Source: a virus. Taken from it: a stretch of DNA of 64,000 nt. Every line of letters starts with the position of its first letter. Positions within the stretch are counted from its first letter, which is position 1. The notes beneath the pieces are model-generated. The model saw only the letters and a program-made list of their open reading frames with translations. It was not told the DNA's origin and searched no databases. Both the position numbers and the translations under genes were made by a program. Shown here in pieces: positions 1 to 64,000 of this stretch. The stretch spans positions 1-64,000 of the IMG/VR virus record IMGVR_UViG_3300028581_001382, one strand, 5' to 3'.

Positions 1-219
1 TCATTCTTCAACTCCGAAATGTTGTTTAATCTTGCTACCGATATTATAATCGGTCCCTTCGTTTAGTTCCATATGCTCACACGCAATATTAGCACATTCC
101 CTAACAATCAACTCTGCGAACTTTTTACGGAAAATAAATTCCCATTCATCTAAGTCAGTTGTTTCTCGACTAGCATATTGACTAGCCTGGTCTTCAAGTT
201 CTCGAATTCGTTCGTTCAT
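1..219 (-). CDS. Hypothetical protein, 72 aa
   Basis: A small acidic soluble protein with no motif I recognise. It is rich in Glu and Asp and contains two cysteines. Its ATG overlaps the stop of the next upstream gene in an ATGA arrangement, which suggests translational coupling in a minus-strand operon of small early-type genes. It is complete, with its stop codon in the first three bases of the window. No function is assigned. Confidence 0.7.
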   Translation of the reverse strand: MNERIRELEDQASQYASRETTDLDEWEFIFRKKFAELIVRECANIACEHMELNEGTDYNIGSKIKQHFGVEE

Positions 220-431
220 TTGTATTCCTTCACCAAGCGATCCATTTCGCGGTCAAACCCAACAATGGCCCAGGCCTTGGCCTTGAGGCTCTTACGAAGA
301 GCACGTTCACGTTCTGCTTCACCGTCTGCTGTACGGGCAAAGTCTGCCCAGGCATCACTGGCTCTGAAATCACCATCGACCCAACCCAGAGCAATGGAGT
401 ACATTGATAGCAGTTTCATTTCTGGTTTCAT
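216..431 (-). CDS. Hypothetical protein, 71 aa
   Basis: A small charged protein whose C-terminal half is rich in Arg, Lys and Glu (positions 35-71) and probably helical. It contains the short run WADFARTADGEAERERALRK. It overlaps its downstream neighbour by 4 nt and lies 14 nt after the stop of the 62-aa gene upstream. An AAGGAAC stretch before the ATG can serve as ribosome binding site. The family is unknown; genes like this are common in the early regions of T4-like phages. Confidence 0.65.
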   Translation of the reverse strand: MKPEMKLLSMYSIALGWVDGDFRASDAWADFARTADGEAERERALRKSLKAKAWAIVGFDREMDRLVKEYK

Positions 432-445
432 TCTTGTTCCTTAAA

Positions 446-634
446 TTAACGAACGGACAAACGCTTGAACACTGCCATGATCTCAGGCTTGTTCATCAGC
501 TTGTCGAATGCTTCCTGTGGGTTGTAGAACTCACCAGTCTTACGGTCCTGAACCATAGGTGCGTTGAGCTTGTGAATGTTATCGCTAACATACTGGTCAG
601 TCCACTCTTTGAACGATTTAGTGTCTTTGCTCAT
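446..634 (-). CDS. Hypothetical protein, 62 aa
   Basis: A short Lys/Asp-rich soluble protein with the central phrase DRKTGEFYNPQEAFDKLM. It has a clear ribosome binding site (AGGAG about 8 nt before the ATG) and sits about 20-25 nt downstream of a well-formed sigma70-type promoter. It is therefore probably the first gene of an early transcript that also covers the next two small genes. The function is not recognisable. Confidence 0.7.
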   Translation of the reverse strand: MSKDTKSFKEWTDQYVSDNIHKLNAPMVQDRKTGEFYNPQEAFDKLMNKPEIMAVFKRLSVR

Positions 635-660
635 TGTGTGCTCCTGTTCAACATGTATGT

Positions 661-689
661 ATTATAACGCCGAATCAAAGACCTGTCAA
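661..689 (-). promoter_or_regulatory. Early sigma70-type promoter
   Basis: Read on the minus strand there is a perfect TTGACA (689-684), a 17-bp spacer and a perfect TATAAT (666-661). The start site would be near 654, giving a leader of about 20 nt before the ATG at 634. The -35 box overlaps the end of the upstream membrane-protein gene. A consensus promoter of this kind is typical of T4-like early transcription by host RNA polymerase. Confidence 0.75.
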
Positions 690-916
690 CCTCTAGGGTT
701 ATTCAGCTTGTTCAGTGCTTCGAGGTGCTCAGCCTTGCTCAGTTCCAACTCATAGATCATGTGGATCAAGTAGAGCATCATGATCACTGCGGCTCCGATG
801 CCAATGTAGGGCAAGGGCACGAAGATCAATAAGGTGCTGGTTAGGGTACCAGCCAGTACAGCCACACCGAATACCTTGGCCATGTTGCGAATTGCGGTTT
901 GTTTGGGAGTCATCAT
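686..916 (-). CDS. Small two-helix membrane protein, 76 aa
   Basis: Two hydrophobic segments (about residues 15-35 and 38-55, the second with IGIGAAVIMMLYLIHMIYEL) suggest an inner-membrane hairpin protein. The C-terminal tail is charged (SKAEHLEALNKLNNPRG). A strong AAAGGAAA ribosome binding site precedes a double ATG. It has its own TATAAT box about 25 nt upstream. The role is unknown; host membrane takeover or superinfection functions are possible but not shown. Confidence 0.7.
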   Translation of the reverse strand: MMTPKQTAIRNMAKVFGVAVLAGTLTSTLLIFVPLPYIGIGAAVIMMLYLIHMIYELELSKAEHLEALNKLNNPRG

Positions 917-940
917 ATTTCCTTTGTGTCTATGTATGTA

Positions 941-969
941 TTATAGCAAAACGGTTTAACCGTTTTGCT
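941..969 (-). promoter_or_regulatory. TATAAT box with adjoining palindrome
   Basis: A perfect -10 box (TATAAT, 946-941) is followed on its upstream side by a perfect inverted repeat at 947-969, with arms GCAAAACGGTT and AACCGTTTTGC around a single central base. The repeat contains the stop of the GIY-YIG gene. It may be a terminator for that gene, or an operator placed where the -35 box would be. No good TTGACA match is present at the right distance. Confidence 0.45.
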
Positions 970-1300
970 TGACCCGCACATCAGTATTCAGTGCAGGCAT
1001 GTACTGAGCAATCAGCTGTCGTTCCAACTTATGTGCAACTTCTTTGCCACGCACAATGTCAACTATGGTTGACACTATGCTATCAGTACCGGCATTACGA
1101 ATTGCTTCGTACAAAGCCCAGCTCTTGTCTTCAGTGCGGCTGCGATAGATGTGCTTGTTTACACGGCTACGCAGGCTCATCAACACAGTACGCTGAGTCT
1201 TGGCAGTGATACCAATGTAAGTCTCGAACCCGATATGCAAAGCATATACAATATGAGTGCGATCAACACGCTTTTTACGAGTGGCTTTTTTTGCTTCCAT
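956..1300 (-). CDS. GIY-YIG domain protein, 114 aa
   Basis: Matches the GIY-YIG nuclease fold. The N-terminal strands read IVYALHIG (residues 17-24) and TYIGIT (27-32), corresponding to the GIY and YIG elements. A helix with Arg ([10 protein letters not shown]) follows, then LYEAIRNAG and a C-terminal E-x-x-LI-x-x-Y-x-x-x-LN block ([14 protein letters not shown]), which in the family carries the metal-binding Glu and conserved Asn. The first GIY residue is replaced (VYA), so activity is uncertain. It is a domain-only protein with no obvious DNA-recognition region, so a homing role is possible but unproved. The ATG lies 6 nt after a TATAAT box and has no ribosome binding site. Confidence 0.7.
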
Positions 1301-1306
1301 ACATGT

Positions 1307-1335
1307 ATTATAGCCGATTTGACGATTTTGGTCAA
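1307..1335 (-). promoter_or_regulatory. Early promoter abutting the GIY-YIG start codon
   Basis: On the minus strand there is a TTGACC -35 box (1335-1330), a 17-bp spacer and a perfect TATAAT (1312-1307). The start codon of the GIY-YIG gene begins at 1300, seven bases after the box, which is where transcription should start. The mRNA would be leaderless or nearly so. Confidence 0.65.
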
Positions 1336-1349
1336 CCGTTTTGCCGGGT

Positions 1350-1367
1350 AAAAAAGCCTACTTTTTT
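1350..1367 (-). terminator. Possible A/T-rich terminator hairpin
   Basis: A 7-bp stem (AAAAAAG / CTTTTTT, 4-nt loop) lies in the gene-free stretch downstream of the 120-aa gene that ends at 1427. Almost all pairs are A:T, so the hairpin is weak. A further stretch at 1400-1450 is very A+T rich and I see no gene in it. Confidence 0.3.
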
Positions 1368-1426
1368 GTGGCGTTTTTACAACAAATTTAGTGTGAGTTT
1401 CTCACAACATATAATATTATCAATTA

Positions 1427-1789
1427 TTATTGAGTATAATTCTCGAGAAACTGATTTAAATCCCCATAAAGATTAGCTAAAAATGCTTCTTTTGATCCGT
1501 AGAATTTAATGCTGGGATTTTTTCTATCTATATTAAGATAATATGGATCTTGTAATCGTTGATCCAATTGTACTAATAGTTTGGGACGTATTTGTTCAGG
1601 TCGAATATCAAAATTATAATGCTCGATATTCATTCGTTGCATTGCAATATAACCATGAGCACTGAGACGCATACCTGCACCTTGACGAGAATTTCGCCAC
1701 CATGTTTGCATGGCCCAATCTAATCCTGGACGCTGAGATTCAGGAAACTGCCTGATCAGTGCTTCAGTAATGGCTTGTTTATTTCGCAT
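1427..1789 (-). CDS. Conserved hypothetical phage protein, 120 aa
   Basis: A soluble protein with two Trp-rich stretches (GLDWAMQTWWRNSRQG) and a C-terminal region, SIKFYGSKEAFLANLYGDL. It has the feel of a conserved T4-like phage core protein, but I cannot place it in a named family. Its ATG overlaps the 3' end of the upstream 98-aa gene by 11 nt, so the two are likely co-translated. The first ATG is taken as start. Confidence 0.6.
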   Translation of the reverse strand: MRNKQAITEALIRQFPESQRPGLDWAMQTWWRNSRQGAGMRLSAHGYIAMQRMNIEHYNFDIRPEQIRPKLLVQLDQRLQDPYYLNIDRKNPSIKFYGSKEAFLANLYGDLNQFLENYTQ

Positions 1790-2075
1790 TGGGGTATATT
1801 TTATCCCCTTGTTTGAGCAATACTACAGAAAACTTATCAGTGCGAAACTGAATGTTTAGTTTTCTAGCCAAATTGATTGCATGTCCTTTATTTGAAAAAG
1901 ATACTTTTTTATACTTGGGACCTGGATACTGAGTGAGTAAATTTGAAGTCTTGAGATTGATTGGTCGATTATCAAAGAACACTGCCCAGATACCTTCGCT
2001 GGCCAATACCTGTTCAGTTTTATAGGTCTGCTTGTTGGTGTTCTCTATTAACACTGATGGTTTGGGGCGGCTCAT
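1779..2075 (-). CDS. Conserved hypothetical phage protein, 98 aa
   Basis: A basic protein with the stretch ASEGIWAVFFDNRPINLKTS and a Lys-rich middle (GPKYKKVSFSNKGHAINLAR). The family is unknown. Its AGGAGT ribosome binding site is buried in the 3' arm of a 12-bp perfect hairpin that also holds a late-promoter box in its loop. This suggests that translation is off on early read-through mRNA and on when transcription starts at the late promoter. Confidence 0.6.
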   Translation of the reverse strand: MSRPKPSVLIENTNKQTYKTEQVLASEGIWAVFFDNRPINLKTSNLLTQYPGPKYKKVSFSNKGHAINLARKLNIQFRTDKFSVVLLKQGDKIYPNAK

Positions 2076-2082
2076 CCATTAT

Positions 2083-2116
2083 ACTCCTACATTTATTTAT
2101 GCAAAAATGTAGGAGT
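2083..2116 (-). promoter_or_regulatory. RBS-sequestering hairpin with a late promoter in its loop
   Basis: Perfect inverted repeat: arms ACTCCTACATTT (2083-2094) and AAATGTAGGAGT (2105-2116) with a 10-nt loop. On the minus strand the downstream arm contains AGGAGT, the ribosome binding site of the gene starting at 2075. CATAAATA (2101-2094), a T4-type late box, spans the loop and the arm edge. A transcript started from it would lack the upstream arm. The same logic is known for T4 genes e, soc and I-TevI. Confidence 0.65.
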
Positions 2117-2118
2117 AT

Positions 2119-2328
2119 TTAGAAGTCTTTCCCGCCCAGTTCCACAGTAATAACTTGTTCTTTTTGTGCAGTCAACAGCTGAGTTTGCAGTTCTGTTATG
2201 GCCAACAACATCTTGGTTATGTCAGCATGCAAGTCCTTGGCATCTCGAATTGGCATCATGAATTCACGTTGTCCACGTGCTTCATGTGCCTTTACTGAAT
2301 CAATGAATCGATTAATGTGTATACTCAT
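2119..2328 (-). CDS. Hypothetical protein, 69 aa
   Basis: A small protein with a probable C-terminal coiled coil (DITKMLLAITELQTQLLTAQ, residues 36-55) after a charged N-terminus. Its ATG overlaps the stop of the upstream methyltransferase gene by 4 nt. It is followed by the 12-bp hairpin at 2083-2116, which may also act as a transcript end or processing site. No function is inferred. Confidence 0.65.
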   Translation of the reverse strand: MSIHINRFIDSVKAHEARGQREFMMPIRDAKDLHADITKMLLAITELQTQLLTAQKEQVITVELGGKDF

Positions 2329-2864
2329 TTTTTAATACCATAAAAATATAAATCTTGAAGTTCCCAATTTACTGTTCTAAAATTCCATTCATTGAAATGA
2401 AGATTAAAATCAATCTTGCTGGTAAAATCTTCGGCAGTTAAATTTTTGTAGTATTCCCATCCGATACTGGTAGTTAACGAGTGCGTGGGCGATGTTCTTG
2501 ATGTACCGTGTTCTTCACGGCCAGTAGTGGCACAAGTGAATATCACTATCCCATTATGTTTGCACATTCTTATCATGTTGATGAATGTTTCTAACCAATA
2601 AGGATTGTGCTCAAAACATTCTGCAGAAATTACCACATCAAAATGATTTGATGGACCATCAAACTCCTGCCCGCCTACAACTATATCTACTCCGTTACCA
2701 GGAGCAACATCTAATCCAATGTGCTGCGATGTATTTTGAATTATAGATCGAATTGACCCATTTACATCATAGCTTCCTACTTCTAAAAGTTTTGGAAATT
2801 TAAAGAAATCAGGAAATCGATCTCTAATTTCCTCAACGAATTTTTGTTGTAATGAATGCGACAT
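2325..2864 (-). CDS. Class I SAM-dependent methyltransferase, 179 aa
   Basis: Rossmann-type methyltransferase. Motif I is LLEVGSYDVNGSIR (about residues 26-39), motif II carries the acidic residue in HIGLDVAPGNGVD, and motif IV reads FDVVISAECFEHN with EHNPYWLETFINM behind it. The later strand is GIVIFTCATTG. This resembles the small-molecule or sugar methyltransferases often present in phage decoration regions. The substrate is unknown. It lies 5 nt downstream of the MazG-like gene. Confidence 0.8.
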   Translation of the reverse strand: MSHSLQQKFVEEIRDRFPDFFKFPKLLEVGSYDVNGSIRSIIQNTSQHIGLDVAPGNGVDIVVGGQEFDGPSNHFDVVISAECFEHNPYWLETFINMIRMCKHNGIVIFTCATTGREEHGTSRTSPTHSLTTSIGWEYYKNLTAEDFTSKIDFNLHFNEWNFRTVNWELQDLYFYGIKK

Positions 2865-2869
2865 AATTA

Positions 2870-3250
2870 TCAGGAGAACTTGTTAAAAGCACCCTTCTTT
2901 TTCAAGAATGGTTTCAAGTTTGGTGGTTCCCATCCTTGTGGTTTGAGTACTTTACCATCTTCACGCTTGCGCACCTTGCCTGTTCCTTTATCGATCTTGG
3001 CAAAGTTAGTAGCCATAACTTCTTTCCAAGCACCTTCGGCATCCCAACCTGCGCTGTGTATAGCACCAATTGTAACAACTAGGATATCAATAAGTGCATC
3101 TAGCGTTTCGATATCGTCGTCTGCATCTTTGAGCTCTTGGTATTCCTCATCGATTAGATCCATATACATATCGAACTGTGCTTGATCGCCTGTGACATTT
3201 TGGTCACAGGCTTTCATAAATTTTTCTTGGTCACGGAAGAGGTTTGACAT
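2870..3250 (-). CDS. MazG/HisE-like nucleotide pyrophosphohydrolase, 126 aa
   Basis: All-alpha NTP pyrophosphatase fold. The metal-binding pattern is visible as LIDEEYQELKDADDD (an E-E-x-x-E type motif, about residues 28-42) followed by LDALIDILVV, which supplies the downstream D. The C-terminal tail NFAKIDKGTGKVRKREDGKV is characteristic of phage members. Such enzymes hydrolyse nucleoside triphosphates or phosphoribosyl-ATP and are common in T4-like marine phages, where effects on nucleotide pools or ppGpp have been proposed. I chose the ATG at 3250 because the family sequence begins there; a longer frame upstream is a shadow of the neighbouring gene. Confidence 0.75.
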   Translation of the reverse strand: MSNLFRDQEKFMKACDQNVTGDQAQFDMYMDLIDEEYQELKDADDDIETLDALIDILVVTIGAIHSAGWDAEGAWKEVMATNFAKIDKGTGKVRKREDGKVLKPQGWEPPNLKPFLKKKGAFNKFS

Positions 3251-3689
3251 TGGCTTCTTCTTTGGTATAAAATGGACCTTGATACGGATAACGTTCCAAG
3301 GTAATGAGTTTAGGGCTTTGTACAATGCACCAAGTTCGGCGTTGTTTGACCTGATACCAGCCAGCTGCAAACCACGAACGTGACTTGCGATTCTTGGTAT
3401 ACAATGGCAATTTATGTTGCACATCCCAGATGGGATTGTACACTCGAGATCCAGACGGATATCCTTGTACTTGATAGCTAGCAGGTTCCTGGTTAGGTTT
3501 GTTTCCTACTGCTGGAAATTCAATATCGACCTGTTTGCGGATCATTGCAATGGTCTTAAATGGCATGACCTTGTCATTAATACGCACTGCAAAGCCATCT
3601 CCTGTGGCTTCAATATTACCAATTTTTTTATTATCCTGTGTAAGGATGTAAAACTGATCCTTGATCACGGGTTTAGCTATGATGCTCAT
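3231..3689 (-). CDS. Conserved hypothetical protein, 152 aa
   Basis: A basic protein with an N-terminal beta-rich part (DQFYILTQDNKKIGNIEATG) and an aromatic C-terminal part (SRSWFAAGWYQVKQRRTW, then LITLERYPYQGPFYTKEEA). I do not recognise the family. It overlaps the RNase H gene upstream by 17 nt and the MazG-like gene downstream by 20 nt, so it sits inside a replication and nucleotide-metabolism operon. Confidence 0.65.
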   Translation of the reverse strand: MSIIAKPVIKDQFYILTQDNKKIGNIEATGDGFAVRINDKVMPFKTIAMIRKQVDIEFPAVGNKPNQEPASYQVQGYPSGSRVYNPIWDVQHKLPLYTKNRKSRSWFAAGWYQVKQRRTWCIVQSPKLITLERYPYQGPFYTKEEANVKPLP

Positions 3690-4683
3690 CTAGTGTTCCT
3701 TTATATGTTTCGTTGAGCCAACGAGCATATTGCTCTGCTGACTCGGATATCTTGTTGAGGTCGTATTTGCCACAGAACTTCATAAATCTCACACCAACTT
3801 GACCAATGTCTTTGTGGCTGATCTGTTCACGTATTGCACCGTCCACTTTGGCTTTGATATCTTCTGGCTGTGCAGTTAAATCAATCAACACACGATTGCG
3901 TTCGTAGTCGTCCTTTACACGATGCTCCTCACCGTTGTGATCAGACCATCTTTGTAACATGAGATTATTCCACGAATAGCCTTTACTGTTACGATCTTCA
4001 AATGCTTCTTGCAAGCCAACTTTGTTTTTGGTGCCTTTGGTTCGCACACCAGGATATGCACTAAAGACGTTGTCTGAGGTGTCGCCGCGCATACATTTTT
4101 CAAACAGCAACCATTCGGGATCAGGAATAGTTTTGTCTGTCTTGGTCTTTTTATCTTGCACACGTCGGCCCTTGGCATCAAATATACCAGTGATTGTGTG
4201 AAGCTCGTCAGTGATGCCATTATATTGGCTAACGTTGGGTGCCAGCAATTGTATAAAATCAGTGTCTGATGAAATGATATAGTGCTCGTCTTGCGGGTGC
4301 AAAGCTATCCAGCGAGCAATAACGTCGTCGGCTTCGGCTTCTGGATGTCGGATAACGCTACAATTAGTACCGTCAGCCAAATATTTAGTGAGACTATCGT
4401 AAGTCTCCCAAAACAATTTATCCTCTTCTTGTTCTGTGTCGGACAATGCGGCACGAGCCACAGCACGATTCTTCTTGTAAGGCGCATAAAAGTCCTTGCG
4501 CCATGAGCGACCTTCTAAACAGAACACCACGTGGTCTGCTTGAAATTGTTTGTGTACTTTGTTTACACTGCTCATCACAATATGTAAAGCATATCCTACT
4601 TTTTCCCATGCATCGGCAGCACGGAAAACAGAGTGTCGAGCACGAAAAAAAGTGTTAGCTGTATCAATCAAAAGATATCGCAT
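3673..4683 (-). CDS. rnh: T4-type RNase H / FEN-family 5' nuclease, 336 aa
   Basis: FEN/PIN nuclease similar in length and layout to T4 RNase H. Metal-binding acidic clusters are visible: LLIDTANTFFRAR at the N-terminus, EAEADDVIARW (about residues 115-125), IISSDTDFIQLL (about 134-145) and CMRGDTSDNV (about 200-209), followed by a helix-hairpin-helix-like region (YPGVRTKGTKNKVG). In T4 the enzyme removes RNA primers and short DNA from lagging-strand fragments. It is co-transcribed with the MazG-like and SGNH-like genes, and its 5' end overlaps the SGNH gene by 20 nt. Confidence 0.85.
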   Translation of the reverse strand: MRYLLIDTANTFFRARHSVFRAADAWEKVGYALHIVMSSVNKVHKQFQADHVVFCLEGRSWRKDFYAPYKKNRAVARAALSDTEQEEDKLFWETYDSLTKYLADGTNCSVIRHPEAEADDVIARWIALHPQDEHYIISSDTDFIQLLAPNVSQYNGITDELHTITGIFDAKGRRVQDKKTKTDKTIPDPEWLLFEKCMRGDTSDNVFSAYPGVRTKGTKNKVGLQEAFEDRNSKGYSWNNLMLQRWSDHNGEEHRVKDDYERNRVLIDLTAQPEDIKAKVDGAIREQISHKDIGQVGVRFMKFCGKYDLNKISESAEQYARWLNETYKGTLDEHHS

Positions 4684-5380
4684 TGGGATCCAATATATTG
4701 TTTTCTATACAGTATTGTAACACAAATTCAGCCCAAAAGCAATGAGCGTCTTTACCAAAATGCCAAGAGCCGGCGCTGACAGGTTCAAATTGATCACGCA
4801 GAATCTCATTGTAAGTGAATTCTGAATACGGTGCTATGTATGAATCTTTCCAATCCAGCTGGCGGGTAACACGGTCAAACGAATTGTTGCCGTTGAAAAA
4901 CACATGTGGTATCTTCATAGCATCCAGTTCCTGATGCAGTTGCCAAATCTCTTGATGCCAGTATTGTTGACGCTGATTCCAATCCACATTAACTACAAAA
5001 TGTCGATACTGATCTTGCAACTGTTCAGGAACCCAATCTAGTCCTGAGCTACCTACTTGCAAGTATTTGCCATTATGCATCCACTCTTCTCGTTCCCACG
5101 TGCTCCACTGTATGATTGCCACAGCTGATTCCCAAGGATGCAAACTTTGCATCCAAGCTCGCGTGGTGCGTAGAATTCTGTAGTTAGAAGCAGCAGATTC
5201 AGCATCACAAATTAGTTCAACACCTAACTTGTTGGCCAATTGTTGCCCCCAGCTTACAGCTAAGTTAGCAGGATGTGGTCGGCGTCCTAGTTCAGGATAG
5301 CCGTCGTCCTCAGCAAATGCAGCAGGTGACACTGCTTCGGCACCTGCTGTATGGCTGTCACCGTTCACGTATAGTTTCAC
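4664..5380 (-). CDS. SGNH/GDSL-like hydrolase-fold protein, 238 aa
   Basis: The N-terminus MKLYVNGDSHTAGAEA carries the G-D-S block of SGNH hydrolases. Near the C-terminus WHFGKDAHCFWAEFV supplies a D-x-x-H pair (KDAH), so the Ser-Asp-His set appears complete. The middle has IIQWSTWEREEW and HVFFNGNNSF. Proteins of this shape recur in T4-like marine phages. Esterase or lipase-type activity on acetylated glycans is possible; the substrate is unknown. The start overlaps the upstream gene in an ATGA arrangement. Confidence 0.65.
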   Translation of the reverse strand: MKLYVNGDSHTAGAEAVSPAAFAEDDGYPELGRRPHPANLAVSWGQQLANKLGVELICDAESAASNYRILRTTRAWMQSLHPWESAVAIIQWSTWEREEWMHNGKYLQVGSSGLDWVPEQLQDQYRHFVVNVDWNQRQQYWHQEIWQLHQELDAMKIPHVFFNGNNSFDRVTRQLDWKDSYIAPYSEFTYNEILRDQFEPVSAGSWHFGKDAHCFWAEFVLQYCIENNILDPNAISFD

Positions 5381-5808
5381 GATACTTCAGTTCGACCGTT
5401 GCCAACATCGGTGCTGCGTACCCACATACCACTCTTGGCCATGGCTTCTTCTTGTTCCCAAGTTTCCATTACCACATGTCGACACACATTTTGAAACCAT
5501 CGATCCACTATTTCAGCATCGGTATCATCCTTCTTGATCATGTATCCAGCTTTGACCAGCCGCGCTACAAAAATCTCATTCCAGTCCAGTTCAAATGCAC
5601 CTTGATGCAAGTTGTCTAGATCCACATCCATGCTGAGAATGTTCACATAGGGCAAGTTATTCTCAGTGGCCTGTTGCTTGGCTGTTTTGGATTCTTCCTT
5701 AGCAGGGCCTGTTCGAGCTCGAGCCTTAGGCGGAGTCACTGCAGGCCCAGGCGGCTTGGGTTCTGCAACGGTGTTGGGTTTCTTTCGAAACATATCAAAA
5801 AATGCCAT
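5377..5808 (-). CDS. Conserved hypothetical protein, 143 aa
   Basis: Two parts: a Pro/Ala/Lys-rich, probably disordered N-terminus (residues 9-45, for example PKPPGPAVTPPKARARTGPA) and a folded C-terminal part with LPYVNILSMDVDLDNLHQG and FVARLVKAGYMIKKDDTD. I recognise it only as a type of conserved protein from T4-like marine phages; the function is unknown. It is coupled to the SGNH-like gene by an ATGA overlap and lies 1 nt after the DUF2452-like gene. Confidence 0.6.
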   Translation of the reverse strand: MAFFDMFRKKPNTVAEPKPPGPAVTPPKARARTGPAKEESKTAKQQATENNLPYVNILSMDVDLDNLHQGAFELDWNEIFVARLVKAGYMIKKDDTDAEIVDRWFQNVCRHVVMETWEQEEAMAKSGMWVRSTDVGNGRTEVS

Positions 5809-5809
5809 A

Positions 5810-6277
5810 TTATTCCTCTTTTACTTCTACCCAGGTATAATCGCCCAGCCACTTGACTTGGGTAATATATTCGTAATTTTTAGGAGCACTGCTGCTCCAG
5901 TCATTGGGGCCTAATTTAGCCAAGATGGTTTTGTTTTTGTTAGTATCAAACGCCAACCAGTAGGTCTGACCGTGATAAGTCTGGAACTGATATTCGGCAG
6001 CATGAACTGCATCTGTTATTTCTAATCGACGTTTAATTTCTTGTGCTTGTGATTCTAACACTCGAACCAGATCCATGATGCGATTGTATTCTTGTTGAGA
6101 ATGCATTCTGGCAACATTGAGCATGATGTCCTTTTGTTTTTCAACAGGCACAAGATCAAACTTAGGACCCAGGGTGGACGTGGCGTACGGCGTTACATTT
6201 CTGTTGAGGAAATGTATCAGCGAACCAGTTGATTCACTATCAAAACTGCTGACACCATTGGCTGAATTCTTGGTCAT
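5810..6277 (-). CDS. DUF2452-like protein, 155 aa
   Basis: The central helix LVRVLESQAQEIKRRLEITD is followed by YQFQTYHGQTYWLAFDTNKN, LAKLGPNDW and a C-terminal beta strand. This order resembles the DUF2452 family of phage and bacterial proteins, whose role is not known. It is placed in the minus-strand operon just upstream of the 143-aa gene. An AAAGTGG stretch before the ATG is the only weak ribosome binding site. Confidence 0.55.
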   Translation of the reverse strand: MTKNSANGVSSFDSESTGSLIHFLNRNVTPYATSTLGPKFDLVPVEKQKDIMLNVARMHSQQEYNRIMDLVRVLESQAQEIKRRLEITDAVHAAEYQFQTYHGQTYWLAFDTNKNKTILAKLGPNDWSSSAPKNYEYITQVKWLGDYTWVEVKEE

Positions 6278-6301
6278 TTTGATATATGTCCACTTTTTCT
6301 A

Positions 6302-6550
6302 TTATCGTTTTATTTGCCACAACAAATATTCAAATTTGCTTATGTAGTATACATCATCAATTGGGTCGCCGGGTCCTGAGATAATTCTAGATCCTTTGTA
6401 ACACCAAGTAAGCCATAGTCGATCTCTAGAAAAGTAACAATTTCTTGGCCATAAACAAAAATTCAAACGCCAGTTGCGTATTTGATTTAGGCCCCATTCT
6501 TGATATTGAAACTCTTGACTCACCGGGTGATCAAGCATTAAGTACCCCAC
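6302..6550 (-). CDS. Hypothetical protein, 82 aa
   Basis: A small Trp- and Tyr-rich protein (NWRLNFCLWPRNCYFSRDRL, then LWLTWCYKGSRIISGPGDPI). The conserved-looking ordering of aromatic and charged residues suggests a folded domain, but the family is not recognised. Its start lies inside the 3' end of queE (13 nt overlap), so it is probably translated by coupling with queE. Confidence 0.6.
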   Translation of the reverse strand: MGYLMLDHPVSQEFQYQEWGLNQIRNWRLNFCLWPRNCYFSRDRLWLTWCYKGSRIISGPGDPIDDVYYISKFEYLLWQIKR

Positions 6551-7398
6551 TCGTTCTTGAACAATGGTACTTGCAATCGGTCACTGTAACGTAAACCTGC
6601 GTTCATGGCCATAATAGCCACAGCCTTGTTATTCAATGAGTAAACACTTTCTACACCGCCCACTGGCATCAAGTACACATGTCCTTTGAATCCTGCAGAA
6701 CGGAATGCAGCAATAGCACACTCAGCATCAGCAAAGTCTTGTTCGGTAGCAATAACAAATTTCAAATATGTTGTACCAACAGATTCATACTCACACACAA
6801 TTTCTGGGCAGATAGCATCTTCCCACTTCTCACCACTACAAGGAAGTTTAGCACTAACTGAGAATGTGATCTCACGAGATGTAAATGGAGGATTTGTACC
6901 CCACTGTTTTAGAAACTCTTTAAACTCCGGAGAGAGCTTTTGAGTACCATTTGTTTCAAAAGTAATTTCTTTCAGCTTCAACATCTTTTCGTGATTCAAC
7001 AAGTCTGGATAAGCACGTTGCCAACCTAGCAATGGCTCACCACCGGTGATAACAAGATGCTCATCCTTCCATTCCCCGTGCGGAATGATTTCCACAATAC
7101 GATCTACAATGGCTTCGCTGGTTAGCATGGGACTCAACTCTTTAAAGTCTGGATGCCAACTAGCATAACTGTCACATCCTGTGCTAACCAGCGGAAGTTC
7201 ATTATACTCTTTAAATGGATGCATGGCATGCATGACTGCAATTTCTTCTGTTTCCTTGCTTAGTTTGCCTCGTGGCATACCAAATCCTGCACATTTGAAG
7301 TTGCATCCAAACACACGCAAGAACACACTGGGCACCCCCATATAACGCCCCTCACCTTGGATACTATAAAACAGTTCAGCTACTTTAAGTTTACTCAT
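6538..7398 (-). CDS. queE: 7-carboxy-7-deazaguanine synthase QueE (radical SAM)
   Basis: The start MSKLKVAELFYSIQGEG is the signature N-terminus of QueE. The radical SAM cysteines appear in the phage form: VFGCNFKCAGFGMP followed later by VSTGCDSYASW instead of the compact bacterial spacing. LVITGGEPLLGWQ is the glycine-rich SAM-binding strand, and ITFETNGTQ follows. QueE converts 6-carboxytetrahydropterin into CDG, the first 7-deazaguanine base of the queuosine/archaeosine/DNA-modification pathway. In this window it belongs with queD, folE and the DpdA-like gene. It is ATGA-coupled with the upstream methyltransferase. Confidence 0.88.
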   Translation of the reverse strand: MSKLKVAELFYSIQGEGRYMGVPSVFLRVFGCNFKCAGFGMPRGKLSKETEEIAVMHAMHPFKEYNELPLVSTGCDSYASWHPDFKELSPMLTSEAIVDRIVEIIPHGEWKDEHLVITGGEPLLGWQRAYPDLLNHEKMLKLKEITFETNGTQKLSPEFKEFLKQWGTNPPFTSREITFSVSAKLPCSGEKWEDAICPEIVCEYESVGTTYLKFVIATEQDFADAECAIAAFRSAGFKGHVYLMPVGGVESVYSLNNKAVAIMAMNAGLRYSDRLQVPLFKNEWGT

Positions 7399-8180
7399 AT
7401 TTTTTGTGCTTTAATTAACAAATGCCAACCCAGGTATTCTTTAACTGTTGCTCGCATCTCTTCTGACATCGCAGCAAACCAGGGCTCTAATTCATACTCG
7501 CCGTTGCGGTACTTAGGTACATTATACATGAAACAATGATCTTGCCTAATTCTCAGCACTCGAAATTTTTCCTCCAACAGGTCATAAATTTCTTCCTTGC
7601 TGTAGGCTTTGGCATACGGACAATCTGATTGTGCTTCGAATTGATCCAGGCCTTTTTGGATCATTGCATACTTCCAGGAGTTCTTTGCGTATACCAACAT
7701 ACGAAATTCCCCATTGGGCACCAGAGCATTATGGATATTATTCAAACATGCAGTCATGTCTGGATAGTGATGCAATACTCCGCAACTGTATACTAGATCA
7801 AATTTGCCCAAACAGTCCACTGCTGCACTGTCTGCGCCATCCATCACATGAAATTTGCCATTGAGTCCAAATAGATCAAATCGTTGTCGACTCATGGCTA
7901 CAGATTCTGCTGAAAGATCAATGCCCACATAGTCAGCACCATGACGTGCAAACTCCACAGCATCAGATCCAATACCGGATCCTATCTCTAATACACGTTT
8001 GCCACGCCACAGATGAAAACTAGCAAAATCACGCAGGTGAGGTTCTACAAAGAATCTACGTTCGGTAACTTCGTTCCAATATTGTTCTGTGCCTGGCTCG
8101 CTAAGGCTGTGTTTGACATTACAAGGTTGTGTATTCCAGTAATGTTTAATTTTGTCTATAAGGTCAGTTGTCAAGGTCAA
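7395..8180 (-). CDS. Class I SAM-dependent methyltransferase, 261 aa
   Basis: Clear methyltransferase: motif I VLEIGSGIGSDAVEFARHGA (about residues 63-82), motif II YVGIDLSAESV, motif III FHVMDGADS, motif IV FDLVYSCGVLHHYPD and post-motif VPNGEFRMLVYA. It is a Methyltransf_11-type small-molecule or lipid/sugar enzyme by overall pattern. The substrate is unknown. It overlaps the downstream queE start by 4 nt and the upstream glycosyltransferase by 17 nt, suggesting co-expression with the glycosylation genes. Confidence 0.85.
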   Translation of the reverse strand: MTLTTDLIDKIKHYWNTQPCNVKHSLSEPGTEQYWNEVTERRFFVEPHLRDFASFHLWRGKRVLEIGSGIGSDAVEFARHGADYVGIDLSAESVAMSRQRFDLFGLNGKFHVMDGADSAAVDCLGKFDLVYSCGVLHHYPDMTACLNNIHNALVPNGEFRMLVYAKNSWKYAMIQKGLDQFEAQSDCPYAKAYSKEEIYDLLEEKFRVLRIRQDHCFMYNVPKYRNGEYELEPWFAAMSEEMRATVKEYLGWHLLIKAQKI

Positions 8181-9006
8181 TACTACTCCATGATTTCATT
8201 AGACCTTTGGGATCTAATTTCAACATCTTATGCCAGATGTCAATTTTGTTTTCTATGCCCAATTTAAAATGTTCAAGATCGTACCCTAACGGTATTAGAT
8301 AGTTGGCAATTTTCATAGCCTCTTGCATACGGCGGGTGCGCCATGACACATGATTAAAATCTCTAGGGTGATTAGGATTGCCCTCTAGCATGGGGCGATT
8401 CCTAAACACATCATCGCCATTCTTACCTGTGAGGTCAAAACGTTCATGCTCAATCATTACAGGTATAGTAATTACAATATCCAACATCCAGCCAATCTGA
8501 CTGGTCCACGCATCATTGATCTGATGAGGTGATATGTTACCTGTAATTTCTACCCACTTGCGTGGCAAGATTGGAAAGATGGCATATGGATGTTCATGAT
8601 TGGTTTCAGCTCGCAACAACGCAAAACGATCATTATACTCACGAATAACATCGTCCCACCCAGTAGTGGTCATTACAGCATCATCGTTCCAGAAAAACAG
8701 CCATGAACCGGTGCTGTGATTGGCCAACTCATTGAGGTATTCATTGAGACGAAGGTAACCCAATCGTTTGAATTGCATAGCACTATAGGTTACACCTTTG
8801 GAATCAAGATATGGTGCAATCACATCAATGAAATATTCTATAGTATCTGTATCATCATCATCAAATGCTATCAATACTTCGATACGTTCAGGACTAGTAG
8901 CAGTATCAATCAATGTGTGCAAACATTGATCCATTGGAATTGGCCTTGCACGTACCGGTAACAGTACACTGATATCAATATTGGGGTTTTGTACGGGTAA
9001 ACTCAT
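8164..9006 (-). CDS. GT2-like glycosyltransferase, 280 aa
   Basis: GT-A fold glycosyltransferase. The N-terminus IDISVLLPVRARP is the nucleotide-binding start. EVLIAFDDDDTD carries the first acidic run, and GSWLFFWNDDAVMTTTGWDD gives the DxD-like metal site and following strand. It is a clear paralogue of the 275-aa protein at 10925-11752, which shares the GSWLFFWNDDAVM block and the downstream IFPILPR element. The two flank a radical SAM gene with 4-nt overlaps on both sides. The acceptor is unknown. Confidence 0.8.
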   Translation of the reverse strand: MSLPVQNPNIDISVLLPVRARPIPMDQCLHTLIDTATSPERIEVLIAFDDDDTDTIEYFIDVIAPYLDSKGVTYSAMQFKRLGYLRLNEYLNELANHSTGSWLFFWNDDAVMTTTGWDDVIREYNDRFALLRAETNHEHPYAIFPILPRKWVEITGNISPHQINDAWTSQIGWMLDIVITIPVMIEHERFDLTGKNGDDVFRNRPMLEGNPNHPRDFNHVSWRTRRMQEAMKIANYLIPLGYDLEHFKLGIENKIDIWHKMLKLDPKGLMKSWSSIDLDN

Positions 9007-10928
9007 TGTGTTATACGTGTGATATTAGTTTTTCCAAAGTTGCGTTTTCTACCAAAATACATATTTTCCAGGAAACGGTCTTCACTCATGTTAGGATCTT
9101 CAACAGTATCAAATTGATAAACTGTGGGGGTTTTCAATGCAGCATTGTCTTGGATGTAACCAAGAAAGTCATAATCAAATGATTGTGTGACTGGCAAGTT
9201 TCCTAAGTCTCTGTAGTCAATTACATAATTTCTTTGGAACTGTAACAGTTGATTTTTCACTTGCAAATCAATATTATAATGACTCTGCAAGAATTTGTCA
9301 AGTGAATCAAACACATAGTTGATCATTTGGTCTTTGACCATGTACAGTGTGGTTCTGTGCATAAGGTTCCACCCAAACACTTCAATGTTGCCGATACGGG
9401 GATGATCAATGCGCCCTTTGGTCATCCAGTTTTCAAAGTAACTACGAGTTTCTAAAAACTGCAAGCGGAACCAAGAATCTTTCTGTACCCATGCATATAA
9501 ATCTTCGTAGAACTTGCTGTAGTCAATATCTTGTTGTTTAGCTAGATATCTAGCTATGTACGTGCTGAGTCCGTTGATATGGAATGTTTGAATAAAACTA
9601 CTCCATACCAGTGTATCCAACATAGTATCTCGCGGTATGGTCTTGGTACTTACAACTACATCAATGCTTTCGTTAAGATCTACATCGCCGTAACTACCAC
9701 TCATGTAGTCGTATACTGGTACAGACTCCAGTTTATACAAACGTTTTTGCAAAAGATTCATTTCAGCATTTTCCAGCAGCTGACATTGTAGGATGTTAAT
9801 GCCGCCATGATTGCCTGCTCGAAAGATTTTCCAAAAAGCTTCTTTCCAAGATTCTACTGTTTCTCCAGGCAACCCCAAGATCAATTCCGTATATACTGGA
9901 ATATTATTTTTGTCGCACAAGGCAAAGATCTCATCAATTTTGTGTTGATCAAGATTACGACGTTTTATATTCTCTAGCACATCGTTGTCCATGCTTTGCA
10001 CACTCACGGTAAGACCTTGACCAAAGTTGGGTGATTCGTCAATCAGTTTCTTAACAATATCTACAACTTCGTTCTTTTGATTCTTGGCCCAGGTCATGGA
10101 AAAACTTTCCAGTTTGCCCCAACGCTTTTGTACTTGGATCAGTTTGTCTACAATCATGTTGTCACGTTCCACAAACATACCAAAGTTAGCATCGGTAATG
10201 GTAACAAATCCACAATGTTCTCCAATCCAGTCTAACTCGTCGTAAACACGTTGCAGTTCAAACTTCTTGACCTTGTTGTATGTTAGACTACCCCAATCGC
10301 AAAATGTACATTGGTAAGGACAACCACGATTGGTTTCTAATGTGGCATTCCAAATCACTTTGGGATTTTCAGTCATAATACGATCAAAAATGCCTGTGAG
10401 ATACGGACTTGGCACCTCGTCTAGATCATTGATACGTTTGGGATCTCCGGTGTTGATCAATCCTGTAGAACTGTTGATTAATAGTCCTGGAATATGAGTG
10501 TAGTCAGATCCATGATCTTCGAGAATATTTCTAAAAGTCATTTCTCCTTCCATCTTGATCACTAGATCCATGAATGGTTCTTTTTCAAACAACTCGGGAT
10601 CTTCAATAGCTGGTTCAGGTCCACCAAACACAATCAAGCAGTTGGGATTGAGTGTTTTTACAAGTCGAGCTAGTTTATAATTGTATCGATGATTCCACAC
10701 ATAGGTTGAGAATGCTACCACATCACTGGTGCTTAGTTTCAACGCCAGTGCTTCAATGGGTGCTCTACGCCATACCAAGTGATCAATTTCCCATGCTGCG
10801 TTGACTTTTTCTGAAGCAAGTGCATAACTCAGTATAACTCCTGCAGAATAAGGTAGGTAGTACGCATTAAATTCTTTAGGACCTTGTTGGAAGTTGGGCT
10901 GAACAAAGCTGATTTTCTTTTTTGTCAT
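9003..10928 (-). CDS. B12-binding-domain radical SAM protein, 641 aa
   Basis: The N-terminal 150 residues resemble a cobalamin-binding domain (VFGGPEPAIEDPELF, LVIKMEGEMTF). The radical SAM core begins at ETNRGCPYQCTFCDWGS (about residues 201-217) with the CxxxCxxC cluster. Later blocks TELILGLPGETVESW and LTVSVQSMDNDVLENIKRRN follow the same class. Family members carry out methylations and difficult C-C bond chemistry, and phage members occur in decoration loci. It is tightly coupled between two paralogous glycosyltransferases, suggesting the three act on the same glycan or nucleotide sugar. Substrate unknown. Confidence 0.85.
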   Translation of the reverse strand: MTKKKISFVQPNFQQGPKEFNAYYLPYSAGVILSYALASEKVNAAWEIDHLVWRRAPIEALALKLSTSDVVAFSTYVWNHRYNYKLARLVKTLNPNCLIVFGGPEPAIEDPELFEKEPFMDLVIKMEGEMTFRNILEDHGSDYTHIPGLLINSSTGLINTGDPKRINDLDEVPSPYLTGIFDRIMTENPKVIWNATLETNRGCPYQCTFCDWGSLTYNKVKKFELQRVYDELDWIGEHCGFVTITDANFGMFVERDNMIVDKLIQVQKRWGKLESFSMTWAKNQKNEVVDIVKKLIDESPNFGQGLTVSVQSMDNDVLENIKRRNLDQHKIDEIFALCDKNNIPVYTELILGLPGETVESWKEAFWKIFRAGNHGGINILQCQLLENAEMNLLQKRLYKLESVPVYDYMSGSYGDVDLNESIDVVVSTKTIPRDTMLDTLVWSSFIQTFHINGLSTYIARYLAKQQDIDYSKFYEDLYAWVQKDSWFRLQFLETRSYFENWMTKGRIDHPRIGNIEVFGWNLMHRTTLYMVKDQMINYVFDSLDKFLQSHYNIDLQVKNQLLQFQRNYVIDYRDLGNLPVTQSFDYDFLGYIQDNAALKTPTVYQFDTVEDPNMSEDRFLENMYFGRKRNFGKTNITRITQ

Positions 10929-11752
10929 TCAGTATTTACTTGTTTAACAGTGGCGTCAACTTGATTGTTGGTATCGTTGGCCCGCATCTTGATCCAAGGA
11001 TCTTGTCGCCCTTCCCACGCATCAACAAAAAATGTTAGATCAAGTCCTTGATCCTGCATCCACGTGGCTAACTTGGCAACATCATCAGTACGTATTTTGA
11101 CCATGTCGGGGTGATTTAGGTCTCCAGGTTGGCTGGGATCACCTTCCATAATACGACGTTGCTGATAAGTTGCGTCATTGTTTATACCAGTGATGTCATA
11201 TCGATTGTGATCACAATGTACATCAATACGTTCAAAAATATCCAGGTAATACGCCAGCTGACTTACATATGCATCATTGCTGCTGTGTTGACTGATATGC
11301 CCTAGTATTTCAAACCATTGCCGTGGCAAAATAGGAAAGATGCTGTACGGATGATCGTTGTGCGTATACACACTCAGCAGTCGGAACTCACCTGTGCGCT
11401 CGCGTATACGTACATCCCATGCTGCGGTTTTCATCACAGCATCGTCGTTCCAGAAAAACAGCCAGGACCCTTGACTGTGTTCAGCTAGGCCATTTACATA
11501 ACGGTGCAAGTTATTGTAGCCTTGTGGATCAAACACCAAAATCTTGTGTTTGATATTGTTTTGTTCAATCCAGGGACAGACGTTGTGTAGTATGTTTTCC
11601 ATACCCACCACGTCATCATTATCTACGCCAAACAATATTTCAATTGAGTCAAAATCCTCAGCCAGTGTATAGAGACTTTGTATGCTACTCATTAACGCTT
11701 GTGCCCGACCACGAGTGGGCAGCAAGATACTGATATCAATTTTGTTGTTCAT
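10925..11752 (-). CDS. GT2-like glycosyltransferase, 275 aa (paralogue)
   Basis: Paralogue of the 280-aa protein at 8164-9006. The N-terminus IDISILLPTRGRAQALM is the GT-A start. EILFGVDNDDVVGM and GSWLFFWNDDAVMKTAAWD are the acidic sites, and SIFPILPRQWFEILGHISQH aligns with the paralogue. Its stop overlaps the radical SAM start (ATGA). A tandem duplication of the transferase around the radical SAM gene is likely. The acceptor is unknown; DNA base, capsid or cell-surface glycan are all possible. Confidence 0.8.
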   Translation of the reverse strand: MNNKIDISILLPTRGRAQALMSSIQSLYTLAEDFDSIEILFGVDNDDVVGMENILHNVCPWIEQNNIKHKILVFDPQGYNNLHRYVNGLAEHSQGSWLFFWNDDAVMKTAAWDVRIRERTGEFRLLSVYTHNDHPYSIFPILPRQWFEILGHISQHSSNDAYVSQLAYYLDIFERIDVHCDHNRYDITGINNDATYQQRRIMEGDPSQPGDLNHPDMVKIRTDDVAKLATWMQDQGLDLTFFVDAWEGRQDPWIKMRANDTNNQVDATVKQVNTE

Positions 11753-11758
11753 TTTAAT

Positions 11759-11908
11759 TTACCAGTGATGTATAACACCTGCCACAATAAAGCAGTTGGT
11801 CACAATATAACATAATATAATGCAAGTTCTAATGCAGGCAACACAATTTGCTTCTGCATCTGTGTTGCCTGATTTCTCGCCCAGGGCCTTGGCCCAAAGA
11901 CGCCACAT
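11759..11908 (-). CDS. Small membrane protein, 49 aa
   Basis: I start this at the internal ATG at 11908 (MWRLWAKALGEKSGNTDAEA), since the sequence upstream overlaps queD and does not look coding. The product has an amphipathic N-terminus with AKALGEKSG and one transmembrane segment (IILCYIVTNCFIVAGVI). Small proteins with this same N-terminus are familiar from T4-like marine phages. It lies 4 nt after queD. Role unknown. Confidence 0.65.
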   Translation of the reverse strand: MWRLWAKALGEKSGNTDAEANCVACIRTCIILCYIVTNCFIVAGVIHHW

Positions 11909-11912
11909 TTTA

Positions 11913-12389
11913 TTAAAACTCGTTGTCTTCACGATGACCTTGACGGCCAGCCATGTTTGAATCAGTCTCACGCACTTCTACCTTGCAACACCAAACTCGT
12001 GCAGCTTCTTCACTACCGCAGTTGGGCAAGAAGATTGTGTTAACGTATTCGTACAAGAAGTCAGCAATACCTTCGCACCCGGTCTTTTCTACTTCTGTGA
12101 TCTTGGCCAGTTTGAGTCTGCCCAATTCCAGCAAGTGTTCACGCATGGGATCATCTTGTGCAACCAGCAAAGTGTGATCAAACCAATCTTCTAGATTTGC
12201 CTTGAGTGGTTTTAGGCCGCCAAAGTCTGTACACCAGTTACGTGCATCCAGGGTATCACATTCAAATTCAAAGTGAAAGCTCATTGCGTAACCGTGTATG
12301 AGATTGCAGTGACTCTGAGCACGCCACTGGCGATACGCTACAGGTCCAATTTGCTTGTAAGTTTTTGTTGAAAAGTATTTTTTTGCCAT
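11913..12389 (-). CDS. queD: 6-carboxytetrahydropterin synthase QueD-like, 158 aa
   Basis: T-fold QueD/PTPS family. The zinc and substrate histidines appear as AQSHCNLIHGYAMSFHFEF (about residues 25-43), the second His motif is WFDHTLL (about 69-75), and the late acidic residue is in VWCCKVEVRET. QueD turns dihydroneopterin triphosphate into 6-carboxytetrahydropterin for QueE. It has a strong AGGAGA ribosome binding site, a sigma70-type promoter 20 nt upstream and a consensus late box further up, so it can be expressed early and late. It belongs functionally with folE, queE and the DpdA-like gene. Confidence 0.82.
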   Translation of the reverse strand: MAKKYFSTKTYKQIGPVAYRQWRAQSHCNLIHGYAMSFHFEFECDTLDARNWCTDFGGLKPLKANLEDWFDHTLLVAQDDPMREHLLELGRLKLAKITEVEKTGCEGIADFLYEYVNTIFLPNCGSEEAARVWCCKVEVRETDSNMAGRQGHREDNEF

Positions 12390-12406
12390 GATTTTCTCCT
12401 ATGTTG

Positions 12407-12435
12407 ATTATAGCATAGGCAGCAGAGTTTGTAAA
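12407..12435 (-). promoter_or_regulatory. Early promoter of queD
   Basis: On the minus strand TTTACA (12435-12430), 17-bp spacer and TATAAT (12412-12407). Transcription would begin near 12400, just ahead of the AGGAGA ribosome binding site of queD. Confidence 0.65.
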
Positions 12436-12464
12436 GCGGGAATGACGCCCAAGACCGCTATGAA

Positions 12465-12472
12465 TATTTATA
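12465..12472 (-). promoter_or_regulatory. Consensus late promoter box upstream of queD
   Basis: A perfect T4-type TATAAATA on the minus strand, overlapping the stop codon of the HIT gene. It lies about 76 nt before the queD ATG and upstream of the early promoter, so queD would also be transcribed late. Confidence 0.6.
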
Positions 12473-12872
12473 CTGGTAGTTGGTAGCCTGTGGCCTTATA
12501 GTCGGCTTGCCCAAATATAACTCCACGTACTCCGCCAATAGGATTAGCAGTGTCGTTCACTCGACGTGGAATCAAATGCACATGTGGATACATTACCGTT
12601 TGTCCAGCAGCGGGTCCCATATTGATACCAATGTTGAATCCGTCACATTTGCCATCGGCTACCATGTGACGGCCATATCGCATAGCTGATTCCATACAGT
12701 CAATGATCACCGCATCAGTGTTGTAGTTAGGCACAAACAGCAAATGACCACGGGTCACTGGATAACGATCTTCAAACACAGTGACGTGAAAATCACTTAA
12801 CTCTTGTACTTTTAGATCCCACGGTGCTACACCGGCAGCATGGGCTTGATCTAATGTTTCGTAATTGATCAT
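12468..12872 (-). CDS. HIT-family protein, 134 aa
   Basis: Histidine-triad fold. The N-terminal strand region ends with the typical GHLLFVPNYNTD (about residues 42-53), GFNIGINMGPAAGQTVMYPH precedes the active-site strand, and the triad reads PHVHLIPRR. The first His of the usual H-x-H-x-H is replaced by Tyr, while the middle (nucleophilic) and last His are kept. HIT proteins hydrolyse or transfer nucleotides (Ap4A hydrolase, HINT, GalT-like). The substrate is unknown; proximity to galE and glycosyltransferases makes a sugar-nucleotide role conceivable. Ribosome binding site AGGAA. Confidence 0.8.
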   Translation of the reverse strand: MINYETLDQAHAAGVAPWDLKVQELSDFHVTVFEDRYPVTRGHLLFVPNYNTDAVIIDCMESAMRYGRHMVADGKCDGFNIGINMGPAAGQTVMYPHVHLIPRRVNDTANPIGGVRGVIFGQADYKATGYQLPV

Positions 12873-12937
12873 CTTGGTGCAAATTCCTGTTGTAGTTTGA
12901 TACCACTATTTTTACAGCAACCAGTTTTAAGTTTTAT

Positions 12938-12945
12938 CATAAATA
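12938..12945 (+). promoter_or_regulatory. Late promoter of the first HNH gene
   Basis: CATAAATA on the plus strand, 29 nt before the ATG at 12975. This allows the endonuclease gene, which runs against its neighbours, to be transcribed by itself late in infection. Confidence 0.6.
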
Positions 12946-12974
12946 AATTATACAGCAATTTTATAGGAAAGTCA

Positions 12975-13643
12975 ATGTTTTTAGATAACAGATACACCAA
13001 AGTTTATTACCAAATTATTAATAGAGCATTAACAAGGCCATACAAAAAAGTAAAAAATGATGGGTATCAAAAACATCATATTGTTCCAAAATGTATTGGC
13101 GGCACCAATTCCACTGATAATCTTGTAATACTTAGTTATAAAGAACATAGAGTGTGCCATTGTTTATTAATCAAAATCCAACTTACAACATCAGCAGAAA
13201 TCAAAATGCGACACGCCTATGGATTTTTTAATAAGAGTAGCAGATATAATGGCCCGCGATATAAAAGAGGAAAAGACAATGTATTCTCTACTCCAGAAAT
13301 TATCGAACAAGTCCGCTGGCGTATGATTAATAATAATCCTATGAAGGACCCACTTTCTCAACAAAAAAGAGTCGATACCTGGCGAGCAAATAGAGCCGCG
13401 CAAAATTGCATTCCTCGGAGAATACTTAAGGATAAGTTTATCACACCATTGGGTATATTCAAAACTAAAAAAGAAATACAGAAAGTTCTAAACATACCCG
13501 AATGGACATTAAATACTATCTACAACGATTTAGATGCCCTTCCTACTCCTGACGGAAGGGGTAGTAAAAAGATCACTCATCTAAATATTGACATAAGCAA
13601 GACCTGGAGAGACAATGGATTTGACTTACTTGCCGTTTCTTGA
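12975..13643 (+). CDS. HNH homing-type endonuclease, 222 aa
   Basis: Plus-strand gene among minus-strand ones. I start it at MFLDNRYTKVYYQIINRA, preceded by TAGGAAA. The HNH core is GYQKHHIVPKCIGGTNSTDN (His-His, then Asn) followed by LSYKEHRVCHCLL. A C-terminal DNA-contact region has a NUMOD-like GIFKTKKEIQKVLNIPEWTL. It is related to the HNH protein at 45320-46009, which has the same N-terminal layout. Its 3' end overlaps folE by 18 nt in a convergent arrangement. This is a free-standing homing endonuclease type common in T4-like phages. Activity not shown. Confidence 0.8.
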   Translation: MFLDNRYTKVYYQIINRALTRPYKKVKNDGYQKHHIVPKCIGGTNSTDNLVILSYKEHRVCHCLLIKIQLTTSAEIKMRHAYGFFNKSSRYNGPRYKRGKDNVFSTPEIIEQVRWRMINNNPMKDPLSQQKRVDTWRANRAAQNCIPRRILKDKFITPLGIFKTKKEIQKVLNIPEWTLNTIYNDLDALPTPDGRGSKKITHLNIDISKTWRDNGFDLLAVS

Positions 13644-14414
13644 CTGAAGTAGGATATTATCAAAGAATTCTTTCTTAGTACCCATGTCAGTGTTAAATGC
13701 ACCTTTAAGCACTGTTGTCTGTGTTAAACTACTATGTGCCATTATGCCCCTATTGGTACAACACCCATGTTCCGCTTCAAGGTAGACCCCAACATTCTCA
13801 CTACCAGTGGCCTTCATGATTTCTCTTGCAATGTCGTTACAGAGTTCTTCTTGCAAAGTACCTCGACGGGCACACCACTGTGCAATACGAGTATACTTAC
13901 TGAGACCAATCAGTTTCTCTGCCGCAATAATGCCAATATAAGCAACCCCAGTAACGGGTTGGTGATGATGACTACACATACTACGAAGTTCACTGCGAAC
14001 CACGAGCATGCCTTCATAACGGTCTGCTGAATCATTTGGGAACGCTGTTGCGTCTGGTGCTGGTTCATATCGCCCTTCCATTATCTCGTTAAAGTACATC
14101 TTGGCCAAACGTCTTGCTGTGCCTTTGCTATTGGGATCATTCTCACGATCGATTAGCAAAGTATCTAATACTTGTTCAAATGCTTGTGTTGCTTCGTTGA
14201 TCAAATGTTCTTTATCACTATCATGTAGATAGTCACTGATGTTGTCGCCTGCCCAAAATCTCTTACCATCTGCTCGCATACGCTCGCGAATTGCTGTGCT
14301 TAGATACTTGCCTTGATCTACGTCTTGTTTTTTAACATACAAGTTTTTCCCCTCCAACGAAACAAATTCTTCTGATTGTGGGTGTATGATTGGGTCTGGT
14401 TTAAATTTTAACAT
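13626..14414 (-). CDS. folE: GTP cyclohydrolase I (FolE), 262 aa
   Basis: Catalytic domain matches FolE: MCSHHHQPVTGVAYIG (about residues 143-158) with zinc Cys and His, LIGLSKYTRIAQWCARR (substrate pocket, about 167-183), and EAEHGCCTNRGI (second zinc Cys, about 207-218). The N-terminal 70 residues are longer than in compact bacterial enzymes. FolE makes dihydroneopterin triphosphate from GTP, the first step toward 7-deazaguanines, so it feeds queD and queE here; it could also serve folate synthesis. Good AAGGAAT ribosome binding site. The 3' end converges with the HNH gene. Confidence 0.9.
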   Translation of the reverse strand: MLKFKPDPIIHPQSEEFVSLEGKNLYVKKQDVDQGKYLSTAIRERMRADGKRFWAGDNISDYLHDSDKEHLINEATQAFEQVLDTLLIDRENDPNSKGTARRLAKMYFNEIMEGRYEPAPDATAFPNDSADRYEGMLVVRSELRSMCSHHHQPVTGVAYIGIIAAEKLIGLSKYTRIAQWCARRGTLQEELCNDIAREIMKATGSENVGVYLEAEHGCCTNRGIMAHSSLTQTTVLKGAFNTDMGTKKEFFDNILLQSRNGK

Positions 14415-14415
14415 G

Positions 14416-15012
14416 TTATTCCTTAATGGTTATGTTTCGCAAATCTGGATACTGTACAAACTTGGGTTCTTGAGGTGCAGACTTGTACTGCTCCAACAAC
14501 TCTAACCCACGTTCAGCATCTTCTATTGCAGGCCTGTAGTGATATCCCAACTGGAATGTTTTCTGTGTGTTCCAGGGTGAGATATTTAGGTCGCGACCAT
14601 CATATCGTTGTTTTATCATCACTTCATAGGCTTGCTTGTTATCTAACAGTATAGCACCACCATGCCCTATTTGTAAAGGCTTGTCATGCCCAAAACTCAA
14701 ACACTGCATCTGCCCTGTACGATACATGCCGGGTTCTAATCTTCTAGCACTGTCCCAAACTCTGGTATACACAAAATTGTATTCCCCAGACCATGTTTGT
14801 TCACGCTCATCCAAGTACACATAGTCGATGCCCAACTTGTGCATGGTCATAGGAACACTCAAGTAAGTGTAAGGAGTCATCTTGAGACCCTTTACTCGCT
14901 CATACCTCAAGCACATCTCTATAGCATGTGTACAGCAATCGGTCATGATTGCAGCAGGAGCACCAGTGAACTCGGCCAGTGCCTGTTCAAACTCAAGAAT
15001 TTTTTTGAACAT
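14416..15012 (-). CDS. Short DegT/DnrJ-type aminotransferase-like protein, 198 aa
   Basis: PLP-dependent sugar aminotransferase family by pattern: FTGAPAAIMTDCCTHAIEMC (cofactor phosphate region), TPYTYLSVPMTMHKLGIDYV, then DSARRL and LSFGHDKPLQIGHGGAI, with the Lys in the expected position. The family is usually about 370 aa, whereas this protein stops at 198 aa and lacks most of the C-terminal domain. It could be a reduced phage version or a non-enzymatic relative. It lies between folE and galE, and overlaps galE by 20 nt. Confidence 0.65.
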   Translation of the reverse strand: MFKKILEFEQALAEFTGAPAAIMTDCCTHAIEMCLRYERVKGLKMTPYTYLSVPMTMHKLGIDYVYLDEREQTWSGEYNFVYTRVWDSARRLEPGMYRTGQMQCLSFGHDKPLQIGHGGAILLDNKQAYEVMIKQRYDGRDLNISPWNTQKTFQLGYHYRPAIEDAERGLELLEQYKSAPQEPKFVQYPDLRNITIKE

Positions 15013-15946
15013 ACCAAGCCCATGCGTGTTGAATCATATCATCTAGTGTGTATTGACGCCAGTTCGGCATCAATTTATTAAACTTTGTTGCACTGGCAGT
15101 GAGCACAGCAGGATCACCGGTCCGTCGGGGCTCTAGCAATACAGATACAGAACCTGCAATTGCAGCAGCATGGGTTAAGATCTCTTTCACACTGGTACCA
15201 GTATTTGATCCTAGATTGTAAACACCTGATAGCACAGCAGTATCCAACGCACACACATGAGCATGAGCAATGTCTTCCACATGCACATAGTCACGTACAC
15301 AAGTTCCGTCGGGTGTTTCGTAATCATCACCATACAAGGAAAACTGTTTGTTATCACGAGTGGCTTCTAAGATTCTAGCAATCACATGAGAGGCCCCGGG
15401 TGCCTGTCCATGTCGCCCCTGACGATCTGCACCACATGCATTGAAGTAACGGAACGCTACATAGTCAAGATTGTATGCTCGATGATAGCTGGCTAACACT
15501 TGTTCAATCATGCGTTTGCTTTCGCCATATGGGCTTATTGGCTCACATGGATCAACTTCTGAACATGAATCTAGTATCGGCTCGCCATACACAGATGCAC
15601 TTGAACTAAAAATAACTCTAGTTTTAGGCAGGGCATGAACCACAAGATCCAGCATATATATGGTCTTGATCACATTGTTGTGGTAGTAGTCTGAAGGATA
15701 TTTAACGCTGGGTCCTACCAAACTGGTACCAGCACAATGAATGATGGCGCCGGGTTGTACCTGTATCAATTTTATTTTGGCTTGATCGCTATCAAAGTCC
15801 GCCTGTACAAACTGATCGAACACATCTTTTAAACGTGCAGCACACGGTCTACGGTCAATGCCAATCACTCTGTGTCCAGCATCACACAAAGCCAATGCCA
15901 CTTGTCCACCAATATATCCTGAAGCTCCAGTTACTACCACATCCAT
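14993..15946 (-). CDS. galE: UDP-glucose 4-epimerase-like SDR (GalE), 317 aa
   Basis: Extended short-chain dehydrogenase. MDVVVTGASGYIGGQVALAL holds the GxxGxxG NAD site at the N-terminus. VIFSSSASVYGEP with PYGESKRMIEQVL gives the S/Y-x-x-x-K catalytic set, and later blocks AFRYFNACGAD and CVRDYVHVEDIAHAH are typical GalE elements. It probably interconverts UDP-hexoses to feed the nearby glycosyltransferases. I start at the ATG at 15946, where the Rossmann motif begins; the longer frame upstream overlaps the next gene. Confidence 0.88.
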   Translation of the reverse strand: MDVVVTGASGYIGGQVALALCDAGHRVIGIDRRPCAARLKDVFDQFVQADFDSDQAKIKLIQVQPGAIIHCAGTSLVGPSVKYPSDYYHNNVIKTIYMLDLVVHALPKTRVIFSSSASVYGEPILDSCSEVDPCEPISPYGESKRMIEQVLASYHRAYNLDYVAFRYFNACGADRQGRHGQAPGASHVIARILEATRDNKQFSLYGDDYETPDGTCVRDYVHVEDIAHAHVCALDTAVLSGVYNLGSNTGTSVKEILTHAAAIAGSVSVLLEPRRTGDPAVLTASATKFNKLMPNWRQYTLDDMIQHAWAWYVQKNS

Positions 15947-15947
15947 T

Positions 15948-17123
15948 TTAGAATTTTCCTTCTCGGGTATGTTTCCTATAATCCACACCCATACGCAACA
16001 TATCCTCGCCATTGCCTTGCATGATATCTAACACACGATCAATTGTGCCGTCGTTGCGATTGCTAATTTGTCCCATGCGTGGATGTTGCCAAGTTAGTAG
16101 TATTTCTAACTTGTTTAGGGCATCTTCTATTGACCAAGGAACATAAAGTCTGGAATGGTCATTAGAAAAAGTTTCAGGGAAAGACCTATAAGCAGGGTAT
16201 AGAACATTACACCCAAGAGCATCTGCTTCACTGACTGTGTTGGAAACCCAATCTTGAAGGGCGCAATTAAACACAACACGACTATCATTAACGATATTAT
16301 AGTAATCATTCTTTTCCAAATCTTCGTAGATCACCAGTTTGCCTGCTGCTTGTAGATCACGGGTACGTTGCATGTAGCTTTCGCTATTTGATTTCAACTT
16401 GCCGCCACTGCAAACTGCAAACTCCACAGCTATTTTAGGATGATGTTTGTACCATGATTCAATCAGATCCATGTAGAAATCAGGTTGCTTTTCTTGATCC
16501 CACCGTGCTGAGAATACCACACGCGATTTACGCTCTCTCCAGGGTTTAATACCAGGAACACGTGATTGTACTTCTGCTTTGCCAAATGCCAGGCCAGAGA
16601 TATTGTAGATTGGAGCTTTCCAACCTGCAATCTTCATATGCATTACCATTTCCTCATTGGTGGCCAATACACCATCCACAAATGAATCCACCATGCGTTC
16701 ATAGTGACCCATAAAATCGCCCATGCCCCATACATGTACAAAATCATCAGGATCAATTGACTGAGCAAGACAGCGAACAAAGATCTTTGGGCGCAATGAC
16801 TCCGGAATTTGTTTAAGGATGTAAGGTAAAGATTCAATGCCTGGTTGAAACATGTCTTCGAAGTAGATAATGTCTTCGTTGGAACATTCTCCTGCTTTCA
16901 TCATCCGTATTAGATTCATCAGCTGGCTCATACCAAAGTATGTGCGGCCATGTGCATCTAGAACTTGTCCAGTTACAATAGCTTGATCATTGCTGAGTGT
17001 TTCGCCGGGTACTACTACATAGTCAATACCACGGCGATCAAACACCGCAGTGTTCCAATCTTGCAATTGTAGCGTGTAACGTGCTTTATAGGGCTCTAGG
17101 CCCATGTAAAACAACTTTCTCAT
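15948..17123 (-). CDS. GT-B-like glycosyltransferase, 391 aa
   Basis: Glycosyltransferase of the GT-B type by layout. N-terminal half includes MRKLFYMGLEPYKARYTLQL and NEDIIYFEDMFQPGIESLPY. The second half begins with KSRVVFSARWDQEKQPDFY, a common start of the nucleotide-sugar-binding domain, and has VVFNCALQDWVSNTVSEADA, which resembles the conserved acceptor E-x(7)-E helix. It is 1 nt before galE, which could supply its donor. ATG at 17123 is chosen because the overlap there with the upstream gene is ATGA. Confidence 0.72.
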   Translation of the reverse strand: MRKLFYMGLEPYKARYTLQLQDWNTAVFDRRGIDYVVVPGETLSNDQAIVTGQVLDAHGRTYFGMSQLMNLIRMMKAGECSNEDIIYFEDMFQPGIESLPYILKQIPESLRPKIFVRCLAQSIDPDDFVHVWGMGDFMGHYERMVDSFVDGVLATNEEMVMHMKIAGWKAPIYNISGLAFGKAEVQSRVPGIKPWRERKSRVVFSARWDQEKQPDFYMDLIESWYKHHPKIAVEFAVCSGGKLKSNSESYMQRTRDLQAAGKLVIYEDLEKNDYYNIVNDSRVVFNCALQDWVSNTVSEADALGCNVLYPAYRSFPETFSNDHSRLYVPWSIEDALNKLEILLTWQHPRMGQISNRNDGTIDRVLDIMQGNGEDMLRMGVDYRKHTREGKF

Positions 17124-17344
17124 GCACGGTATCCAGCCAGTCGACGAGTGTCTTCGTCCCACATGTTCTTGGCCGGCTTGCCCTGGCTGTGTTTGTTGAA
17201 TTGTTGGAATGCATAACTGCGGAAGTTATACAGATCCGACTCGTTGAATTTGTATCCGTAATCGACACAGAACTCACGATATTGGTCCAGATCCTCCCAA
17301 GTTTGTTCAGTGCGGGGGTTGTGTTTGATGATGACTTTGGCCAT
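17120..17344 (-). CDS. Hypothetical protein, 74 aa
   Basis: A small charged protein with the phrase YREFCVDYGYKFNESDLYN and a C-terminal KNMWDEDTRRLAGYRA. Family not recognised; small acidic-basic proteins of this look recur in T4-like phages. Its stop overlaps the glycosyltransferase ATG. A good AAGGAAAC ribosome binding site precedes its ATG. A competing longer frame in another register at this place has no such coupling and is not used. Confidence 0.65.
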   Translation of the reverse strand: MAKVIIKHNPRTEQTWEDLDQYREFCVDYGYKFNESDLYNFRSYAFQQFNKHSQGKPAKNMWDEDTRRLAGYRA

Positions 17345-17353
17345 GGTGTTTCC

Positions 17354-17587
17354 TTATTTGTTATCTTCAATATAAACTAACGTGTTGTTGGGCATACCAA
17401 GAAAGGTGCCACAACTAACAACTTCTCCTTGCTCATCAATCTGAACGTCTCGACGCCCAATATTGATACTCAATACTTTGGTGCCGTCATCGTCTATGAT
17501 TTCGGCCAATACTCCATCTTTTGCCAAATAAGGTTCACCAAAATTTTCATTGATGACCCCACATAATTTTTCTAAAGAGAGACTCAT
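17354..17587 (-). CDS. Hypothetical protein, 77 aa
   Basis: A small beta-rich acidic protein (LAEIIDDDGTKVLSINIGRR, then GEVVSCGTFLGMPNNTLVYI). It could be a small barrel or DNA/RNA-mimic-like domain, but I do not recognise the family. Ribosome binding site AGGAAA. It is divergently arranged to the second HNH gene, with 42 bp between their start codons. Confidence 0.65.
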   Translation of the reverse strand: MSLSLEKLCGVINENFGEPYLAKDGVLAEIIDDDGTKVLSINIGRRDVQIDEQGEVVSCGTFLGMPNNTLVYIEDNK

Positions 17588-17599
17588 TTTGTTTCCTAT

Positions 17600-17607
17600 G
17601 CTAAATA
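17600..17607 (+). promoter_or_regulatory. Possible late promoter of the second HNH gene
   Basis: GCTAAATA on the plus strand, 22 nt before the ATG at 17630, resembles the TATAAATA late box. A GAGAGATAAG run follows as ribosome binding site. Confidence 0.45.
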
Positions 17608-17629
17608 AATGATGATAGAGAGATAAGTT

Positions 17630-18214
17630 ATGCCTAAGTTAACCAACCCTACCACTAATGATACTTGTTTTTTGTGCGGATGTCAAGCACATTGGATAAG
17701 TTTCAATTCTAAACAGATGCGATGTGTTGAGAAGATTACTCGATGTATTGGCTTTGTCAAAAAAGCTGAGGCAGCCCGGCAACAAAATATGTCTAAAGAG
17801 TTGCGCAGGAATCATATGAAGCAAATGAGCATTAGTGGTAATAAGCGACTTGCTGAACTTCACACTGATGAGCAATGGCGCCGCAGCAAGGGCAATAATA
17901 TTTCTAAGGCTAAATCCACTATTTCTGTTGAACAACAGTCTGATTGGGGTATTTACGAAAGCATAGTTGATCGTATTACACGAGAAAGTTGGTTGTATCA
18001 TAATGATAAAATCAATCCTGAAAACTTACCAAGAGGCCATGAGTATGAGTTGGATCACAAGTATAGTAAACATCAAGGTTTTTTAAATAATGTTCCGCCA
18101 GAAGTAATAGGGCATTACTTAAACTTGCAAATGCTTCCGCGGCACTCTAATCGTAAAAAATACAACAAGTGTTCTATATCCATTGATGAACTGTACGAGA
18201 GCATCAATATTTAA
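17630..18214 (+). CDS. HNH homing-type endonuclease, 194 aa
   Basis: Plus-strand gene. Two Cys pairs near the N-terminus (CFLCGC at residues 13-18, later RCVEKITRC) suggest a zinc finger. The HNH core is EYELDHKYSKHQGFLNNVPP with LNLQMLPRHSNRKK, supplying the D-H, N and H/N positions. The middle is a Lys/Arg-rich helical spacer. It is of a different subtype from the other two HNH proteins in the window. Its end overlaps the downstream T-fold-like gene by 11 nt, converging with it. Confidence 0.78.
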   Translation: MPKLTNPTTNDTCFLCGCQAHWISFNSKQMRCVEKITRCIGFVKKAEAARQQNMSKELRRNHMKQMSISGNKRLAELHTDEQWRRSKGNNISKAKSTISVEQQSDWGIYESIVDRITRESWLYHNDKINPENLPRGHEYELDHKYSKHQGFLNNVPPEVIGHYLNLQMLPRHSNRKKYNKCSISIDELYESINI

Positions 18215-18656
18215 TTGACTGTGCCGAGTAAGTTAGTTTAAATTTTATTAAACAACCATTCTCGCCATCTTCACTAACTTCAATCCATATTTCTTTGTCT
18301 GGATATTTTGCAGCGATTTGATCGTAAAGATCCTCGGCCATCATTTCACAACTTTTGTAGTCAAGTTGCAAGGTTCCGTCTTGATATAGATTCTCAAGCC
18401 AGCGTTTGAATTGAATGAACTCTATGGCCCTATCTGAATGTTCGACATCAATCCACACCCTGAAATGAAAGATGTGACGGTGAGCAGTAGCAAGAAACGA
18501 TACATCATATTCATCTCCAGTGGCCAATGCAGGATCTGTGGCAGCAGCTGGATATTTATGGATGCCTTCTTTGCGGAATGTGACCCAGATCTTGCGATCT
18601 GCACGAGAGCGAACTCGCTCTCGTTGTTCTAGCAATGCTTGTTCGCGTTCGTTCAT
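18204..18656 (-). CDS. T-fold (QueD-like) conserved phage protein, 150 aa
   Basis: After a charged N-terminal helix (MNEREQALLEQRERVRSRAD) comes a beta-rich domain: KIWVTFRKEGIHKYPAAATD, AHRHIFHFRVWIDVEHSDRA, FIQFKRWLENLY, then SCEMMAEDLYDQIAAKYPDK and IEVSEDGENG. The order His-x-His strand, F-x-x-LK-like helix, then a helix and V-E strand resembles the QueD/PTPS tunnelling fold, but the full zinc triad is not evident. I call it a fold resemblance only. It lies in the same operon as the DpdA-like gene, which supports a role in the deazaguanine pathway. Start at 18656 chosen by likeness to phage relatives. Confidence 0.6.
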   Translation of the reverse strand: MNEREQALLEQRERVRSRADRKIWVTFRKEGIHKYPAAATDPALATGDEYDVSFLATAHRHIFHFRVWIDVEHSDRAIEFIQFKRWLENLYQDGTLQLDYKSCEMMAEDLYDQIAAKYPDKEIWIEVSEDGENGCLIKFKLTYSAQSIKY

Positions 18657-18660
18657 AACA

Positions 18661-19218
18661 TTATTCCAAAGTAAAAAGTTTGTGGAAAGTAGATTGAGAC
18701 ATAGCCTCAAGTTTCTTCATAGCACCATCTGTAAATCTAAACTGATATGATCTAGGACCGTTGGCCTGTCTCTCAAAAAACCCATAGTAGCCTCCTAGGA
18801 TATAATCACTTTGATCACCTTGGATGATTTTCTGTCTAGCTGCTTCGTAACACTTTTCAATTTTTTCTTGTATGTGTAGTATTGAAAAATTATACACTTC
18901 TGCTGAGACTATGACTTGATCTTTGGTCTTGACTCGATATTGTCGCTGTAATTTGCCATAGATCACAGATTCTCTGTACGGAGTCAATTTAATATCCTCG
19001 GGAGTCATCCTACCAACTGTGTGTGCTGAAACAGCATCAAGATCTCTTGATTTGACTTCTGTTTCGATCTCCGGTATATCTGGCCCGGGCGCATTAGACA
19101 TAGGATAGCCTTGCTCGCCAAGTTCCTTTTCAATATATCGACCAGCGGCGCCACCAAAATTTGATGGGACCAATTTACCAACCATGTTTGCTTTGAGTCT
19201 AACAACTTTAGCTTTCAT
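18661..19218 (-). CDS. Putative PD-(D/E)xK-type nuclease, 185 aa
   Basis: The N-terminal region GGAAGRYIEKELGEQGYP leads to GPDIPEIETEVKSRD, in which D47, E54 and K56 form the D...ExK active-site pattern of restriction-endonuclease-like nucleases. The rest is charged, with YESVIYG-like and LGGYYGFFERQA segments. No domain is named with certainty. It sits in the four-gene run with the T-fold-like, 168-aa and DpdA-like genes, each 4 nt apart or overlapping. A nuclease that spares modified phage DNA would fit this place, but that is inference. Confidence 0.5.
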   Translation of the reverse strand: MKAKVVRLKANMVGKLVPSNFGGAAGRYIEKELGEQGYPMSNAPGPDIPEIETEVKSRDLDAVSAHTVGRMTPEDIKLTPYRESVIYGKLQRQYRVKTKDQVIVSAEVYNFSILHIQEKIEKCYEAARQKIIQGDQSDYILGGYYGFFERQANGPRSYQFRFTDGAMKKLEAMSQSTFHKLFTLE

Positions 19219-19721
19219 AATGTTTCGTCCTTGGTATATTTAGACCAGTCAGTAAAGTGGTCTCGATTTTGTAGTTCATGTATGCTATGACACCAAACAC
19301 CAGGATTGGTAGCAGCAAAGTCCTTGTCGTCTATTTTGAGTGTGGCATTATAGCCTAACAGTTTGATATATGGTAGTTTGACTGAGATCATTGGAATAAA
19401 ATTATGATCTTCAGTTAGGCTAGATTCCAATAATCCTTCCACACACTTGACATCAATATCAAGTGTACACAGGTACCCTTTTTGCAAAAAGTATAGAATC
19501 ATATTTTCCCACTGCGACCACTTTACGTAGTCGTTGGTATCAATATTTGGAAAACTTTGATTGGCACCAAAATAGATATGCTCACATCCTTGTATATTGG
19601 CGGCAATATCATCTGCTGATTGTACCCCAACTACAAATAATGTCTTTTTACCAAATGCAGGTGTGTGTTCTACTTCAGTTCCATAAAAGAACTTGATGTT
19701 CTCGTGGCCTTCTCGATTCAT
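19215..19721 (-). CDS. Conserved hypothetical protein beside DpdA, 168 aa
   Basis: A soluble alpha/beta protein. It starts with KFFYGTEVEHTPAFGKKTLF followed by FVVGVQSADDIAANIQGCEH, HIYFGANQSFPN, LCTLDIDVKCVE and a C-terminal NPGVWCHSIHELQNRDHF. It overlaps the DpdA-like gene by 4 nt on one side and the nuclease-like gene by 4 nt on the other. The constant pairing suggests a partner of the base-exchange enzyme. No family name can be given. Confidence 0.6.
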   Translation of the reverse strand: MNREGHENIKFFYGTEVEHTPAFGKKTLFVVGVQSADDIAANIQGCEHIYFGANQSFPNIDTNDYVKWSQWENMILYFLQKGYLCTLDIDVKCVEGLLESSLTEDHNFIPMISVKLPYIKLLGYNATLKIDDKDFAATNPGVWCHSIHELQNRDHFTDWSKYTKDETL

Positions 19722-21262
19722 ACTTGATCCTGTTCGAGTTGTTGTAATGCTTCAAAGTTTAACAGATCTTCGGGCTCAGAGTCAACCTCTACCACATCAA
19801 ATAATGCCGAAAACTGTGTATTGGCATTCTTGGTCTTTTTGCCCTTGAATCCTCGAGTACCAATAATATCCATCCAGTATCGGTCATACTTTTCAATAAT
19901 AGCTTCAGACTCTGCACGATTGGATGTTGCAAATATAGCCTCTACAATATCTGCAAAGTGAGTGTGATCACCATTCTCATGCCACATCATGTAAGGCCAC
20001 GACCCTGAATCAAATGTTCTATTGGCACGTTGCACCGCTTCCAAATGCATCCAAACATTGTGCCCCATCAGCAATGCATATGAGAATGAATCCCAAGATG
20101 TCTTGCCTTCTTTGCCAATCTTGTTCAAGTCGCCAGGCTTGTAGATGCACACATCCTTCATAGTCAGCAATCGACTGAGCGGGCTTTCATCAAAGTGATC
20201 CACCAATCCGTCGGCTACCACAGCCGACCCATAAGGTCTAGTGTCTGTGCTGTATTTCTTGTCATCGGCAATGGGACTCATTCTATAGCACCATTTTTCG
20301 TTGTGTGCCAAATCTATATGATGATATACTTGCCCATTAGCAGTGGCCAGGAATGGACTTGCACAATCAAACGAAATAGTAAAATCAGGGTTAACATACT
20401 TTCTAACAGCACGTTGAATCACAGTAAGCAATACTGCCCATTCTAGTTTTGATGTACCCAAAAAGTGCATCCAATCATGCTTGCCCTGTTGTAGCAAGTT
20501 ATCATGTCGCAATGCCACTAGGCGTTTAAGCACCAAATGTACGTCGCACATGTTCTGACCACCCATACTCCATCCATCAAAATGTGTGGTAGGGTACTTG
20601 ACAGGGTCACAAAAGTCTTTCATTTCCTGATACCATTGTTCAGCACTGGTGTGATTGTCACCTTGCAACACGTTTAAGAACTTGGCACCACCATTTTCTT
20701 TGCCCTTGCGATGAGCCATGAAATATTCATTGTTGAACTTAGTAGCATCTACTGCCTCTTGTAGTGTGGTAATCTGACAGGCTTTGCTTGCTTTCTTGTC
20801 GTGGATCACCCAAGTAGGAATATCCAAGATCATGCCGTAGTCACTCACACTGTCCAACCATGCAAGCACTGCTGAACGTTTTTTCTGTGCTTTGGCACAA
20901 CCTGAGTTGGCCTTCCAATCGCCTTCCCACAGTCCTTTGGCAATTTGGAATCCGCCTGAGTCACCAAGTATAAAGCTACCTGGTTCTCTATTGCGAACCA
21001 TATCCTCAGACCAGTCTTGTTTGTTGAGATCCAAGTTGGCATGTCCACCTGAATACAAACTCCACCGATACGGAAACAATGCTTTTTGACTGTTAAGCCA
21101 ATTCATCATCTCCATATCAGTAAGTCCGGCAGGCATACGTCCAGGATCTACATATGGTTCGTTACGTTGTTTGCCCACGAACGTAGCATAAAATCCCGAG
21201 ATGGCTGGAAGGAACACAGCATAGTCGTTCTGCTTGGCTGTGAGATTGTCTTGATTGATCAC
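19718..21262 (-). CDS. dpdA: DpdA-type DNA deazaguanine transglycosylase (TGT-like), 514 aa
   Basis: Related to tRNA-guanine transglycosylase. GSFILGDSGGFQIAKG carries the base-binding Asp (D101) of the DSGG[FY]Q motif. FLNVLQGDN (about 195-203) matches the VQG strand, HFDGWSMGG (227-235) corresponds to the glycine-rich substrate loop, and TISFDCASPF (about 295-304) aligns with the TGT nucleophile motif FDCVxPTR. The usual CxCxxC...H zinc site is not visible. Phage members of this type (DpdA) exchange guanine in DNA for a 7-deazaguanine made by FolE, QueD and QueE, all present in this window. The start overlaps the sliding-clamp gene. Confidence 0.72.
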   Translation of the reverse strand: MINQDNLTAKQNDYAVFLPAISGFYATFVGKQRNEPYVDPGRMPAGLTDMEMMNWLNSQKALFPYRWSLYSGGHANLDLNKQDWSEDMVRNREPGSFILGDSGGFQIAKGLWEGDWKANSGCAKAQKKRSAVLAWLDSVSDYGMILDIPTWVIHDKKASKACQITTLQEAVDATKFNNEYFMAHRKGKENGGAKFLNVLQGDNHTSAEQWYQEMKDFCDPVKYPTTHFDGWSMGGQNMCDVHLVLKRLVALRHDNLLQQGKHDWMHFLGTSKLEWAVLLTVIQRAVRKYVNPDFTISFDCASPFLATANGQVYHHIDLAHNEKWCYRMSPIADDKKYSTDTRPYGSAVVADGLVDHFDESPLSRLLTMKDVCIYKPGDLNKIGKEGKTSWDSFSYALLMGHNVWMHLEAVQRANRTFDSGSWPYMMWHENGDHTHFADIVEAIFATSNRAESEAIIEKYDRYWMDIIGTRGFKGKKTKNANTQFSALFDVVEVDSEPEDLLNFEALQQLEQDQV

Positions 21263-21981
21263 TTGGTTTGTGCAGGTAAAATGTAATTGTAAACAGCCAT
21301 ACCGGAGTCCACAGTGATCTGCATACAGCCATCATCACTGATCTTCATGGTCTTGTCACCTACCAAGCACAGTATACTGATCACTTGCGAAATAGGCCAT
21401 GACCAGGTGCGTTTGAGACTGCCAGTTACATCATGTTGAAACACAAAGTTACCGCTGTGTGTAGAATGATCTCCAAAGAAAAACTTTAGATGCTTGTCTT
21501 CAACTTTGACTTGAAAGTTAGTTTCTTCTGAGTTGGCCTGCCACTGCATTTTCAAACGCTGAATAGCTGCCACTGTGGGTTCAAATGTGATATGCCAGTT
21601 TACACCTTTGAATTTCAAAGTCTTGAGTTTGTCATTCACAACTTCACTGGCCATGAACCTGTAGTTGTTGCGAAAGTCTCCTGCTTTGTTTTCGAAGTTG
21701 ATGCCATCTGGTTCGCCAGTGCTTCTACGTGTGATAGTCAACTTGGCATCTTCACGATATTCTTGCAAGTTAATCAAAGTCTTGAGTTTGCCAAGATTAG
21801 GCATACCAAACGTGCCGATAAAATCAGCAACAGGGTTGGCAAACTGTGCTTCCACAATAACTGAATTGTCAGCGGCCAGTCCGTTTACTGCTGTGGCTGC
21901 ATCTGTGCCGGTGACTTTGATCAAGTCGATACAGCCAAGATCAAATGTGTGTTGCACTAGGTCTAAGAGATTGTCTTTCAT
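21259..21981 (-). CDS. gp45: Sliding clamp, T4 gp45-like, 240 aa
   Basis: Length and pattern match T4 gp45 (228 aa). The sequence includes FDLGCIDLIKVTG, NFENKAGDFRNNYRFMASEV, HSGNFVFQHDVTGSLKRTWS and the C-terminal strand AVYNYILPAQTK. The ring-shaped trimer tethers DNA polymerase and, in T4, also activates late transcription through the sigma-like gp55 and gp33. It lies downstream of polymerase and the methyltransferase-like gene in one transcript, with AAAAGGA as ribosome binding site. Confidence 0.85.
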   Translation of the reverse strand: MKDNLLDLVQHTFDLGCIDLIKVTGTDAATAVNGLAADNSVIVEAQFANPVADFIGTFGMPNLGKLKTLINLQEYREDAKLTITRRSTGEPDGINFENKAGDFRNNYRFMASEVVNDKLKTLKFKGVNWHITFEPTVAAIQRLKMQWQANSEETNFQVKVEDKHLKFFFGDHSTHSGNFVFQHDVTGSLKRTWSWPISQVISILCLVGDKTMKISDDGCMQITVDSGMAVYNYILPAQTK

Positions 21982-23171
21982 TTTTGGGTCCTTTTAAATA
22001 ATTTTCTCAATTGGTCTTCTGAAAAGTTTTGCTGTTCCAGAAATGCTTCTATAGTTCTTCGAACTTTTTTGATATTGTACATGCGTTTGGTAGTGGCATT
22101 TGAAATATCCACACCCAACATTTCAGCCAGTTTAATCAATTGGTCTAAGTCTAAACTATTATAGAGTTGTTTGATAGGAATGTCAACTACTTCTGGTGGA
22201 ATTTCTTTTATCGTCACTGGGTCAGGTAGTACTGGCACAGATTTTCTATAAATCCCAGCCAAACATTGTCCACCTCGAATGCTAGTCAACTGCCCAGGCT
22301 TTTTTAATTCTACCCAGGTGCTTGCACTATTAATAATCTCTTTACGAACAATTTCATATCCTACTTCAACTGCATGTTCATATATTAATCTTGCTGGTGT
22401 GTAGCAGCAAAAATGATTTTCAGTCAATTCTACTCCACCTTGCCGATCACAATCATTGAAGTTGAAAAAGAACGTACCACCACCACGCAGTAATCTAAAT
22501 ACTTCCAACAGATATTTTTTTATAACTTCCAAGGGGCGGAAATTAAAATAGTCAAAGCTGTAAACAAATCCAAACTGCTGTTGCGGTAATGCTTCAAATA
22601 TAGGTTGGTTATTGAATTCATCAATCACATAACATCGTAATCTACGTTGATATTCGGGAGGAAATTGACTAGTAACAGGAGCCATCAGGTCTTTATGAGT
22701 ATCTATAAAATACATGGGATCCAGTGCTACTAAATCCTCCACCCAGGGACTGTGCGAAGGCCTTATTACTAATCCAGGATATTTCCAATCAGTGTAGGTT
22801 TGCAATCTACCACGCAACTGCAATTTCTTAGCAGGATCTATAGGTCGAATTCTTTGCAGAATGTATTCAACAGTTTCATGTTGCATAGACTGATACAGTT
22901 TGGTACTGTGGTCAAAATATACAGATTCATTATGTTTGATTAGGTCCTGAACATGTTGGCGTATGTTATGCAAAGTTTGATCATACTGCTGTAAGTACAG
23001 TTTGACTTGATCCTGAGTTGCGAGTAATCGATCTGTCAACTGTGGAAATTGTATCTGACTGTTTTGTATTACATAACTGATACCAGCCAATTCTGCGTTG
23101 ACACTCACAGCTGATTCTACACCAAGTGTATCTAAATGATTTAGGTATCCAACTAAGTCACTAAGTATCAT
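21978..23171 (-). CDS. Methyltransferase-like protein, 397 aa
   Basis: The N-terminal 140 residues are helical (LLATQDQVKLYLQQYDQTLH). A methyltransferase-like domain follows, without a clear glycine-rich motif I but with FGFVYSFDYFNFRPLEVIKK, FRLLRGGGTFFFNFNDCDRQ and a late GYEIVRKEIINS strand, which fit motifs IV-VI. The C-terminus (PIKQLYNSLDLDQLIKLAEM) is helical and may be SAP-like. It is wedged between gp45 and polymerase with ATGA overlaps. Substrate unknown. Confidence 0.6.
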   Translation of the reverse strand: MILSDLVGYLNHLDTLGVESAVSVNAELAGISYVIQNSQIQFPQLTDRLLATQDQVKLYLQQYDQTLHNIRQHVQDLIKHNESVYFDHSTKLYQSMQHETVEYILQRIRPIDPAKKLQLRGRLQTYTDWKYPGLVIRPSHSPWVEDLVALDPMYFIDTHKDLMAPVTSQFPPEYQRRLRCYVIDEFNNQPIFEALPQQQFGFVYSFDYFNFRPLEVIKKYLLEVFRLLRGGGTFFFNFNDCDRQGGVELTENHFCCYTPARLIYEHAVEVGYEIVRKEIINSASTWVELKKPGQLTSIRGGQCLAGIYRKSVPVLPDPVTIKEIPPEVVDIPIKQLYNSLDLDQLIKLAEMLGVDISNATTKRMYNIKKVRRTIEAFLEQQNFSEDQLRKLFKRTQK

Positions 23172-25834
23172 TCAAATGAAAATAAGCTAGTAAATGTATT
23201 TGCTGTGTTGGTACTTGATTGCAAGTTCCACGACAACACACCCAAAAGATTGTCAATTTTTTGATCCACCACAGTGGCTTCCATGTTGGCATCGTCAAAC
23301 GGCAGTTCTTTAAACCATGTTGGCAAATGATGTTCGTCTGTGGGATATCCAATACTGGTCCACCCTAGCGCATTGCTTTTGAGCTTGCACACAATGGTCT
23401 TCATACCATCCACAATTTGCATCGAGTAATTGTCCGAGTTCATGCGTCGCAATGTATTCCAGTTCAATGCAGCTCGCACATGCCCAGGCATGTTGGACTT
23501 GCCGTTCTTCTCTTCTAAATTGCCATATTTGGTCAAGTTATTCACACGCTTGGGTGAGCCTTTTTCCCAACCTGGGCGTTCAATAAATTTGTATTTGAAT
23601 TCTCTAATACATTCTACAATTTCTTCTCTCTGTGTTCCTGTTAGGACCTTATTTAGAAGATCGCTAAGGAACTCTTGAATAACCACTGGAGTATCACTGC
23701 GCTTCAAATCCAGGCCCATGGCCTTTACCTTGCCTGGTTTGCCATTCACATCCACACGTTTGTTTTCTTTGTCAATGTACAGCACAGCATACCGCTTCTT
23801 GGTAATAAACAAGCCAGTACGTGCCACAATTTCTCGACCACCACGAATCACAGATCCCATATCTCGTGGACAATGAAATGCCTGTTCCATGAATCCAGGA
23901 AACGAATCATTTACTTGATCAGCTATGGAGTTATACAATGCAATACAAGTTTCGGCAGACCACTCCATTCTGCCATCTTCGACTTCAGCTTGAACCATGG
24001 GCCATGCTGAGAAGTAACAAGAGTCAGTGTCACCATAGATAATGCTTTTGCCACTGTGATCATATTCGCCAGTGATGCATTCATTCACATATGCATCCAT
24101 GTGTTTGGCAATACTGCGACCCACAAGGGTAGTTGATTGTCCAATACGTTTATCAAAAAATCTACAACCTGGATTCAAGATAGCACCATACAAGCTGTTT
24201 AGATTAATCTTCTTGACCAATTGACGTTTATCCCAGTATTCAAACTGCACATCGTCTTTGCCTTCAAACTCTCGTGCTTTCTTCTGCATGTCTTTACGTT
24301 CGGCATACCAGCGTTTGAGCAAGCCTGGAATCACACCTTCTTTTTCATAGGTGAATATAGTGCCATTGGCACTGAGAATCCACGGTTGATTAGAATCAAA
24401 CAGCATTTTCCAAATCTCAGCAGCTGAGTGAACAGTTTCCTCACCATCTTGCCAGTCTATTGTGATCTCTGTACCACGTTGCTGTTCCATCACGGCTGTG
24501 TATTCCAAGCTGGCAAACAATCCTTCCCATGCAGCAGCAAAGCTATCTCCACCAGCTATTTTGTCTTGGATCAACCGATCAGTCATTGTGGGTCTGAGTT
24601 GACCAACAATGGTTTCTGGGCCCATGTTAAGGGCCCGAATAGCACTGGGATAGAGCGAGTTGATGTCGATGCTACCAATCCAGTCGTGGATTCCTTTTTT
24701 GGGATAAGCAACATAGGCACCTGCGGCTTGCGTGTCTTCATCTGTGAATCTTTCTTTACGGTTAGGAACTACCATACCACGTTCGTGAGCTTCAATAATA
24801 ATAGCTTGCTCAGTCACGGCCACTGCACCCATTGTGGTTTGCAACAGCACGGTATTTTCATGTGCTAGTGTATTGGCCAAGCTGAGAAATTTAAGTTTCT
24901 TATCCAGCTTGCCAATTAGCATTGTGTCTTGACGGTTGTAATCAATAAAGATTTTGAAGTTCTGGTTGTATAGTTGATCCAGTGTGCCTTCGAATGCAGT
25001 CTTGCGACCAATTTCTTCGTATTCGCCAATGGCGTCTAACGCATAGCTATGACGTTCTTCATAAGTGTATTTGCGGTACAATTGCATATAGTCCATATGC
25101 ACTCGTCCTACCAAATCATAAGTTTGATTCTCTGCACCAAAGCGTTCAAACACACGTGGTTTGGGAAACTGGTTCCACAAACACATGCGTCTGGTATCAT
25201 CTTTGCTGAGCACTCTGGTGATTCGATTCACTGTGTACGGAATGTCATAGCCTTCTGAATTCCATCCAGTGAGAATGTCTGCATCTTCAATCAAGTCTAG
25301 GAATGTGTTCAGCATGTCTGCTTCTTTTTCAAACATAAAGCAGTTGTCAAATTCAGCAGCAATTTCTCTAGCTGTGTCCATGCTCATGTGGCGTGGCGGC
25401 ACTGCCAGCGTCACAATCTGATCCAGCCAATCCATGTATACAGATATGGCTGTGATTGGATTAAACGGATCAGTCACCGGTGAGAAACCACGATTTGGAT
25501 CAAAGTCTACTTCGATGTCATAGAATGCTGTGTGCAGTTGAGGGCCGTCTTTGCCTTTGTAGTTGTCTTCTAAACAACGAAAGATAGGATTGATATCACT
25601 TTCGTAGAGTTTCTTACTGGAGTGCATACGCACTTCTTTTCGAAACTCTTTGTTGTTGCGTGAGGAAAATCTACTTACCGGTGTGTCGTATATGCTACGA
25701 AACTTGCCTTTAGGGTCGTCATAGTAAAGCACATAGTTGACCGGATACTCTTGGTATACCCGCTGACCATTTCGGCGTTCTACCACGTGAATTCGATCGT
25801 GTGCTCGGTCATATAACGCATCAACATATGACAT
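23168..25834 (-). CDS. gp43: Family B DNA polymerase, T4 gp43-like, 888 aa
   Basis: 3'-5' exonuclease motifs: FYDIEVDFD (D106, E108), GWNSEGYDIPYTVNRI and IDYNRQDTMLIGKL. Polymerase motifs: SIDINSLYPSAIRALNMGPE (motif A), KKINLNSLYGAILN (motif B) and IYGDTDSCYFS (motif C). This is the replicative polymerase of T4-like phages, which works with the gp45 clamp and the gp44/62 loader. Size is close to T4 gp43 (898 aa). It starts about 60 nt downstream of the sulfotransferase-like gene; an AAGGAAAA run lies before the ATG. Confidence 0.95.
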   Translation of the reverse strand: MSYVDALYDRAHDRIHVVERRNGQRVYQEYPVNYVLYYDDPKGKFRSIYDTPVSRFSSRNNKEFRKEVRMHSSKKLYESDINPIFRCLEDNYKGKDGPQLHTAFYDIEVDFDPNRGFSPVTDPFNPITAISVYMDWLDQIVTLAVPPRHMSMDTAREIAAEFDNCFMFEKEADMLNTFLDLIEDADILTGWNSEGYDIPYTVNRITRVLSKDDTRRMCLWNQFPKPRVFERFGAENQTYDLVGRVHMDYMQLYRKYTYEERHSYALDAIGEYEEIGRKTAFEGTLDQLYNQNFKIFIDYNRQDTMLIGKLDKKLKFLSLANTLAHENTVLLQTTMGAVAVTEQAIIIEAHERGMVVPNRKERFTDEDTQAAGAYVAYPKKGIHDWIGSIDINSLYPSAIRALNMGPETIVGQLRPTMTDRLIQDKIAGGDSFAAAWEGLFASLEYTAVMEQQRGTEITIDWQDGEETVHSAAEIWKMLFDSNQPWILSANGTIFTYEKEGVIPGLLKRWYAERKDMQKKAREFEGKDDVQFEYWDKRQLVKKINLNSLYGAILNPGCRFFDKRIGQSTTLVGRSIAKHMDAYVNECITGEYDHSGKSIIYGDTDSCYFSAWPMVQAEVEDGRMEWSAETCIALYNSIADQVNDSFPGFMEQAFHCPRDMGSVIRGGREIVARTGLFITKKRYAVLYIDKENKRVDVNGKPGKVKAMGLDLKRSDTPVVIQEFLSDLLNKVLTGTQREEIVECIREFKYKFIERPGWEKGSPKRVNNLTKYGNLEEKNGKSNMPGHVRAALNWNTLRRMNSDNYSMQIVDGMKTIVCKLKSNALGWTSIGYPTDEHHLPTWFKELPFDDANMEATVVDQKIDNLLGVLSWNLQSSTNTANTFTSLFSFE

Positions 25835-25894
25835 GAAAATTTTCCTTTTTAAGTATCAGCTTATTACTCGCTGGGTTCGAGGCGTCAAAGTAAC

Positions 25895-26470
25895 TCATTG
25901 ATCTCCAATATTATTAATAACTTTATTGTACAATACTTGATCATCGTCGAGCATAAAAAATAGCCCAGTTGACATGTAGTGATGTTTTTCGCAAATTTTT
26001 CTAATACGATCTAATATATTTTTTTTATCTGGCGGGCTAATGTTCATATTTGGTATTTGATCTTCTGTTATTACAATTCCATGTTTACGCAAAAAAGAAC
26101 ATGTTATTGTGTTACTTTGAATAGTTGGATGATCCAATGGCAACCATTTTATTTTTTTAATATTATCACCAAACATTAGAGTCAGCGGATACGAATGATG
26201 ATCAAAATATCCCGACGACAAGAATTTTTCAAATCTTGGATCGTTGATGACTGACGTCAACTGATTTTGATATAAAAATTGTGTTGTCCCACGTAGGTGT
26301 CTTTCATAAGGATTGGATATGTGAGCAAATACAGTATCGTTTGACCAGTCAATATCCTCTGATAAGAAGGTGGGCCAATTCAGTGTGTTGCCAAACAGCA
26401 CTTCATAAGAAGTTGCGGCATTCTTATAAATTGGTATATAGACCAGGTGCTTAAAACGATATGCTCTCAT
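25895..26470 (-). CDS. Sulfotransferase-like protein, 191 aa
   Basis: The N-terminus HLVYIPIYKNAATSYEVLFG is a 5'-PSB loop of the kind that binds PAPS (compare IPKTGGTS). FAHISNPYERHLRGTTQFLY matches the 3'-phosphate-binding NPYER block of sulfotransferase family 2. The C-terminal half is more variable. It may transfer sulfate to a glycan. An APS-kinase-like domain that could make the PAPS donor is encoded at 52568-53425. The gene is flanked by short gaps, and base composition is more A+T rich than its neighbours, hinting at transfer. Confidence 0.65.
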   Translation of the reverse strand: MRAYRFKHLVYIPIYKNAATSYEVLFGNTLNWPTFLSEDIDWSNDTVFAHISNPYERHLRGTTQFLYQNQLTSVINDPRFEKFLSSGYFDHHSYPLTLMFGDNIKKIKWLPLDHPTIQSNTITCSFLRKHGIVITEDQIPNMNISPPDKKNILDRIRKICEKHHYMSTGLFFMLDDDQVLYNKVINNIGDQ

Positions 26471-26525
26471 TATTTTCCATTTGTGGCTGGTTAACCATGA
26501 TTCATGTTCTTAAAGTGAACGACTC

Positions 26526-26834
26526 TCAATTGCCTTGTATCAGCAATTTTATCAGCCCTGCGCTGTCAATAATACTTAGTATCAAATAATTACCTAGGAT
26601 GCCAAAGCTACCACGAGTGTATGAACACCAGGCCATGATCAAACAACCCGTGATAAATGCCATATACAAAGGGATAAATGGCAAGTTAGGCACAGTGATA
26701 GCATAGGTTAGACTACAACCCAGCGATATCACCCACCCTAGCATTTCCAAACAAAAACGCAGTGGGTGGGCATTGAAATCAGATTGAATGTAGTGGACTA
26801 TATTGCTGCGCCACTCTTGAAATCTAGTGGTCAA
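26526..26834 (-). CDS. Small membrane protein, 102 aa
   Basis: Three to four hydrophobic segments: FCLEMLGWVISLGCSLTYAI, LPFIPLYMAFITGCLIMAWC, and FGILGNYLILSIIDSAGLIK. The N-terminus is polar. Function unknown; the shape recalls small nicotinamide-transporter-like or holin-like proteins, but there is no clear match. It is ATGA-coupled to the DsbA-like gene upstream. Confidence 0.65.
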   Translation of the reverse strand: MTTRFQEWRSNIVHYIQSDFNAHPLRFCLEMLGWVISLGCSLTYAITVPNLPFIPLYMAFITGCLIMAWCSYTRGSFGILGNYLILSIIDSAGLIKLLIQGN

Positions 26835-27094
26835 AGTGTTTTGCCTACAGTTTCCAGAATAGTTTCCAGCAATTCGTGATCTTGTTTGGCTTTACCAAAC
26901 TCGGCTTTGTGTGCTAGCTTGATAGCTTTTTTCAGCACACCGGGTTTGATTTCTAATTCTTCGGCAATGGCCTTGATGGTATCATTGAGTCCGCCAGTGA
27001 GTGTTTCAATCTCTTGTGTGACCTGCATACCTTCCGTGATGATCTGAATCAGTTTGATCTTTTGGTCGCCGTTGAATGTTTTTTGATTGTTCAT
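26831..27094 (-). CDS. dsbA: DsbA-like double-stranded DNA-binding protein, 87 aa
   Basis: Size and helical pattern resemble T4 DsbA (89 aa), which binds double-stranded DNA near late promoters. Features are LNDTIKAIAEELEIKPGVLK (residues 37-56, a helix-turn-helix-like stretch) and KLAHKAEFGKAKQDHELLET. Small basic-acidic helical proteins at this location, after polymerase, occur in related phages. Family assignment is by overall likeness and may be wrong. Ribosome binding site GGAGA; a TATAAT box lies upstream. Confidence 0.5.
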   Translation of the reverse strand: MNNQKTFNGDQKIKLIQIITEGMQVTQEIETLTGGLNDTIKAIAEELEIKPGVLKKAIKLAHKAEFGKAKQDHELLETILETVGKTL

Positions 27095-27115
27095 AGAGTT
27101 CTCCAGTAAAAATAC

Positions 27116-27144
27116 ATTATAGCAACTGTGTTGACTATATGCAA
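27116..27144 (-). promoter_or_regulatory. Probable early promoter of the DsbA-like gene
   Basis: Perfect TATAAT (27121-27116) on the minus strand. A weak -35 match (TTGCAT, 27144-27139) lies 17 bp upstream. The start site would be about 15 nt before the ATG's ribosome binding site. Confidence 0.45.
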
Positions 27145-27159
27145 GTAGTTTTGGTTAAC

Positions 27160-29178
27160 TCAACGGCTGTTTAGCATCTGTGCCATCAGTGCTCGACGTT
27201 TCACACGACTTTCACTTACGGTCTTTGGTCCAGTGTCCGTTTTTTTAGGTTCAGGAGTAGACTTAGGAATTGAGCTAGGAGTTCTACGCAAACTGGCATC
27301 ACTTTTAGCACGTTGTTTGTCCCAGGCCATGCTCAATCGTTGTGCAGCACTCATACGTGCCTCCGCTACACTTTCGTTCTTGCCTGATAGTCCTGCACGA
27401 GCTTCGGCTTTTGTCATTTTATATTGTGCTTGAAATTCAGCATCAGTTAGCTCTCGTAAATCCGTTATTAATTCTTTAACACGGCCTTCTGAAATACCTT
27501 TTTTCTTGGCTTCTTCTACATCATACTTGGGCATGGGTCTTTGACCAGCTCGACCTTTGACTCCACGCTTCTCTGTGCTTGGTGGTTTTGTTGGTGGAAC
27601 GATATCACCTTGGTATCTAACCTTAGTTGGTTCTGGCTTCTTTAGTCTGTCGGCTCTGGGCATTACTACAATAGGAGCACCTTCCGCCACACCTTGCTCA
27701 CCAACTAAATGTTTGGCGTCTTTGCCCCATTTCTTCCACATCCGTTTACCCCAGGTACTTTGATGGGGACTTGGTTTAACATCGTTGCCTAAACTTTTAG
27801 CAAAAGCATACATCATGGCAGCAACGCCTCGGCTCATATAATCGTCATCCACTTCGGTCCATTCACTTTCCAACCATTGATTACCTTTTTCATCAGATTT
27901 CACAACGAAGTGTGCCCAACCAATTACATTTTGACGATCATGTGCTGTTATAGATAATCCTATATCATTCAGATTACCATGTCCAAGAATTCTACCCCTA
28001 AATGGACGGGCTTTGAACTCAAAGTCATCCATGCGGACTTTCTCAGTTGGTTCGTTCGAAATGTGTTTGTCGAAAATATCTGGGTGTACTACTTCTTTTA
28101 TAGCCTTCTTCATATATTTCTTACGCAATTCTGAGCCTTCCACCACACCTTGCTCTTTCATATACTTCTTACGTAATTTTAAGTCTGATGGCGTTGCTTT
28201 TCTGATTAAATTCAAATATTTGTTTACTGGAATTTCTTTTATCTCAATGGGTTTGATTCCTTCTACTCCAGGAATAGAATGAAACTCTCTGCTATTGCCA
28301 CCTTGAACAAACTGTGGTTTTTCATCTGGACCATTGAATGGTAATTTATGTAGATACACATATTCACCTTTTCTAATCTTGCCACTGAACAAAACCATTT
28401 GTGGATCATTGGGGAACATACCTGTGTCTGACCCAGCAGTAGTTAGACCCATTGCTATAGCAACTTTAGGGTCGGAGGTAGCATAGATAGCATTTTGATT
28501 ACTACCAGCCGCACCACCTGTATCTACCGATTGTCTTGGCTCTAGCATAGGAATCTTTTGTCTTGACCCATGCCAAAGATAGGTATTAATAACTTTGCCT
28601 TCCGCCACACCTTCGTTAAACTCACCATCATCGCCCCATGGTTCTCCATAGATTTTTCCCCAGTCTTGGTTAAGTGGTAAATCATTTTCTATCCAGTATG
28701 CACCTAACTGATCTTTTAACTGTGTGTCGCCCTGAAGGTATGCGTCGAATCCTGGTTTTAGTCCTTTTAAGAAACTATCACGGACTTGTTCGAAATGTAC
28801 TATGTCTGCCGCAGCAACTTCCTGTGTACCGGCTTGTGCTAAGTCTTTTTTGGTCCACCCAGCATCTATTAGATCCTGTATTTCTTCTTGTTTTTGCTGA
28901 GCGAACTCATTAACAAAGTTTTCGGTAACAGCGTAATAGCTTGAAGCAGAATTGCCACCAGGGGCAAATTCATTTAATCGACTTCCTGCTACGCCTTGAT
29001 CAACTTTTTTCTCTCGTGCCCTACGTTTGGAATAGTCAGTGTCGGCTGGGTTGTTTTTGTTCTTGGCAGGTGGTCGAGTACCTGCAATTCGTTCTTCTTC
29101 ACTCTTGCGACGAGTAAAATAATCATTGGCAGCAGAGCCTTCAACGACTGTGGGCTTGAAAAGATTCTCAATAATCAT
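27160..29178 (-). CDS. Multidomain cleavable polyprotein with ART-like and GNAT-like modules, 672 aa
   Basis: A chain of modules separated by short G-V-[AV]-E-G/A-type linkers: DQGVAG (60-65), NEGVAEG (188-194), EQGVVEG (342-348), EQGVAEG (494-500) and NESVAEA (601-607). Modules: an N-terminal low-complexity part, an ADP-ribosyltransferase-like domain (about 196-325: TYLWHGSRQKIPMLEP, AIYATSDPKVAIAMG, GNSREFHS), a GNAT-like domain (about 400-490: NVIGWAHFVVKS, MSRGVAAMMYAFAKSLG, MWKKWGKDAKHLV), and two small C-terminal basic pieces. The V-A-E|G linkers resemble prohead-protease sites, so I infer an internal-head polyprotein processed on maturation. The N-terminus MIIENLFKPTVVEG may be the capsid signal. 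Confidence 0.7.
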   Translation of the reverse strand: MIIENLFKPTVVEGSAANDYFTRRKSEEERIAGTRPPAKNKNNPADTDYSKRRAREKKVDQGVAGSRLNEFAPGGNSASSYYAVTENFVNEFAQQKQEEIQDLIDAGWTKKDLAQAGTQEVAAADIVHFEQVRDSFLKGLKPGFDAYLQGDTQLKDQLGAYWIENDLPLNQDWGKIYGEPWGDDGEFNEGVAEGKVINTYLWHGSRQKIPMLEPRQSVDTGGAAGSNQNAIYATSDPKVAIAMGLTTAGSDTGMFPNDPQMVLFSGKIRKGEYVYLHKLPFNGPDEKPQFVQGGNSREFHSIPGVEGIKPIEIKEIPVNKYLNLIRKATPSDLKLRKKYMKEQGVVEGSELRKKYMKKAIKEVVHPDIFDKHISNEPTEKVRMDDFEFKARPFRGRILGHGNLNDIGLSITAHDRQNVIGWAHFVVKSDEKGNQWLESEWTEVDDDYMSRGVAAMMYAFAKSLGNDVKPSPHQSTWGKRMWKKWGKDAKHLVGEQGVAEGAPIVVMPRADRLKKPEPTKVRYQGDIVPPTKPPSTEKRGVKGRAGQRPMPKYDVEEAKKKGISEGRVKELITDLRELTDAEFQAQYKMTKAEARAGLSGKNESVAEARMSAAQRLSMAWDKQRAKSDASLRRTPSSIPKSTPEPKKTDTGPKTVSESRVKRRALMAQMLNSR
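27359..28617 (-). repeat. Dispersed 20-bp linker repeat (27.3-28.6 kb set)
   Basis: Nearly identical 20-mers encode the VAEG linkers of the 672-aa polyprotein. On the plus strand the core is CCTTCCGCCACACCTTGCTC at 27680-27699. Variants lie at 28136-28155 and 28598-28617, and a weaker one near 27359-27378. DNA identity exceeds what the protein requires, suggesting recent copying or recombination between linkers. Confidence 0.65.
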
Positions 29179-29179
29179 A

Positions 29180-29842
29180 TTATGCTTCTTCTAAGTAATC
29201 TTGGCTGGGATCTTGCAACTGTGAACGACGATGTGCTCGAAACATCTCTACTGCCATTTCAGCTTCATCTAAGTCTCTAAACTTGCTGGGCAATATACGG
29301 CCTTGATGGCGAATTTCAAATCCGCGACGTTGATCTCCCCAACACTCTAGACATGTGCCATCTTCTAATGTGATTGTTTTTACAGGACCAGATTCGCCTA
29401 CACTAACTGGACTCATCATGGCAGTACCTGACATCATTGGCTCTTGGGATTCTTCCTGTGACTGTTCGTCGTATTCGTCTTGATCGTCGGCCTTGGCAGG
29501 ATTCTTATCTTGAATTTCTTGTTTGGCTTTTTGTTCCAGCTGGTCAAGATATTGTGTGAGATCCTTCTTGACTCGGCTTAACATGTCTTCGTCGATCTCA
29601 GACATGCGTTCAGCCAATGCACTCCGAACAGGCTGAACACTATCGCCAACCATGTTTTTGCCTAATGGTTTCTTTTGATTATCACTGCCCAATACTGGTG
29701 ATACGTTTTCTGGCTTGAACAATGCAGGCAGTTGCGGCACTGACTTTTGTTGCTTGTTCAGCCCTTTTTTTACCGAGACGGGAGTAATGTCTGATTCAAT
29801 TACGGCCAGACGTTTTAGTATGTTTGCAATATCATAGCTCAT
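29180..29842 (-). CDS. Conserved phage protein with acidic coil, 220 aa
   Basis: N-terminal helix MSYDIANILKRLAVIESDIT, then Pro/Lys-rich sequence, a coiled coil (MLSRVKKDLTQYLDQLEQKA), a very acidic stretch (DDQDEYDEQSQEESQEP) and a C-terminal fold with DGTCLECWGDQRRGFEIRHQ. The last residues, DYLEEA, resemble the Glu-Ala cleavage ends seen at leaders of neighbouring genes. It overlaps Dps by 4 nt. Probably a virion or internal-head protein; family not named. Confidence 0.6.
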   Translation of the reverse strand: MSYDIANILKRLAVIESDITPVSVKKGLNKQQKSVPQLPALFKPENVSPVLGSDNQKKPLGKNMVGDSVQPVRSALAERMSEIDEDMLSRVKKDLTQYLDQLEQKAKQEIQDKNPAKADDQDEYDEQSQEESQEPMMSGTAMMSPVSVGESGPVKTITLEDGTCLECWGDQRRGFEIRHQGRILPSKFRDLDEAEMAVEMFRAHRRSQLQDPSQDYLEEA

Positions 29843-30279
29843 GCTCGTTCAACCTTCAAATAACTGTTCAGTTGCCAACGATACTTGCCATGAGCACTAA
29901 GTCGTTCTGCAATAAAATTAGCAATACCTTGTTGATTTTCTTCGTTGGCTACCGCAAAGCAAGCGTTCAGTACATCTAGCATTTGATTGTTGTTGGCGTA
30001 CAATTCTTCCAACATTAATCGAGCACGTGGAATTTTGGTCTGTCCAGAAATCTCTGTGAGTTCACTATAACGTTCTAAACTTCCCGGAGCATACTCACCT
30101 AGATAGCGAATGTATTCTGCTGTGGGATCTAGTGCTGAGTAAGCATCTTCGTAAATGTTTTGAAAGAAATCATGCAATTCTCCAAAGTCGGGACCTTCTA
30201 CATTCCAGTGAAATTGATGTGCTTTTAAGTAGTAGGCAAAATTAGTTGCCAGGAGTGTTTTTAAATTGTCCGCGAGCAT
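29839..30279 (-). CDS. dps: Dps/ferritin-like protein, 146 aa
   Basis: Ferritin-like four-helix protein of the Dps type: AYYLKAHQFHWNVEGPDFGE (residues 14-33, with the His-x-x-W site), LHDFFQNIYEDAYSALDPTA (ferroxidase Asp/Glu) and EYIRYLGEYAPGSL. Dps proteins store iron, detoxify peroxide and coat DNA; phage copies could protect DNA in the capsid or in the host. Start at 30279 is supported by AAAGGAAC; the longer frame overlaps the gene upstream. It lies within the internal-protein locus. Confidence 0.82.
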   Translation of the reverse strand: MLADNLKTLLATNFAYYLKAHQFHWNVEGPDFGELHDFFQNIYEDAYSALDPTAEYIRYLGEYAPGSLERYSELTEISGQTKIPRARLMLEELYANNNQMLDVLNACFAVANEENQQGIANFIAERLSAHGKYRWQLNSYLKVERA

Positions 30280-30454
30280 GCTTGTTCCTTTTGTATTCCT
30301 TGGGCGTGTTAGGCGTCGGGTCCGTTGTGTATTTACCACTCAGCATAGAACCGCCTTGTCTTGTTTGTATACCCATTGGTTGAACTAACACTGCCATAGA
30401 GCCAGTGCTGGAGCTGCCTGCGCTTGCGTCTTCCATTATTTCATGTGCTCTCAT
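30242..30454 (-). CDS. Small capsid-targeted protein candidate, 70 aa
   Basis: Starts at ATG 30454 with MRAHEIMEDASAGSSSTGS, in which the first ten residues match the leader pattern M-R-x-x-E-[FI]-x-x-[ED]-[AS] found in neighbouring genes; cleavage could fall after MED. The mature part is a Ser/Gly- and Lys-rich peptide, possibly disordered. It overlaps the 100-aa gene by 14 nt and Dps by 38 nt. Function unknown. Confidence 0.6.
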   Translation of the reverse strand: MRAHEIMEDASAGSSSTGSMAVLVQPMGIQTRQGGSMLSGKYTTDPTPNTPKEYKRNKHARGQFKNTPGN

Positions 30455-30743
30455 GTTCAATCCTTAACAATGTGTGGTTCACCATGTGTGCGCCCGGCGG
30501 TCCATCTTTGATGCATGTATTGCTCACTTGAATGCGCCCTTGTGCCGGCGGAACCAATTCTCGGCGTAATTCATATTCGCCCGGCGGTGCATAAATCTGT
30601 ATTAGTTCTTCTAGATACTCTTCTCGCCAGACCCATGTACGTTCTGAAAACAATTCTCCGCCTACATATAGTCTATAATTAGGTGACGGTCCGTCCCAGT
30701 CGACTGAAACATCAGCATTGATCAACACAAACTGTGCAGTCAT
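30441..30743 (-). CDS. Conserved phage protein, 100 aa
   Basis: Beta-rich small protein: FVLINADVSVDWDGPSPNYR, LYVGGELFSERTWVWREEYL, LIQIYAPPGEYELRRELVPP and a late HMVNHTLLRIEH. The strand pattern and size suggest a jelly-roll-like or immunoglobulin-like virion decoration protein, but this is only a guess. ATGA overlap with the 97-aa gene upstream. Confidence 0.6.
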   Translation of the reverse strand: MTAQFVLINADVSVDWDGPSPNYRLYVGGELFSERTWVWREEYLEELIQIYAPPGEYELRRELVPPAQGRIQVSNTCIKDGPPGAHMVNHTLLRIEHEST

Positions 30744-31033
30744 GTGTCGGATATGTCAGGAGTAACTGCTCGGTGCAGACGATGTCTTGATGCAGAACTT
30801 AAAAGATGATCATCGTCAGAGTCTGGTTCATATCCACCATAACGACTCGGGTCGGCACGATGTTTAATTCCAGTTTTGAGTTTTTCTATTTTGCCCATTT
30901 TAACTGGGGTTTTGTCTGGTGGAGAATTTGGACCACGGCGACCACTGTTAGAATTACCAGCTTCCTCAACATTCTTTTCGCCTAGGAATCCCATACCTTC
31001 ACGTGGGTGATTAAATAGTTCGTATATCAACAT
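30740..31033 (-). CDS. Hypothetical, possible internal-head protein, 97 aa
   Basis: Begins MLIYELFNHPREGMGFLGEK, which weakly resembles the leader consensus (M-x-x-x-E-[LF]-[FI]) with a possible cleavage at PREG. The rest is basic and polar with a GYEPDSDDDHLLSSASRHR stretch and a Thr/Pro-rich part. It is likely disordered. No family recognised. Separated by 2 nt from the 108-aa gene. Confidence 0.55.
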   Translation of the reverse strand: MLIYELFNHPREGMGFLGEKNVEEAGNSNSGRRGPNSPPDKTPVKMGKIEKLKTGIKHRADPSRYGGYEPDSDDDHLLSSASRHRLHRAVTPDISDT

Positions 31034-31035
31034 GA

Positions 31036-31362
31036 TTATTCAGTCCAGGGCAGTGGAAGTATTACCACTGGAGGGATAATCTGCAAGTCAATTTGATCTT
31101 GTACTTGTAACTCTACAGCGTTTTTATCGACACCATTGGTCCAGATCCAGTCAAGCACTTGTTGTTGTGTTAGATCAACGTAAGGTGTAAAAGATGCAGA
31201 AGCCAACGGAATCTCGCAGGCGGCGAGTGCTGATACCCGGGCGCTGTAGCCGTCTTGTACACCACTGCATGCCCAATAAACTCCAAATACCACATCCGGA
31301 TAACCGTCTGCTTCGGGATAGCATGTCATCTCAGTCACGGTCCAATTGATTGTTGCGGCCAT
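31036..31362 (-). CDS. Conserved phage virion-type protein, 108 aa
   Basis: Matches a small family common in tailed phages. The N-terminus MAATINWTVTEMTCYPEADG is followed by FGVYWACSGVQDGYSARVSA, TPYVDLTQQQVLDWIWTNGV and a Pro-rich end, LPLPWTE. The middle contains the recurrent 'L-T-x-x-Q-V-L-x-W' block. It is usually annotated as unknown or tail-associated. Ribosome binding site AGAAAG. It lies between the internal-protein genes. Confidence 0.7.
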   Translation of the reverse strand: MAATINWTVTEMTCYPEADGYPDVVFGVYWACSGVQDGYSARVSALAACEIPLASASFTPYVDLTQQQVLDWIWTNGVDKNAVELQVQDQIDLQIIPPVVILPLPWTE

Positions 31363-31385
31363 TGTAATTTACTTTCTAAAATCTG

Positions 31386-32030
31386 TTATGCCATCTGCGT
31401 GGAAGGAGACAATGCTGCGGCCAGGGCCATACGTTTTTGTCTATGTGCGCCCGAACTTCGTTCATAGTATTGATCTACAATAGCAGCAGCATCTTCTGCT
31501 GTTTTTGCACTCTTCAATCTTTGCCCTGCGTTTGCTTCCTTGTTGTTCAATTCGTACTGTACAAACTCTAATTGGTCTTGTAAGCTAGAATCTTGTAATG
31601 GTTTACGCATTGCATTAGCAAAATCTTGTTGTCGTGATCCGCGCCATTGTGCAATACCATATGCTTTCTCGCCGGGATTCCATGCAGCAGGATTGAGATT
31701 TTGACCTGATTCTGCTTGTAGGTTGGCCACTAGTCCAGCAGCTTGTTCAGGTGACCATCCTTGTTGCATAAAGTAGTCTAGAGCAATTTTTGCATTGCCT
31801 GCTGTGCCACCACCTGCTCTATTAGATGGTCCAGACATACCAGATCCAGGCAAACGTATTCGAGATCCAGGCTGAATATCATTAGCACTAGCAAACTGTG
31901 GATTTTGCCACATGATGCCATCTACTGTGGTATCGTAGGACTTTGCTATGTTCGGCAAGGAATCTCCAGATCTCACAGTATAGATATTGTTAGAGCTAGT
32001 GGCTTCAGACAAGAAATCAAATAACTTCAT
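31386..32030 (-). CDS. LysM plus phage tail-lysozyme-like muramidase with capsid leader, 214 aa
   Basis: The first residues, MKLFDFLSEATSS, mirror the T4 internal-protein leader (compare MKTYQEFIAEA) with cleavage expected at SE|A. A LysM domain follows (YTVRSGDSLPNIAKSYDTTV, then IQPGSRIRLP; residues 17-61). A lysozyme domain of the phage-tail type covers about 75-205 (QQGWSPEQAAGLVANLQAES, KAYGIAQWRGSRQQDF). It would cut peptidoglycan. An enzyme with this signal could be packaged and released with DNA rather than act from the tail. Ribosome binding site AAAGGG. Confidence 0.78.
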   Translation of the reverse strand: MKLFDFLSEATSSNNIYTVRSGDSLPNIAKSYDTTVDGIMWQNPQFASANDIQPGSRIRLPGSGMSGPSNRAGGGTAGNAKIALDYFMQQGWSPEQAAGLVANLQAESGQNLNPAAWNPGEKAYGIAQWRGSRQQDFANAMRKPLQDSSLQDQLEFVQYELNNKEANAGQRLKSAKTAEDAAAIVDQYYERSSGAHRQKRMALAAALSPSTQMA

Positions 32031-32031
32031 A

Positions 32032-32994
32032 TTACCCTTTTAACATGGTAGACATGCGACGCATTTGATCCACGCTGTATTCAAAATTTGATTGTTTACT
32101 AGTGCTTTCTTGAAGTTTTGCCGGTGCTGTGCCGCCTGCTGGTATACCTAATTTTGCTCTACCTTGATCAATTACAGAAGGCTGTGTTGCTATTCTTTGA
32201 CTAACTGACTGATTAGTTGGATTTGCTGGTGCCGCTGGTTTTGTTGGAGTAGCAGCCTGACCCGTCATATTAGCGGGCGGCGCCTTGGCGTAGCTGCTAC
32301 GCTCTTGAGCCGAGGCTGGTCCTCTGAGGTTAGCTGCAGGGCCGCCAGGTTTTTGTGCAGACAAAATAGCGCCTGCTGTGGTAGGCCCAATAATACCGTC
32401 AGCCGTTAAACCGTTAGCTGTTTGAAATTTCTTAATAGCATCAACATTTGGTTTATTATTCGTTAATAGTCCCATTCTAGATGCATACGCAGCGATTGCA
32501 GGGGACATTGATTTATTAGCAGCTGGCTTAGCTGGACTTGCTGCTTGTGTAGGTGCTGCTGGTGTAGATGCGGCAGCATTGACTGCCGCTGCTTGTCCCA
32601 TACTCATATCTGTAGCACTTGCAGCAGTATCGGCAGCATTGACTGCCGCTGCTTGTCCCATACTCATATCTGTAGCACTTGCAGCAGTATCGGCAGCATT
32701 GACTGCACCTGCTTGTCCCATACTCATATCTGTAGCACCTGCAACAGCGTCAGCCTTGTCAGCGGCAGCCTGTGCTGCTGCCTCTTCACCGGGATTACCT
32801 ACTCCAGTTGCAGAACTTGTTGCTGCTGGTTTACCTTTATTTGGTGCTCGCATGGCAATGTAAGGGTCATTGATGTCGGGTTTGCCGCCACCGCGGGTGT
32901 ACCATGCTTGATCTTCTGGACTCATGGCTGCAAATTTGGCAGCATCGGCACCTTGGTACGGATTTGCTTCTCTTAAAAATTCTATTGATCTCAT
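32032..32994 (-). CDS. Ala-rich repeat and peptidoglycan-binding protein with capsid leader, 320 aa
   Basis: The leader MRSIEFLREANPYQG has a likely cleavage at REA. Three 20-residue repeats (unit AADTAASATDMSMGQAAAVN) occupy about residues 82-142, followed by an Ala/Pro-rich part. A peptidoglycan-binding-domain-1 stretch (DAIKKFQTANGLTADGIIGP, about 184-203) contains the classic LxxDGIxGPxT core. The C-terminus is Pro/Ala-rich, then FEYSVDQMRRMSTMLKG. It may help the LysM-muramidase neighbour bind cell wall. The repeats are identical at DNA level in two copies. Ribosome binding site AAAGGAA; late box about 30 nt up. Confidence 0.7.
   Translation of the reverse strand: MRSIEFLREANPYQGADAAKFAAMSPEDQAWYTRGGGKPDINDPYIAMRAPNKGKPAATSSATGVGNPGEEAAAQAAADKADAVAGATDMSMGQAGAVNAADTAASATDMSMGQAAAVNAADTAASATDMSMGQAAAVNAAASTPAAPTQAASPAKPAANKSMSPAIAAYASRMGLLTNNKPNVDAIKKFQTANGLTADGIIGPTTAGAILSAQKPGGPAANLRGPASAQERSSYAKAPPANMTGQAATPTKPAAPANPTNQSVSQRIATQPSVIDQGRAKLGIPAGGTAPAKLQESTSKQSNFEYSVDQMRRMSTMLKG
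32571..32750 (-). repeat. Three 60-bp tandem repeats
   Basis: Unit starts CGGCAGCATTGACTGCCGCT on the plus strand. Copies at 32571-32630 and 32631-32690 are identical, and the third (32691-32750) diverges toward its end. The unit codes for a 20-residue Ala/Thr-rich peptide in frame. An expansion by slippage or unequal recombination is the simplest explanation. Confidence 0.85.
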
Positions 32995-33024
32995 GTGATA
33001 TTCCTTTATGAATGACCTATGCTT

Positions 33025-33032
33025 TATTTATT
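33025..33032 (-). promoter_or_regulatory. Late promoter box upstream of the repeat protein
   Basis: AATAAATA on the minus strand, 31 nt before the ATG at 32994, spacing compatible with a short leader carrying the AAAGGAA ribosome binding site. It matches the T4 late consensus apart from its first base. Confidence 0.5.
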
Positions 33033-33674
33033 CTATTTGCCCTGTGCTGCCAATCTTGCACCATTGTTAAAACTGTTGCTGTGACTGGCAGCATTTCTGT
33101 TGCCACGTGCTTTTGACCATGCATAACCAGCTCTGTGCCCAGAACAATCTTTGGTGCAAGGCGACCCCAAAAATGATAATTCATCCAACTCTTGTTTTCC
33201 AGTGTATCGTTTAATTATGGACATTGATTCCTGATCATTCAACAGAGATGCTAATCCAGGATGTAGTGGGCGTGGCCAGTCGCCAAACTCTACCCATTCA
33301 GATCCTTGAGTTTCCCAATTTAACATTGGTTTAAATTCGTGAGCTACTATGGCTAAAAAATTGTAGTATCTAAATCCCGACGGATGCCTGAACACATACA
33401 ACGGGATCAGTTTAAGTGGGCCGTTATACCCTGCTTCTTCTTTGACTTCTCGTTTGACAGCATGTGCTGGATTTTCACCAGCGTCGATTGCACCGCCCCA
33501 TGTTCCCCAGGTGTTAGGTTGCTCCACTTGTGATGATCTATGAGCTATACAAATCCGATTGGTATCGGCTGCCAGGAACAAACAACCAGCAGCTTGCTTG
33601 CCCCAGAATCCTGTTTTCTCCAAAGCATCACGATGTTCTTTATCTGACTCAGTCACAAATTCGGTTGCTCTCAT
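33033..33674 (-). CDS. NUDIX hydrolase with capsid leader, 213 aa
   Basis: Leader MRATEFVTESDKEHRD. NUDIX box GGAIDAGENPAHAVKREVKE followed by EAGYNG (about residues 60-85) is complete (G-x5-E-x7-REVxEEAG). It hydrolyses nucleoside diphosphate-linked substrates. A C-terminal module, about 165-213 (CTKDCSGHRAGYAWSKARG, SFNNGARLAAQGK), has two Cys and a His and resembles a small domain seen in many marine phage proteins. A packaged NUDIX enzyme could act on NAD, ADP-ribose or nucleotide signals immediately after injection. ATGA overlap with the downstream gene. Confidence 0.8.
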   Translation of the reverse strand: MRATEFVTESDKEHRDALEKTGFWGKQAAGCLFLAADTNRICIAHRSSQVEQPNTWGTWGGAIDAGENPAHAVKREVKEEAGYNGPLKLIPLYVFRHPSGFRYYNFLAIVAHEFKPMLNWETQGSEWVEFGDWPRPLHPGLASLLNDQESMSIIKRYTGKQELDELSFLGSPCTKDCSGHRAGYAWSKARGNRNAASHSNSFNNGARLAAQGK

Positions 33675-34150
33675 TTGGCATCTCCAAAGATTGGTCCACC
33701 GACATACTGACCATTCTGACTTAACACACCATTGCGTAGATTGTTGATAATGTTATCAGTGATGTTTCTGCGACGGAAATGCGGCAAAAAAATATGTGTT
33801 TCTACAGGACGATCGCCCTGCTCTGCTTGGATAGCATACATCCTGTGACGCCCGTCATGATCACGCACCTTGGCTTCTAAATTGAAATCATCGTTCTCCC
33901 AAGCTTCAGGAACTGCTATGGTTAAAAACGGTGCTCCAAACCCTTTATCATTGATCTGTCGGCGTAGATATTGTATAGTTTCTTTTTCGTCAGGAGAGTT
34001 AACATCCAAGGGCAAGCTGAGTTTGAGGAATGTGCTGGGTCGCATGACTGTGCGTAGACCAAAGTAATCTACATCAGCATTGTGCGGAACAGCACCGAGA
34101 CCTTGCCGATTGTCTATCTTTAGTTCCGTTATGAATTCCTTTGATCTCAT
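33671..34150 (-). CDS. ParB/Srx-like domain protein with capsid leader, 159 aa
   Basis: Leader MRSKEFITELKIDNRQG. In the middle, EAKVRDHDGRHRMYAIQAEQ carries the D-G-x-H-R core of ParB/sulfiredoxin-like domains (about residues 92-111), where phosphate or nucleotide binds. AVPEAWENDDFNLE precedes it. ParB-like domains can act as CTPases, nucleases or kinases, so a biochemical role cannot be set. It is chained by 4-nt overlaps to the NUDIX and the 67-aa gene. Confidence 0.65.
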   Translation of the reverse strand: MRSKEFITELKIDNRQGLGAVPHNADVDYFGLRTVMRPSTFLKLSLPLDVNSPDEKETIQYLRRQINDKGFGAPFLTIAVPEAWENDDFNLEAKVRDHDGRHRMYAIQAEQGDRPVETHIFLPHFRRRNITDNIINNLRNGVLSQNGQYVGGPIFGDAK

Positions 34151-34350
34151 GTGTCTATCCTGTGTACATTGGTCACTATGCTGTCTTTGCCGTATTGAGC
34201 TTGCAGTAATAATCGAGCCATGGCAGGTGACTTGGCAAATATAGCCACATCTATACTGGTAGTATACGAAGGATTTTTGACCCGCACAGACGCACTATAC
34301 ACATGAAATCCCGGAAGCAAGTCTTCACAGAGAAATTCTGTTGCTCTCAT
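34147..34350 (-). CDS. Small capsid-leader protein, 67 aa
   Basis: Starts at ATG 34350 with MRATEFLCEDLLPGFHVYSA; cleavage might fall after CED. The rest is a small alpha/beta piece: VRVKNPSYTTSIDVAIFAKS and LLLQAQYGKDSIVTNVHRID. The upstream ORF's extra four residues are not used because the leader pattern begins here and the previous gene's stop overlaps this ATG (TGATG). Function unknown. Confidence 0.65.
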   Translation of the reverse strand: MRATEFLCEDLLPGFHVYSASVRVKNPSYTTSIDVAIFAKSPAMARLLLQAQYGKDSIVTNVHRIDT

Positions 34351-36059
34351 CAGCAGTTCCACTTTCTCAACGCTAATGCTTTGCGTGTGGGTTTGCCATT
34401 GGGTTTTTTCATTGGCCCTTTGACTCCGCCCATCCTGGCACAGAATGATTTACGACGCTTGGCTGCTTTTGATCCTGGCTTGAGTTTGCTGGGCTTGGTA
34501 GTAACTGCCATTTGTAATTTTGAGCCTGGATTCTCTCTACGATAGCTAGCAACACCTTTGGCATTGAGACCGCCCTTTTTGCTCTTACCTGCGCTTCTAC
34601 GCCAAGCTGCTGTTTCAAGAATGATTTCTTCATCGGTGAAGAAGTTGAATATGTCTTCAGTAAGACCACGATCAGCCATGGCCTGTTCAAAGTCATCAAA
34701 TATTGCATGGGCTTGTTCTAGGCTGTATACGCTTTCTGTTACACCTTCCTCTACACCCGACTGCATCTGTTGTTTGACTGCACGAGCAACATCTCCCGCC
34801 AATGCGCCAGGGTCATTATCGCCACCGTAGTTGAGCACACTCATGATTGCATTGTGAATCACACGGTCATCTGCACGACGAGCCATATTGGGATACATGC
34901 GCTCAAACTCAGCATACACTTGATCAGCTAGGTCATCGTATTCACCGTTGAAGCCTTCATCCAGGCCATCTGCTTGTACAGCCCCTTCGCCGTCGGCATC
35001 AAAAGCTACCATTTCTACTTTGGGCCACATACGTGCAGGCACATACAGAATACCCGAAGTTTCGTCATGATCGATCTGGTCGCCAAAGCGAGCCATTACT
35101 GCATTATATGCCCGTTCACTGTTAACGCTAAAACCCACAGTGTCCGTATCGTCAATACCGCTGTATCCGCCTTCCGCCACACCTTGCTTCTTGAGAATAT
35201 CCAGTGCGTGTTTTTCCATCTGTTTTTTGGTAATAGGTTTACCGGGTGCTTCCTTACCTTTGAAATAATCAGAACCTTTTTTATCTCTTGAACCATAGGT
35301 GCTGTGACTTACTTTGCCATCACGACCGGGTTGTGGTGCTGATTTGTCCATTTCATTCAAGCCTTCCGCCACACCTTGCTCACTTGCTTTGGCTTTGGCT
35401 TCGGCCCTGGTACGACTGTATCCCCGTGCTGTTGCTTCTCGTTCTTGGTTAGGATATATAGATATTGCAAACATTTTTCCATCTTTAACAAAGTACCAAT
35501 CTGTTGGATCTAGATCGTGTCTTTCGTCATCACCGCGATTGAACGCTCCCCTTACTCCGCGGAAAGGCCTGCCTCTGCCTTCCGCCACACTTTCTTTTTT
35601 GGCAGTCTTTGCAGCATCTTTCCAGGCCTGTGCTGTGGGGGCCTTGGGGCTGTCGGCATCTCTACTGGTACCGGCCTTCTTGCGCTTGTTTACATTGTAG
35701 TATAACCCTTTGTTCTCCTCTGAGATACTTTCGTTAGGCACACAGTTTCTTACCTGCTTGCCAGTCACAGCTGACTTTTTTGTGCCTTCTGCATGTTTTC
35801 CTGGCCAGCACTTGGTGTAACCATTGCTATCTTTCTGACCCTTTTTGATCTCCATGATATTGCCGTGTGTTTTGCACATACCACAGTCTTCACACACCAT
35901 TTCCATCACAACACTTTCGTTGTGTTTCTTCTTGCCAGCACAATGAGCACGTTGCGAAAAGCCTTTTGGATGAGAGCAATTGATACTGCTTTTGTATTTT
36001 TGACTCCAGCCTTCATCTAATTTTTTGATTTTTCCAGTTATAAATTCATTTGATTTCAT
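34350..36059 (-). CDS. Cleavable polyprotein of small basic modules, 569 aa
   Basis: Leader MKSNEFITGKIKKLDEGW. Linkers SVAEG (157-161), EQGVAEG (227-233), QGVAEGG (292-298) and EEGVTES (437-443) split the chain. Modules: a Cys-rich domain (residues 17-70: INCSHPKGFSQRAHCAGKKK, VCEDCGMCKTHGN), a Lys-rich stretch with CWPGKHAEGTKKSAVTGKQV, two small charged modules, a helical region (YDDLADQVYAEFERMYPNMA), and a C-terminal basic module (LNAKGVASYRRENPGSKLQM, then SKAAKRRKSFCARM). The Cys-rich and basic C-terminal modules suggest nucleic-acid binding. Likely processed by the prohead protease. Ribosome binding site AAGGTGA. Confidence 0.7.
   Translation of the reverse strand: MKSNEFITGKIKKLDEGWSQKYKSSINCSHPKGFSQRAHCAGKKKHNESVVMEMVCEDCGMCKTHGNIMEIKKGQKDSNGYTKCWPGKHAEGTKKSAVTGKQVRNCVPNESISEENKGLYYNVNKRKKAGTSRDADSPKAPTAQAWKDAAKTAKKESVAEGRGRPFRGVRGAFNRGDDERHDLDPTDWYFVKDGKMFAISIYPNQEREATARGYSRTRAEAKAKASEQGVAEGLNEMDKSAPQPGRDGKVSHSTYGSRDKKGSDYFKGKEAPGKPITKKQMEKHALDILKKQGVAEGGYSGIDDTDTVGFSVNSERAYNAVMARFGDQIDHDETSGILYVPARMWPKVEMVAFDADGEGAVQADGLDEGFNGEYDDLADQVYAEFERMYPNMARRADDRVIHNAIMSVLNYGGDNDPGALAGDVARAVKQQMQSGVEEGVTESVYSLEQAHAIFDDFEQAMADRGLTEDIFNFFTDEEIILETAAWRRSAGKSKKGGLNAKGVASYRRENPGSKLQMAVTTKPSKLKPGSKAAKRRKSFCARMGGVKGPMKKPNGKPTRKALALRKWNC
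35170..35597 (-). repeat. Dispersed 20-bp linker repeat (35.2-35.6 kb set)
   Basis: Copies of the same 20-mer as in the 27-28 kb polyprotein gene occur at 35170-35189, 35362-35381 and 35578-35597. They encode the VAEG linkers of the 569-aa polyprotein. Matching DNA in two separate genes points to shared origin of the linkers. Confidence 0.65.
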
Positions 36060-36083
36060 TTAGTTCACCTTTTTCTAACAGTT

Positions 36084-37169
36084 TCATTTGTTTTTTGCTC
36101 TTCCAGCTTTCATATTGGCCAACCAGTGTGCCATGCGTTGTTTTTCACCAGAACTGTTCTTGGCAGTTTTTCTCAAACTACTTACACTGGCTTTGGTATT
36201 TACTCCCACACGTTTGGCCAGACCCTTGCGTCCAGGATTACGGCCGTCAGCAAAGTTTTCGTCAACCGAAGACTCATTGGATGTTGCAACAGGTTGTTTG
36301 GCCTTGTAGATATCTTCCCATTTGTCTGAAATAGCATTCTTTAATTCCAGCGTGGATTTAAAATTATTGTCTTGCATATACTTAATTATCCACACAGCAC
36401 TAGCACGGTCTCCTGAATCAGGCTTGCGAGCATTGCTTAGATCCACGCTGAGATTTTGATCTTCTGATGGATTACCATAGTACCGCATGGTCTTTAACGC
36501 ACGTTTTGCTCTATCACTTAGATGTGCTTCGTCGCTCTTGGTAATTAACTCAATCCAGGGCTTTACAAAGTCTGTGGGCTTGCGGGACGATCCAGCTGGT
36601 GTTGGTCCACGTAATACATCACGGGATTGGCCTGGTATCTGTGCTCGACGTTTGTTCAGCAATCGCCATGCTGCTTCGTCTGTGTAGAAAAACACAGGTA
36701 AGCCTTGTTGCTTGGCTGTGATCAGGATCTGTCGTGTTTCTGGACTGCGATATTCATCTTGTTCTTTGAGCAACACATGAACTTCAGTCACAGGAGTGAT
36801 TGGAATAGTGGGCTCTTTGCTAAACACACGGTCTTCTGCTTCTCTGGTTCTTGTACCATTGCTGTGTAACCATGCACGGTCCCAGTAGTCAATGGGTTTC
36901 ACAATGTATCGAGAGTTAAACCAGTCACCATTGAGTTTGAACATCACAGCGCCTGATCCCACCCAGCGATGATAATCGCCAGTTATTGTTCGTGTCAAAC
37001 TAAGAAAGTATGGATATCCAGCAGGAGCATACTGTTCTTCGCTGCGATTGCCGGTCACGCTGGCCAATTCAAAGTTGCCGGATTGCAGTATTCTTAACCC
37101 AGCTCTGATACTGGTGTAATGAAACAATACATCAGTTGCTCGTTCAATTAAAAATTCCGTTGCTCTCAT
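36084..37169 (-). CDS. ART-like (DarT/TRPT-type) protein with capsid leader, 361 aa
   Basis: Leader MRATEFLIERATDVLFHYTS. The HYTS stretch (residues 17-20) with GLRILQSGNFELASVTG looks like the NAD-binding opening of ADP-ribosyltransferases (H-[YT]-x). The later stretch VTEVHVLLKEQDEYRSPETR contains Glu candidates for catalysis. The rest of the first 170 residues matches an ART-type alpha/beta body. The C-terminal 60 residues are basic (NPGRKGLAKRVGVNTKASVS, KQRMAHWLANMKAGRAKNK) and probably bind nucleic acid. The target is unknown; it may modify DNA or a host protein. AAGG ribosome binding site. Confidence 0.62.
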   Translation of the reverse strand: MRATEFLIERATDVLFHYTSIRAGLRILQSGNFELASVTGNRSEEQYAPAGYPYFLSLTRTITGDYHRWVGSGAVMFKLNGDWFNSRYIVKPIDYWDRAWLHSNGTRTREAEDRVFSKEPTIPITPVTEVHVLLKEQDEYRSPETRQILITAKQQGLPVFFYTDEAAWRLLNKRRAQIPGQSRDVLRGPTPAGSSRKPTDFVKPWIELITKSDEAHLSDRAKRALKTMRYYGNPSEDQNLSVDLSNARKPDSGDRASAVWIIKYMQDNNFKSTLELKNAISDKWEDIYKAKQPVATSNESSVDENFADGRNPGRKGLAKRVGVNTKASVSSLRKTAKNSSGEKQRMAHWLANMKAGRAKNK

Positions 37170-37534
37170 TATACATACCTTGCTAGTTCATCTTCACCTA
37201 AATCTTGTATGCGATTGGGCGGGATTTTAGTTGTGGAGAAGTACCATCCGTGGTCATATGTCAATGGAATACCCGTCACATCAATTTGCAACAATGTCAA
37301 TGGATCATCGCTACCCTCTGACTTGGCGTACATCCATCCACCGACCATACTTAGTTCTCTTTGTAACTTGACCTTATCACCTTCGTCTACAACCATAAAT
37401 GCTTTGCCATCATACGGATCTAGCCCAGCATATAGAATTTCTTCTGCGTTTTCAGTACTGGTAATATGGTACGCAGTTTTAAACTCATGGTCATGATGTG
37501 TCCTTGATTCAGTGACAAATTCAGTTGCTCTCAT
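37169..37534 (-). CDS. ART-like small protein with capsid leader, 121 aa
   Basis: Starts at ATG 37534: MRATEFVTESRTHHDHEFKT, identical in its first ten residues to the NUDIX leader. A KTAYHITSTENAEEILYAGL stretch (about residues 19-38) followed by DPYDGKAFMVV has the H-[IT]-[TS] and gly-rich loop of RNA 2'-phosphotransferase/ADP-ribosyltransferase folds. The full H-Y-E triad is not certain. The gene stops against the start of the larger ART-like gene, so the two share a transcript. Confidence 0.62.
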   Translation of the reverse strand: MRATEFVTESRTHHDHEFKTAYHITSTENAEEILYAGLDPYDGKAFMVVDEGDKVKLQRELSMVGGWMYAKSEGSDDPLTLLQIDVTGIPLTYDHGWYFSTTKIPPNRIQDLGEDELARYV

Positions 37535-40500
37535 TTGGGTTCCCATTGCATACTTTTACTACCTTTAACAGTAGGAGTAAACCCTTGACCTCTGTAGAAC
37601 TTGGTTAATTTACTTTGACTCACTTGTCCTTTGTCCCAAGGAAACAGTGTCAAGCTGATGCCATCTTCTCTTGCCATGGCTTGTAGTTCTTGCATGGCAC
37701 GTGACCCAACACCTTGACGTAGCGGATATGCTTGAATCCATTTGACTTCAACTGCGCCGCGCTTGCTAAAGCTAGGAACAAGTTCAAACATAGCAAACTG
37801 TTGGTCATCGCCTTTGCCCCAGACCATAACGTGATTGTTCTGCATGGTGTATGGATACTTTGCGTAGACTCGTTCAATCCATGCCTGTGCAGCATCATTG
37901 TTGCCTAGTTTGATTCTTATTGGCTCTTCTTCTTCGGCTACATCTTTCATTAGATGTTTAGCATCGCCGGACTTCTTCCAAGCATCCCACATGGCCTTGC
38001 CAGGCGGCAATTGATTTCTACTTGGTACAATAGTGTTACCCAACATTCTCACATACGCATAGATGTTACGTGCTATACCGCGGCCTTGATATTCAAGTTT
38101 CAAGCTGGTAACTGCTGACACTAGACCATTTTTGCTGGGTCTAAATTTTGCAAGACCTATCTGTTGATAATTGTCGTCTAGCACTTTGACTTGAAAATAT
38201 TCTTTACCATTTATTTCAATCCCAGTGGCACGATATGTCAGCCCATCAAAAATTTGGGTGTCGTTGAACGCTGGATTGAAAACATCTGGATTGATAGTTT
38301 CATTTAAGTTGTTGGCCATTACTTGTGGTAAGAAACTGGCGGCAATGTGTTGGCAAGTGTTAAAAATGTCAGCATTATCAGTGACCTGCAGATTGAATGG
38401 ATAGTCTGTGGTAGGATGCTGTGTGGGGTCTTGCCACCCAGCATAACATTTTTCAATACCAAAGTCAGCTAACAAATCAGTGCAACTCTCTCCATACCTC
38501 TCATCCATGTCATGCACACAAGGACTCAATGTAGTGACCATGATGGCATTGGGACCAATACGACCGTGACGTTTGAGATGCTGGTCTATGGCCACTCGTT
38601 CAGCATGGCGTCGTGTTCCGTTGAGCCCAGGCAAGTTGATAGCATAAGTGTGATTGTTTTTGTTATCAATCAAACAAGCAGCCACACGTCCATACTTTTC
38701 TGGATCAGTCTCATGACCACGATGTATCATGTTGATGCACTTTTTCAGCACATTATCTAGTTTACCAAGTTTTGTGATCTCTTGGCTTTCATCCATATCT
38801 TCTTCACCAGGCTCGTCTAGGTCGTGTATGGGCAAGCCAAGGCGTTTGAGCTTGTGACTGTACATGTTTTCTAGCTCTTCGCTGCCAAACGCCAACACAG
38901 TATGCGGCGGGCCTTGATTGTAATGAGACTTGTCGGCTTGATCAAGATCGCTAATGTCTTGTCCCAACTGATACCAATCTTGGGTGTCGCTCACATCCAC
39001 TTTGATTGTGCCAGCGGGCATTTTGGGAGGTGTTTCAGGACCAGTTGGTTTTTGATTGCCTAGAGCATCCAGGTCACGACGTAATCGTTGTTCTAACACT
39101 GTGATGTTTTCTGACACTGATTGAGAACGTAGTCTCACTGAGAAGTTACTGGCATCCACTTCTGGATTTGCCTGCATTGCAGTAGCCACCCATTCTTGAC
39201 CTCGACGCCAGGCTTCTGTTTGATTTGCTGCCTGTATTACAAATACTGGTTGATTGGAAGATCTATTGTATACTTCCCACTGTGTTTGTGCCATTGGGAT
39301 ATCTAATTCAACGTCTTCTACTCCTGGAATTGGGGTGGATGTGTATTGGTATTGTTGTTGGCTTGCTGCAACACCCATCTCTGGTACTACTGTAACTCCA
39401 GCCTGCATACGCCCAGGATTACTACGCATCCAGTTTATGGCCACACGGTTGGCATCACTCTGTACATTGCCTACTCCCGAGAAGCGATGTATTTCTTGAC
39501 CGTCCGGATTCAAGATCAACCAGTTGCCAGTGAATGTTTGCTGACCTTGACCCGGACGAGTTAAAGTTTGCGGTATGCCAACGTCAACAATGCCACCTTG
39601 TGCTGCATCTGAATTATTGCCCTGGCGGGTACGAACACCGTACAATTCAGGAGCTTCGCCACGCATGCCTAACGCCAAACGTGCTTCTTGTTCAGCTTCG
39701 GGTCTACTGGTATTGCTCAACTCTCTCACAGTAGAGTTGTCGCTGATTCTATAGATTTCCCATGGACCTGGGCCAGTGGGCACCAAGTTGCGTGGCTGTC
39801 CTTCGCGTGGTACATTTTGTGTGCTAACGAATGCATTTGATGATCGCGCTGGCACTGTCGACGCCCGGAACAGGTGAGAACGGCCAGCGGTGTTGCCAAA
39901 TATATCTGGTCTTGCTTCTCCAGCAGCTCTTATAGCGTTTAGCTCAGATGACGCACGAATTTGTATTTCTTGCCCAGGATTACCTTGTGGGCTTACATAC
40001 CAGATTGGTTGTTCAGTCTGTTGTGGTTCAATTTCACGCACTTCAATGTCAGTTATCATACGAGAATTTTGTTCACGACCTTGAGTTATGAACTGTTCAG
40101 CAGCCTCACGACTTGGGAATCTACGCAACACATTGTTGTCAGACTGGCCAGGAGCTCTAGCAAAGCGGTTCATGTCATTCATCCAAATGCCCCAGTTGCC
40201 TGTACTTGGTTGTGCGGCAGATTGTGGGCCAGGTTGTTGCTGATCACCACCACGGGCAACCACAGTGCCAGCACGATCAACTAAACTAAAGTCATGTGGA
40301 TTATTTTCCCCTGAAACAAACTGTCTAAACTTTTGTACAGCGTCTTCTTGACTTGATGCTGTGATCGATGATCTATTGTAACCGGCTCGAGCATCATAAA
40401 CGCTATAGGACAATGATGGCTTCGGATCCTGATATGGTCGTAGCGGTTTTGCCTGTAGAGTGTTCCGTGCGCTGGCCCAGTCTGGGTAGTTGCCTGGTTC

Positions 40501-43500
40501 TATAGCCTTGGCGATGGCTTCTTCCTTGCTAGAAGCAACAATTTCAATGCTGGCAAAATATCCAGGACGACTCACATCCCACCAATATTTTTGTCCCTTT
40601 GGTGTCTTGCCTTTGGCAAGATTACGGGCGAGATTCTGTTGCTCTAGTTCTTGAAAAGTTGCTTTTCTAAAGTCTTTGATGGCCTGTTGCGTTTCTTTGC
40701 TTAGTTTGTCGCCGACTTCTTTGCTATTGCCCTGCAACGATACCATGTACTTGGCAAACTCTTGAATCATATCACCATATTCGTCCTTGGTACCGTTAGG
40801 ATTCAACAGTTTGTACAGCTTCTTGAGATATTCTTGGCGATACTTTTCAGGATCCATCGCAGCGTCCAGGGCCACAGTAAATCGTAATAGGGTATCTTCA
40901 ATCTTGCTGAAGTTTGAATCCAACCAGTCGCCACCCGGACTCCGGAATTCAATGTATCCTGTCTTGGTATTGATACTGGTATATTTTTCTGTAGTGCCTG
41001 TGTGAATGGCCTTGGTGGCAATGTCTTCCATGTGCTCACGCATCTTGTCCATGACCTGCGGAGCAATATCAGGATTGCGTTTCAGCATGGTTTTAATTTT
41101 GCCAATTGCTGACTTGGCATAGTTATTGCCTGAACGTCCAAACAGTTCTAGCACATATTCATCGCCCATGAGCAGGGCCAGTTTGACATAGTCCAGTTTG
41201 TCAAGACTGTAGTTGGGTACTGAAATGTTGATATGCAAGCCAGTGCTGTCATTGGTATAGCAACCAGACTTGTCTGCCCAAGCCTTGACCTTGTTTAGAT
41301 CTGAAATCATTTCATCTATGGGCATAGGCGGACTAACAAATTCTAAACCTTCGTCGCCAGGGTTGTCGCCTTCTAAACTGCCGTCAGGTTCCACAACATA
41401 GGTACCTGCTTCACGACGGCCGCCATGGTAATTTCTACTGGCGTTCACAGGTTTACCCATGTAACTGGAGAATTCATCAGCCACTTGATCTATATCCATG
41501 TCACCGTCGTTGCCCTCATTAGCGTCAGTGTAATAGGGCCATTCAATATCAAAGTTGCTTTCGATGTCACTCATGGTTTGATATTTGTCATCCAAGAAAC
41601 TGCCTTCATCGTACTCGTCTCGTTGTTCTTCTGCAAACGCTTCAAATGCATCATTGAAGACACGGCCTTGATCTTCAAAAGCTTCCAGCACAAACTGTTC
41701 TTGTAATTCATCAAGTCTGGCACTCAGCAGTTGAGAGAAGTCTTCGCTCTCTTGTGGCAAGTCAGGATTGGCATCCATGATTTCGTCACGAGCTTGTAGC
41801 ATGGCTTCATCACGATCAAACAAGTCATTAACGTTGACAAAGTCACGCATGTAATCTACTCCATCGCGTGTCCAAGCTTCAGCAGTTTGTTCCTGCTGCC
41901 ATTCCTCGTACTCGTTTTGTATTTCTTCCATTAGGTCATCTACTGCACGGCGTCCATTGTGGTCACCGTCATGGAAAAAGTCTCGAATGTCACTGAAGCT
42001 TCTGGTACGTTGATCCTGATCGTAGTCTGGTTCCCAGTCAGGTTCTTGTTCATCGACCCCAACATCGGGCACAATCATTTCAAATTCCATGCCTGCCTGT
42101 GCGCCTGTTTGTGCTGCTAACTGACGCAGATTGGTGCTGGTCATCTTGATTTCAAACAGATCTTTCTCTTTGAACTCTCGCAACATCTTGTTTAAACCGG
42201 CTGTGAGTAATGCAGGATGACCTTGTGAATCTGTTTGTAATCCAAGTTTGTTGGCTTCCTTGCCCACAGCACCTGGACGCACATCTCGGGTCAAGGCCAT
42301 GACAAATCTTGGATCGCGTGCCTGTGCCTTTGTGGGTATGTATCCTGACGCTTCTTCCAGTGTGACCCCATCAAACATTTCAGGCTGTTCTTCAGCCCAC
42401 TGTCGCATGATACGGCCAGCCATGGCGTTGGCTTGGTCTTCCCAAGGGCTACCAGTTTCACCAGCATCTATAGGCAGGGGATTTCTTTCATCCTGCTGAC
42501 GATGTGTCATCTCATGGGCCATGGTGCGAAGTATATCCAACACATGGCGTCCCGCGGTGGCCAAGATCAGTGTGTTGCTTTCTGGTTCGTATTGACCAAA
42601 GCTACCGTTCTCTTGACTCCATTCTGGTGTTGTTTCCAAACGCAATCTAGGTGGATTCTCTAATTTAAGTTTATCTACACAACTGGCATAGAAACGATGT
42701 AGGATCTTTTTCAAATGGTCAAGTTCTACACTTTCATCCACTTGTTCTGATTCAGTACCAGCAGGGTGATCTTGGCCAGCATACGCAGTACCTGGATACC
42801 AGTAATCACGCATGCCGTAATTGACTTTCTTTCTGGCAGCAGGCTTACGATTTAAACTCAACTCACGATCTTGTATTGCTGTCTTGGCATCTTTTAATTT
42901 GCCAATGCAACCCATATTTCTCAACAATTTAAATGCAATGTTCTCGCAGCCAAACTCACCATTCTTTTCCAGGCCAGTTTGGCGCATTGTTTTGATCTTG
43001 TCCCACAGCTGATTCACAGCATCTGCATTGCCGGACTTGATAGCTGAATGTATTCTGGCATCAAGATCAGCTGTTTTGTGTTGTACACAAGAGTCATCTA
43101 TGCTAGCACGACGGCGCTGTGGAACTTGTACCCAGTCACCATTCTTTACGCTGTAAATGCCTTGACTCACATGCTTTTGATCACTGGGCTGCACATACAG
43201 TTCCACTGGAACGCCAGCAATCTTTATGTCATGCTCGGCATTATACTGATATTTTTTTGCATTGAACAGTTCTTGATACACAGGATCGTCAGGCATGTCC
43301 ACCACAAGGTGTAGATCAATGTCTGAATGGCGAGTATAAGAATAGGCAGCATTGCTACCTGATATGGTAATGTCCTGAATGTTGAGATCATCAACACCCA
43401 GGAATTCTTGAAAATTTGACGCAATTGCCAGCAACTTGTCACGCACATCAGGTAACAAGTGCTCGTCTGACCCCCACAAACGGGGGTTCAAACGTTGATG

Positions 43501-43551
43501 GAATTTTACAGCATCGGCGAGATTAAAGTTGTCAAGATCATGGAAATTCAT
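37531..43551 (-). CDS. 2006-aa multidomain effector polyprotein candidate
   Basis: Modules in order: nucleotidyltransferase, residues 60-120 (SGSNAAYSYTRHSDIDLHLV; G65-S66, D77, D79); HExxH metalloprotease, 280-400 (MAHEMTHRQQD; H346, E347, H350); amidoligase-like, about 487-880 (GMEFEMIV; GLEFVSPPM; STGLHINISV; GYIEFRSPGGDW); about seven beta repeats of the 'W-x-[VI]...A-x-x-A' kind, 985-1480; zinc deaminase, 1615-1720 (RHAER with H1649/E1651; SPC, C1678; C1690); GNAT, 1770-1870 (YQGRGIARNIYAY); and a second GNAT, 1875-2006 (LRQGVGSRAMQEL). Sites such as VTLEEASG may be cut. It lacks the standard leader and has a late box 4 nt before its ATG. Confidence 0.75.
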   Translation of the reverse strand: MNFHDLDNFNLADAVKFHQRLNPRLWGSDEHLLPDVRDKLLAIASNFQEFLGVDDLNIQDITISGSNAAYSYTRHSDIDLHLVVDMPDDPVYQELFNAKKYQYNAEHDIKIAGVPVELYVQPSDQKHVSQGIYSVKNGDWVQVPQRRRASIDDSCVQHKTADLDARIHSAIKSGNADAVNQLWDKIKTMRQTGLEKNGEFGCENIAFKLLRNMGCIGKLKDAKTAIQDRELSLNRKPAARKKVNYGMRDYWYPGTAYAGQDHPAGTESEQVDESVELDHLKKILHRFYASCVDKLKLENPPRLRLETTPEWSQENGSFGQYEPESNTLILATAGRHVLDILRTMAHEMTHRQQDERNPLPIDAGETGSPWEDQANAMAGRIMRQWAEEQPEMFDGVTLEEASGYIPTKAQARDPRFVMALTRDVRPGAVGKEANKLGLQTDSQGHPALLTAGLNKMLREFKEKDLFEIKMTSTNLRQLAAQTGAQAGMEFEMIVPDVGVDEQEPDWEPDYDQDQRTRSFSDIRDFFHDGDHNGRRAVDDLMEEIQNEYEEWQQEQTAEAWTRDGVDYMRDFVNVNDLFDRDEAMLQARDEIMDANPDLPQESEDFSQLLSARLDELQEQFVLEAFEDQGRVFNDAFEAFAEEQRDEYDEGSFLDDKYQTMSDIESNFDIEWPYYTDANEGNDGDMDIDQVADEFSSYMGKPVNASRNYHGGRREAGTYVVEPDGSLEGDNPGDEGLEFVSPPMPIDEMISDLNKVKAWADKSGCYTNDSTGLHINISVPNYSLDKLDYVKLALLMGDEYVLELFGRSGNNYAKSAIGKIKTMLKRNPDIAPQVMDKMREHMEDIATKAIHTGTTEKYTSINTKTGYIEFRSPGGDWLDSNFSKIEDTLLRFTVALDAAMDPEKYRQEYLKKLYKLLNPNGTKDEYGDMIQEFAKYMVSLQGNSKEVGDKLSKETQQAIKDFRKATFQELEQQNLARNLAKGKTPKGQKYWWDVSRPGYFASIEIVASSKEEAIAKAIEPGNYPDWASARNTLQAKPLRPYQDPKPSLSYSVYDARAGYNRSSITASSQEDAVQKFRQFVSGENNPHDFSLVDRAGTVVARGGDQQQPGPQSAAQPSTGNWGIWMNDMNRFARAPGQSDNNVLRRFPSREAAEQFITQGREQNSRMITDIEVREIEPQQTEQPIWYVSPQGNPGQEIQIRASSELNAIRAAGEARPDIFGNTAGRSHLFRASTVPARSSNAFVSTQNVPREGQPRNLVPTGPGPWEIYRISDNSTVRELSNTSRPEAEQEARLALGMRGEAPELYGVRTRQGNNSDAAQGGIVDVGIPQTLTRPGQGQQTFTGNWLILNPDGQEIHRFSGVGNVQSDANRVAINWMRSNPGRMQAGVTVVPEMGVAASQQQYQYTSTPIPGVEDVELDIPMAQTQWEVYNRSSNQPVFVIQAANQTEAWRRGQEWVATAMQANPEVDASNFSVRLRSQSVSENITVLEQRLRRDLDALGNQKPTGPETPPKMPAGTIKVDVSDTQDWYQLGQDISDLDQADKSHYNQGPPHTVLAFGSEELENMYSHKLKRLGLPIHDLDEPGEEDMDESQEITKLGKLDNVLKKCINMIHRGHETDPEKYGRVAACLIDNKNNHTYAINLPGLNGTRRHAERVAIDQHLKRHGRIGPNAIMVTTLSPCVHDMDERYGESCTDLLADFGIEKCYAGWQDPTQHPTTDYPFNLQVTDNADIFNTCQHIAASFLPQVMANNLNETINPDVFNPAFNDTQIFDGLTYRATGIEINGKEYFQVKVLDDNYQQIGLAKFRPSKNGLVSAVTSLKLEYQGRGIARNIYAYVRMLGNTIVPSRNQLPPGKAMWDAWKKSGDAKHLMKDVAEEEEPIRIKLGNNDAAQAWIERVYAKYPYTMQNNHVMVWGKGDDQQFAMFELVPSFSKRGAVEVKWIQAYPLRQGVGSRAMQELQAMAREDGISLTLFPWDKGQVSQSKLTKFYRGQGFTPTVKGSKSMQWEPK

Positions 43552-43555
43552 GATC

Positions 43556-43563
43556 TATTTATC
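43556..43563 (-). promoter_or_regulatory. Late promoter box 4 nt before the giant gene
   Basis: GATAAATA on the minus strand ends four bases before the ATG at 43551. No Shine-Dalgarno sequence lies between, so the transcript would begin at or beside the start codon. Confidence 0.6.
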
Positions 43564-43564
43564 G

Positions 43565-44491
43565 CTATTCAGCAGTAGTGGTTTCCTCTGACACCTGTTT
43601 GTTGGTAGCAATCACTGTGGCTTCAACTGGTGTAGCGGCTGCTGTTAACTCACTTTCCGTGGGCTGTTGTTGGATCACGATCTGTGGCTGATTGGCTTGA
43701 TTGGTCAGGGCAATTTGATGCAGATCTGCATACAGCTTGTCCTGGGTTTGGTAATCAAACACATAAGTTCCAGTATGTTTCAACAGCACACGTTTGTCCA
43801 CAAATACTTGTCCGCCGATATCACGCCAGTTTTCGCAAAATGTCCAGTCTTCACTGTAGTAACGATTTTCACGCACAGCAGTGTCAAAGTATGTTTTCAT
43901 GTAAGGGTTTAATGCTGGATCAAGTCCAATGTCGTTGATAAACGGCTTCACCGCAGGATGTGCATTGAGTTTTTCAAACACATCACGTTTGATCAACAAG
44001 AAACCAGTACCAGTCTTGGTGACTTCAATCAAGCCAGATGGATCATTTTGATCTGCACCGGGAATACCGTTGACACACCATTTGACTGGTAGTGATTTCA
44101 TTGGATACAATCCGCCTACTACATCTTTGTCATGATTCAACATGACCAGCAAGTGCCAGGGCTCCCAACCAATGTCAGCATCAATGAACATCAAGTGTGT
44201 TGATCCTTCTGTGTTTAAGAATTTAGCAGTAAGAGTGTTTCTAGCACGAGAAATCAATGATTCATTGGTCATTGTTTCCACGGTCCAGTCCAAGCCCAAT
44301 TGACGTGCTATGTTGGCCCACTTGATATAACTCATGAATGTGCTTTCAGTGAGTTGTCCACCATAACAAGGCATAGAAATATGCACTCTTGTGGTTTTTA
44401 AGTAGTCAATGTTAACTTGGATGCTTTGTTGCCCACCAGTTTGATCCACTGGGGATGCATTCTGGTAAGGTAATTGTTGTTCGTCTGCCAT
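43565..44491 (-). CDS. GT-A glycosyltransferase-like protein, 308 aa
   Basis: Probable GT2/Anp1-like transferase: RVHISMPCYGGQLTESTFMS at the N-terminal core, LISRARNTLTAKFLNTEGST, then LMFIDADIGWEPWHLLVML with the D-A-D metal site (about residues 100-118), and TGTGFLLIKRDVFEKL. The C-terminal 50 residues are a Gln/Thr/Ala-rich tail. An AAAGGGCC ribosome binding site precedes the ATG. Position beside virion genes hints at a role in decorating phage or host surface. Acceptor unknown. Confidence 0.7.
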   Translation of the reverse strand: MADEQQLPYQNASPVDQTGGQQSIQVNIDYLKTTRVHISMPCYGGQLTESTFMSYIKWANIARQLGLDWTVETMTNESLISRARNTLTAKFLNTEGSTHLMFIDADIGWEPWHLLVMLNHDKDVVGGLYPMKSLPVKWCVNGIPGADQNDPSGLIEVTKTGTGFLLIKRDVFEKLNAHPAVKPFINDIGLDPALNPYMKTYFDTAVRENRYYSEDWTFCENWRDIGGQVFVDKRVLLKHTGTYVFDYQTQDKLYADLHQIALTNQANQPQIVIQQQPTESELTAAATPVEATVIATNKQVSEETTTAE

Positions 44492-44514
44492 AAGGCCCTT
44501 TCAATGTTGTGGAA

Positions 44515-44522
44515 TATTTAAC
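44515..44522 (-). promoter_or_regulatory. Late promoter box of the 308-aa transferase
   Basis: GTTAAATA on the minus strand, 23 nt before the ATG at 44491. The intervening leader holds an AAAGGG ribosome binding site. First bases deviate from TATAAATA, but the same variant occurs before the 133-aa gene at 58664. Confidence 0.45.
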
Positions 44523-44547
44523 GGAGTATAGCAGGTTGGTAGAATTT

Positions 44548-45240
44548 CTACGACCTAGCTTCGTCCAAATAATCTTCAACCATGGGCTGATTGTACTTGC
44601 TTTGATAGCTGGCCCGCATGCCGCCTTGGCTCATTTGACGTGTGACTTGTTCTGCAACTTCAGTGCCCATAACAGTATCCAACATCCGGACCACTGTGTT
44701 GGCCAGCTGGGGATTGCCTTGTGTTGTGGGATAAAGGCTCATGACCAATGCAGTTCGTTGGCGTTGATTTAAATCAGGCCATGCTGTGCGTATTTGTGTG
44801 GCCGATGTCATACCTGGACCAAACTCCACAACGGGCAAGTAGGTCATGTATGCGTGTTGAGTCATGGGCGCCATGTTGTCACTGATGGGTTGCAGATATG
44901 CCGGTGTACCGTCACGTTTCACACCACCCGGCTGCGGAGGCTTGTTGGCGTCTTTTTCACTGCGCACAAAGATCAACTGTGTGTCTGCAGGGTTATAGTT
45001 TTTTGTTATTTCTTCTGCACGAAATGGACTCTTCACTTGATAGAAATCACCTGGAGAAACTCCAGCCAATTGTGCTAGTTTTTCTTTTAATTTAAAAGGA
45101 AACGGGCGTGTTGAAGTGTCGTTGGTTGCAGCCACTTTGACATCAGCATTGGGAAATGCTCGTTGAGCAGATTTGTACAGTTCTAAATGGCCGGGGTGAA
45201 AAGGGTGTGCGCCCATTGGTAATACTACTAAAGTTTTCAT
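44548..45240 (-). CDS. NMN/nucleotidyl-adenylyltransferase-like protein, 230 aa
   Basis: Cytidylyltransferase-fold enzyme: the N-terminus LVVLPMGAHPFHPGHLELYK holds the H-x-G-H active site (HPGH), and VEFGPGMTSATQIR (about residues 137-150) matches the later ISST-type site. The family makes NAD, FAD or CDP-activated compounds. The C-terminal MVEDYLDEARS resembles the cleavable leader ends of the internal proteins, so this protein may also be packaged or processed. The ATG lies 5 nt after a perfect late box, without a ribosome binding site. Confidence 0.72.
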   Translation of the reverse strand: MKTLVVLPMGAHPFHPGHLELYKSAQRAFPNADVKVAATNDTSTRPFPFKLKEKLAQLAGVSPGDFYQVKSPFRAEEITKNYNPADTQLIFVRSEKDANKPPQPGGVKRDGTPAYLQPISDNMAPMTQHAYMTYLPVVEFGPGMTSATQIRTAWPDLNQRQRTALVMSLYPTTQGNPQLANTVVRMLDTVMGTEVAEQVTRQMSQGGMRASYQSKYNQPMVEDYLDEARS

Positions 45241-45245
45241 GCACG

Positions 45246-45257
45246 TATTTATAAATA
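45246..45257. promoter_or_regulatory. Bidirectional palindromic late promoter
   Basis: The 12-mer TATTTATAAATA carries a perfect TATAAATA on the minus strand (45253-45246) and another on the plus strand (45250-45257). The minus box ends 5 nt before the NMNAT-like ATG at 45240; the plus box lies about 60 nt before the HNH ATG at 45320. Confidence 0.65.
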
Positions 45258-45319
45258 AAGGTGTAGTTCGCGATACTGCAAATATCCAACTACTCTAACG
45301 CTTAGAAGGAGCATCAGCC

Positions 45320-46009
45320 ATGTATTTACAAAACAAATATACCCGTTGTTATTATAATATTATTCAACGAGCCAACATCAGAATTCTTAAACCCCCATAC
45401 GAACATCATCATATAATTCCCCGGAGCCTAGGCGGAAATAATTTTAAAAAAAACATAGTCAAATTAACAGCACATGAACATTTTGTGTGCCACCTTTTGT
45501 TAACAAAAATGGTCGAAGGTAAGAATAGAGAAAAGATGGTTTATGCAGCCTGGGCAATGGCAAATCAAGAAAATCAAAATCAACAACGACACAAGGTTAC
45601 TGGAAAAATTTATTCTATTCTAAAACAAGAATATTGTAAGGTTAAATCATTGCATACTAAACTTAACAATCCCATGCATGACCCTGAAATTCGATTACGG
45701 CATCAAGAAGCAATTACTAAACGAGGGAAAACTTTAGGGAACACTGGACATAAACGTGGTGCAATGTCAGAAGAATTAAAAGCAATTCTTCGTCAAAAAA
45801 CAATAGACTCAATGACCAGCGAAAGACGAGAACAGATTAAACAACAACAGTTAAACAGGACACCGGAACAGAAAGAAAAATATGCATTTGCTCATTCTAA
45901 AAGAATATCATGCATATATTGTCGTTGTGTATGTGCTCCTGGAAACTTTGCCCGTTATCACGGTAATAACTGTAAATTAAATAATCTACAAGTGGCGGGC
46001 ATTCAATAG
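45320..46009 (+). CDS. HNH homing-type endonuclease, 229 aa
   Basis: Plus-strand gene with GAAGGAG ribosome binding site. MYLQNKYTRCYYNIIQRANI is homologous to the start of the HNH protein at 12975. The HNH core is EHHHIIPRSLGGNNFKKN followed by LTAHEHFVCHLLL. A Lys/Gln-rich middle (EQKEKYAFAHSKR) and a C-terminal Cys cluster (CIYCRCVC, later CKL) suggest a zinc finger for DNA recognition. Its end overlaps the 125-aa gene by 7 nt in converging fashion, as with the other two HNH genes. Confidence 0.8.
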   Translation: MYLQNKYTRCYYNIIQRANIRILKPPYEHHHIIPRSLGGNNFKKNIVKLTAHEHFVCHLLLTKMVEGKNREKMVYAAWAMANQENQNQQRHKVTGKIYSILKQEYCKVKSLHTKLNNPMHDPEIRLRHQEAITKRGKTLGNTGHKRGAMSEELKAILRQKTIDSMTSERREQIKQQQLNRTPEQKEKYAFAHSKRISCIYCRCVCAPGNFARYHGNNCKLNNLQVAGIQ

Positions 46010-46380
46010 GTAGCTTGTACCGTTTCAATTACACCGTCTTTGAAATTGGTGACCACTGCTCGCAACCATGTGAAGTTGCCTACTACTGCTTGTATGTAAG
46101 TATCTGTAATAGTGCTAGAATCAGCTGAACTACCATCACCATATGCAGCTATGTCAAACCAACGTGAGTCAACAGGATCATTGTCCAGTGTGGCCTGGAT
46201 TGAAACTTCACCTTGCACACCACGAAATACCCAACGTAGTGTTTGGATACCTCCACGTCCAAGATAGTAGTTAGCAGCTTTTTGTGGGTCGCCTATAAAG
46301 TCCTCACTAGAACCGTCATAGTTACCCGATGGCACACCATACTCTGTATAGGGCACTAGTGTGACGGTGGTAATGGCCAT
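46003..46380 (-). CDS. Virion-type conserved protein, 125 aa
   Basis: Beta-rich protein: LVPYTEYGVPSGNYDGSSED, LRWVFRGVQGEVSIQATLDN, SRWFDIAAYGDGSSADSSTI and NFTWLRAVVTNFKDGVIETV. The alternation of strands and Gly/Ser loops is like tail or baseplate small structural proteins of T4-like phages. Its ATG overlaps the stop of the 54-aa gene (TAATG). The gene may have been truncated or flanked by a homing insertion at its 3' end, where the HNH gene meets it. Confidence 0.62.
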   Translation of the reverse strand: MAITTVTLVPYTEYGVPSGNYDGSSEDFIGDPQKAANYYLGRGGIQTLRWVFRGVQGEVSIQATLDNDPVDSRWFDIAAYGDGSSADSSTITDTYIQAVVGNFTWLRAVVTNFKDGVIETVQATY

Positions 46381-46544
46381 TATGCTCGTTCCACTTCCAC
46401 AACAACACCGGGACCAGCCAGTTCTTCAGCAACTGATGCCAGTGCAGACAGCACATCGTCAGTGGCCACTGTATCTGGAGTGGTATCGTCTTTGACCAAT
46501 TTTGATAGCTTGATCACAACTATTTCTTCGTAAATTTTTGCCAT
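46380..46544 (-). CDS. Small conserved protein, 54 aa
   Basis: A short gene that starts MAKIYEEIVVIKLSKLVKDD and ends with AGPGVVVEVERA. The strand-helix-strand pattern (EEIVVIKLSKLV, VLSALASVAEELA, VVVEVE) looks like a small folded alpha/beta domain and is the kind of short protein conserved in T4-like marine phages. It couples to the downstream 125-aa gene by TAATG. A late box CATAAATA lies 4 nt before its ATG, with no ribosome binding site. Confidence 0.7.
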   Translation of the reverse strand: MAKIYEEIVVIKLSKLVKDDTTPDTVATDDVLSALASVAEELAGPGVVVEVERA

Positions 46545-46548
46545 ACTG

Positions 46549-46556
46549 TATTTATG
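46549..46556 (-). promoter_or_regulatory. Late promoter box 4 nt before the 54-aa gene
   Basis: CATAAATA on the minus strand, ending four bases before the ATG at 46544. No Shine-Dalgarno sequence is present; a leaderless message is likely. Confidence 0.6.
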
Positions 46557-47244
46557 GTCGTTTTTGCACTTGTACGGTTTTACGAGTTAGCCCAGGGCAT
46601 AGCATTGCCAGCATGGTAATATGCTTGAGATCATTGTGTTCTACAAAATAATGTTCCCGGCTCCATGATGAATGCGGTTTTGTTCTACCCCATCGGTAAC
46701 CTTGTAGTATAGTATCAGTGAACCATTTTTCAGTAACAGGACTGGCCACGAGATCTGGAGCCTGATGGCTGATCCAATTCCACACTGCTTGTTTTTTATC
46801 TGTGGACAGCTTCTTTTCTTTAAGATAAGTTCTGTAAGGATATTTGGGTTGATTGTTTAACATGACAACATCCCTGGAATACGCAAGTACTGCTTGTTTC
46901 ATAGTGGATTTTGTTGGATAATTCCTGTACATTGTCTCAACGTCTTTGATGTCATTGGTGTACACATGAAATCTATTTTGCCCATAGGTGCGATGAATGT
47001 ATGCACTGCGAAGATTTTCTAATACGTCCACTGCATGCATTATGTTTTGTTTGGTCAATTCGTCAGTCACTGGGTGTCCAACTGACAAATTATATTGATC
47101 ACGTCTATGTAACCGTTCCAGGATCTTTGTGAGAGAAAGATTGTTCAACAGCCACGCACCATCAATATCAAAACTTATTGCATATTCATACTTTCCAAAA
47201 TAAAGTGATCCGCGTGGGTCACACTGTAAATAGGGTAGTGACAT
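46552..47244 (-). CDS. Conserved phage protein, 230 aa
   Basis: A soluble protein with blocks SLPYLQCDPRGSLYFGKYEY, AISFDIDGAWLLNNLSLTKI, RFHVYTNDIKDVETMYRNYP and VWNWISHQAPDLVASPVTEK. It is recognised only as a conserved type of T4-like phage protein; the function is not known. Its ATG lies inside the 3' end of the Clp-like gene (26 nt overlap), so it is likely translated with that gene. Ribosome binding site AAAGGAA. Confidence 0.62.
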   Translation of the reverse strand: MSLPYLQCDPRGSLYFGKYEYAISFDIDGAWLLNNLSLTKILERLHRRDQYNLSVGHPVTDELTKQNIMHAVDVLENLRSAYIHRTYGQNRFHVYTNDIKDVETMYRNYPTKSTMKQAVLAYSRDVVMLNNQPKYPYRTYLKEKKLSTDKKQAVWNWISHQAPDLVASPVTEKWFTDTILQGYRWGRTKPHSSWSREHYFVEHNDLKHITMLAMLCPGLTRKTVQVQKRP

Positions 47245-49486
47245 GCTGTGGTTCCTTTAGTTCAAATACAATCTTGTTGTCTTGCAATTCTACATTCAAT
47301 GAACAGTCAGTCAATTGTTCAAACAAAATGCGTCGACTCAATGGTACACGAATCAATTCATCAATTTTGCGATTCAACGGACGAGCACCCATTTTGCTGT
47401 CGTAGCCTTTTTCTGCCAACAACTCAATCACTTCTTCAGAGAAAAACAACCGGATATTCTTTTCTGCTACACTTGATTTAAGCTGATCCAAGAACTTCAC
47501 AACAATCTTCTTGATAGCCAGGGTATCCAACTTGGTAAACTTGCAAATTTTATCAATACGATTGCGTAGCTCTGGGCGGAAGAACTCTTTCATTGCACGA
47601 TCTTCTTCTCCAGATTTTTCCAAATCAGTACTGAATCCAATGTTGTTGGTTTCATTGTCTCTGGCACCTAAGTTAGATGTCATGATGATAATGGTATTTT
47701 TGCAGTCTACCCGTTTGCCGTTTGCACCTGTTACATGTCCTTCGTCTAGCATTTGCAGCAGGATATTAGTAACATCCGAATGTGCTTTTTCAATTTCATC
47801 AAACAAGATCACAGAGAATGGATGTTTACTCAGATCTGAAATTAGTTTACCACCGCCTACATTACCATCTTCAAATCCCACATAGCCTGGAGGTGCACCA
47901 ATCAAACTGCTGACAGAGAACTTCTCTTGAAACTCACTCATGTCATAACGTAACAAGTGCATGTCCAAGTTTTCACTCAATAGCTTGGCCAATTCAGTTT
48001 TGCCTGTACCAGTTGGACCCAAGAACAAGAAACTTGCCATGGGCTTGCCTTGTGTGCCAATTCCTGAGAAGTTGATATACACACGTTCTAGTACTGAATC
48101 CACAGCTTCTTCTTGTCCGTAGAGTTTTTGTTTGATGTTACTTTCTAAATCCACAATCTTCAAACTGCGTTCATTTTGCAGTCTATCAGTGGGTACACCA
48201 GTCACTCTTGCCACTTGTTCTTCGATCATGCTTTTATTAACAGTGACCTGGCCTGCATCCCGAACACGTTCTCTAGCACAGGCAGCATCCAGCAAATCGA
48301 TACTTTTGTCTGGATTCTTCTTGTCATGAATATAACGAGCAGCAAGATCCACAGCAGCAGTCATGGCTTCTGTGTCAATCAGTACATTGTGGAATGTTTC
48401 CAAACGTGGGCTCAGTCCAATTAGAATTTTTTCTGTAGTGTCACGATCAGGTTCATCAATGCTGAGACGATAGAACCGACGCATGAGTGCTCGATCTTTC
48501 TCAAATGATTCGTAGTATTCTTCCCAAGTTGTGCTGGCAATAACTTTCAAATGCCCTTTGGTAATTGCTGGTTTCAACATGTTGGCAAAGTCCAAGCTGC
48601 CCGAACTGCCTGCTCCTGCACCTTTCATGGTATGTGCTTCGTCCACGAACAAAATACACTTCTTCTTGGCTTCCAGTGCAGCAATCACTGCTTTAAACTT
48701 TTCTTCAAAGTCCCCGCGATATTTGGATCCTGCTACCAAACTGCCAATTTCAAGACTCCACACTTCGTGATCTTTGAGGAACTTGGGCACACGATTTTGT
48801 GCAATTTCCTGCGCAAGTCCTTCGATGATGGCAGTTTTGCCCACACCTGGATCACCTACCATGAGTACATTGGCTTTGAAACGACGTGCTAGTACAGCAA
48901 TCATTTCGTCCAGTTCTGTCGAGCGGCCAATTAACGGCTCTAATTGATCAGCAGCAGCCATGGCACTCAGACTGGTACAATATTCTTCCAGCACTTCAGT
49001 AGCTTGTTGACTATTCATACCTGCGGCTGCACGTTCTGACTTGTAGTTCTTGGTCCAAAAATCCACAAATTCAGCTTTGTGTACGCCGTATTTCAGCAAG
49101 AAGTAGTGTGCATTGCTGTTGGTCTCGCCCATGATGGCCAAGTACAAGTCCACAGTGACCACTTGTCTACGTCCTGTAAACAACACCTGTGTTAGAGCAC
49201 GATTAAACACTCGTTCTAATGAAGCGGTTTTGCGTGGAGTCAAATCTTCCCCAGCACGAATCAGACTTTGTAGGCTTTCTAAATAGCCACACAGTTCAGT
49301 TTCCAACATGACCACGTCACAGCCATATTTGGATAAAGTTTTTCTAAATGGATCATGTCTTACGAGACTCAACAGTAAATGTTCTGTTAGCACATATTCG
49401 TGTTGCCATGTACGTGCGATTTGCACTGCGCCTTCGATGATAGCGTCAATTTCGGGATTGTCTTGGATTTGATTTGAATTGCTCAT
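47219..49486 (-). CDS. ClpA-type AAA+ unfoldase, 755 aa
   Basis: Two AAA+ domains: first Walker A GDPGVGKTAIIEGLA (about residues 215-229) with CILFVDEAHTMKGAGAG as Walker B; second GPTGTGKTELAKLL and SVILFDEIEKAHSDV. N-terminal double-repeat (WQHEYVLTEHLLLSLVRHDP) and a C-terminal D2-small domain (GYDSKMGARPLNRKIDELIR) complete the ClpA plan (E. coli ClpA is 758 aa). The stretch ETNNIGFSTDLEK has an I-G-F that lines up with the ClpP-binding loop. No ClpP is seen nearby, so the phage unfoldase may use host ClpP. Confidence 0.85.
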   Translation of the reverse strand: MSNSNQIQDNPEIDAIIEGAVQIARTWQHEYVLTEHLLLSLVRHDPFRKTLSKYGCDVVMLETELCGYLESLQSLIRAGEDLTPRKTASLERVFNRALTQVLFTGRRQVVTVDLYLAIMGETNSNAHYFLLKYGVHKAEFVDFWTKNYKSERAAAGMNSQQATEVLEEYCTSLSAMAAADQLEPLIGRSTELDEMIAVLARRFKANVLMVGDPGVGKTAIIEGLAQEIAQNRVPKFLKDHEVWSLEIGSLVAGSKYRGDFEEKFKAVIAALEAKKKCILFVDEAHTMKGAGAGSSGSLDFANMLKPAITKGHLKVIASTTWEEYYESFEKDRALMRRFYRLSIDEPDRDTTEKILIGLSPRLETFHNVLIDTEAMTAAVDLAARYIHDKKNPDKSIDLLDAACARERVRDAGQVTVNKSMIEEQVARVTGVPTDRLQNERSLKIVDLESNIKQKLYGQEEAVDSVLERVYINFSGIGTQGKPMASFLFLGPTGTGKTELAKLLSENLDMHLLRYDMSEFQEKFSVSSLIGAPPGYVGFEDGNVGGGKLISDLSKHPFSVILFDEIEKAHSDVTNILLQMLDEGHVTGANGKRVDCKNTIIIMTSNLGARDNETNNIGFSTDLEKSGEEDRAMKEFFRPELRNRIDKICKFTKLDTLAIKKIVVKFLDQLKSSVAEKNIRLFFSEEVIELLAEKGYDSKMGARPLNRKIDELIRVPLSRRILFEQLTDCSLNVELQDNKIVFELKEPQHVTTLFTV

Positions 49487-49533
49487 GTGGACAGTATACT
49501 ATAGATCTCAATAGAGATCAACCTTTCACGTAC

Positions 49534-50316
49534 TTATTCGGCAGATTCCTGCTGTATAGCAGCCATTAATCCTGGAGAGATTCTGGCAGGCAATCTAGCT
49601 TGCACCCGGACCAACATATCTCCCAGCTGCCCATTACGATCTGGTAATCCACGACCTCTGGCACGCAACATGCTGTTGGGTTGTGTGTTGGGTGGTATGC
49701 TGAGTTCAATTCGATTGCCACGTATGTCCAACATGGGAATATCACCCCCGGTTATTAGTTTCCAAATAGACACAGTGGTTTCAGTATGTACATTGTTGTT
49801 GACTCGTTGCCATGTTTTATCTGGATGTACCCGGAATGTGATCACAAGATCCTGCCCATTAGGACCAATATTAGGGTATTGCACATTGTCTCCATCTGCG
49901 ATGCCGTTGGGTATGTTGATTTCAACATTGTGTGTGCCGGTGTGTGTGCCCATAGAAACCACTCTAGACCCTGGAGCAGCTACATCTTGTATGGTCACCC
50001 ACAAGGTCATTCTGGCATGTCCACGCTGTTGCGGCTGCTGGAATTTGGCTCCAAACATGTTGAAGATTTCGTTGAAATCAAAGTTATGATGGAACCCCCC
50101 ACCTCCAACTGGATGTTGTGGCTGCGGGTTATTATAAGCTGCTCGTTTTTGTTCGTCGCCAAGAGTTTCGTAAGCTGCTTGAATCTCTTGGAATTTTGTT
50201 GTGGAACCACCTGCTCTATCTGGGTGATATGTACTTGCTAATTTTCTATATGCTTTTTTTATTTCATCAGCAGAAGCTGTGCGGGCAACGCCTAGGGTAG
50301 AATAGTGATCAGTCAT
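49534..50316 (-). CDS. DnaJ/CbpA-like J-domain co-chaperone, 260 aa
   Basis: J domain, residues 4-65: YSTLGVARTASADEIKKAYR, LASTYHPDRAGG (HPD intact) and EIQAAYETLGDEQKRAAYNN. A Gly/Gln/Pro-rich linker follows (FHHNFDFNEIFNMFG). The C-terminal substrate-binding part has VEINIPNGIADGDNVQYPNI and LRARGRGLPD. There is no zinc-finger domain, so it is CbpA-type rather than full DnaJ. It would recruit host DnaK. It lies just upstream of the Clp gene, suggesting joint protein remodelling. Confidence 0.82.
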   Translation of the reverse strand: MTDHYSTLGVARTASADEIKKAYRKLASTYHPDRAGGSTTKFQEIQAAYETLGDEQKRAAYNNPQPQHPVGGGGFHHNFDFNEIFNMFGAKFQQPQQRGHARMTLWVTIQDVAAPGSRVVSMGTHTGTHNVEINIPNGIADGDNVQYPNIGPNGQDLVITFRVHPDKTWQRVNNNVHTETTVSIWKLITGGDIPMLDIRGNRIELSIPPNTQPNSMLRARGRGLPDRNGQLGDMLVRVQARLPARISPGLMAAIQQESAE

Positions 50317-50336
50317 TGTGTGTAGTTATACACACA
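50317..50336 (-). promoter_or_regulatory. Hairpin abutting the DnaJ-like start codon
   Basis: Perfect 8-bp stem TGTGTGTA/TACACACA with a 4-nt loop, touching the ATG of the J-domain gene. No Shine-Dalgarno sequence is visible before the ATG. The hairpin may shape translation initiation; this is inference. Confidence 0.35.
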
Positions 50337-50344
50337 GCAATGGA

Positions 50345-50554
50345 TCATTTCTTTTCAGGAACCTTAGTACCTTCTAGTTTTTCATGTTTCTTCATGTTTT
50401 TGCAATTTTGTTTCACTTTGCCGTTGGCATCCTTGACTGGTTTTCCATTGCGGTCTTTAACATCCACGCAAACCCTTACAGTTTCTTTGGCCGCTTCGGC
50501 AATTACAAATTGACTACCCAGAGCCAGTGAGAGTGCGATCAACAGTTTTTTCAT
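50345..50554 (-). CDS. Small secreted protein, 69 aa
   Basis: Sec-type signal peptide MKKLLIALSLALGSQFVIAE with likely cleavage after VIA or IAEA. The mature 48 residues are Lys-rich and contain two Cys (RVCVDVKDRNGKPVKDANG, VKQNCKNMKKHEK), perhaps forming a disulfide in the periplasm. It lies next to the lysis cassette and the J-domain gene. Function unknown. Ribosome binding site GGAAAG. Confidence 0.7.
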   Translation of the reverse strand: MKKLLIALSLALGSQFVIAEAAKETVRVCVDVKDRNGKPVKDANGKVKQNCKNMKKHEKLEGTKVPEKK

Positions 50555-50624
50555 ATTACTTTCCTATTTTTTGATTAAGTTCTTTTATTCAATAAATGCG
50601 CCTTTAGCGGATTCTTCTGCCATG

Positions 50625-51191
50625 TTATCTTTCTGGGAATGGTGGGATCACAGGAGCTGGTCTACCACCCCATCCTGTGACAACTTCTGCGTTAACAGGT
50701 GCCATGGTTCCAAATCCTGTATTTCCGCCAAAGCTTGTTGCCGAAGGTGCACCTCCAAAGCCACTTCCTCCGCCCAGGGACGGTGAGCCCCAGGACTGAT
50801 TAACGGGTGTTGATGTACCAAACGCACCAGGGACGGACGGTCTCACAGACCCAGGCGGCATGTATGTTGTTCCAACATTTGGTGGTAAGGCAATTCCTCC
50901 ATTGTTAGCTCCTCCGAGTTTTTCTTGTGTGCGACCGTAGGCTGCAATACCCAACACAGCGCCCATTGCTATGTGATATAGCCCAGCACCTTGTAGAGTC
51001 AACGGTTGCCATTGTGTTTGTACACTGCCATGAAATAAACTCTGTGTCAAACTCCAAAGAACTGGTGCTAACACAAAATCAAATATGCAGGTAATCATAT
51101 AGGTCCATCCCATCATCGGACGCCATTTTGAATTCATCCAGTCTTCTTTGGCTTTTTCGCTAGAACTTGTTTGATGATTTTTTTTTGTCAT
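50625..51191 (-). CDS. Holin-like membrane protein with Gly-rich tail, 188 aa
   Basis: N-terminal NSKWRPMMGWTYMITCIFDF (residues 20-39) with the W-x-R-P start of the three-helix holin family, then LAPVLWSLTQSL and LTLQGAGLYHIAMGAVLGIA as further membrane segments. The C-terminal half is an unusual Gly/Ser/Pro-rich tail (SWGSPSLGGGSGFGGAPSAT). Directly upstream of the endolysin in gene order of the cassette, so it likely forms the membrane holes for lysis. Ribosome binding site GGGAG. Confidence 0.72.
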   Translation of the reverse strand: MTKKNHQTSSSEKAKEDWMNSKWRPMMGWTYMITCIFDFVLAPVLWSLTQSLFHGSVQTQWQPLTLQGAGLYHIAMGAVLGIAAYGRTQEKLGGANNGGIALPPNVGTTYMPPGSVRPSVPGAFGTSTPVNQSWGSPSLGGGSGFGGAPSATSFGGNTGFGTMAPVNAEVVTGWGGRPAPVIPPFPER

Positions 51192-51192
51192 T

Positions 51193-51813
51193 TTATACTC
51201 CCATCACATGTAATGCATGTTCATAATGTCGGATACGATCTTCTAATCCAATATAACCGCCATTGATGGCTCTGGTAAGCCCTTTTATATCTCCTGCGTC
51301 GGCAAATCTATTCAAGTTGTTGGTTTCCCAAAACCAGCAAGCTGATTGCGCAGCACCTTCAAATGTGGCCAAATATTCACTGGCTTCTTCTACTGGAATC
51401 TCCAAACTGCCAGCAAAGAATGTGTAGTTGTCACGACCGGTAAGCTGTATCAACCCACGACCACAGAACCGATATCCATCGCCGCTGGCTTCATCGCCGT
51501 TGCCCATGCGATTAGCATAAACTCTGTTGGCAATTTTTTCAGGCCGATTTGCATAAGCTGCTGCAATAGTATCATCAGTGAAATATTTGGCAAATGTTTT
51601 TCTTAGACTAGCAGCACGATAGTTAAGATTTTCTTTAACAAAAACAAAATTTCCTGACTCATGAGCGCATTGTGCAATAAAGGCCGACACTCTGGCAGGT
51701 GTGTTGATATCATAATCGGGCAACAGTTGATCAATAGCTTGGTACCAATGATCAATGTAGGGATTTTTAACCATTTGTTTAAGTTGACTTAGTGACAATA
51801 TTGAGTTGCTCAT
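51193..51813 (-). CDS. GH19 (chitinase-fold) endolysin, 206 aa
   Basis: GH19 pattern: ARVSAFIAQCAHESGNFVFV (catalytic Glu in HESG, about residues 42-61), YANRMGNGDEASGDGYRFCG and RGLIQLTGRDNYTFFAG (the substrate groove motif). Phage GH19 enzymes cleave peptidoglycan. Cys residues and an NLNRFADAGDIKGLTRAING stretch complete the fold. It lies between holin and o-spanin, which agrees with endolysin function. There is no signal peptide, so release needs the holin. Confidence 0.88.
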   Translation of the reverse strand: MSNSILSLSQLKQMVKNPYIDHWYQAIDQLLPDYDINTPARVSAFIAQCAHESGNFVFVKENLNYRAASLRKTFAKYFTDDTIAAAYANRPEKIANRVYANRMGNGDEASGDGYRFCGRGLIQLTGRDNYTFFAGSLEIPVEEASEYLATFEGAAQSACWFWETNNLNRFADAGDIKGLTRAINGGYIGLEDRIRHYEHALHVMGV

Positions 51814-52073
51814 TTTGTGTTATCCCATATTTTTTTTTGTTTCACATACCATTCTTGCCAACCTGAGTTTTTGGCTGAACATTCGTGATATGTTGTGTAG
51901 TTTTCCGTGACTGTTTTTACAAAATCTACTATGCTGACCTGTTCTCCAGAAATGGTCTTTAGATCAGCACAGCGTTCCATTAACATTTCTGGTGCTGCCG
52001 GGAACTCAGCAACCACTGGTACAGATGTGCAAGCTGACAAACTCATGACTAGTGGAATTACAATATACTTCAT
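51810..52073 (-). CDS. Outer-membrane lipoprotein, o-spanin candidate, 87 aa
   Basis: Lipoprotein signal MKYIVIPLVMSLSACTSVPV with the lipobox L-S-A-C at residue 15. The mature part has conserved-looking MLMERCADLKTISGEQVSIV and NYTTYHECSAKNSGWQEWYV. Size, lipobox and the ATGA overlaps with endolysin and the i-spanin gene fit an o-spanin that joins the inner spanin to disrupt the outer membrane. Ribosome binding site GAGAAA. Confidence 0.75.
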   Translation of the reverse strand: MKYIVIPLVMSLSACTSVPVVAEFPAAPEMLMERCADLKTISGEQVSIVDFVKTVTENYTTYHECSAKNSGWQEWYVKQKKIWDNTK

Positions 52074-52543
52074 TTGTTTTTCTCAACGGGTTGATTTAGT
52101 GCTGCCGCATTGTGCGTGTCAATAACGACTGAAGGTATAGGACAAATTTCCACAAAGCGAATCACTTCTTGATTGCGAACCACTTCTCTGTCTATGTAAC
52201 TAACAATGTTCTGTCCTTTTTCTCGTATGACTTTGGTGTTGTTTACCAGTTTGGTTATTACTTGTGTATTGGTTTCTGCACTGAGTTTTTCTGCTGCTGC
52301 TACTTTTGCTTCTGCTTCACGCACACGTTCTCGCCAGGCCATTTCTGTTGAATATCCGCCTTTGAAATAAACACCCGTGGTCAACAGCACTATGCCCAGG
52401 ACCTGCAGAGGTATTCTATAAGTGTTTACAAACGGAATAAAACGCACAAAAAAGCCGGCCACTGTGGTCAGTGCGCCGGCTATTAGAATGGTGTTGACGA
52501 TCCATGAAATGAATGCGTCAGGAAGAAGATGTAAGATCCACAT
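52070..52543 (-). CDS. Inner-membrane spanin-like protein, 157 aa
   Basis: Start taken at ATG 52543 (MWILHLLPDAFISWIVNTIL). Two N-terminal membrane segments (about 10-30 and 42-60, LQVLGIVLLTTGVYF) are followed by a periplasmic coiled coil (REAEAKVAAAEKLSAETNTQ) and a Pro-rich end. This fits the i-spanin architecture, though most i-spanins have one helix. Next to the o-spanin with a 4-nt overlap. A late box lies 5 nt before this ATG with no ribosome binding site; the longer frame from 52561 would start inside the box. Confidence 0.7.
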   Translation of the reverse strand: MWILHLLPDAFISWIVNTILIAGALTTVAGFFVRFIPFVNTYRIPLQVLGIVLLTTGVYFKGGYSTEMAWRERVREAEAKVAAAEKLSAETNTQVITKLVNNTKVIREKGQNIVSYIDREVVRNQEVIRFVEICPIPSVVIDTHNAAALNQPVEKNK

Positions 52544-52548
52544 GCAGA

Positions 52549-52556
52549 TATTTATC
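52549..52556 (-). promoter_or_regulatory. Late promoter box before the lysis cassette
   Basis: GATAAATA on the minus strand ending 5 nt before the ATG at 52543, set within a small palindrome (GCAGATA ... TATCTGC). It should drive spanins, endolysin and holin as a late leaderless message. Confidence 0.62.
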
Positions 52557-52567
52557 TGCAAATGGTA

Positions 52568-53425
52568 TTATAATCCCATGCTTTTTCTTATGTTTGTAGC
52601 TGATATACTTGTGATAGATTCATCAAACTTTTCTTCTTCTATTGTATATCCTACCCCACGACCGTAGCCAATGTGAGTGATATTAGGAACTACTAATATT
52701 TCGTATTGCCCTTGATACAATGTATCAAGATCTCGTTTAATAGCTTGTTTGACCTGGTCGATAGCAAATGGATTACTGCCTTGCCAGCCCTGGCAGTCGC
52801 GAATCATGATGCATACTTGTCCTGTTCGTTGTATCAATCTATCAAACAATGCACGATGCCCGGCATGCCACGGTTGCCAGCGACCCAACATCTGTATAGT
52901 TTCTTTCTTGAAATCAAACACAGGTCTACGGCGATTGTCTAGTATGTGTTGCCCAATGAATTCTACCCATTTTTCAGCGTTTTGTTCTGTGATTCTGAAA
53001 TCATATACATTCGGAGGAATAAAGGCTCGGTTAGTATCATCATATCTACCAGCATCAATTGTGTCCATCCAGATGGTCCAATCTGCTTTAAAATTGTTTC
53101 TCATTTCGGGCAATGGTGCAACAAAGTCACAGATAACAAAGTCGCCCGAACATTTAACAGCGAACTCAAACATTCTTAAACTTTGTCGAATTCTACCTTC
53201 TCTGCTGAAATCCCAATCATTAAATCGTTTGCGTATTTCATCTGCGTTAAACCAGTCTACTTTTACATTGTAAAAATCAGGTCCAGGAATACCCTCATAA
53301 TCTAACACACGCCCTGGAGATATTTTCATAACATCTCCGTGTTGTTCTAGATATCTTTTTAATTTTTCGGCAAAGTATGTTTTGCCTGCACCTGGAAGAC
53401 CCATTATCAATATTTTTTGTGTCAT
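52568..53425 (-). CDS. APS-kinase-like/nucleotidyltransferase fusion, 285 aa
   Basis: N-terminal P-loop kinase: ILIMGLPGAGKTYFAEKLKR with Walker A GLPGAGKT, then DWFNADEIRKRFNDWDFSRE, which resembles APS kinase (DGDNVRHGLNRDLGFS). The C-terminal domain starts LGRWQPWHAGHRALFDRLIQ, with the H-x-G-H of nucleotidyltransferases, and ends with SISATNIRKSMGL. Similar two-domain proteins occur in marine T4-like phages. It may make APS/PAPS or a nucleotide-activated product. A sulfotransferase-like gene is at 25895-26470. ATGA overlap with the short reading frame upstream. Confidence 0.68.
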   Translation of the reverse strand: MTQKILIMGLPGAGKTYFAEKLKRYLEQHGDVMKISPGRVLDYEGIPGPDFYNVKVDWFNADEIRKRFNDWDFSREGRIRQSLRMFEFAVKCSGDFVICDFVAPLPEMRNNFKADWTIWMDTIDAGRYDDTNRAFIPPNVYDFRITEQNAEKWVEFIGQHILDNRRRPVFDFKKETIQMLGRWQPWHAGHRALFDRLIQRTGQVCIMIRDCQGWQGSNPFAIDQVKQAIKRDLDTLYQGQYEILVVPNITHIGYGRGVGYTIEEEKFDESITSISATNIRKSMGL

Positions 53426-53595
53426 ATGTGTTTCTTTAATGAATAAATTGCAACATCATCTTTGTGATGATGTGCAACGTTACTAAAGTATTTACTGCCA
53501 GCGTTTTGCCACAGAATTATTTCCCTAGACTTTTGGAGTGGTGAATCAGGTTGCAAAACATTTAACCGTTCTGCAAATGATAGATGGTGTTTTGT
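53422..53595 (-). other. In-frame open reading frame after a TAA stop, 57 codons
   Basis: Directly after the TAA of the 53596 gene the same frame stays open for 57 codons and ends with a TGA that overlaps the next ATG (ATGA). The peptide includes SREIILWQNAGSKYFSNVAH and KDDVAIYSLKKHI, which look protein-like. No ATG lies in it; a TTG at 53556 would give 44 aa but lacks a ribosome binding site. It may be an unannotated short gene, a read-through extension, or a gene broken by a nonsense change. A 7-bp CATCATC/GATGATG hairpin lies inside. Confidence 0.4.
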
Positions 53596-54174
53596 TTATA
53601 GTATACCTGCTGCGGCTTGCATGGCCTGCAAGTCTTTGCTGACCTTGGTGTAGATGGGTTTTACATCTAGGCCAGCTGCAATACGCATCTCATTGAGATC
53701 GCCTTCTGTGCGTGCTCTATACTCATTGGGTGTAAGTGGAACCAGTTTGGCAAATGTTTCAGGGCTCCACTCATGCTTTTTCTTTTTGTACACCATGATC
53801 CAATCGTCGGGCTCATATTCTGTGAGTGTATTAAGATCTTTGAGAATCTCGTCAATTTGCCCAGGTGCAGCATTACGACGGCGCATTTCTAAGTACACTA
53901 GATAACGATTGGGTTTGATTTCGCCAGGGCTTTGGTCAGCATCAAGAACAAAGTCATATCCTTTTTCAAACCAATTCATGAGATCTTTGGCAGCTTGTTT
54001 GTCGCGAACAAAAAAGCTCACCACAATTACATCTGCATCTTCGCCCATCTTGGAACTGAATTCGTCGATATGCACGGTGGGCTTCATCATGCCCTCCATG
54101 TCTTTATAGCCTAACCCTTCGTTAAGCTGCCGGCGGCGCTGCTGCGGGTTGTTGAAGTTGTTGTTGTGCTGCAT
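53596..54174 (-). CDS. Conserved phage protein, 192 aa
   Basis: A protein with LNEGLGYKDMEGMMKPTVHI, IDEFSSKMGEDADVIVVSFF, KDLMNWFEKGYDFVLDADQS and LTPNEYRARTEGDLNEMRIA. This order recurs in T4-like phage proteins of unknown role. The start is uncertain: the ATG at 54174 has a GA-rich run before it, an earlier one at 54234 overlaps the upstream gene by 113 nt, and 54099 is a third choice. Its TAA is followed in frame by another open stretch. Confidence 0.6.
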   Translation of the reverse strand: MQHNNNFNNPQQRRRQLNEGLGYKDMEGMMKPTVHIDEFSSKMGEDADVIVVSFFVRDKQAAKDLMNWFEKGYDFVLDADQSPGEIKPNRYLVYLEMRRRNAAPGQIDEILKDLNTLTEYEPDDWIMVYKKKKHEWSPETFAKLVPLTPNEYRARTEGDLNEMRIAAGLDVKPIYTKVSKDLQAMQAAAGIL

Positions 54175-54706
54175 TTGCTTTCTCTTCATCTTTGTATTGA
54201 TCTTTGTCGATATCTTCTGCGTAAGCATCGTCAAGATCTTGTAAATCTATTTCTTCACCTTCTAAATCAATGCTGCCTGTGCGTATATCTGCAATCAGAT
54301 TCTTGGGCATGACGATCTCGACCAACCATACTTTTTTAGTTATTAATCTAGCAATATGTGTACCAGCTTCGTAGTCACTGGGTTCTGTGACCTTGATAGG
54401 AATCTTCATGTCTACTTTTTTGAATTTTACTTCACAATCAAATGGCAGCAATCTACGTCCACCACGTGGGTCTGGCATGAGATTTTCAGGCCACATGAAT
54501 ATACAGCTTATTTTGTATTTGCCAATATCAGGACCTTGCACTAGTTCTCCGCGATCCCAGTTACGAAATGCATAGATATCCAGTTCATCAAGAACTCGTT
54601 CAAAATCCAACAACGTGAGCAAACTGCCCTCACTAAGGTAGATATCACGGATGTTGTCGGCGACCATCCAGTAGTCTGTGTGATCTTTAAAGATGTTTTC
54701 GTCCAT
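54122..54706 (-). CDS. Conserved phage protein, 194 aa
   Basis: A folded N-terminal part (FKDHTDYWMVADNIRDIYLS, LLTLLDFERVLDELDIYAFR, KYKISCIFMWPENLMPDPRG) and HIARLITKKVWLVEIVMPK, then an acidic tail (EDIDKDQYKDEEKANAAQQQ) ending in Gln/Ala/Pro. Likely a virion or DNA-metabolism protein conserved among T4-like phages; role unknown. A late box lies 5 nt before its ATG with no ribosome binding site. Confidence 0.65.
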   Translation of the reverse strand: MDENIFKDHTDYWMVADNIRDIYLSEGSLLTLLDFERVLDELDIYAFRNWDRGELVQGPDIGKYKISCIFMWPENLMPDPRGGRRLLPFDCEVKFKKVDMKIPIKVTEPSDYEAGTHIARLITKKVWLVEIVMPKNLIADIRTGSIDLEGEEIDLQDLDDAYAEDIDKDQYKDEEKANAAQQQLQQPAAAPPAA

Positions 54707-54711
54707 ACAGA

Positions 54712-54719
54712 TATTTATG
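54712..54719 (-). promoter_or_regulatory. Late promoter box 5 nt before the 194-aa gene
   Basis: CATAAATA on the minus strand ends five bases before the ATG at 54706. The region 54720-54870, upstream, holds no gene; it contains the divergent start region for phoH. Confidence 0.6.
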
Positions 54720-54871
54720 GCAAGAGACTAGAACCTGTGCGCTTTGATTTTTTCCGCACAGAGAAATACTTATGCCGCAAATCTCTGAAATCTCGGTACA
54801 TAGATCTCACACTACAAACACCTAAATATTCGTGCTAAACACAATTAGCAAACACTTTAGGAGAACCACAC

Positions 54872-55615
54872 TTGAGTAGACAACGCGGGGCTAAAGCCCA
54901 AATCCAAAAACGCATCACAACACATATGGTAGAAAACACAATTCCATTTAATCCAGAACCCAGGCAGCGACAACGACCTATAGAACTCATCCCAAAATCA
55001 CGCAATCAAGAAAATCTCATATTAAATCTACTCAACTCAGAACAATCAATTGTAGTAGCAGTTGGCCCTGCAGGTACTGGTAAAACTTACCTGGCTATGT
55101 TGGCTGCTGTAAAAGCATTTAGAACAGGCGAATGTAAACGAATCATCCTAACACGACCGGCCATTGGCGTAGAAGACGAACAGCACGGGTTCTTACCCGG
55201 GAATCTCGTTGCCAAGATGGAACCGTGGACTCGTCCCTTGCTGGATGTATTACGCGAATACTATCGCCCGCCCGAAATTGCAGCTATGATTGACGACGGC
55301 ACTATAGAAATATCACCCTTGGCCTACATGCGTGGACGAACATTTAAACATGCATGGATCATTGCGGACGAGATGCAGAACGCCACGCCATCACAGATGA
55401 AAATGTTGTTGAGTCGCATAGGCACTGAATCACGCATTGTGGTCACCGGAGATGTAGAACAAGCTGACCGCGCCCGAGGCGAAAATGGTCTGTTAGATCT
55501 TTGTTCACGGTTAGAGCATTATCCAGTCAACGGAATGGCTGTTTGCAGGCTAACCGGGCGAGACATACAACGCCACCCAATTATAGGGAGTGTACTTGCA
55601 CTATACGACAAATAA
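54872..55615 (+). CDS. phoH: PhoH-family ATPase, 247 aa
   Basis: Plus-strand gene. P-loop ATPase with VVAVGPAGTGKTYLAMLAAV (Walker A GPAGTGKT, about residues 64-71) and IIADEMQNATPSQMKMLLSR (Walker B DEMQN). ILTRPAIGVEDEQHGFLPGN and VVTGDVEQADRARGENGLLD match the conserved PhoH strands. PhoH is frequent in marine phages; it may handle RNA. I take TTG at 54872 as start because AGGAG lies nine bases before; the first ATG is 18 codons later. A 3' hairpin terminator follows. Confidence 0.85.
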   Translation: MSRQRGAKAQIQKRITTHMVENTIPFNPEPRQRQRPIELIPKSRNQENLILNLLNSEQSIVVAVGPAGTGKTYLAMLAAVKAFRTGECKRIILTRPAIGVEDEQHGFLPGNLVAKMEPWTRPLLDVLREYYRPPEIAAMIDDGTIEISPLAYMRGRTFKHAWIIADEMQNATPSQMKMLLSRIGTESRIVVTGDVEQADRARGENGLLDLCSRLEHYPVNGMAVCRLTGRDIQRHPIIGSVLALYDK

Positions 55616-55624
55616 CTGATCCAC

Positions 55625-55649
55625 AGTAATGGGCCTTGTGCCCATTACT
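55625..55649. terminator. Bidirectional terminator between convergent genes
   Basis: A perfect 10-bp stem AGTAATGGGC/GCCCATTACT with 5-nt loop, placed right after phoH (+) and at the end of the 94-aa gene (-). Placement between two convergent 3' ends supports termination in both directions. Confidence 0.65.
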
Positions 55650-55929
55650 CTGTGACTGCTGGTGCGGCCTTTACCAATTCGTATCCGTTTTCTGCAAACA
55701 GTCGATTGATGATGTTTTCATAATGCTGAATGTAGTATTCTACGATCTTGTTAAAGTCCTTGGGCACATTTACCCCATTCATGTGGGCTTTAACTACTTG
55801 AAGTTTTTTGAAATCTAAGATTACATTGCAGGTCTGAATATCTTTGGTTTTGAGATTTTTAGATATCTCGGCAATTTCGTCGATTTTACCATCAGATTTT
55901 AGATAAAAGGTGATTAGAAAATATCTCAT
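55645..55929 (-). CDS. Conserved phage protein downstream of gp44, 94 aa
   Basis: An alpha/beta protein: MRYFLITFYLKSDGKIDEIA, ISKNLKTKDIQTCNVILDFK and VVKAHMNGVNVPKDFNKIVE, then a helix with HYENIINRLFAENGYEL. The layout is the same as that of small proteins following clamp-loader genes in marine T4-like phages. It is too small for gp62. ATGA overlap with gp44 suggests a shared role; function unknown. Confidence 0.65.
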   Translation of the reverse strand: MRYFLITFYLKSDGKIDEIAEISKNLKTKDIQTCNVILDFKKLQVVKAHMNGVNVPKDFNKIVEYYIQHYENIINRLFAENGYELVKAAPAVTE

Positions 55930-56855
55930 TTTAGATTTGCCAATTCAATTATGGTAGCACTCAAGTTGATCTCAACATCAGCAACTGAGTTATGATTTAC
56001 AATACCATTGCGAATGATCACAACTGCTTGATCTTTTTGTTCGTCAGTGTCACCCCAAAGATCTAAATTATCATACATCCAACGGAATACATCTTCAGCT
56101 TCTTCTGGTGTGCTGCTTTGGCAAAGCAAAGTACGTGCTTGTCGAATTTGTCCACGCTTGAACATATCCACACAGTCCAGTTTCCAATCCTTGGCTGCTT
56201 TGTCTGTGGCACTGGGTGGTGCCAATGTGCCCGACTGTGAATTCATTTGTGTTAGATTCAGACACTTGCGTAGATCGGGATATGTGGCTTTGACGTATGT
56301 GTCTAACACATCCAAATCAAACTCCACACCTTCAGTTACTAGCACAGTAGCTACTCGTGCCGTGAACTCTGTGTGATCAGTCTTGGTAATATGAAATCCT
56401 TGACAACGACTATGTATTGGATCAATAATCTTGTGAGGATAGTTACAAGTCATAATGAATCGCACTGTGCTGGAATAATCTTCCATCAGATTGCGCAATG
56501 CTGGCTGTACACTTTCCTTGTTCATGTAGTCAGCTTCATCAATCAGCACAACTTTGAACCGGCCAAATGGCATAGTTTGTACAAAGCTGATCAGCTTGTC
56601 TACCCATTCAATCTTGCGACCTTCCTTGGATCCATTTACATACATTACATCGTACTGATCTATTCCTAGTTCGTTGATCAGTACTTTGGCCAAAGTGGTC
56701 TTGCCCGTACCTGCTGCACCACTCAGCAACAGATGTGGAATTGTACCTTCTCGGATCCATGATTGCACTTGTTCTCGCTGAGAGTCATCCACAAACACAT
56801 ATCCGTCAACTGTGCTTGGCCTGTGCGCCTCAACCCATAACTGTCGCATATTCAA
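55926..56855 (-). CDS. gp44: Clamp loader large subunit, T4 gp44-like, 309 aa
   Basis: AAA+ clamp loader: HLLLSGAAGTGKTTLAKVLI carries Walker A (GAAGTGKT, about residues 46-53), FKVVLIDEADYMNKESVQPA carries the DEAD-type Walker B, and SRCQGFHITKTDHTEF the arginine finger (SRC). RFIMTCNYPHKIIDPIHSRC is sensor 1. T4 gp44 is 319 aa. It loads gp45 with gp62; no gp62 was recognised in the window. Preceded by a strong early promoter and AAAGG ribosome binding site. Confidence 0.92.
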   Translation of the reverse strand: MNMRQLWVEAHRPSTVDGYVFVDDSQREQVQSWIREGTIPHLLLSGAAGTGKTTLAKVLINELGIDQYDVMYVNGSKEGRKIEWVDKLISFVQTMPFGRFKVVLIDEADYMNKESVQPALRNLMEDYSSTVRFIMTCNYPHKIIDPIHSRCQGFHITKTDHTEFTARVATVLVTEGVEFDLDVLDTYVKATYPDLRKCLNLTQMNSQSGTLAPPSATDKAAKDWKLDCVDMFKRGQIRQARTLLCQSSTPEEAEDVFRWMYDNLDLWGDTDEQKDQAVVIIRNGIVNHNSVADVEINLSATIIELANLK

Positions 56856-56883
56856 TCCTTTGTTGATTTAAAACTAATATCAC

Positions 56884-56913
56884 ATTATACCCTTGTTTGA
56901 CGCAGGTTGTCAA
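56884..56913 (-). promoter_or_regulatory. Early sigma70-type promoter of gp44
   Basis: On the minus strand a perfect TTGACA (56913-56908), an 18-bp spacer and a perfect TATAAT (56889-56884). The start site would be near 56877, leaving a leader of about 20 nt with AAAGG before the gp44 ATG. The stretch 56856-56957 holds no gene. Confidence 0.75.
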
Positions 56914-56957
56914 CTTTGCTTTGTTCTTTTCCTCTAACACTGTATGGGCGTCGCCCA

Positions 56958-57146
56958 TTATGTGCGCCCAAGTGGAATGTTTTTGCCAAGCTGTTGTTCG
57001 TGCGAAGATTGTGTTTGCAATTCAGCGGGCAGTGGTGGTGGAACATAACGTTCTTTTGGTAGTTTCTTGCCAAATATTGATTCGTGCCGATTGGCCAATT
57101 CTTCTTGATCCACCGTGGATTTTCTTGGTCTTGATCCTCTACTCAT
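56958..57146 (-). CDS. Hypothetical protein, 62 aa
   Basis: A small Arg/Lys/Pro-rich protein (MSRGSRPRKSTVDQEELANR, GKKLPKERYVPPPLPAELQT). Probably mostly disordered. Its ATG overlaps the stop of the zinc-ribbon gene (ATGA), which is why I prefer this frame over a competing one shifted downstream. Function unknown. Confidence 0.6.
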   Translation of the reverse strand: MSRGSRPRKSTVDQEELANRHESIFGKKLPKERYVPPPLPAELQTQSSHEQQLGKNIPLGRT

Positions 57147-57391
57147 ACCAGTTCCTCAACAATGCCCAACATTTCGGCTGCAATGAGTAATGCTCCGCCA
57201 ATCACAAGTGATCCTTGAATAAATGCAATACCTGCAACTATTCTAAGTGCGCTTTTGACCAGACTTACATAAAAGTGTCCGCGGCTGGTATCTTTGGGTT
57301 GAATTTCTATCATGGATTTCCTATGTGGGCAACGCCCCTGTTTATAATCACAGTCTGGTTGAATCAGACTGTGACAAATTTTACATTTCAT
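57143..57391 (-). CDS. Zinc-ribbon/membrane small protein, 82 aa
   Basis: N-terminal MKCKICHSLIQPDCDYKQGR CPH carries three Cys pairs or Cys/His (C3, C6, C14, C21, H23), as in a zinc ribbon. The C-terminal half is a membrane hairpin (IVAGIAFIQGSLVIGGALLI). A cytosolic zinc domain fused to a membrane anchor is unusual in so short a protein. Overlaps the neighbouring genes by 4 nt each. Function unknown. Confidence 0.65.
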   Translation of the reverse strand: MKCKICHSLIQPDCDYKQGRCPHRKSMIEIQPKDTSRGHFYVSLVKSALRIVAGIAFIQGSLVIGGALLIAAEMLGIVEELV

Positions 57392-57879
57392 TGTTGTGTC
57401 AAACCACGTTCTACTTCAGCTTTGGCCACACGTCGACGTAGACTTGAACTGGAAAAAGAATGATCTCTTTTGTTGAATACTAGTTCGATGCCTCGTCGAC
57501 TACCTTCGTCTCGACCAGTAAAATCTTTGTCGCAGTATTCCACGCCCAAGATACGTACATCCACGGGCAGGATCAATAACAGATCAATGAGATCTTGTTC
57601 AGTTTGATACACCACAACTTCGTCCACATAGCGGCAAGCAGCCAATTGTATTTGACGTTCTACTATGCTTTGTACTGGTGAGTTTTTGGTATCTGGTCGA
57701 TCTATTGTGGGATCAGTTTGTAGCCCGGCAATGAGATAATCACAGTGGTTCTTGGCTTCACTTAACATGGCAATATGGCCTGCATGAAACATGTCAAATG
57801 CCGAAAAAACAATCCCAATTTTCTTGCCATCCTTCTTGAGCTGTTTGATGTGATTGAAAATCAATTGTGTTGCATCCAC
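57388..57879 (-). CDS. Cytidylyltransferase-like protein, 163 aa
   Basis: GIVFSAFDMFHAGHIAMLSE (about residues 22-41) contains the H-x-G-H active site of the TagD/RfaE-C family. LIAGLQTDPTIDRPDTKNSP, VERQIQLAACRYVDEVVVYQ and VDVRILGVEYCDKDFTGRDE follow as in glycerol-3-phosphate or heptose cytidylyl/adenylyltransferases. A late SSSSLRRRV region takes the place of the ISSTxIR motif. It would activate a sugar or alcohol phosphate with CTP or ATP; with the glycosyltransferases it may supply a donor. Confidence 0.78.
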   Translation of the reverse strand: MDATQLIFNHIKQLKKDGKKIGIVFSAFDMFHAGHIAMLSEAKNHCDYLIAGLQTDPTIDRPDTKNSPVQSIVERQIQLAACRYVDEVVVYQTEQDLIDLLLILPVDVRILGVEYCDKDFTGRDEGSRRGIELVFNKRDHSFSSSSLRRRVAKAEVERGLTQQ

Positions 57880-58262
57880 TCAGGTTTGGCTTCCACATGG
57901 ATTGCTGTGGAGAAAGTGTCATCGTTGGGCTGTTCGTCTGATACCATCATGATATCTTTGGGATCCACACGACGTAGAGTTACCTTGCCGTTTTCATCTT
58001 CAATATCAATACCTCGAGTCCAACGCCCATGTTCAACACAGATCCATTGCCCAGGAACAACATCTTGTTGCTCAGGGCCCACTGCATACACTTGGCCCCA
58101 GCGCGGGCGAATGCCAGTGCTTTTGCCATTGTCGTTAGGGATAATAATACCACTTGTGGTAATACGTGAATCAAAAACCATGTCACTCACAATCACTGAA
58201 TTTTTCAGTGGTACAATTTGTTGACGTTTTAGTTGGTGTGGCTGAAAAGCAAATTTACTCAT
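57861..58262 (-). CDS. GroES-like co-chaperonin, 133 aa
   Basis: The GroES barrel appears as VPLKNSVIVSDMVFDSRITT, SGIIIPNDNGKSTGIRPRWG (mobile-loop region) and QVYAVGPEQQDVVPGQWICV. It ends with VDPKDIMMVSDEQ. T4 gp31 plays the same role for folding of the capsid protein gp23 with host GroEL. Together with the ClpA-type and J-domain proteins it forms a phage chaperone set. Overlap of 19 nt with the cytidylyltransferase. AGGAAT ribosome binding site. Confidence 0.78.
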   Translation of the reverse strand: MSKFAFQPHQLKRQQIVPLKNSVIVSDMVFDSRITTSGIIIPNDNGKSTGIRPRWGQVYAVGPEQQDVVPGQWICVEHGRWTRGIDIEDENGKVTLRRVDPKDIMMVSDEQPNDDTFSTAIHVEAKPEWMQHN

Positions 58263-58664
58263 TTATTCCTCGTTAGGGTGTGTTGCTGCACGAGCCATGG
58301 CAGCAGCCAGGCCTGTTACGGGTTGTTCAACTGGCGGCACTGCACCCTGAGCTCGCAAGGCCTGGCGGTGCAATCTTGCTTGCTCTAGTTTTTCCTGATC
58401 AGCTGCTCGAATGGCTGCAACATCTGCATCTTTTTGTGCTTGTGTGCTGGTAGGAATTGGTTCAGGTGCTGCATTGGTAGTACGATTTAGATTGCGATTG
58501 ACCTGTTGTGCTCTAGTAGAGATAATGTTTCCATCAGCATCTAGTTTATCGCCTCGGGCGTTCACTTGCATATTGCCCACCGCTCGCACTTGTTCATTTT
58601 GTGCTTGTAATGCACCAAAGTCAACAACTCGACCTTGCGCTGTTCTGTAAATTTTCTTTGACAT
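58263..58664 (-). CDS. Conserved phage protein, 133 aa
   Basis: The N-terminus MSKKIYRTAQGRVVDFGALQ is like that of a conserved group of T4-like phage proteins. AQNEQVRAVGNMQVNARGDK follows, then a Pro/Thr-rich middle and a Gln/Ala-rich coiled C-terminus (AADQEKLEQARLHRQALRAQ). The role is unknown; virion or scaffold-associated is plausible. Strong AGGAGA ribosome binding site, late box upstream. Confidence 0.62.
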   Translation of the reverse strand: MSKKIYRTAQGRVVDFGALQAQNEQVRAVGNMQVNARGDKLDADGNIISTRAQQVNRNLNRTTNAAPEPIPTSTQAQKDADVAAIRAADQEKLEQARLHRQALRAQGAVPPVEQPVTGLAAAMARAATHPNEE

Positions 58665-58680
58665 AATTGTCTCCTTGAGA

Positions 58681-58688
58681 TATTTAAC
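58681..58688 (-). promoter_or_regulatory. Late promoter box of the 133-aa gene
   Basis: GTTAAATA on the minus strand, 16 nt before the ATG at 58664, overlapping the stop codon of the next gene upstream. The same box variant precedes the 308-aa transferase at 44491. Confidence 0.45.
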
Positions 58689-59202
58689 GCAGGAACTCTG
58701 CGATATCTAAATTGTAGTGCAGGCTGTCTATTCTATGTACCCCCAATAGATACAACACATAGCTGGCCACTGAGCTCCCACGTCCTACACCCCAAATTAG
58801 ATTGTTTTGTTTCATGATATCTACTAGAAATTTTAGATATTGTAATAGACTAAACAAGTCACGTTCTTGATACAGTAATAGTTCTTCTCCTACACGCTGT
58901 AATGCTGCTTCAGATTGGCATAGGTTTAACACATGTTCTGCAATGTCTAAGTTTTTGTATTGGTCAGGCATGAGCCAATTGCGTTGGTTTGTATGATCAA
59001 ATTCTTCTACTGTTACATCCTGCAATGCTAGTTTGTTGTATTTTACAAAAGCAGGAATATTTTCCAAAATTACAGCAGATGTTTCTAAATTCACAGTGGC
59101 ATCCACCAGCATGCCATCTACTTGCATACTATGCCCACGCATGAGCATGTTTACACAGTCGTCTTCGTTGTAGATCAGTTGACCTAGATGATCAGTTCTC
59201 AT
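58684..59202 (-). CDS. DNA polymerase III alpha-like fragment protein, 172 aa
   Basis: The C-terminal part LIWGVGRGSSVASYVLYLLG, HRIDSLHYNLDIAEFLR aligns with the bacterial DnaE block GRGSGAGSLVAYALGITDID. In bacteria it lies in the polymerase domain. Here it is a stand-alone 172-aa protein with none of the catalytic Asp residues. The N-terminus (MRTDHLGQLIYNEDDCVNML) has no match. Possibly a captured fragment used for protein interaction. ATG at 59202 chosen because the N-terminal extension of the longer frame overlaps the next gene. Confidence 0.65.
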   Translation of the reverse strand: MRTDHLGQLIYNEDDCVNMLMRGHSMQVDGMLVDATVNLETSAVILENIPAFVKYNKLALQDVTVEEFDHTNQRNWLMPDQYKNLDIAEHVLNLCQSEAALQRVGEELLLYQERDLFSLLQYLKFLVDIMKQNNLIWGVGRGSSVASYVLYLLGVHRIDSLHYNLDIAEFLR

Positions 59203-59806
59203 CGCTAGGAAACTTAGCAAATACCACGGTATTGGTAGTAGAGTCAGTAATGGGTGTTGATGTTCCGCTCCACTCAAGATCTAAATCACGCCAAGCTGGT
59301 GTACGATTTAGTTTGACCACTTGTTTTTTGTTGCCTATGGCAGGTTTGAAATTGTTATGGATAGGACCAGCATCAACCCACCAACCTGGCTCATCACACG
59401 GCCCTAAACTTTCTTGATCGCTGTGCAAGTATCGAACATTGTCTCCAAGGTTACTTTGTATGGTTATGTCTGTTATTATCATTCGTTGTTCTAAAATTGC
59501 GTTGAGTTTACAGTATAACATAATACCTATCACCTGGTCAATGGGCTCTTCGGGCAATGGAGTAATATTAATACCTGCTGTGGTCAGCGCTTGCATCTGT
59601 TCTTGATTATCTTGTTTGATAAACACAGTGTTGGTAAGTTCGTTATATACAAAATGATTCAACCGTTCCAAACTGGTCACATGATCGTCTTGATTGGTGG
59701 TGTTGGTATAGATAGACAATTCGGCTGTGTAATCATTGATTTGTAGGCGACCGTCAAACCATATGGCAGCACTCCATGCCATGTCATATTCTAATCTTAC
59801 GTTCAT
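59192..59806 (-). CDS. Conserved phage protein, 204 aa
   Basis: Beta-rich protein: MNVRLEYDMAWSAAIWFDGR, LQINDYTAELSIYTNTTNQD, LTNTVFIKQDNQEQMQAL and IMLYCKLNAILEQRMIITDI. The C-terminal part has CDEPGWWVDAGPIHNNFKPA. It is like structural proteins shared by T4-like marine phages; exact role unknown. Overlaps the DnaE-like gene by 11 nt and the 79-aa gene by 4 nt. Confidence 0.62.
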   Translation of the reverse strand: MNVRLEYDMAWSAAIWFDGRLQINDYTAELSIYTNTTNQDDHVTSLERLNHFVYNELTNTVFIKQDNQEQMQALTTAGINITPLPEEPIDQVIGIMLYCKLNAILEQRMIITDITIQSNLGDNVRYLHSDQESLGPCDEPGWWVDAGPIHNNFKPAIGNKKQVVKLNRTPAWRDLDLEWSGTSTPITDSTTNTVVFAKFPSDEN

Positions 59807-60042
59807 GATATATCAATCTTGTTGTTAAATGAGTTGTTTTCGCCTGGTGGCGGTGAGTTCAGCGCCATCATTTTTTGTTGATGTTTACCAGTATAGCTTG
59901 CCAATGCCATGCGAATTTGGTCACAGAGATAGCTATTGCCCATCCTATGCGCTATGCTGAGTTTTTTATGTAGTTCAGAAATTTTTGACCCTAGTTGTTC
60001 TAAGGTCAAATCTTCTAAATTGTTGATAAACGGGTGTTCCAT
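59803..60042 (-). CDS. Small helical protein, 79 aa
   Basis: Mostly one long helix (LEDLTLEQLGSKISELHKKL, residues 9-28; SIAHRMGNSYLCDQIRMALA, 29-48), ending in a Pro/Asn-rich tail. Helical packing suggests a dimeric coiled coil. Conserved-type protein in T4-like phages. Strong AAGGAG ribosome binding site. Unknown function; placement between structural genes suggests morphogenesis. Confidence 0.6.
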   Translation of the reverse strand: MEHPFINNLEDLTLEQLGSKISELHKKLSIAHRMGNSYLCDQIRMALASYTGKHQQKMMALNSPPPGENNSFNNKIDIS

Positions 60043-60094
60043 TTGACTCCTTGCTGATTAAGTTTACAGCAACAGTCGGCTAAAGTCAACGCAT

Positions 60095-60991
60095 TTAGGC
60101 AAATACAGTTCCGTTGTTGCCAATACAGAACCATTTGTTGTTGATGTATTGCAATGTTACTGCACTACCAATGGTGTTGAATGTGATAGTCCCTGTACCA
60201 GAAGTTTTCCATCCAGCATTGGTTACGGTGACCACCATGTCCCCTGCATTGGCCAACATCATGATAGTTTTGATTTGACCGTTATAGCCAGCTGCTAACG
60301 TGGCAGTTGCAGCACCTCCACTAGTGGCAAAATATGTAGCTGTGGTAGTGATATTAATGGCACCTAATGCTCCACTACCTGTGCCAAGATTTTGAGTGCT
60401 GGGTAGATAAATTGGATCCTGGTTCTGACTAGAATCAAATACCGAAATAGTAGTACCGCCATTGCTGGTAGTGAAATCGTATGTGTATGTTCCTGTCTTA
60501 TTATAAGTGATCACTCCGGCGTTATACCCTTGTAGATTACTGGTTCCCACGCTGACAGTATTGGGTAACGTAACAGTATAACCAATATTAGTTACTGTGA
60601 TTTCCACACGAACTATACCAAAATTACCAGCTGCTGGAAAGTTGGTAAATGCCAAAGATATTGATCCACTGGTGGTCACAGTTTGATAGTGCCCGTCAAC
60701 ATAATCAATGGTCACTGAGCCTGATTGATTGCCTAGCTGGGCTACTATTGCACTGAAATCAGAAATGTTGGCATTACTTAATGGGCTGCCAGCCATGTCG
60801 TTGTCCAATACAGTGCCTACTAATGCTGCTTTAAGCACTGCTTTGCTTTGAAGATCAGTAATTTCATTGGCTGCATACTGAAAGTTAGTTTTGGTATTGG
60901 TGAAGTTGTCACGAAAACCTTGACTGTTGTTATCTTGTCCGGCTACTGGATAGGTGCCGTCGATGTCGTTTGGGTTAATTGCACTGGTCAT
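60095..60991 (-). CDS. Phage fibre/baseplate-like structural protein, 298 aa
   Basis: The start MTSAINPNDIDGTYPVAGQD, GFRDNFTNTKTNFQYAANEI is typical of tail-fibre-associated proteins that read 'NPNDIDGTYP-AGQDN-SQGFRDNF'. The remainder is Thr/Gly/Ser-rich beta sequence with repeats (TYDFTTSNGGTTISVF, TGTITFNTIGSAVTLQYINN). It could form a beta-prism or helix near the baseplate. A late box 44 nt upstream supports late expression. Confidence 0.68.
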   Translation of the reverse strand: MTSAINPNDIDGTYPVAGQDNNSQGFRDNFTNTKTNFQYAANEITDLQSKAVLKAALVGTVLDNDMAGSPLSNANISDFSAIVAQLGNQSGSVTIDYVDGHYQTVTTSGSISLAFTNFPAAGNFGIVRVEITVTNIGYTVTLPNTVSVGTSNLQGYNAGVITYNKTGTYTYDFTTSNGGTTISVFDSSQNQDPIYLPSTQNLGTGSGALGAINITTTATYFATSGGAATATLAAGYNGQIKTIMMLANAGDMVVTVTNAGWKTSGTGTITFNTIGSAVTLQYINNKWFCIGNNGTVFA

Positions 60992-61000
60992 ATGTTTGTC

Positions 61001-63868
61001 CTACACTAAAATGTTCCTACGGGGAAATACTAGATATTTATCGAATGCATCTGTGTTGGTATAGATATCAACAGGTGCTTCGAATCTCATACTAGTGGCG
61101 TCAAATGTTGTTTCAATTCCAGATCCGATTACCAGATCAAACTGGGCACCTGTACCTGTTCCTATTATGTTGGTACTAGATATATTGTTGAATGCCTTAT
61201 TCAAAGCCCAGTTGTTATATGTACCTGATCCCACTGTGGCCGTGACAAATACAACCAAATTACCAGTTACTGCAGAGTACGAGGTAACTGCTCCAAACAT
61301 GTAATTGGATTGATCGTACGCAATAGTCAGGTACTGTCCTATAGAATAAGGCATTCCTGGACTTACGTTTAAATTTTTAGAACCGTTGCCCAGGGTCAAG
61401 CTGGTATTGCTAACTGTACTGTATTGAATCAATAACGGGGCAGTACCAGTATAATTTACTGTGGTTATTGCACCAGTTGTAGTGTTTATATCTTGAACAT
61501 TAATGATTACATCATTTAAAACATCTGTGCCGCTTAGATCACTGCCCTGGATCAGTATCTTGTCACCAATATTGTATCCAGTTCCACCATTTGCAATTGA
61601 TATAATCACATAATGAAGTAACAAATCAAACGTAGTTTCGGCACCCGGGGGTACCCATGCACCGTGAGTTGAGTCTGCAATCGGATCCCAATTTATACTG
61701 AGTAGTCTATCTAGTTCATAACGATCAACTTCAAAATCAACCAGATTAAGTTGTTGACCAAACTGAGTTCTTACATTATATGCAATTTGTCCCGAAGTTC
61801 CGGGGTTGCAATAGGCTATGACCCAGGCCGGAGTAAATCCTAATACTTTTCCATCTGCTTGCTTGCTCAACATCCACAACGGCAACAAGTTTGAAATTTG
61901 CCCAACTACATCAATCACTTGATTACGCATGTTGTCCAAGCTGTTGGGATACACTGTGGCAATCTCTGTGCTGTCACCTGCATTGATTGGATAAGGCAGT
62001 GTGACTTGTTTACTCACGCTGATACCTGAATTATTAACCAAATTATCTTGTATAGCACTATAAACTACTTCATAAATCACATTTCCAGTTGCGGGATCTA
62101 TGGCTTGAGCTGTTTTAATTTCGCCTAGTATTAAGTTTTTCCAGTAATGATTTTCAATCAAACTACTGATATACAGTTCATAAGTCGAACTGGTCAACCC
62201 AAAGCAATGATCATAAATTACTGAAGTTGCTATCCCAAAGTTAGGATCTTGAGATCTAAATATCTTGTCTGGTGGAAATATATCTGAATTTTGAATCAAA
62301 CTGTTGATCAATGCACGATTTGAATATGGTGGCATTGCTTTGATATAGAGATTTTCGTACGGCTCGTTGTACACTCGTAACACTTTTACTGTGAATGTTT
62401 TGAACACAGATATTTGTCCGTCGGAGGAAAATGCATTTACTGTGAATGTGAATTGACTATCAAATGTGGTCTCTTGTGGAGATTGAATTAGATTGGTGCG
62501 TAATTCTTTATCAAAAGTAGTAGTTCCTAGATCCAACGCAAAAGTATTAAAACTCACACGGCCGGCAATTTCTCCTGATGGCAATAATGATAATCCCTGT
62601 GGCAACTTATTGTAAAATCCTGGCACGTAATCAGTAGGAGGAATTGCACCCGGACGTAGTCGATACTGCAATGAACGTCCACCAGTGTTAACTGCTTGAA
62701 CTTGTAATAAACTAGTTGATCCGTTGATTATACTACCAAGATCTGAATCTGTGAGCCATATTACTTGTGTTTCTACCTGGCCAGTTATGGTCACACTGAA
62801 ATAGTATGGATCAGAATTTATCACTGGGTCGGCTGTATCTATTAGATAGATAGCAAAGTTATATGTGATTTCTGTAATGCCCAAATCTGGCAGATATCCA
62901 TACAACCAACCAGTGAATGGATCAAGTGTAGTACCCGGCGGTAATTGTAATCCAACGCCTGGATATTCCAAGTATTCAATTGTATAAGGACCAAATGTTA
63001 ATCCTTTGAATTGATATGCCCAGAAGTTGTCTGAACGAACTACACCAAGATCGCTTGGTGTGGCATTGGTCAAGAATGGCGAATAATTAGGAGTCTGTGA
63101 TGCATCAACAAAAGTGTCATCTGAGGTGATGTCTGTGGTGGATGCTTGCAGAGTAGTTCTACTGTATACATAAATTTGATAATTTCTCAAATCACTACTT
63201 TTACCATCAGTTACACGTAATGTGAATTGGTAATTGGTATTGGGACTTTGTCTAACAAAGTCAAACGGAAACATATCAAAGTTTTGTTGAAATCTATCAA
63301 ACCCGCCAGTTTCGTTAATGGGATTAACTGGAATAATATATCCAGTAATGAGCCCTTGAGTGCTGATAGATAGTCCTGGTGGTAATGTGCCTGCTGCCAC
63401 AGTTATAATTGTGGTATCGCCGGGGTCTGGGTCAGAAATTTGTATTTGTATAGGATCAATAGGAGTTCCATCATAGAAGGTTCCTACATTGCCAGTGGGG
63501 GTGATAAATTGAGGAGGGTTTTGTCCAGTCACTGTGAGACTGAATGTGCGATCCGCCAGTCGATCAATTACCACCTGTCCCAATACTGTTTTTTTAGTGT
63601 AGGCACGTATAGCAAACACACTTGTGGTATCTGAATTCACCGGCAACGGAACTCCTTGAATGTTAGCAACAGCTTGTGGTGTTCCAGAAATTACGCCAGA
63701 TGAATTGCATTGTATACCGGGCGGCAGTTGCCCTGCTAGCAAAACATAAAATACTTCGTTACCTGATGGGTCCGCTGGGTCATATGCCACCAATGGTACC
63801 TGATAAAAAATACCTTCTGGTATGGTACCTAAACTTCCGGTATCAGTGACCCAAACTGGTTGTGCCAT
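61001..63868 (-). CDS. Ig-like repeat tail/fibre protein, 955 aa
   Basis: Many putative Ig-like (He_PIG-type) units: VFYVLLAGQLPPGIQCNSSG with VISGTPQAVAN, TIITVAAGTLPPGLSISTQG with LITGYIIPVN, LQYRLRPGAIPPTDY with LPQGLSLLPSGEIAGRVSFN. The recurring L-P-P-G-L...G-x-I-x-G pattern marks the repeats. C-terminal part has long strands with FTPAWVIAYCNPGTSGQIAY and a Tyr/Asn-rich end. It is probably a long distal tail or fibre adhesin. AGGAAG ribosome binding site. A GATAAATA late box is inside its 3' end for the next gene. Confidence 0.8.
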   Translation of the reverse strand: MAQPVWVTDTGSLGTIPEGIFYQVPLVAYDPADPSGNEVFYVLLAGQLPPGIQCNSSGVISGTPQAVANIQGVPLPVNSDTTSVFAIRAYTKKTVLGQVVIDRLADRTFSLTVTGQNPPQFITPTGNVGTFYDGTPIDPIQIQISDPDPGDTTIITVAAGTLPPGLSISTQGLITGYIIPVNPINETGGFDRFQQNFDMFPFDFVRQSPNTNYQFTLRVTDGKSSDLRNYQIYVYSRTTLQASTTDITSDDTFVDASQTPNYSPFLTNATPSDLGVVRSDNFWAYQFKGLTFGPYTIEYLEYPGVGLQLPPGTTLDPFTGWLYGYLPDLGITEITYNFAIYLIDTADPVINSDPYYFSVTITGQVETQVIWLTDSDLGSIINGSTSLLQVQAVNTGGRSLQYRLRPGAIPPTDYVPGFYNKLPQGLSLLPSGEIAGRVSFNTFALDLGTTTFDKELRTNLIQSPQETTFDSQFTFTVNAFSSDGQISVFKTFTVKVLRVYNEPYENLYIKAMPPYSNRALINSLIQNSDIFPPDKIFRSQDPNFGIATSVIYDHCFGLTSSTYELYISSLIENHYWKNLILGEIKTAQAIDPATGNVIYEVVYSAIQDNLVNNSGISVSKQVTLPYPINAGDSTEIATVYPNSLDNMRNQVIDVVGQISNLLPLWMLSKQADGKVLGFTPAWVIAYCNPGTSGQIAYNVRTQFGQQLNLVDFEVDRYELDRLLSINWDPIADSTHGAWVPPGAETTFDLLLHYVIISIANGGTGYNIGDKILIQGSDLSGTDVLNDVIINVQDINTTTGAITTVNYTGTAPLLIQYSTVSNTSLTLGNGSKNLNVSPGMPYSIGQYLTIAYDQSNYMFGAVTSYSAVTGNLVVFVTATVGSGTYNNWALNKAFNNISSTNIIGTGTGAQFDLVIGSGIETTFDATSMRFEAPVDIYTNTDAFDKYLVFPRRNILV
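61035..61042 (-). promoter_or_regulatory. Late promoter box inside the Ig-like gene's end
   Basis: GATAAATA on the minus strand, 44 nt before the ATG at 60991, placed within the coding end of the Ig-like protein gene. It would give the fibre/baseplate gene its own late transcript. Confidence 0.55.
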
Positions 63869-63872
63869 GATT

Positions 63873-64000
63873 TTACATTCTTCCTACAACAATTTCTATT
63901 TTGCCATTCTTGCCATTAAAATTTTCTAATGCTTTACCAATCACTGTGCCCATTGTCGGCGTAGAACAGGCTTGAGCGTATCCGTTGCCAGCAGATACCA
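63873..64000 (-). CDS. Partial structural protein, C-terminal end only
   Basis: The frame runs from the window edge to a TAA at 63873 and ends YAQACSTPTMGTVIGKALEN, then NGKNGKIEIVVGRM. A repeated G-T-V-I-G-K-A-L-E motif with I-x-I-V-V is common at the C-termini of phage tail fibre or virion structural proteins. Only 42 residues are visible, and the start lies beyond 64000. Confidence 0.6.
   Translation of the reverse strand, partial: VSAGNGYAQACSTPTMGTVIGKALENFNGKNGKIEIVVGRM

Follow-up and report, generated by a model that had tools for sequence, protein, structure and literature searches.

A putative cis-acting RNA timing switch ahead of an uncharacterised 98-aa gene in a large T4-like phage

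The window analysed here, a 64,000-nucleotide stretch of viral DNA, belongs to a 153,873-bp IMG/VR record that is itself a fragment, and it carries on its minus strand a gene for a 98-aa protein (1779..2075, ATG at 2075-2073) that is the presumed target of the switch proposed below. The gene overlaps by 11 nt a 120-aa ORF (1427..1789, minus strand), which is also the neighbour of the homologous gene in PA5oct and probably shares a late RNA with the 98-aa gene. On the upstream side lies a 69-aa ORF (2119..2328, minus strand), the presumed source of read-through RNA, and its stop codon (2119-2121) abuts the 5' arm of a hairpin. The upstream genes are co-directional and of replication type, comprising an RNase H-like exonuclease, a MazG-like protein, a methyltransferase and the 69-aa ORF, and a scan of the minus strand from 4762 to the hairpin gave no terminator-like site, and so read-through into the 98-aa gene is plausible from the gene arrangement.

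The original prediction took the 98-aa gene to be uncharacterised, which agrees with the lack of any match to its protein in Pfam, PHROG or PDB sequence searches; the AlphaFold2 model is poor (pLDDT 56) and its Foldseek matches are meaningless. The gene is nonetheless widespread: IMG/VR has at least 599 relatives of it, and among jumbo phages homologues occur in Phosso, Atu_ph07, PA5oct and kin, and SCTP-2. The PA5oct homologue is without a mass-spectrometry note, though some of its neighbours have one.

The hairpin occupies the 43-nt gap between the two minus-strand genes, where a perfect stem of 12 bp had been claimed at 2083-2116. The stem is indeed perfect but it is longer, with 14 bp and the whole hairpin at 2081-2118, and the 12 bp are its inner part. 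In the minus-strand RNA the order is ATACTCCTACATTT-TTGCATAAAT-AAATGTAGGAGTAT-AATGG-ATG, that is a 5' arm (2105..2118) lying upstream of the late promoter box and present in read-through RNA only, a 10-nt loop as given by the inverted-repeat search (2095..2104), and a 3' arm (2081..2094) that contains the ribosome binding site. The arms are 100% complementary over the 14 bp, and this is the longest perfect short-range inverted repeat of the window. The hairpin RNA folds at −19.7 kcal/mol (z = −4.6), and none of 200 shuffles was equally good. A nucleotide search of a phage collection with the hairpin region gave no match, and an Rfam search of 1700-2500 found no curated RNA family at E≤1. A multi-copy repeat element was considered and rejected, the only exact matches being the two arms themselves.

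Two further parts of the original prediction, that the stem hides the AGGAGT of the gene starting at 2075 and that a late box lies in the loop region, are both borne out. The Shine-Dalgarno sequence (SD) AGGAGT (2083..2088, minus strand) lies within the 3' arm. The T4-type late promoter box CATAAATA (2094..2101, minus strand) has seven of its eight bases in the loop, its last A being the first base of the 3' arm, and it has the right T4 spacing. The ATAAATA core occurs in the window without enrichment (12 found, 12.4 expected), and so the assignment of CATAAATA rests on its position and on the matching TAAATA in the leaders of relatives. By T4 geometry late transcription would start at 2088 (minus strand), the sixth nucleotide after the box, and a start there would remove the 5' arm from the RNA.

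Folding models predict a large difference between the two kinds of transcript. In read-through RNA, with a 5' end at least 43 nt upstream of the ATG, opening the region from the SD through the AUG costs 18-20 kcal/mol and the probability that the SD is unpaired is 0.00. With the 5' end at 2088 the opening cost is approximately 3-3.6 kcal/mol, and with 5' ends from −13 to −19 it is about 3-7 kcal/mol, the SD being unpaired with a probability of 0.4-0.8 for these predicted late starts. The predicted late leader is only about 13 nt long with the SD at its very 5' end, and in the model it is not fully open (3-7 kcal/mol). The expectation that RNA from the late promoter is without the upstream arm and is freed thereby holds at the level of sequence.

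The relatives of the 98-aa gene carry much of the argument. From 302 loci of the family 163 distinct leaders were drawn, and TAAATA lies within 90 nt of the start in 161 of them, mostly at 15-20 nt (the SD class) or at 5-8 nt; the box is nearly invariant and the arms are not. In the two exceptions (L117 and L157) an endonuclease-like ORF (L117:998-1502, L157:889-1500) separates the 98-aa gene from the box and its hairpin, that of L117 matching NUMOD3 and a PHROG homing endonuclease, and in both the inserted ORF appears to have captured the leader switch of the 98-aa gene. When only the part of the leader upstream of the box was shuffled, native leaders concealed the start far better than the shuffled ones did (41 clusters, median percentile 0.075, KS p = 4e-10), and 17 of the 41 clusters fell at or below percentile 0.05. 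Stems differ between lineages and shift register, examples being CTCCTAC/GTAGGAG, CCTATAT/ATATAGG, CGTAGTTT/AAACTACG, AGTTTTTAGCAT/ATGCTAGGAGTT and AAACTCCTAGTTTATT/AATAAACTAGGAGTTT, while coverage of the SD or the start codon is kept across the re-registered stems.

RNAalifold gave no single consensus fold among the relatives' leaders because the register of the stem shifts between lineages, and an arm-swap test, the strongest of the tests for pairing, was used instead. Across 37 lineages the native occlusion sum was 280 kcal/mol versus 190±12.5 kcal/mol for permuted arms, and none of 20,000 permutations reached the native value; since lineage clusters share ancestry this last figure is no strict probability, but the effect is large. 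In a 49-sequence alignment the covariation count score was 0.140 versus 0.087±0.009 for shuffled sequences (0 of 500 shuffles), although sliding the stem by +2 gave 0.122, near the value of the native register. The stem is in this sense maintained by compensatory change, though its register shifts. About a quarter of lineages show little SD occlusion (L066, L257, L293 and L155 for example).

Occlusion of this kind is no general property of late genes in these phages. Fifteen other genes with TAAATA and an SD at the same loci, a set that leaves out alternative starts of the 98-aa gene, gave a median of 0.49 and no tendency to occlusion. A shuffle survey of 75 SD-class sites in four genomes gave a median p of 0.50, with the 98-aa gene of the window among the three sites at the lowest possible p and having the highest opening energy; the other two are a tail-fibre-like gene (G000:72079) and its probable counterpart (G004:130094). 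The shuffle survey was substituted for a helix-score survey with reversed-hexamer controls, which was uninformative as the control hexamers overlap real boxes. PHROG profiles detect gp55-type late sigma genes in the complete relatives G001, G003, G004 and G005 and in four named phages. Searches with T4 gp55 (phmmer) and with PHROG profiles found no gp55-type gene in the fragmentary 154-kb record to which the window belongs. A TATAAATA-type box precedes late genes in four genomes, with TAAATA-to-ATG spacings that peak at 4-7 nt and, broadly, at about 16-25 nt.

An inverted repeat would also follow if the conserved feature were a DNA operator, a dyad ahead of the box (consensus about AAACTRCNYAGTTT) to which a dimeric regulator of the late promoter binds, and the consensus TTTTAAAACTACnTAGTTTTTG upstream of the box in alignment A2 fits such a site, as does persistence of the element in some leaderless relatives with weak start-region pairing, such as L111, L112 and L155. 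However arm swapping breaks the match, which means that every upstream arm fits the downstream arm of its own leader. The stems often contain G-U pairs, as expected for RNA, and pairing with GGAGTTTA behind the SD accounts for the left half of the element as well, and so an operator is an improbable explanation of the repeat. As an observation in its own right, AAACTRCNYAGTTT (A2 columns 9-25) is a gene-specific conserved element upstream of the box with a rough dyad, kept where start pairing is weak, and it could be more than a hairpin arm.

That the hairpin instead terminates the upstream transcript or stabilises its 3' end might be thought from its place directly after the stop codon of the ORF at 2119-2328, and from the terminator-like hairpins that PA5oct/MIJ3 and Phosso have in the equivalent gap. 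Yet neither strand has a U tract after the stem, the terminator scan omits the hairpin and its 3' arm serves as the ribosome binding site, all of which makes this reading very unlikely. The homologues in PA5oct/MIJ3 and Phosso resemble the present gene in having a TAAATA box upstream, with PA5oct also having the same neighbour order, but they differ in that a strong terminator-like hairpin stands before the box and there is no hairpin over the ribosome binding site. This suggests that expression by read-through has to be prevented in all of these phages and that they avoid it in more than one way. In PA5oct and Phosso these hairpins (L084 and L082) lie shortly before position 3001, in the interval from the upstream gene to the box.

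A stem of 14 bp is short for RNase III, and stems in a new register still cover the SD or start codon; the two points together leave little room for the hairpin being an RNA processing or stability element, such as an RNase cleavage site, in place of a block to initiation. Processing of T4 late and middle mRNAs by several RNases (PMC3014915) is what such a proposal can draw on, and its probability is very small. A chance palindrome beside a chance late box is hardly credible and is already disfavoured by the relatives, for while ATAAATA occurs in the window at its expected frequency, the z of −4.6, the box in 161 of 163 leaders and the 0 of 20,000 arm swaps all speak against it.

Overall it is probable that a cis-acting RNA timing switch controls the 98-aa gene in this large T4-like phage of uncultured bacteria, the support in the sequences being the stem, the position of the box, the predicted loss of occlusion and the co-variation of the arms in relatives. 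Early and middle RNAs from the co-directional upstream genes would read through into the 98-aa gene, and in such RNA the 14-bp stem would form and cover AGGAGT, preventing synthesis of the 98-aa protein. At late times a gp55-type sigma would bring RNA polymerase to CATAAATA in the loop, and the late RNA, starting at around 2088 if the T4 geometry applies, would be without the 5' arm and be translated.

The precedents that the original prediction invoked in T4 genes e, soc and I-TevI are real, and the literature on the device extends to 49, segB and Aeh1 mobE (PMC3014915, PMC2988022). In T4 gene e the SD is hidden in the longer early RNA, with a reported 100-fold repression, and transcripts from the late promoters, which lie upstream of the SD, are without the 5' part (PMC3014915). 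The hidden SD and internal late promoter are alike here, in a different gene and phage clade, but unlike in gene e the loop of a perfect 14-bp stem is taken up by a single box, and a leader of about 13 nt is predicted. For I-TevI, I-TevII, I-TevIII, segB and Aeh1 mobE the ribosome binding site is concealed when the RNA began at an early or middle promoter further upstream, and the late promoter is placed so that late RNA is without the hairpin (PMC2988022). The 98-aa protein, unlike the products of I-TevI, segB and mobE, is no endonuclease, and in L117 and L157 an endonuclease ORF is inserted behind its leader. T4 soc is listed as a late gene with an inhibitory structure at its start region (PMC3014915), although soc encodes the small outer capsid protein, to which the 98-aa protein is unrelated in sequence. 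The sequences support the proposed switch well, and it would join the e, soc and I-TevI kind.

Descriptions of the T4 switch concern a handful of genes from T4 and phages close to it; here the same logic appears before an abundant and uncharacterised gene of uncultured T4-like phages. The switch would single out the 98-aa gene as one that is probably harmful when expressed early, and it predicts the timing class of the gene. The hundreds of natural variants in which both arms change together are a ready set for testing the timing of late proteins.

The short TAAATA spacing raises a related matter. In four genomes the distance from TAAATA to ATG is exactly 4 nt in 34 cases and exactly 5 nt in 40, versus about 3 at most other short distances. 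T4 geometry puts the late start of these genes at or beside the A of the ATG, and so their late RNA would be leaderless; leaderless late mRNAs are therefore probable in this phage clade, judging by the spacing. The N4/N5 peak is not clearly seen in the named jumbo relatives, and a literature search of partial coverage found no description of leaderless late mRNAs in T4-like phages. If real, the leaderless version is another way of tying translation to the late start site, and with a hidden start codon it would add a new form of the T4 device. It is possible, though somewhat doubtful, that the clade silences selected late genes early by interchangeable means, these being a hairpin over the SD whose loop holds the box, a leaderless late mRNA with its start codon at the transcription start and hairpin-hidden in read-through RNA, and a terminator-like hairpin before the box; a lysis cassette at 52543 of the window would belong to the set, as would the 98-aa gene and the tail-fibre gene (G000:72079, G004:130094).

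Starts of the TAAATA-N4/N5-ATG form in the G000 genome include window positions 43556, 45246 and 54712. At 52540-52569 of the window (minus strand) the predicted leaderless start (52543) of a gene for a 157-aa membrane protein lies in a stem with 11 of 12 pairs (CCATTTGCAGAT/ATCTGCATGTGG) and the late box in its loop, for which T4 gene e may be compared. The gene adjoins a holin-like gene (50625-51191) and an endolysin gene (51193-51813) in a lysis cassette, and the stem is kept in L383-L385 and partly in L387 but lost in L386. Outside the window, at L087:8059-8110 (G000:72079), a second SD-hiding hairpin with TAAATA in its loop precedes the 779-aa tail-fibre-like gene; it is conserved in L317-L320, and a different stem is present in L321 and at G004:130094. 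A third gene family (MADEQQ..., PHROG 1574) shows moderate start-site occlusion around a late box, at window 44491 (minus strand), G001:138033 and G003:178790.

Follow-up and report, generated by a model that had tools for sequence, protein, structure and literature searches.

A putative modular, protease-matured capsid cargo locus in a large T4-related phage

Genes of the Locus

The 154-kb contig derives from a freshwater giant-phage relative in which unrelated enzymes, encoded in one run of genes, share the same short N-terminal tag. The locus occupies positions 27160 to 43551 of the window, the 64,000-nucleotide stretch of DNA that was analyzed. A sequence-only reading had described a run of leader-led minus-strand genes here, and both the genes and their N-termini were confirmed. 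In the list below, an arrow marks a putative cut.

27160..29178, minus strand: 672-aa polyprotein, about ten [ILVM]xE↓[GSAN] sites
29180..29842, minus strand: 220-aa product enriched in [ILVMF]xE[SGAN], C-terminal end DYLEEA
30242..30454, minus strand: 70-aa product, MRAHEIMEDA start at 30454, leader-like with Asp at the usual Glu position
30740..31033, minus strand: 97-aa product, MLIYELF start and VEE↓A, weakly leader-like
31386..32030, minus strand: 214-aa muralytic protein, leader MKLFDFLSE↓A, LysM and Phage_lysozyme2 (Pfam)
32032..32994, minus strand: 320-aa product, leader MRSIEFLRE↓A, peptidoglycan-binding domain (PG_binding, Pfam)
33033..33674, minus strand: 213-aa NUDIX hydrolase (Pfam), leader MRATEFVTE↓S
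33671..34150, minus strand: 159-aa product, leader MRSKEFITE↓L, no Pfam match
34147..34350, minus strand: 67-aa product, leader MRATEFLCE↓D, true start 34350
34350..36059, minus strand: 569-aa product, leader MKSNEFITG, no Glu at position 9
36084..37169, minus strand: 361-aa protein, leader MRATEFLIE↓R, predicted ART fold, disordered linker, VDE↓ and basic module A (NFADG...)
37169..37534, minus strand: 121-aa domain as a separate gene, leader MRATEFVTE↓S, true start 37534
37531..43551, minus strand: 2006-aa polyprotein with Pfam/PHROG domains

The domains behind the leaders had been described as completely different, and most of this description stands. NUDIX, LysM plus Phage_lysozyme2, PG_binding, and DUF6321 all have Pfam support, and the predicted structure of the 361-aa product is an ART of the DarT/Tpt1 type. 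Pfam lends no support to the ParB-like label given to the 159-aa product; ParB_N does occur in leader-bearing relatives elsewhere. Membership of the 361-aa product in the Alt family is not indicated, as there is no Pfam or PHROG match and the fold is DarT/Tpt1-like. Its leader and linker have AF2 pLDDT values below 50 and are predicted to be disordered. An ART-like look was also considered for the 121-aa protein and remains unproven because the AF2 model failed (pLDDT 40).

Leaders at Gene Starts

In T4, a leader tag sends proteins into the head and is then removed. The corresponding pattern here was written as the 9-mer M[KR]xx[EDQNK][FLIM][ILVMF]xE and sought at all ATGs of the 154-kb contig. 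Among 167 called starts, 5 match, as do 2 of the 6,049 remaining ATGs; the latter two, at 34350 and 37534, lie a little inside the called genes and are the true starts. With the starts corrected, the count is 7 of 169 starts versus 0 of 6,047 other ATGs (Fisher p = 1e-11), and all seven fall in a single 6.2-kb block (31386–37534). The clustering of leaders is not chance. Relatives encode 123 proteins with the strict leader, in 48 sequence clusters. The locus thus meets the criterion for T4-type capsid-targeted cargo, a short M-K/R ... hydrophobic-x-Glu leader on several unrelated proteins. Two leader ends depart from the pattern, with Gly in MKSNEFITG and Asp in MRAHEIMED, and both count against the cargo reading. 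A megablast search of the locus against known phages gave no match.

Shared N-termini could instead reflect a recombination or translation-initiation cassette, a conserved block of 5' DNA favoring gene shuffling, with no targeting role. The unrelated domains behind the leaders, the tight operon-like spacing, and the extensive domain shuffling would all be expected of such a block. The codons argue otherwise; the Thr codon is different in each of the four MRATEF copies, so the leaders are conserved as protein. This explanation deserves almost no credence, and two further observations given below also count against it.

Polyproteins and Internal Sites

The 2006-aa protein strings together a nucleotidyltransferase (residues 12–233), a possible metallopeptidase (279–357), an amidoligase (687–874), a cytidine deaminase (1600–1704), and a GNAT domain (~1945–1992). 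The peptidase (E 0.046) and GNAT (E 0.003) matches are below curated cut-offs. Candidate cut sites, recognized from sequence only, lie between the domains at VDE273, LEE400, LFE467, VSE1481, MDE1588, and VAE1873. Neither this protein nor the 672-aa product has an M[KR]xxEF leader, and the absence of a clear leader at the N terminus of the 2006-aa protein counts against the cargo reading, as its targeting route is unexplained.

Repeated GVAEG-type linkers had been noted in two genes, and they are indeed present in the 672-aa and 569-aa products. Sites in the 672-aa product include VVE↓G, VTE↓N, VAE↓G, VVE↓G, VAE↓G, VEE↓A, ISE↓G, VAE↓A, and VSE↓S, and its segments recur in other genes of relatives. 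It has the highest density of [ILVMF]xE[SGAN] on the contig (z = 4.8); the 569-aa product (z = 3.4) continues after its leader with LDE↓GWSQKYK (module C), repeated VAE↓G linkers, and ILE↓TAAW at DUF6321 (module B). For the 220-aa product, the ortholog in the nearest relative (G003) has MAADQLFE↓SS upstream and in frame. A C-terminal copy of the motif (DYLEEA/DYLDEA) was tested and is not clearly enriched.

Fusion and fission occur at the identical Glu. The leader-led 121-aa gene corresponds to the last domain of a polyprotein of about 2,000 aa in relatives (2017/2092 aa in G003 and L012), where it follows DLAE↓E or NVAE↓A. Judged from sequence, a leader and an internal GVAEG-type linker can take each other's place.

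Small basic modules show similar shuffling behind the Glu of a putative cut site. The NUDIX protein, for example, ends in a basic module of ~50 aa after LDE↓ that is common to other genes, and minimal proteins consisting of a leader, Glu, and a module exist (MRANEFIIE↓NFADG, MRAEEFITE↓SAAW, and MKASEFVNE↓GWSQKYK). Across 93 independent contexts of module A, P1 is Glu in all 93 and P3 is V/L/I/M in 65, with P2 and P4–P8 near random. P1 is likewise Glu in 18 of 18 contexts of module C and 11 of 11 of DUF6321. The P1 Glu and hydrophobic P3 at leaders, linkers, and module borders match the (L/I)xE preference of gp21, although cleavage itself is inferred. Val is the joint commonest P3 residue, which counts against a T4-type reading given the T4 preference for Leu or Ile. 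A generic test of alignment starts and boundaries against these sites gave only a weakly positive enrichment and is not relied on.

That Glu is invariant at module A would also be possible for a structural residue, the first conserved position of the module's fold, in which case the leaders would be unrelated to it. This is very unlikely, given that the P1 Glu and hydrophobic P3 are common to the leaders and to three unrelated modules and that the region is predicted to be disordered. The identical Glu grammar inside proteins, far from start codons, is also difficult to reconcile with a 5' DNA cassette.

Prohead Protease and Head Cassette

A PF03420 search of the phage's own 154-kb contig found no match, but the contig is a fragment and the initial control genomes were also silent. 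Cyanophage records and relatives were then searched, and there the profile works. Because the contig is a fragment, the missing prohead protease cannot be used as a refutation, though the lack of gp21 on the contig is a point against the cargo reading. G003 is collinear with the contig, with a DNA polymerase 96% identical, and off the corresponding end it encodes gp20, an acidic core-like protein, gp21, gp22, and gp23. The gp20-gp21-gp22-gp23 cassette is found in G003 and in a second relative, G001 (gp21 E = 9e-26 and 9e-28, respectively), and a gp21-type protease (Peptidase_S77) in these two and in G002 and G005.

The scaffold protein gp22 ranks first for [ILVMF]xE[SGAN] density in the proteomes of both G003 and G001 (z 6.3 and 6.8). 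This bears on a further possibility, that the gp21 sites are real but belong to prohead core or scaffold proteins consumed in assembly, like T4 gp22, gp67, and gp68, and not to delivered effectors. The richness of gp22 itself in such sites, the chopped-up appearance of the 672- and 569-aa products, and the small, basic modules are consistent with a core. Enzyme families among the cargo (NUDIX, deaminase, amidoligase, and the ART fold) are not, nor is the persistence of homologs or leader-bearing enzymes in mature cyanophage virions. A scaffold role is unlikely but cannot be set aside entirely.

Leaders in Cyanophage Virions

Published virion mass spectrometry of cyanophage S-CREM2 includes ORF156, a homolog of the nucleotidyltransferase of the locus, and the virion proteins ORF6, 14, 154, 13, 136, and 12 have leaders. 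Among nonstructural S-CREM2 proteins, the strict leader rule is met by 4 of 27 in the virion versus 0 of 158 others (p = 4e-4). The pattern was framed after some N-termini had been seen; a rule refined after the sequences were seen gives p = 0.0016 and a looser pattern p = 0.09. Leader-bearing enzymes in published cyanophage virions comprise a SAM hydrolase, a kinase, a cytidylyltransferase, and a Cas9-like protein, and the virion NMNAT of S-SCSM1 starts MKSFLQFLKE↓A. Cyanophage leaders differ in sequence and length yet retain F-[LIFM]-x-E, which again argues against a DNA cassette.

Virion proteomics is also published for Atu_ph07 (PMC6102473). The amidoligase homolog of that phage, AUZ94978.1, starts MRWQDISSKKLTE↓L.

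Proposed Mechanism and Significance

The T4-type capsid-targeting reading first made from the sequence draws support from cyanophage virion mass spectrometry, the G003 cassette, and the gp21-like Glu signature; packaging and cleavage are undemonstrated here. Identification of the leaders as T4-type capsid-targeting leaders is well supported as a prediction; neither this phage nor any close relative is represented by virion data, which counts against the cargo reading. Leader tags, together with putative cut sites dividing multi-enzyme polyproteins, indicate that a mixed enzyme set is probably loaded into the head for delivery with the DNA. The probability that the locus provides a large T4-related phage with a modular capsid cargo system matured by a protease is put at roughly 85%, with targeting, cleavage, injection, and effector function all inferred.

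Under the proposed mechanism, the leader M-[K/R]-x-x-E-F-[hydrophobic]-x-E would target each protein to the capsid by docking it on the prohead scaffold, and the phage's gp21-type protease would cut after the final Glu of the leader. The (hydrophobic)-x-Glu sites within the 2006-, 672-, and 569-aa products would split these polyproteins into domains in the prohead, and the small, strongly basic modules behind cut sites would probably remain with the packaged DNA. At infection, the ART-fold protein, NUDIX, amidoligase, deaminase, nucleotidyltransferase, and muralytic enzymes may then exit together with the DNA and act immediately, probably on host defenses or host nucleotide metabolism. A LysM-lysozyme is unusual as head cargo and counts against this reading.

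The small internal-protein set of T4 would in this way extend to a general, readable code in which hydrophobic-x-Glu at the end of a leader or linker identifies capsid cargo, and delivered enzymes should therefore be predictable from sequence in uncultivated phages. The code offers a possible mechanism for unexplained metabolic enzymes in cyanophage particles. It also suggests that cleavable polyproteins are a phage means to load many proteins at once. A broader proposal, for and against which the case is evenly balanced, is that large T4-related aquatic phages have a general capsid delivery route via protease-matured polyproteins. Any domain at a (hydrophobic)-x-Glu site, behind a 9–10-residue leader or inside a cargo polyprotein, would be loaded, freed in the prohead, and delivered, with basic modules serving as exchangeable DNA-associating tags. 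If true, this delivery rule would account for the recurrent presence of enzymes in cyanophage virions, the Cas9-like nuclease among them.

Comparison with Known Systems

The T4 internal proteins IPI-III and Alt carry a capsid-targeting sequence and are processed by gp21 (Peptidase_S77) (PMC9026906, PMC7411985, PMC12373910). The locus resembles them in its N-terminal leader of about 10 residues ending in (hydrophobic)-x-Glu, its unrelated cargo, and its clustering, and its nearest relative has the gp20/21/22/23 cassette of T4. It differs in that its cargo proteins are more numerous and mostly enzymes, its polyproteins contain internal sites, and its basic C-terminal modules are shuffled. The leader is one residue shorter than in T4 (a 9-mer), with valine common at P3. 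The system is new as a variant of T4 internal-protein packaging, with processing and injection inferred.

Like the polyvalent proteins of phages and plasmids (Iyer et al. 2017, PMC5512222), the 2006-aa protein combines disparate enzymes in a single chain, and it is probably packaged. It satisfies the definition of several disparate domains in one polypeptide, with significant matches for the nucleotidyltransferase, amidoligase, and deaminase and weak ones for GNAT and the peptidase. Unlike in polyvalent proteins, the domain borders carry prohead-protease-like sites, and domains of the locus also occur as separate leader-led genes.

The large phages phiKZ and SPN3US have ejection proteins that are likewise head cargo and are processed by the prohead protease after x-x-Glu, although the protease is diverged and the motif is S/A/G-x-E (PMC13282480). 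Cyanophages S-CREM2, S-SCSM1, and S-SZBM1 share with the locus a virion-associated nucleotidyltransferase homolog or enzymes such as NMNAT, kinase, and SAM hydrolase. In the parts of the reports on these phages that were available, packaging or carry-over is considered and a leader is not mentioned; leaders were found on inspection in the virion enzymes of S-CREM2 and S-SCSM1.

Leaders and the Domains Behind Them

The minus-strand genes and N-termini that the sequence-only reading assigned to a T4-type capsid-cargo locus (window 27160-43551) were all present when the contig, a viral fragment of 154 kb, was reread. The products discussed here are:

27160-29178, minus strand, 672-aa protein
33671-34150, minus strand, 159-aa protein
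36084-37169, minus strand, 361-aa protein
37169-37534, minus strand, 121-aa protein
37531-43551, minus strand, 2006-aa protein

When one strict 9-residue leader pattern was tested after every ATG of the contig, it gave seven matches, all of them gene starts (Fisher p = 1e-11) and all confined to 31386-37534. Thr is encoded by a different codon in each of the four MRATEF copies, so the constraint acts on the protein and not on the DNA. Across 86 related loci and two related genomes (G001 and G003), the strict leader occurs in 123 proteins, which form 48 sequence clusters; the domains include amidoligase, deaminase, NUDIX, HD, GNAT, ParB_N, chitinase-class and lysozyme.

Pfam bears out the claim that unrelated domains follow the leaders (NUDIX, LysM with phage lysozyme, peptidoglycan-binding and DUF6321), while the "ParB-like" label of the 159-aa protein lacks Pfam support. 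For the 361-aa protein, structure prediction (mean pLDDT 74) gives a DarT/Tpt1-type ADP-ribosyltransferase fold (Foldseek probability 1.00, E about 1e-3), with a disordered leader and linker.

The locus also holds a ferritin/Dps-like protein (29839-30339; Pfam Ferritin, E = 1.9e-20), and G001 similarly has such a gene directly upstream of its ART-like gene. Proteins at 44548-45240 (weak CTP_transf likeness) and 29180-29842 keep in relatives a C-terminal tail, DYLEEA/DYLDEA, a leader-like motif at the opposite end of the protein. Distant from the main block, a DUF6267 protein (contig 150360-152336; L005:6360-8336; N-terminus MQIKQLLE/GG, the slash marking a putative cut) and a 299-aa protein (contig 147787-148686; L005:3787-4686; N-terminus MKLNELAV) look like additional leader-bearing cargo or core proteins.

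Putative Cut Sites and Domain Exchange

The 361-aa protein ends in a 57-residue basic module (NFADGKNPGRKGLAKRS...). Viral contigs scanned without selection for a DNA pattern yielded 93 distinct contexts of this module. The residue before it (P1) was Glu in all 93, and P3 was one of V, L, I and M in 65, with P2 and P4-P8 near-random (3.7-3.9 bits). Glu also directly precedes two unrelated modules, DUF6321 (11/11) and WSxKYK (18/18). In many small genes the leader abuts the module at the Glu, e.g., MRANEFIIE/NFADG, MRAEEFITE/SAAW and MKASEFVNE/GWSQKYK.

The 121-aa domain has its own leader-led gene in the contig (MRATEFVTE/S) and is the final domain of the polyproteins of G003 (2017 aa) and locus L012 (2092 aa), where the Glu of the junction (DLAE/ and NVAE/, respectively) aligns with the leader Glu. 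In locus L010, the GNAT domain that ends the 2006-aa protein has its own gene, led by MRANEFLIE. Within the 2006-aa protein the amidoligase domain follows LFE/; in G001 (MRALDFILENTEVLDE/V) and Atu_ph07 (MRWQDISSKKLTE/L) it comes after a leader. Because the same domains follow a leader in one genome and an internal Glu linker in another, leaders and linkers are interchangeable in evolution, as expected if one protease cuts both.

Head Genes of Relatives

The closest isolates by DNA polymerase are Sinorhizobium phage Phosso (49%) and Agrobacterium phage Atu_ph07 (46%), jumbo phages related to T4. Uncultivated relatives are closer; the G003 polymerase is 96% identical. G003 is collinear with contig bases 1-65981 and has a T4-type head cassette in the order gp20, acidic core-like protein, gp21 (Peptidase_S77, E = 9e-26), gp22 and gp23; G001 (352 kb) shares this cassette. 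Since the G003 cassette lies ~115 kb left of the matching region, the lack of a prohead protease gene in the contig is most likely an effect of where the contig ends rather than a true absence. In enrichment of [ILVMF]xE[SGAN] sites, the scaffold protein gp22 ranks first in both G003 and G001, and the 672-aa product ranks first in the contig.

A 524-kb viral contig (G002) has two divergent phage DNA polymerase copies in opposite orientation near its ends (18719-21430 and 508482-511193); its assembly possibly joined two phages.

Cyanophage Virions

In the published S-CREM2 virion proteome, ORF156 was detected with 6 peptides (PMC10665884); it is a homolog (39% identity) of the nucleotidyltransferase domain of the 2006-aa protein. 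Leaders are present on the unexpected non-structural proteins of these virions: a SAM hydrolase (MKDFDSFLEE), a kinase (VKRFDAFLTE), a cytidylyltransferase (MKNFSSFLTE), a Cas9-like nuclease (...RFASFMAE), ORF13 (MKDLHSFLTE) and ORF136 (MQTFSMFFSE). A strict rule matched 4/27 virion and 0/158 other non-structural proteins (p = 4e-4); it was composed after two of the tested N-termini were known, and one match, ORF17, is marginal (one peptide). A looser rule gave p = 0.09. The S-SCSM1 virion NMNAT begins MKSFLQFLKE/A. In P-SSM2 and S-P4, DUF6321 proteins are encoded close to gp16 and gp17, and the S-P4 annotation calls them "structural".

The Cas9-annotated nuclease, S-CREM2 ORF12 (OR473000, L135, bases 7704-10313, minus strand), which is reported in virions, has its leader-like RFASFMAE/A ~18 residues in, behind a W..W prefix common to S-CRM01 gene 128 (L146:1053-1604); the nuclease could be genuine capsid cargo. 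S-SCSM1_93 (L147:4227-4436), an annotated 69-aa virion protein (SKAQQRFMGMVHA...), recurs within the DUF6321 polyprotein of S-SCSM2R, behind IEE/.

Model and Comparison with T4

In the best-supported model, the leader would dock the protein onto the scaffold, gp21 would then strip the leader and cleave the linkers, and the matured enzymes and basic modules would remain with the DNA and be delivered; targeting, cleavage and delivery are all inferred for this phage. The host function of the enzymes is unknown, with anti-defence and nucleotide or NAD metabolism the leading guesses. Our search, confined to open-access literature, turned up no paper that describes polyprotein cargo whose leaders and linkers are interchangeable, shuffled modules or a leader-based account of cyanophage virion enzymes, which does not prove absence. 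Cargo loci led by a capsid targeting sequence are already known in T-even phages. In T4, the first 10 residues of IPIII suffice for packaging, and injected IP proteins block type IV restriction (PMC9026906, PMC12373910). T4 gp21 cleaves C-terminal to L/I-x-E (PMC9026906); the GVAEG linkers of the locus conform to this rule, with V at P3.
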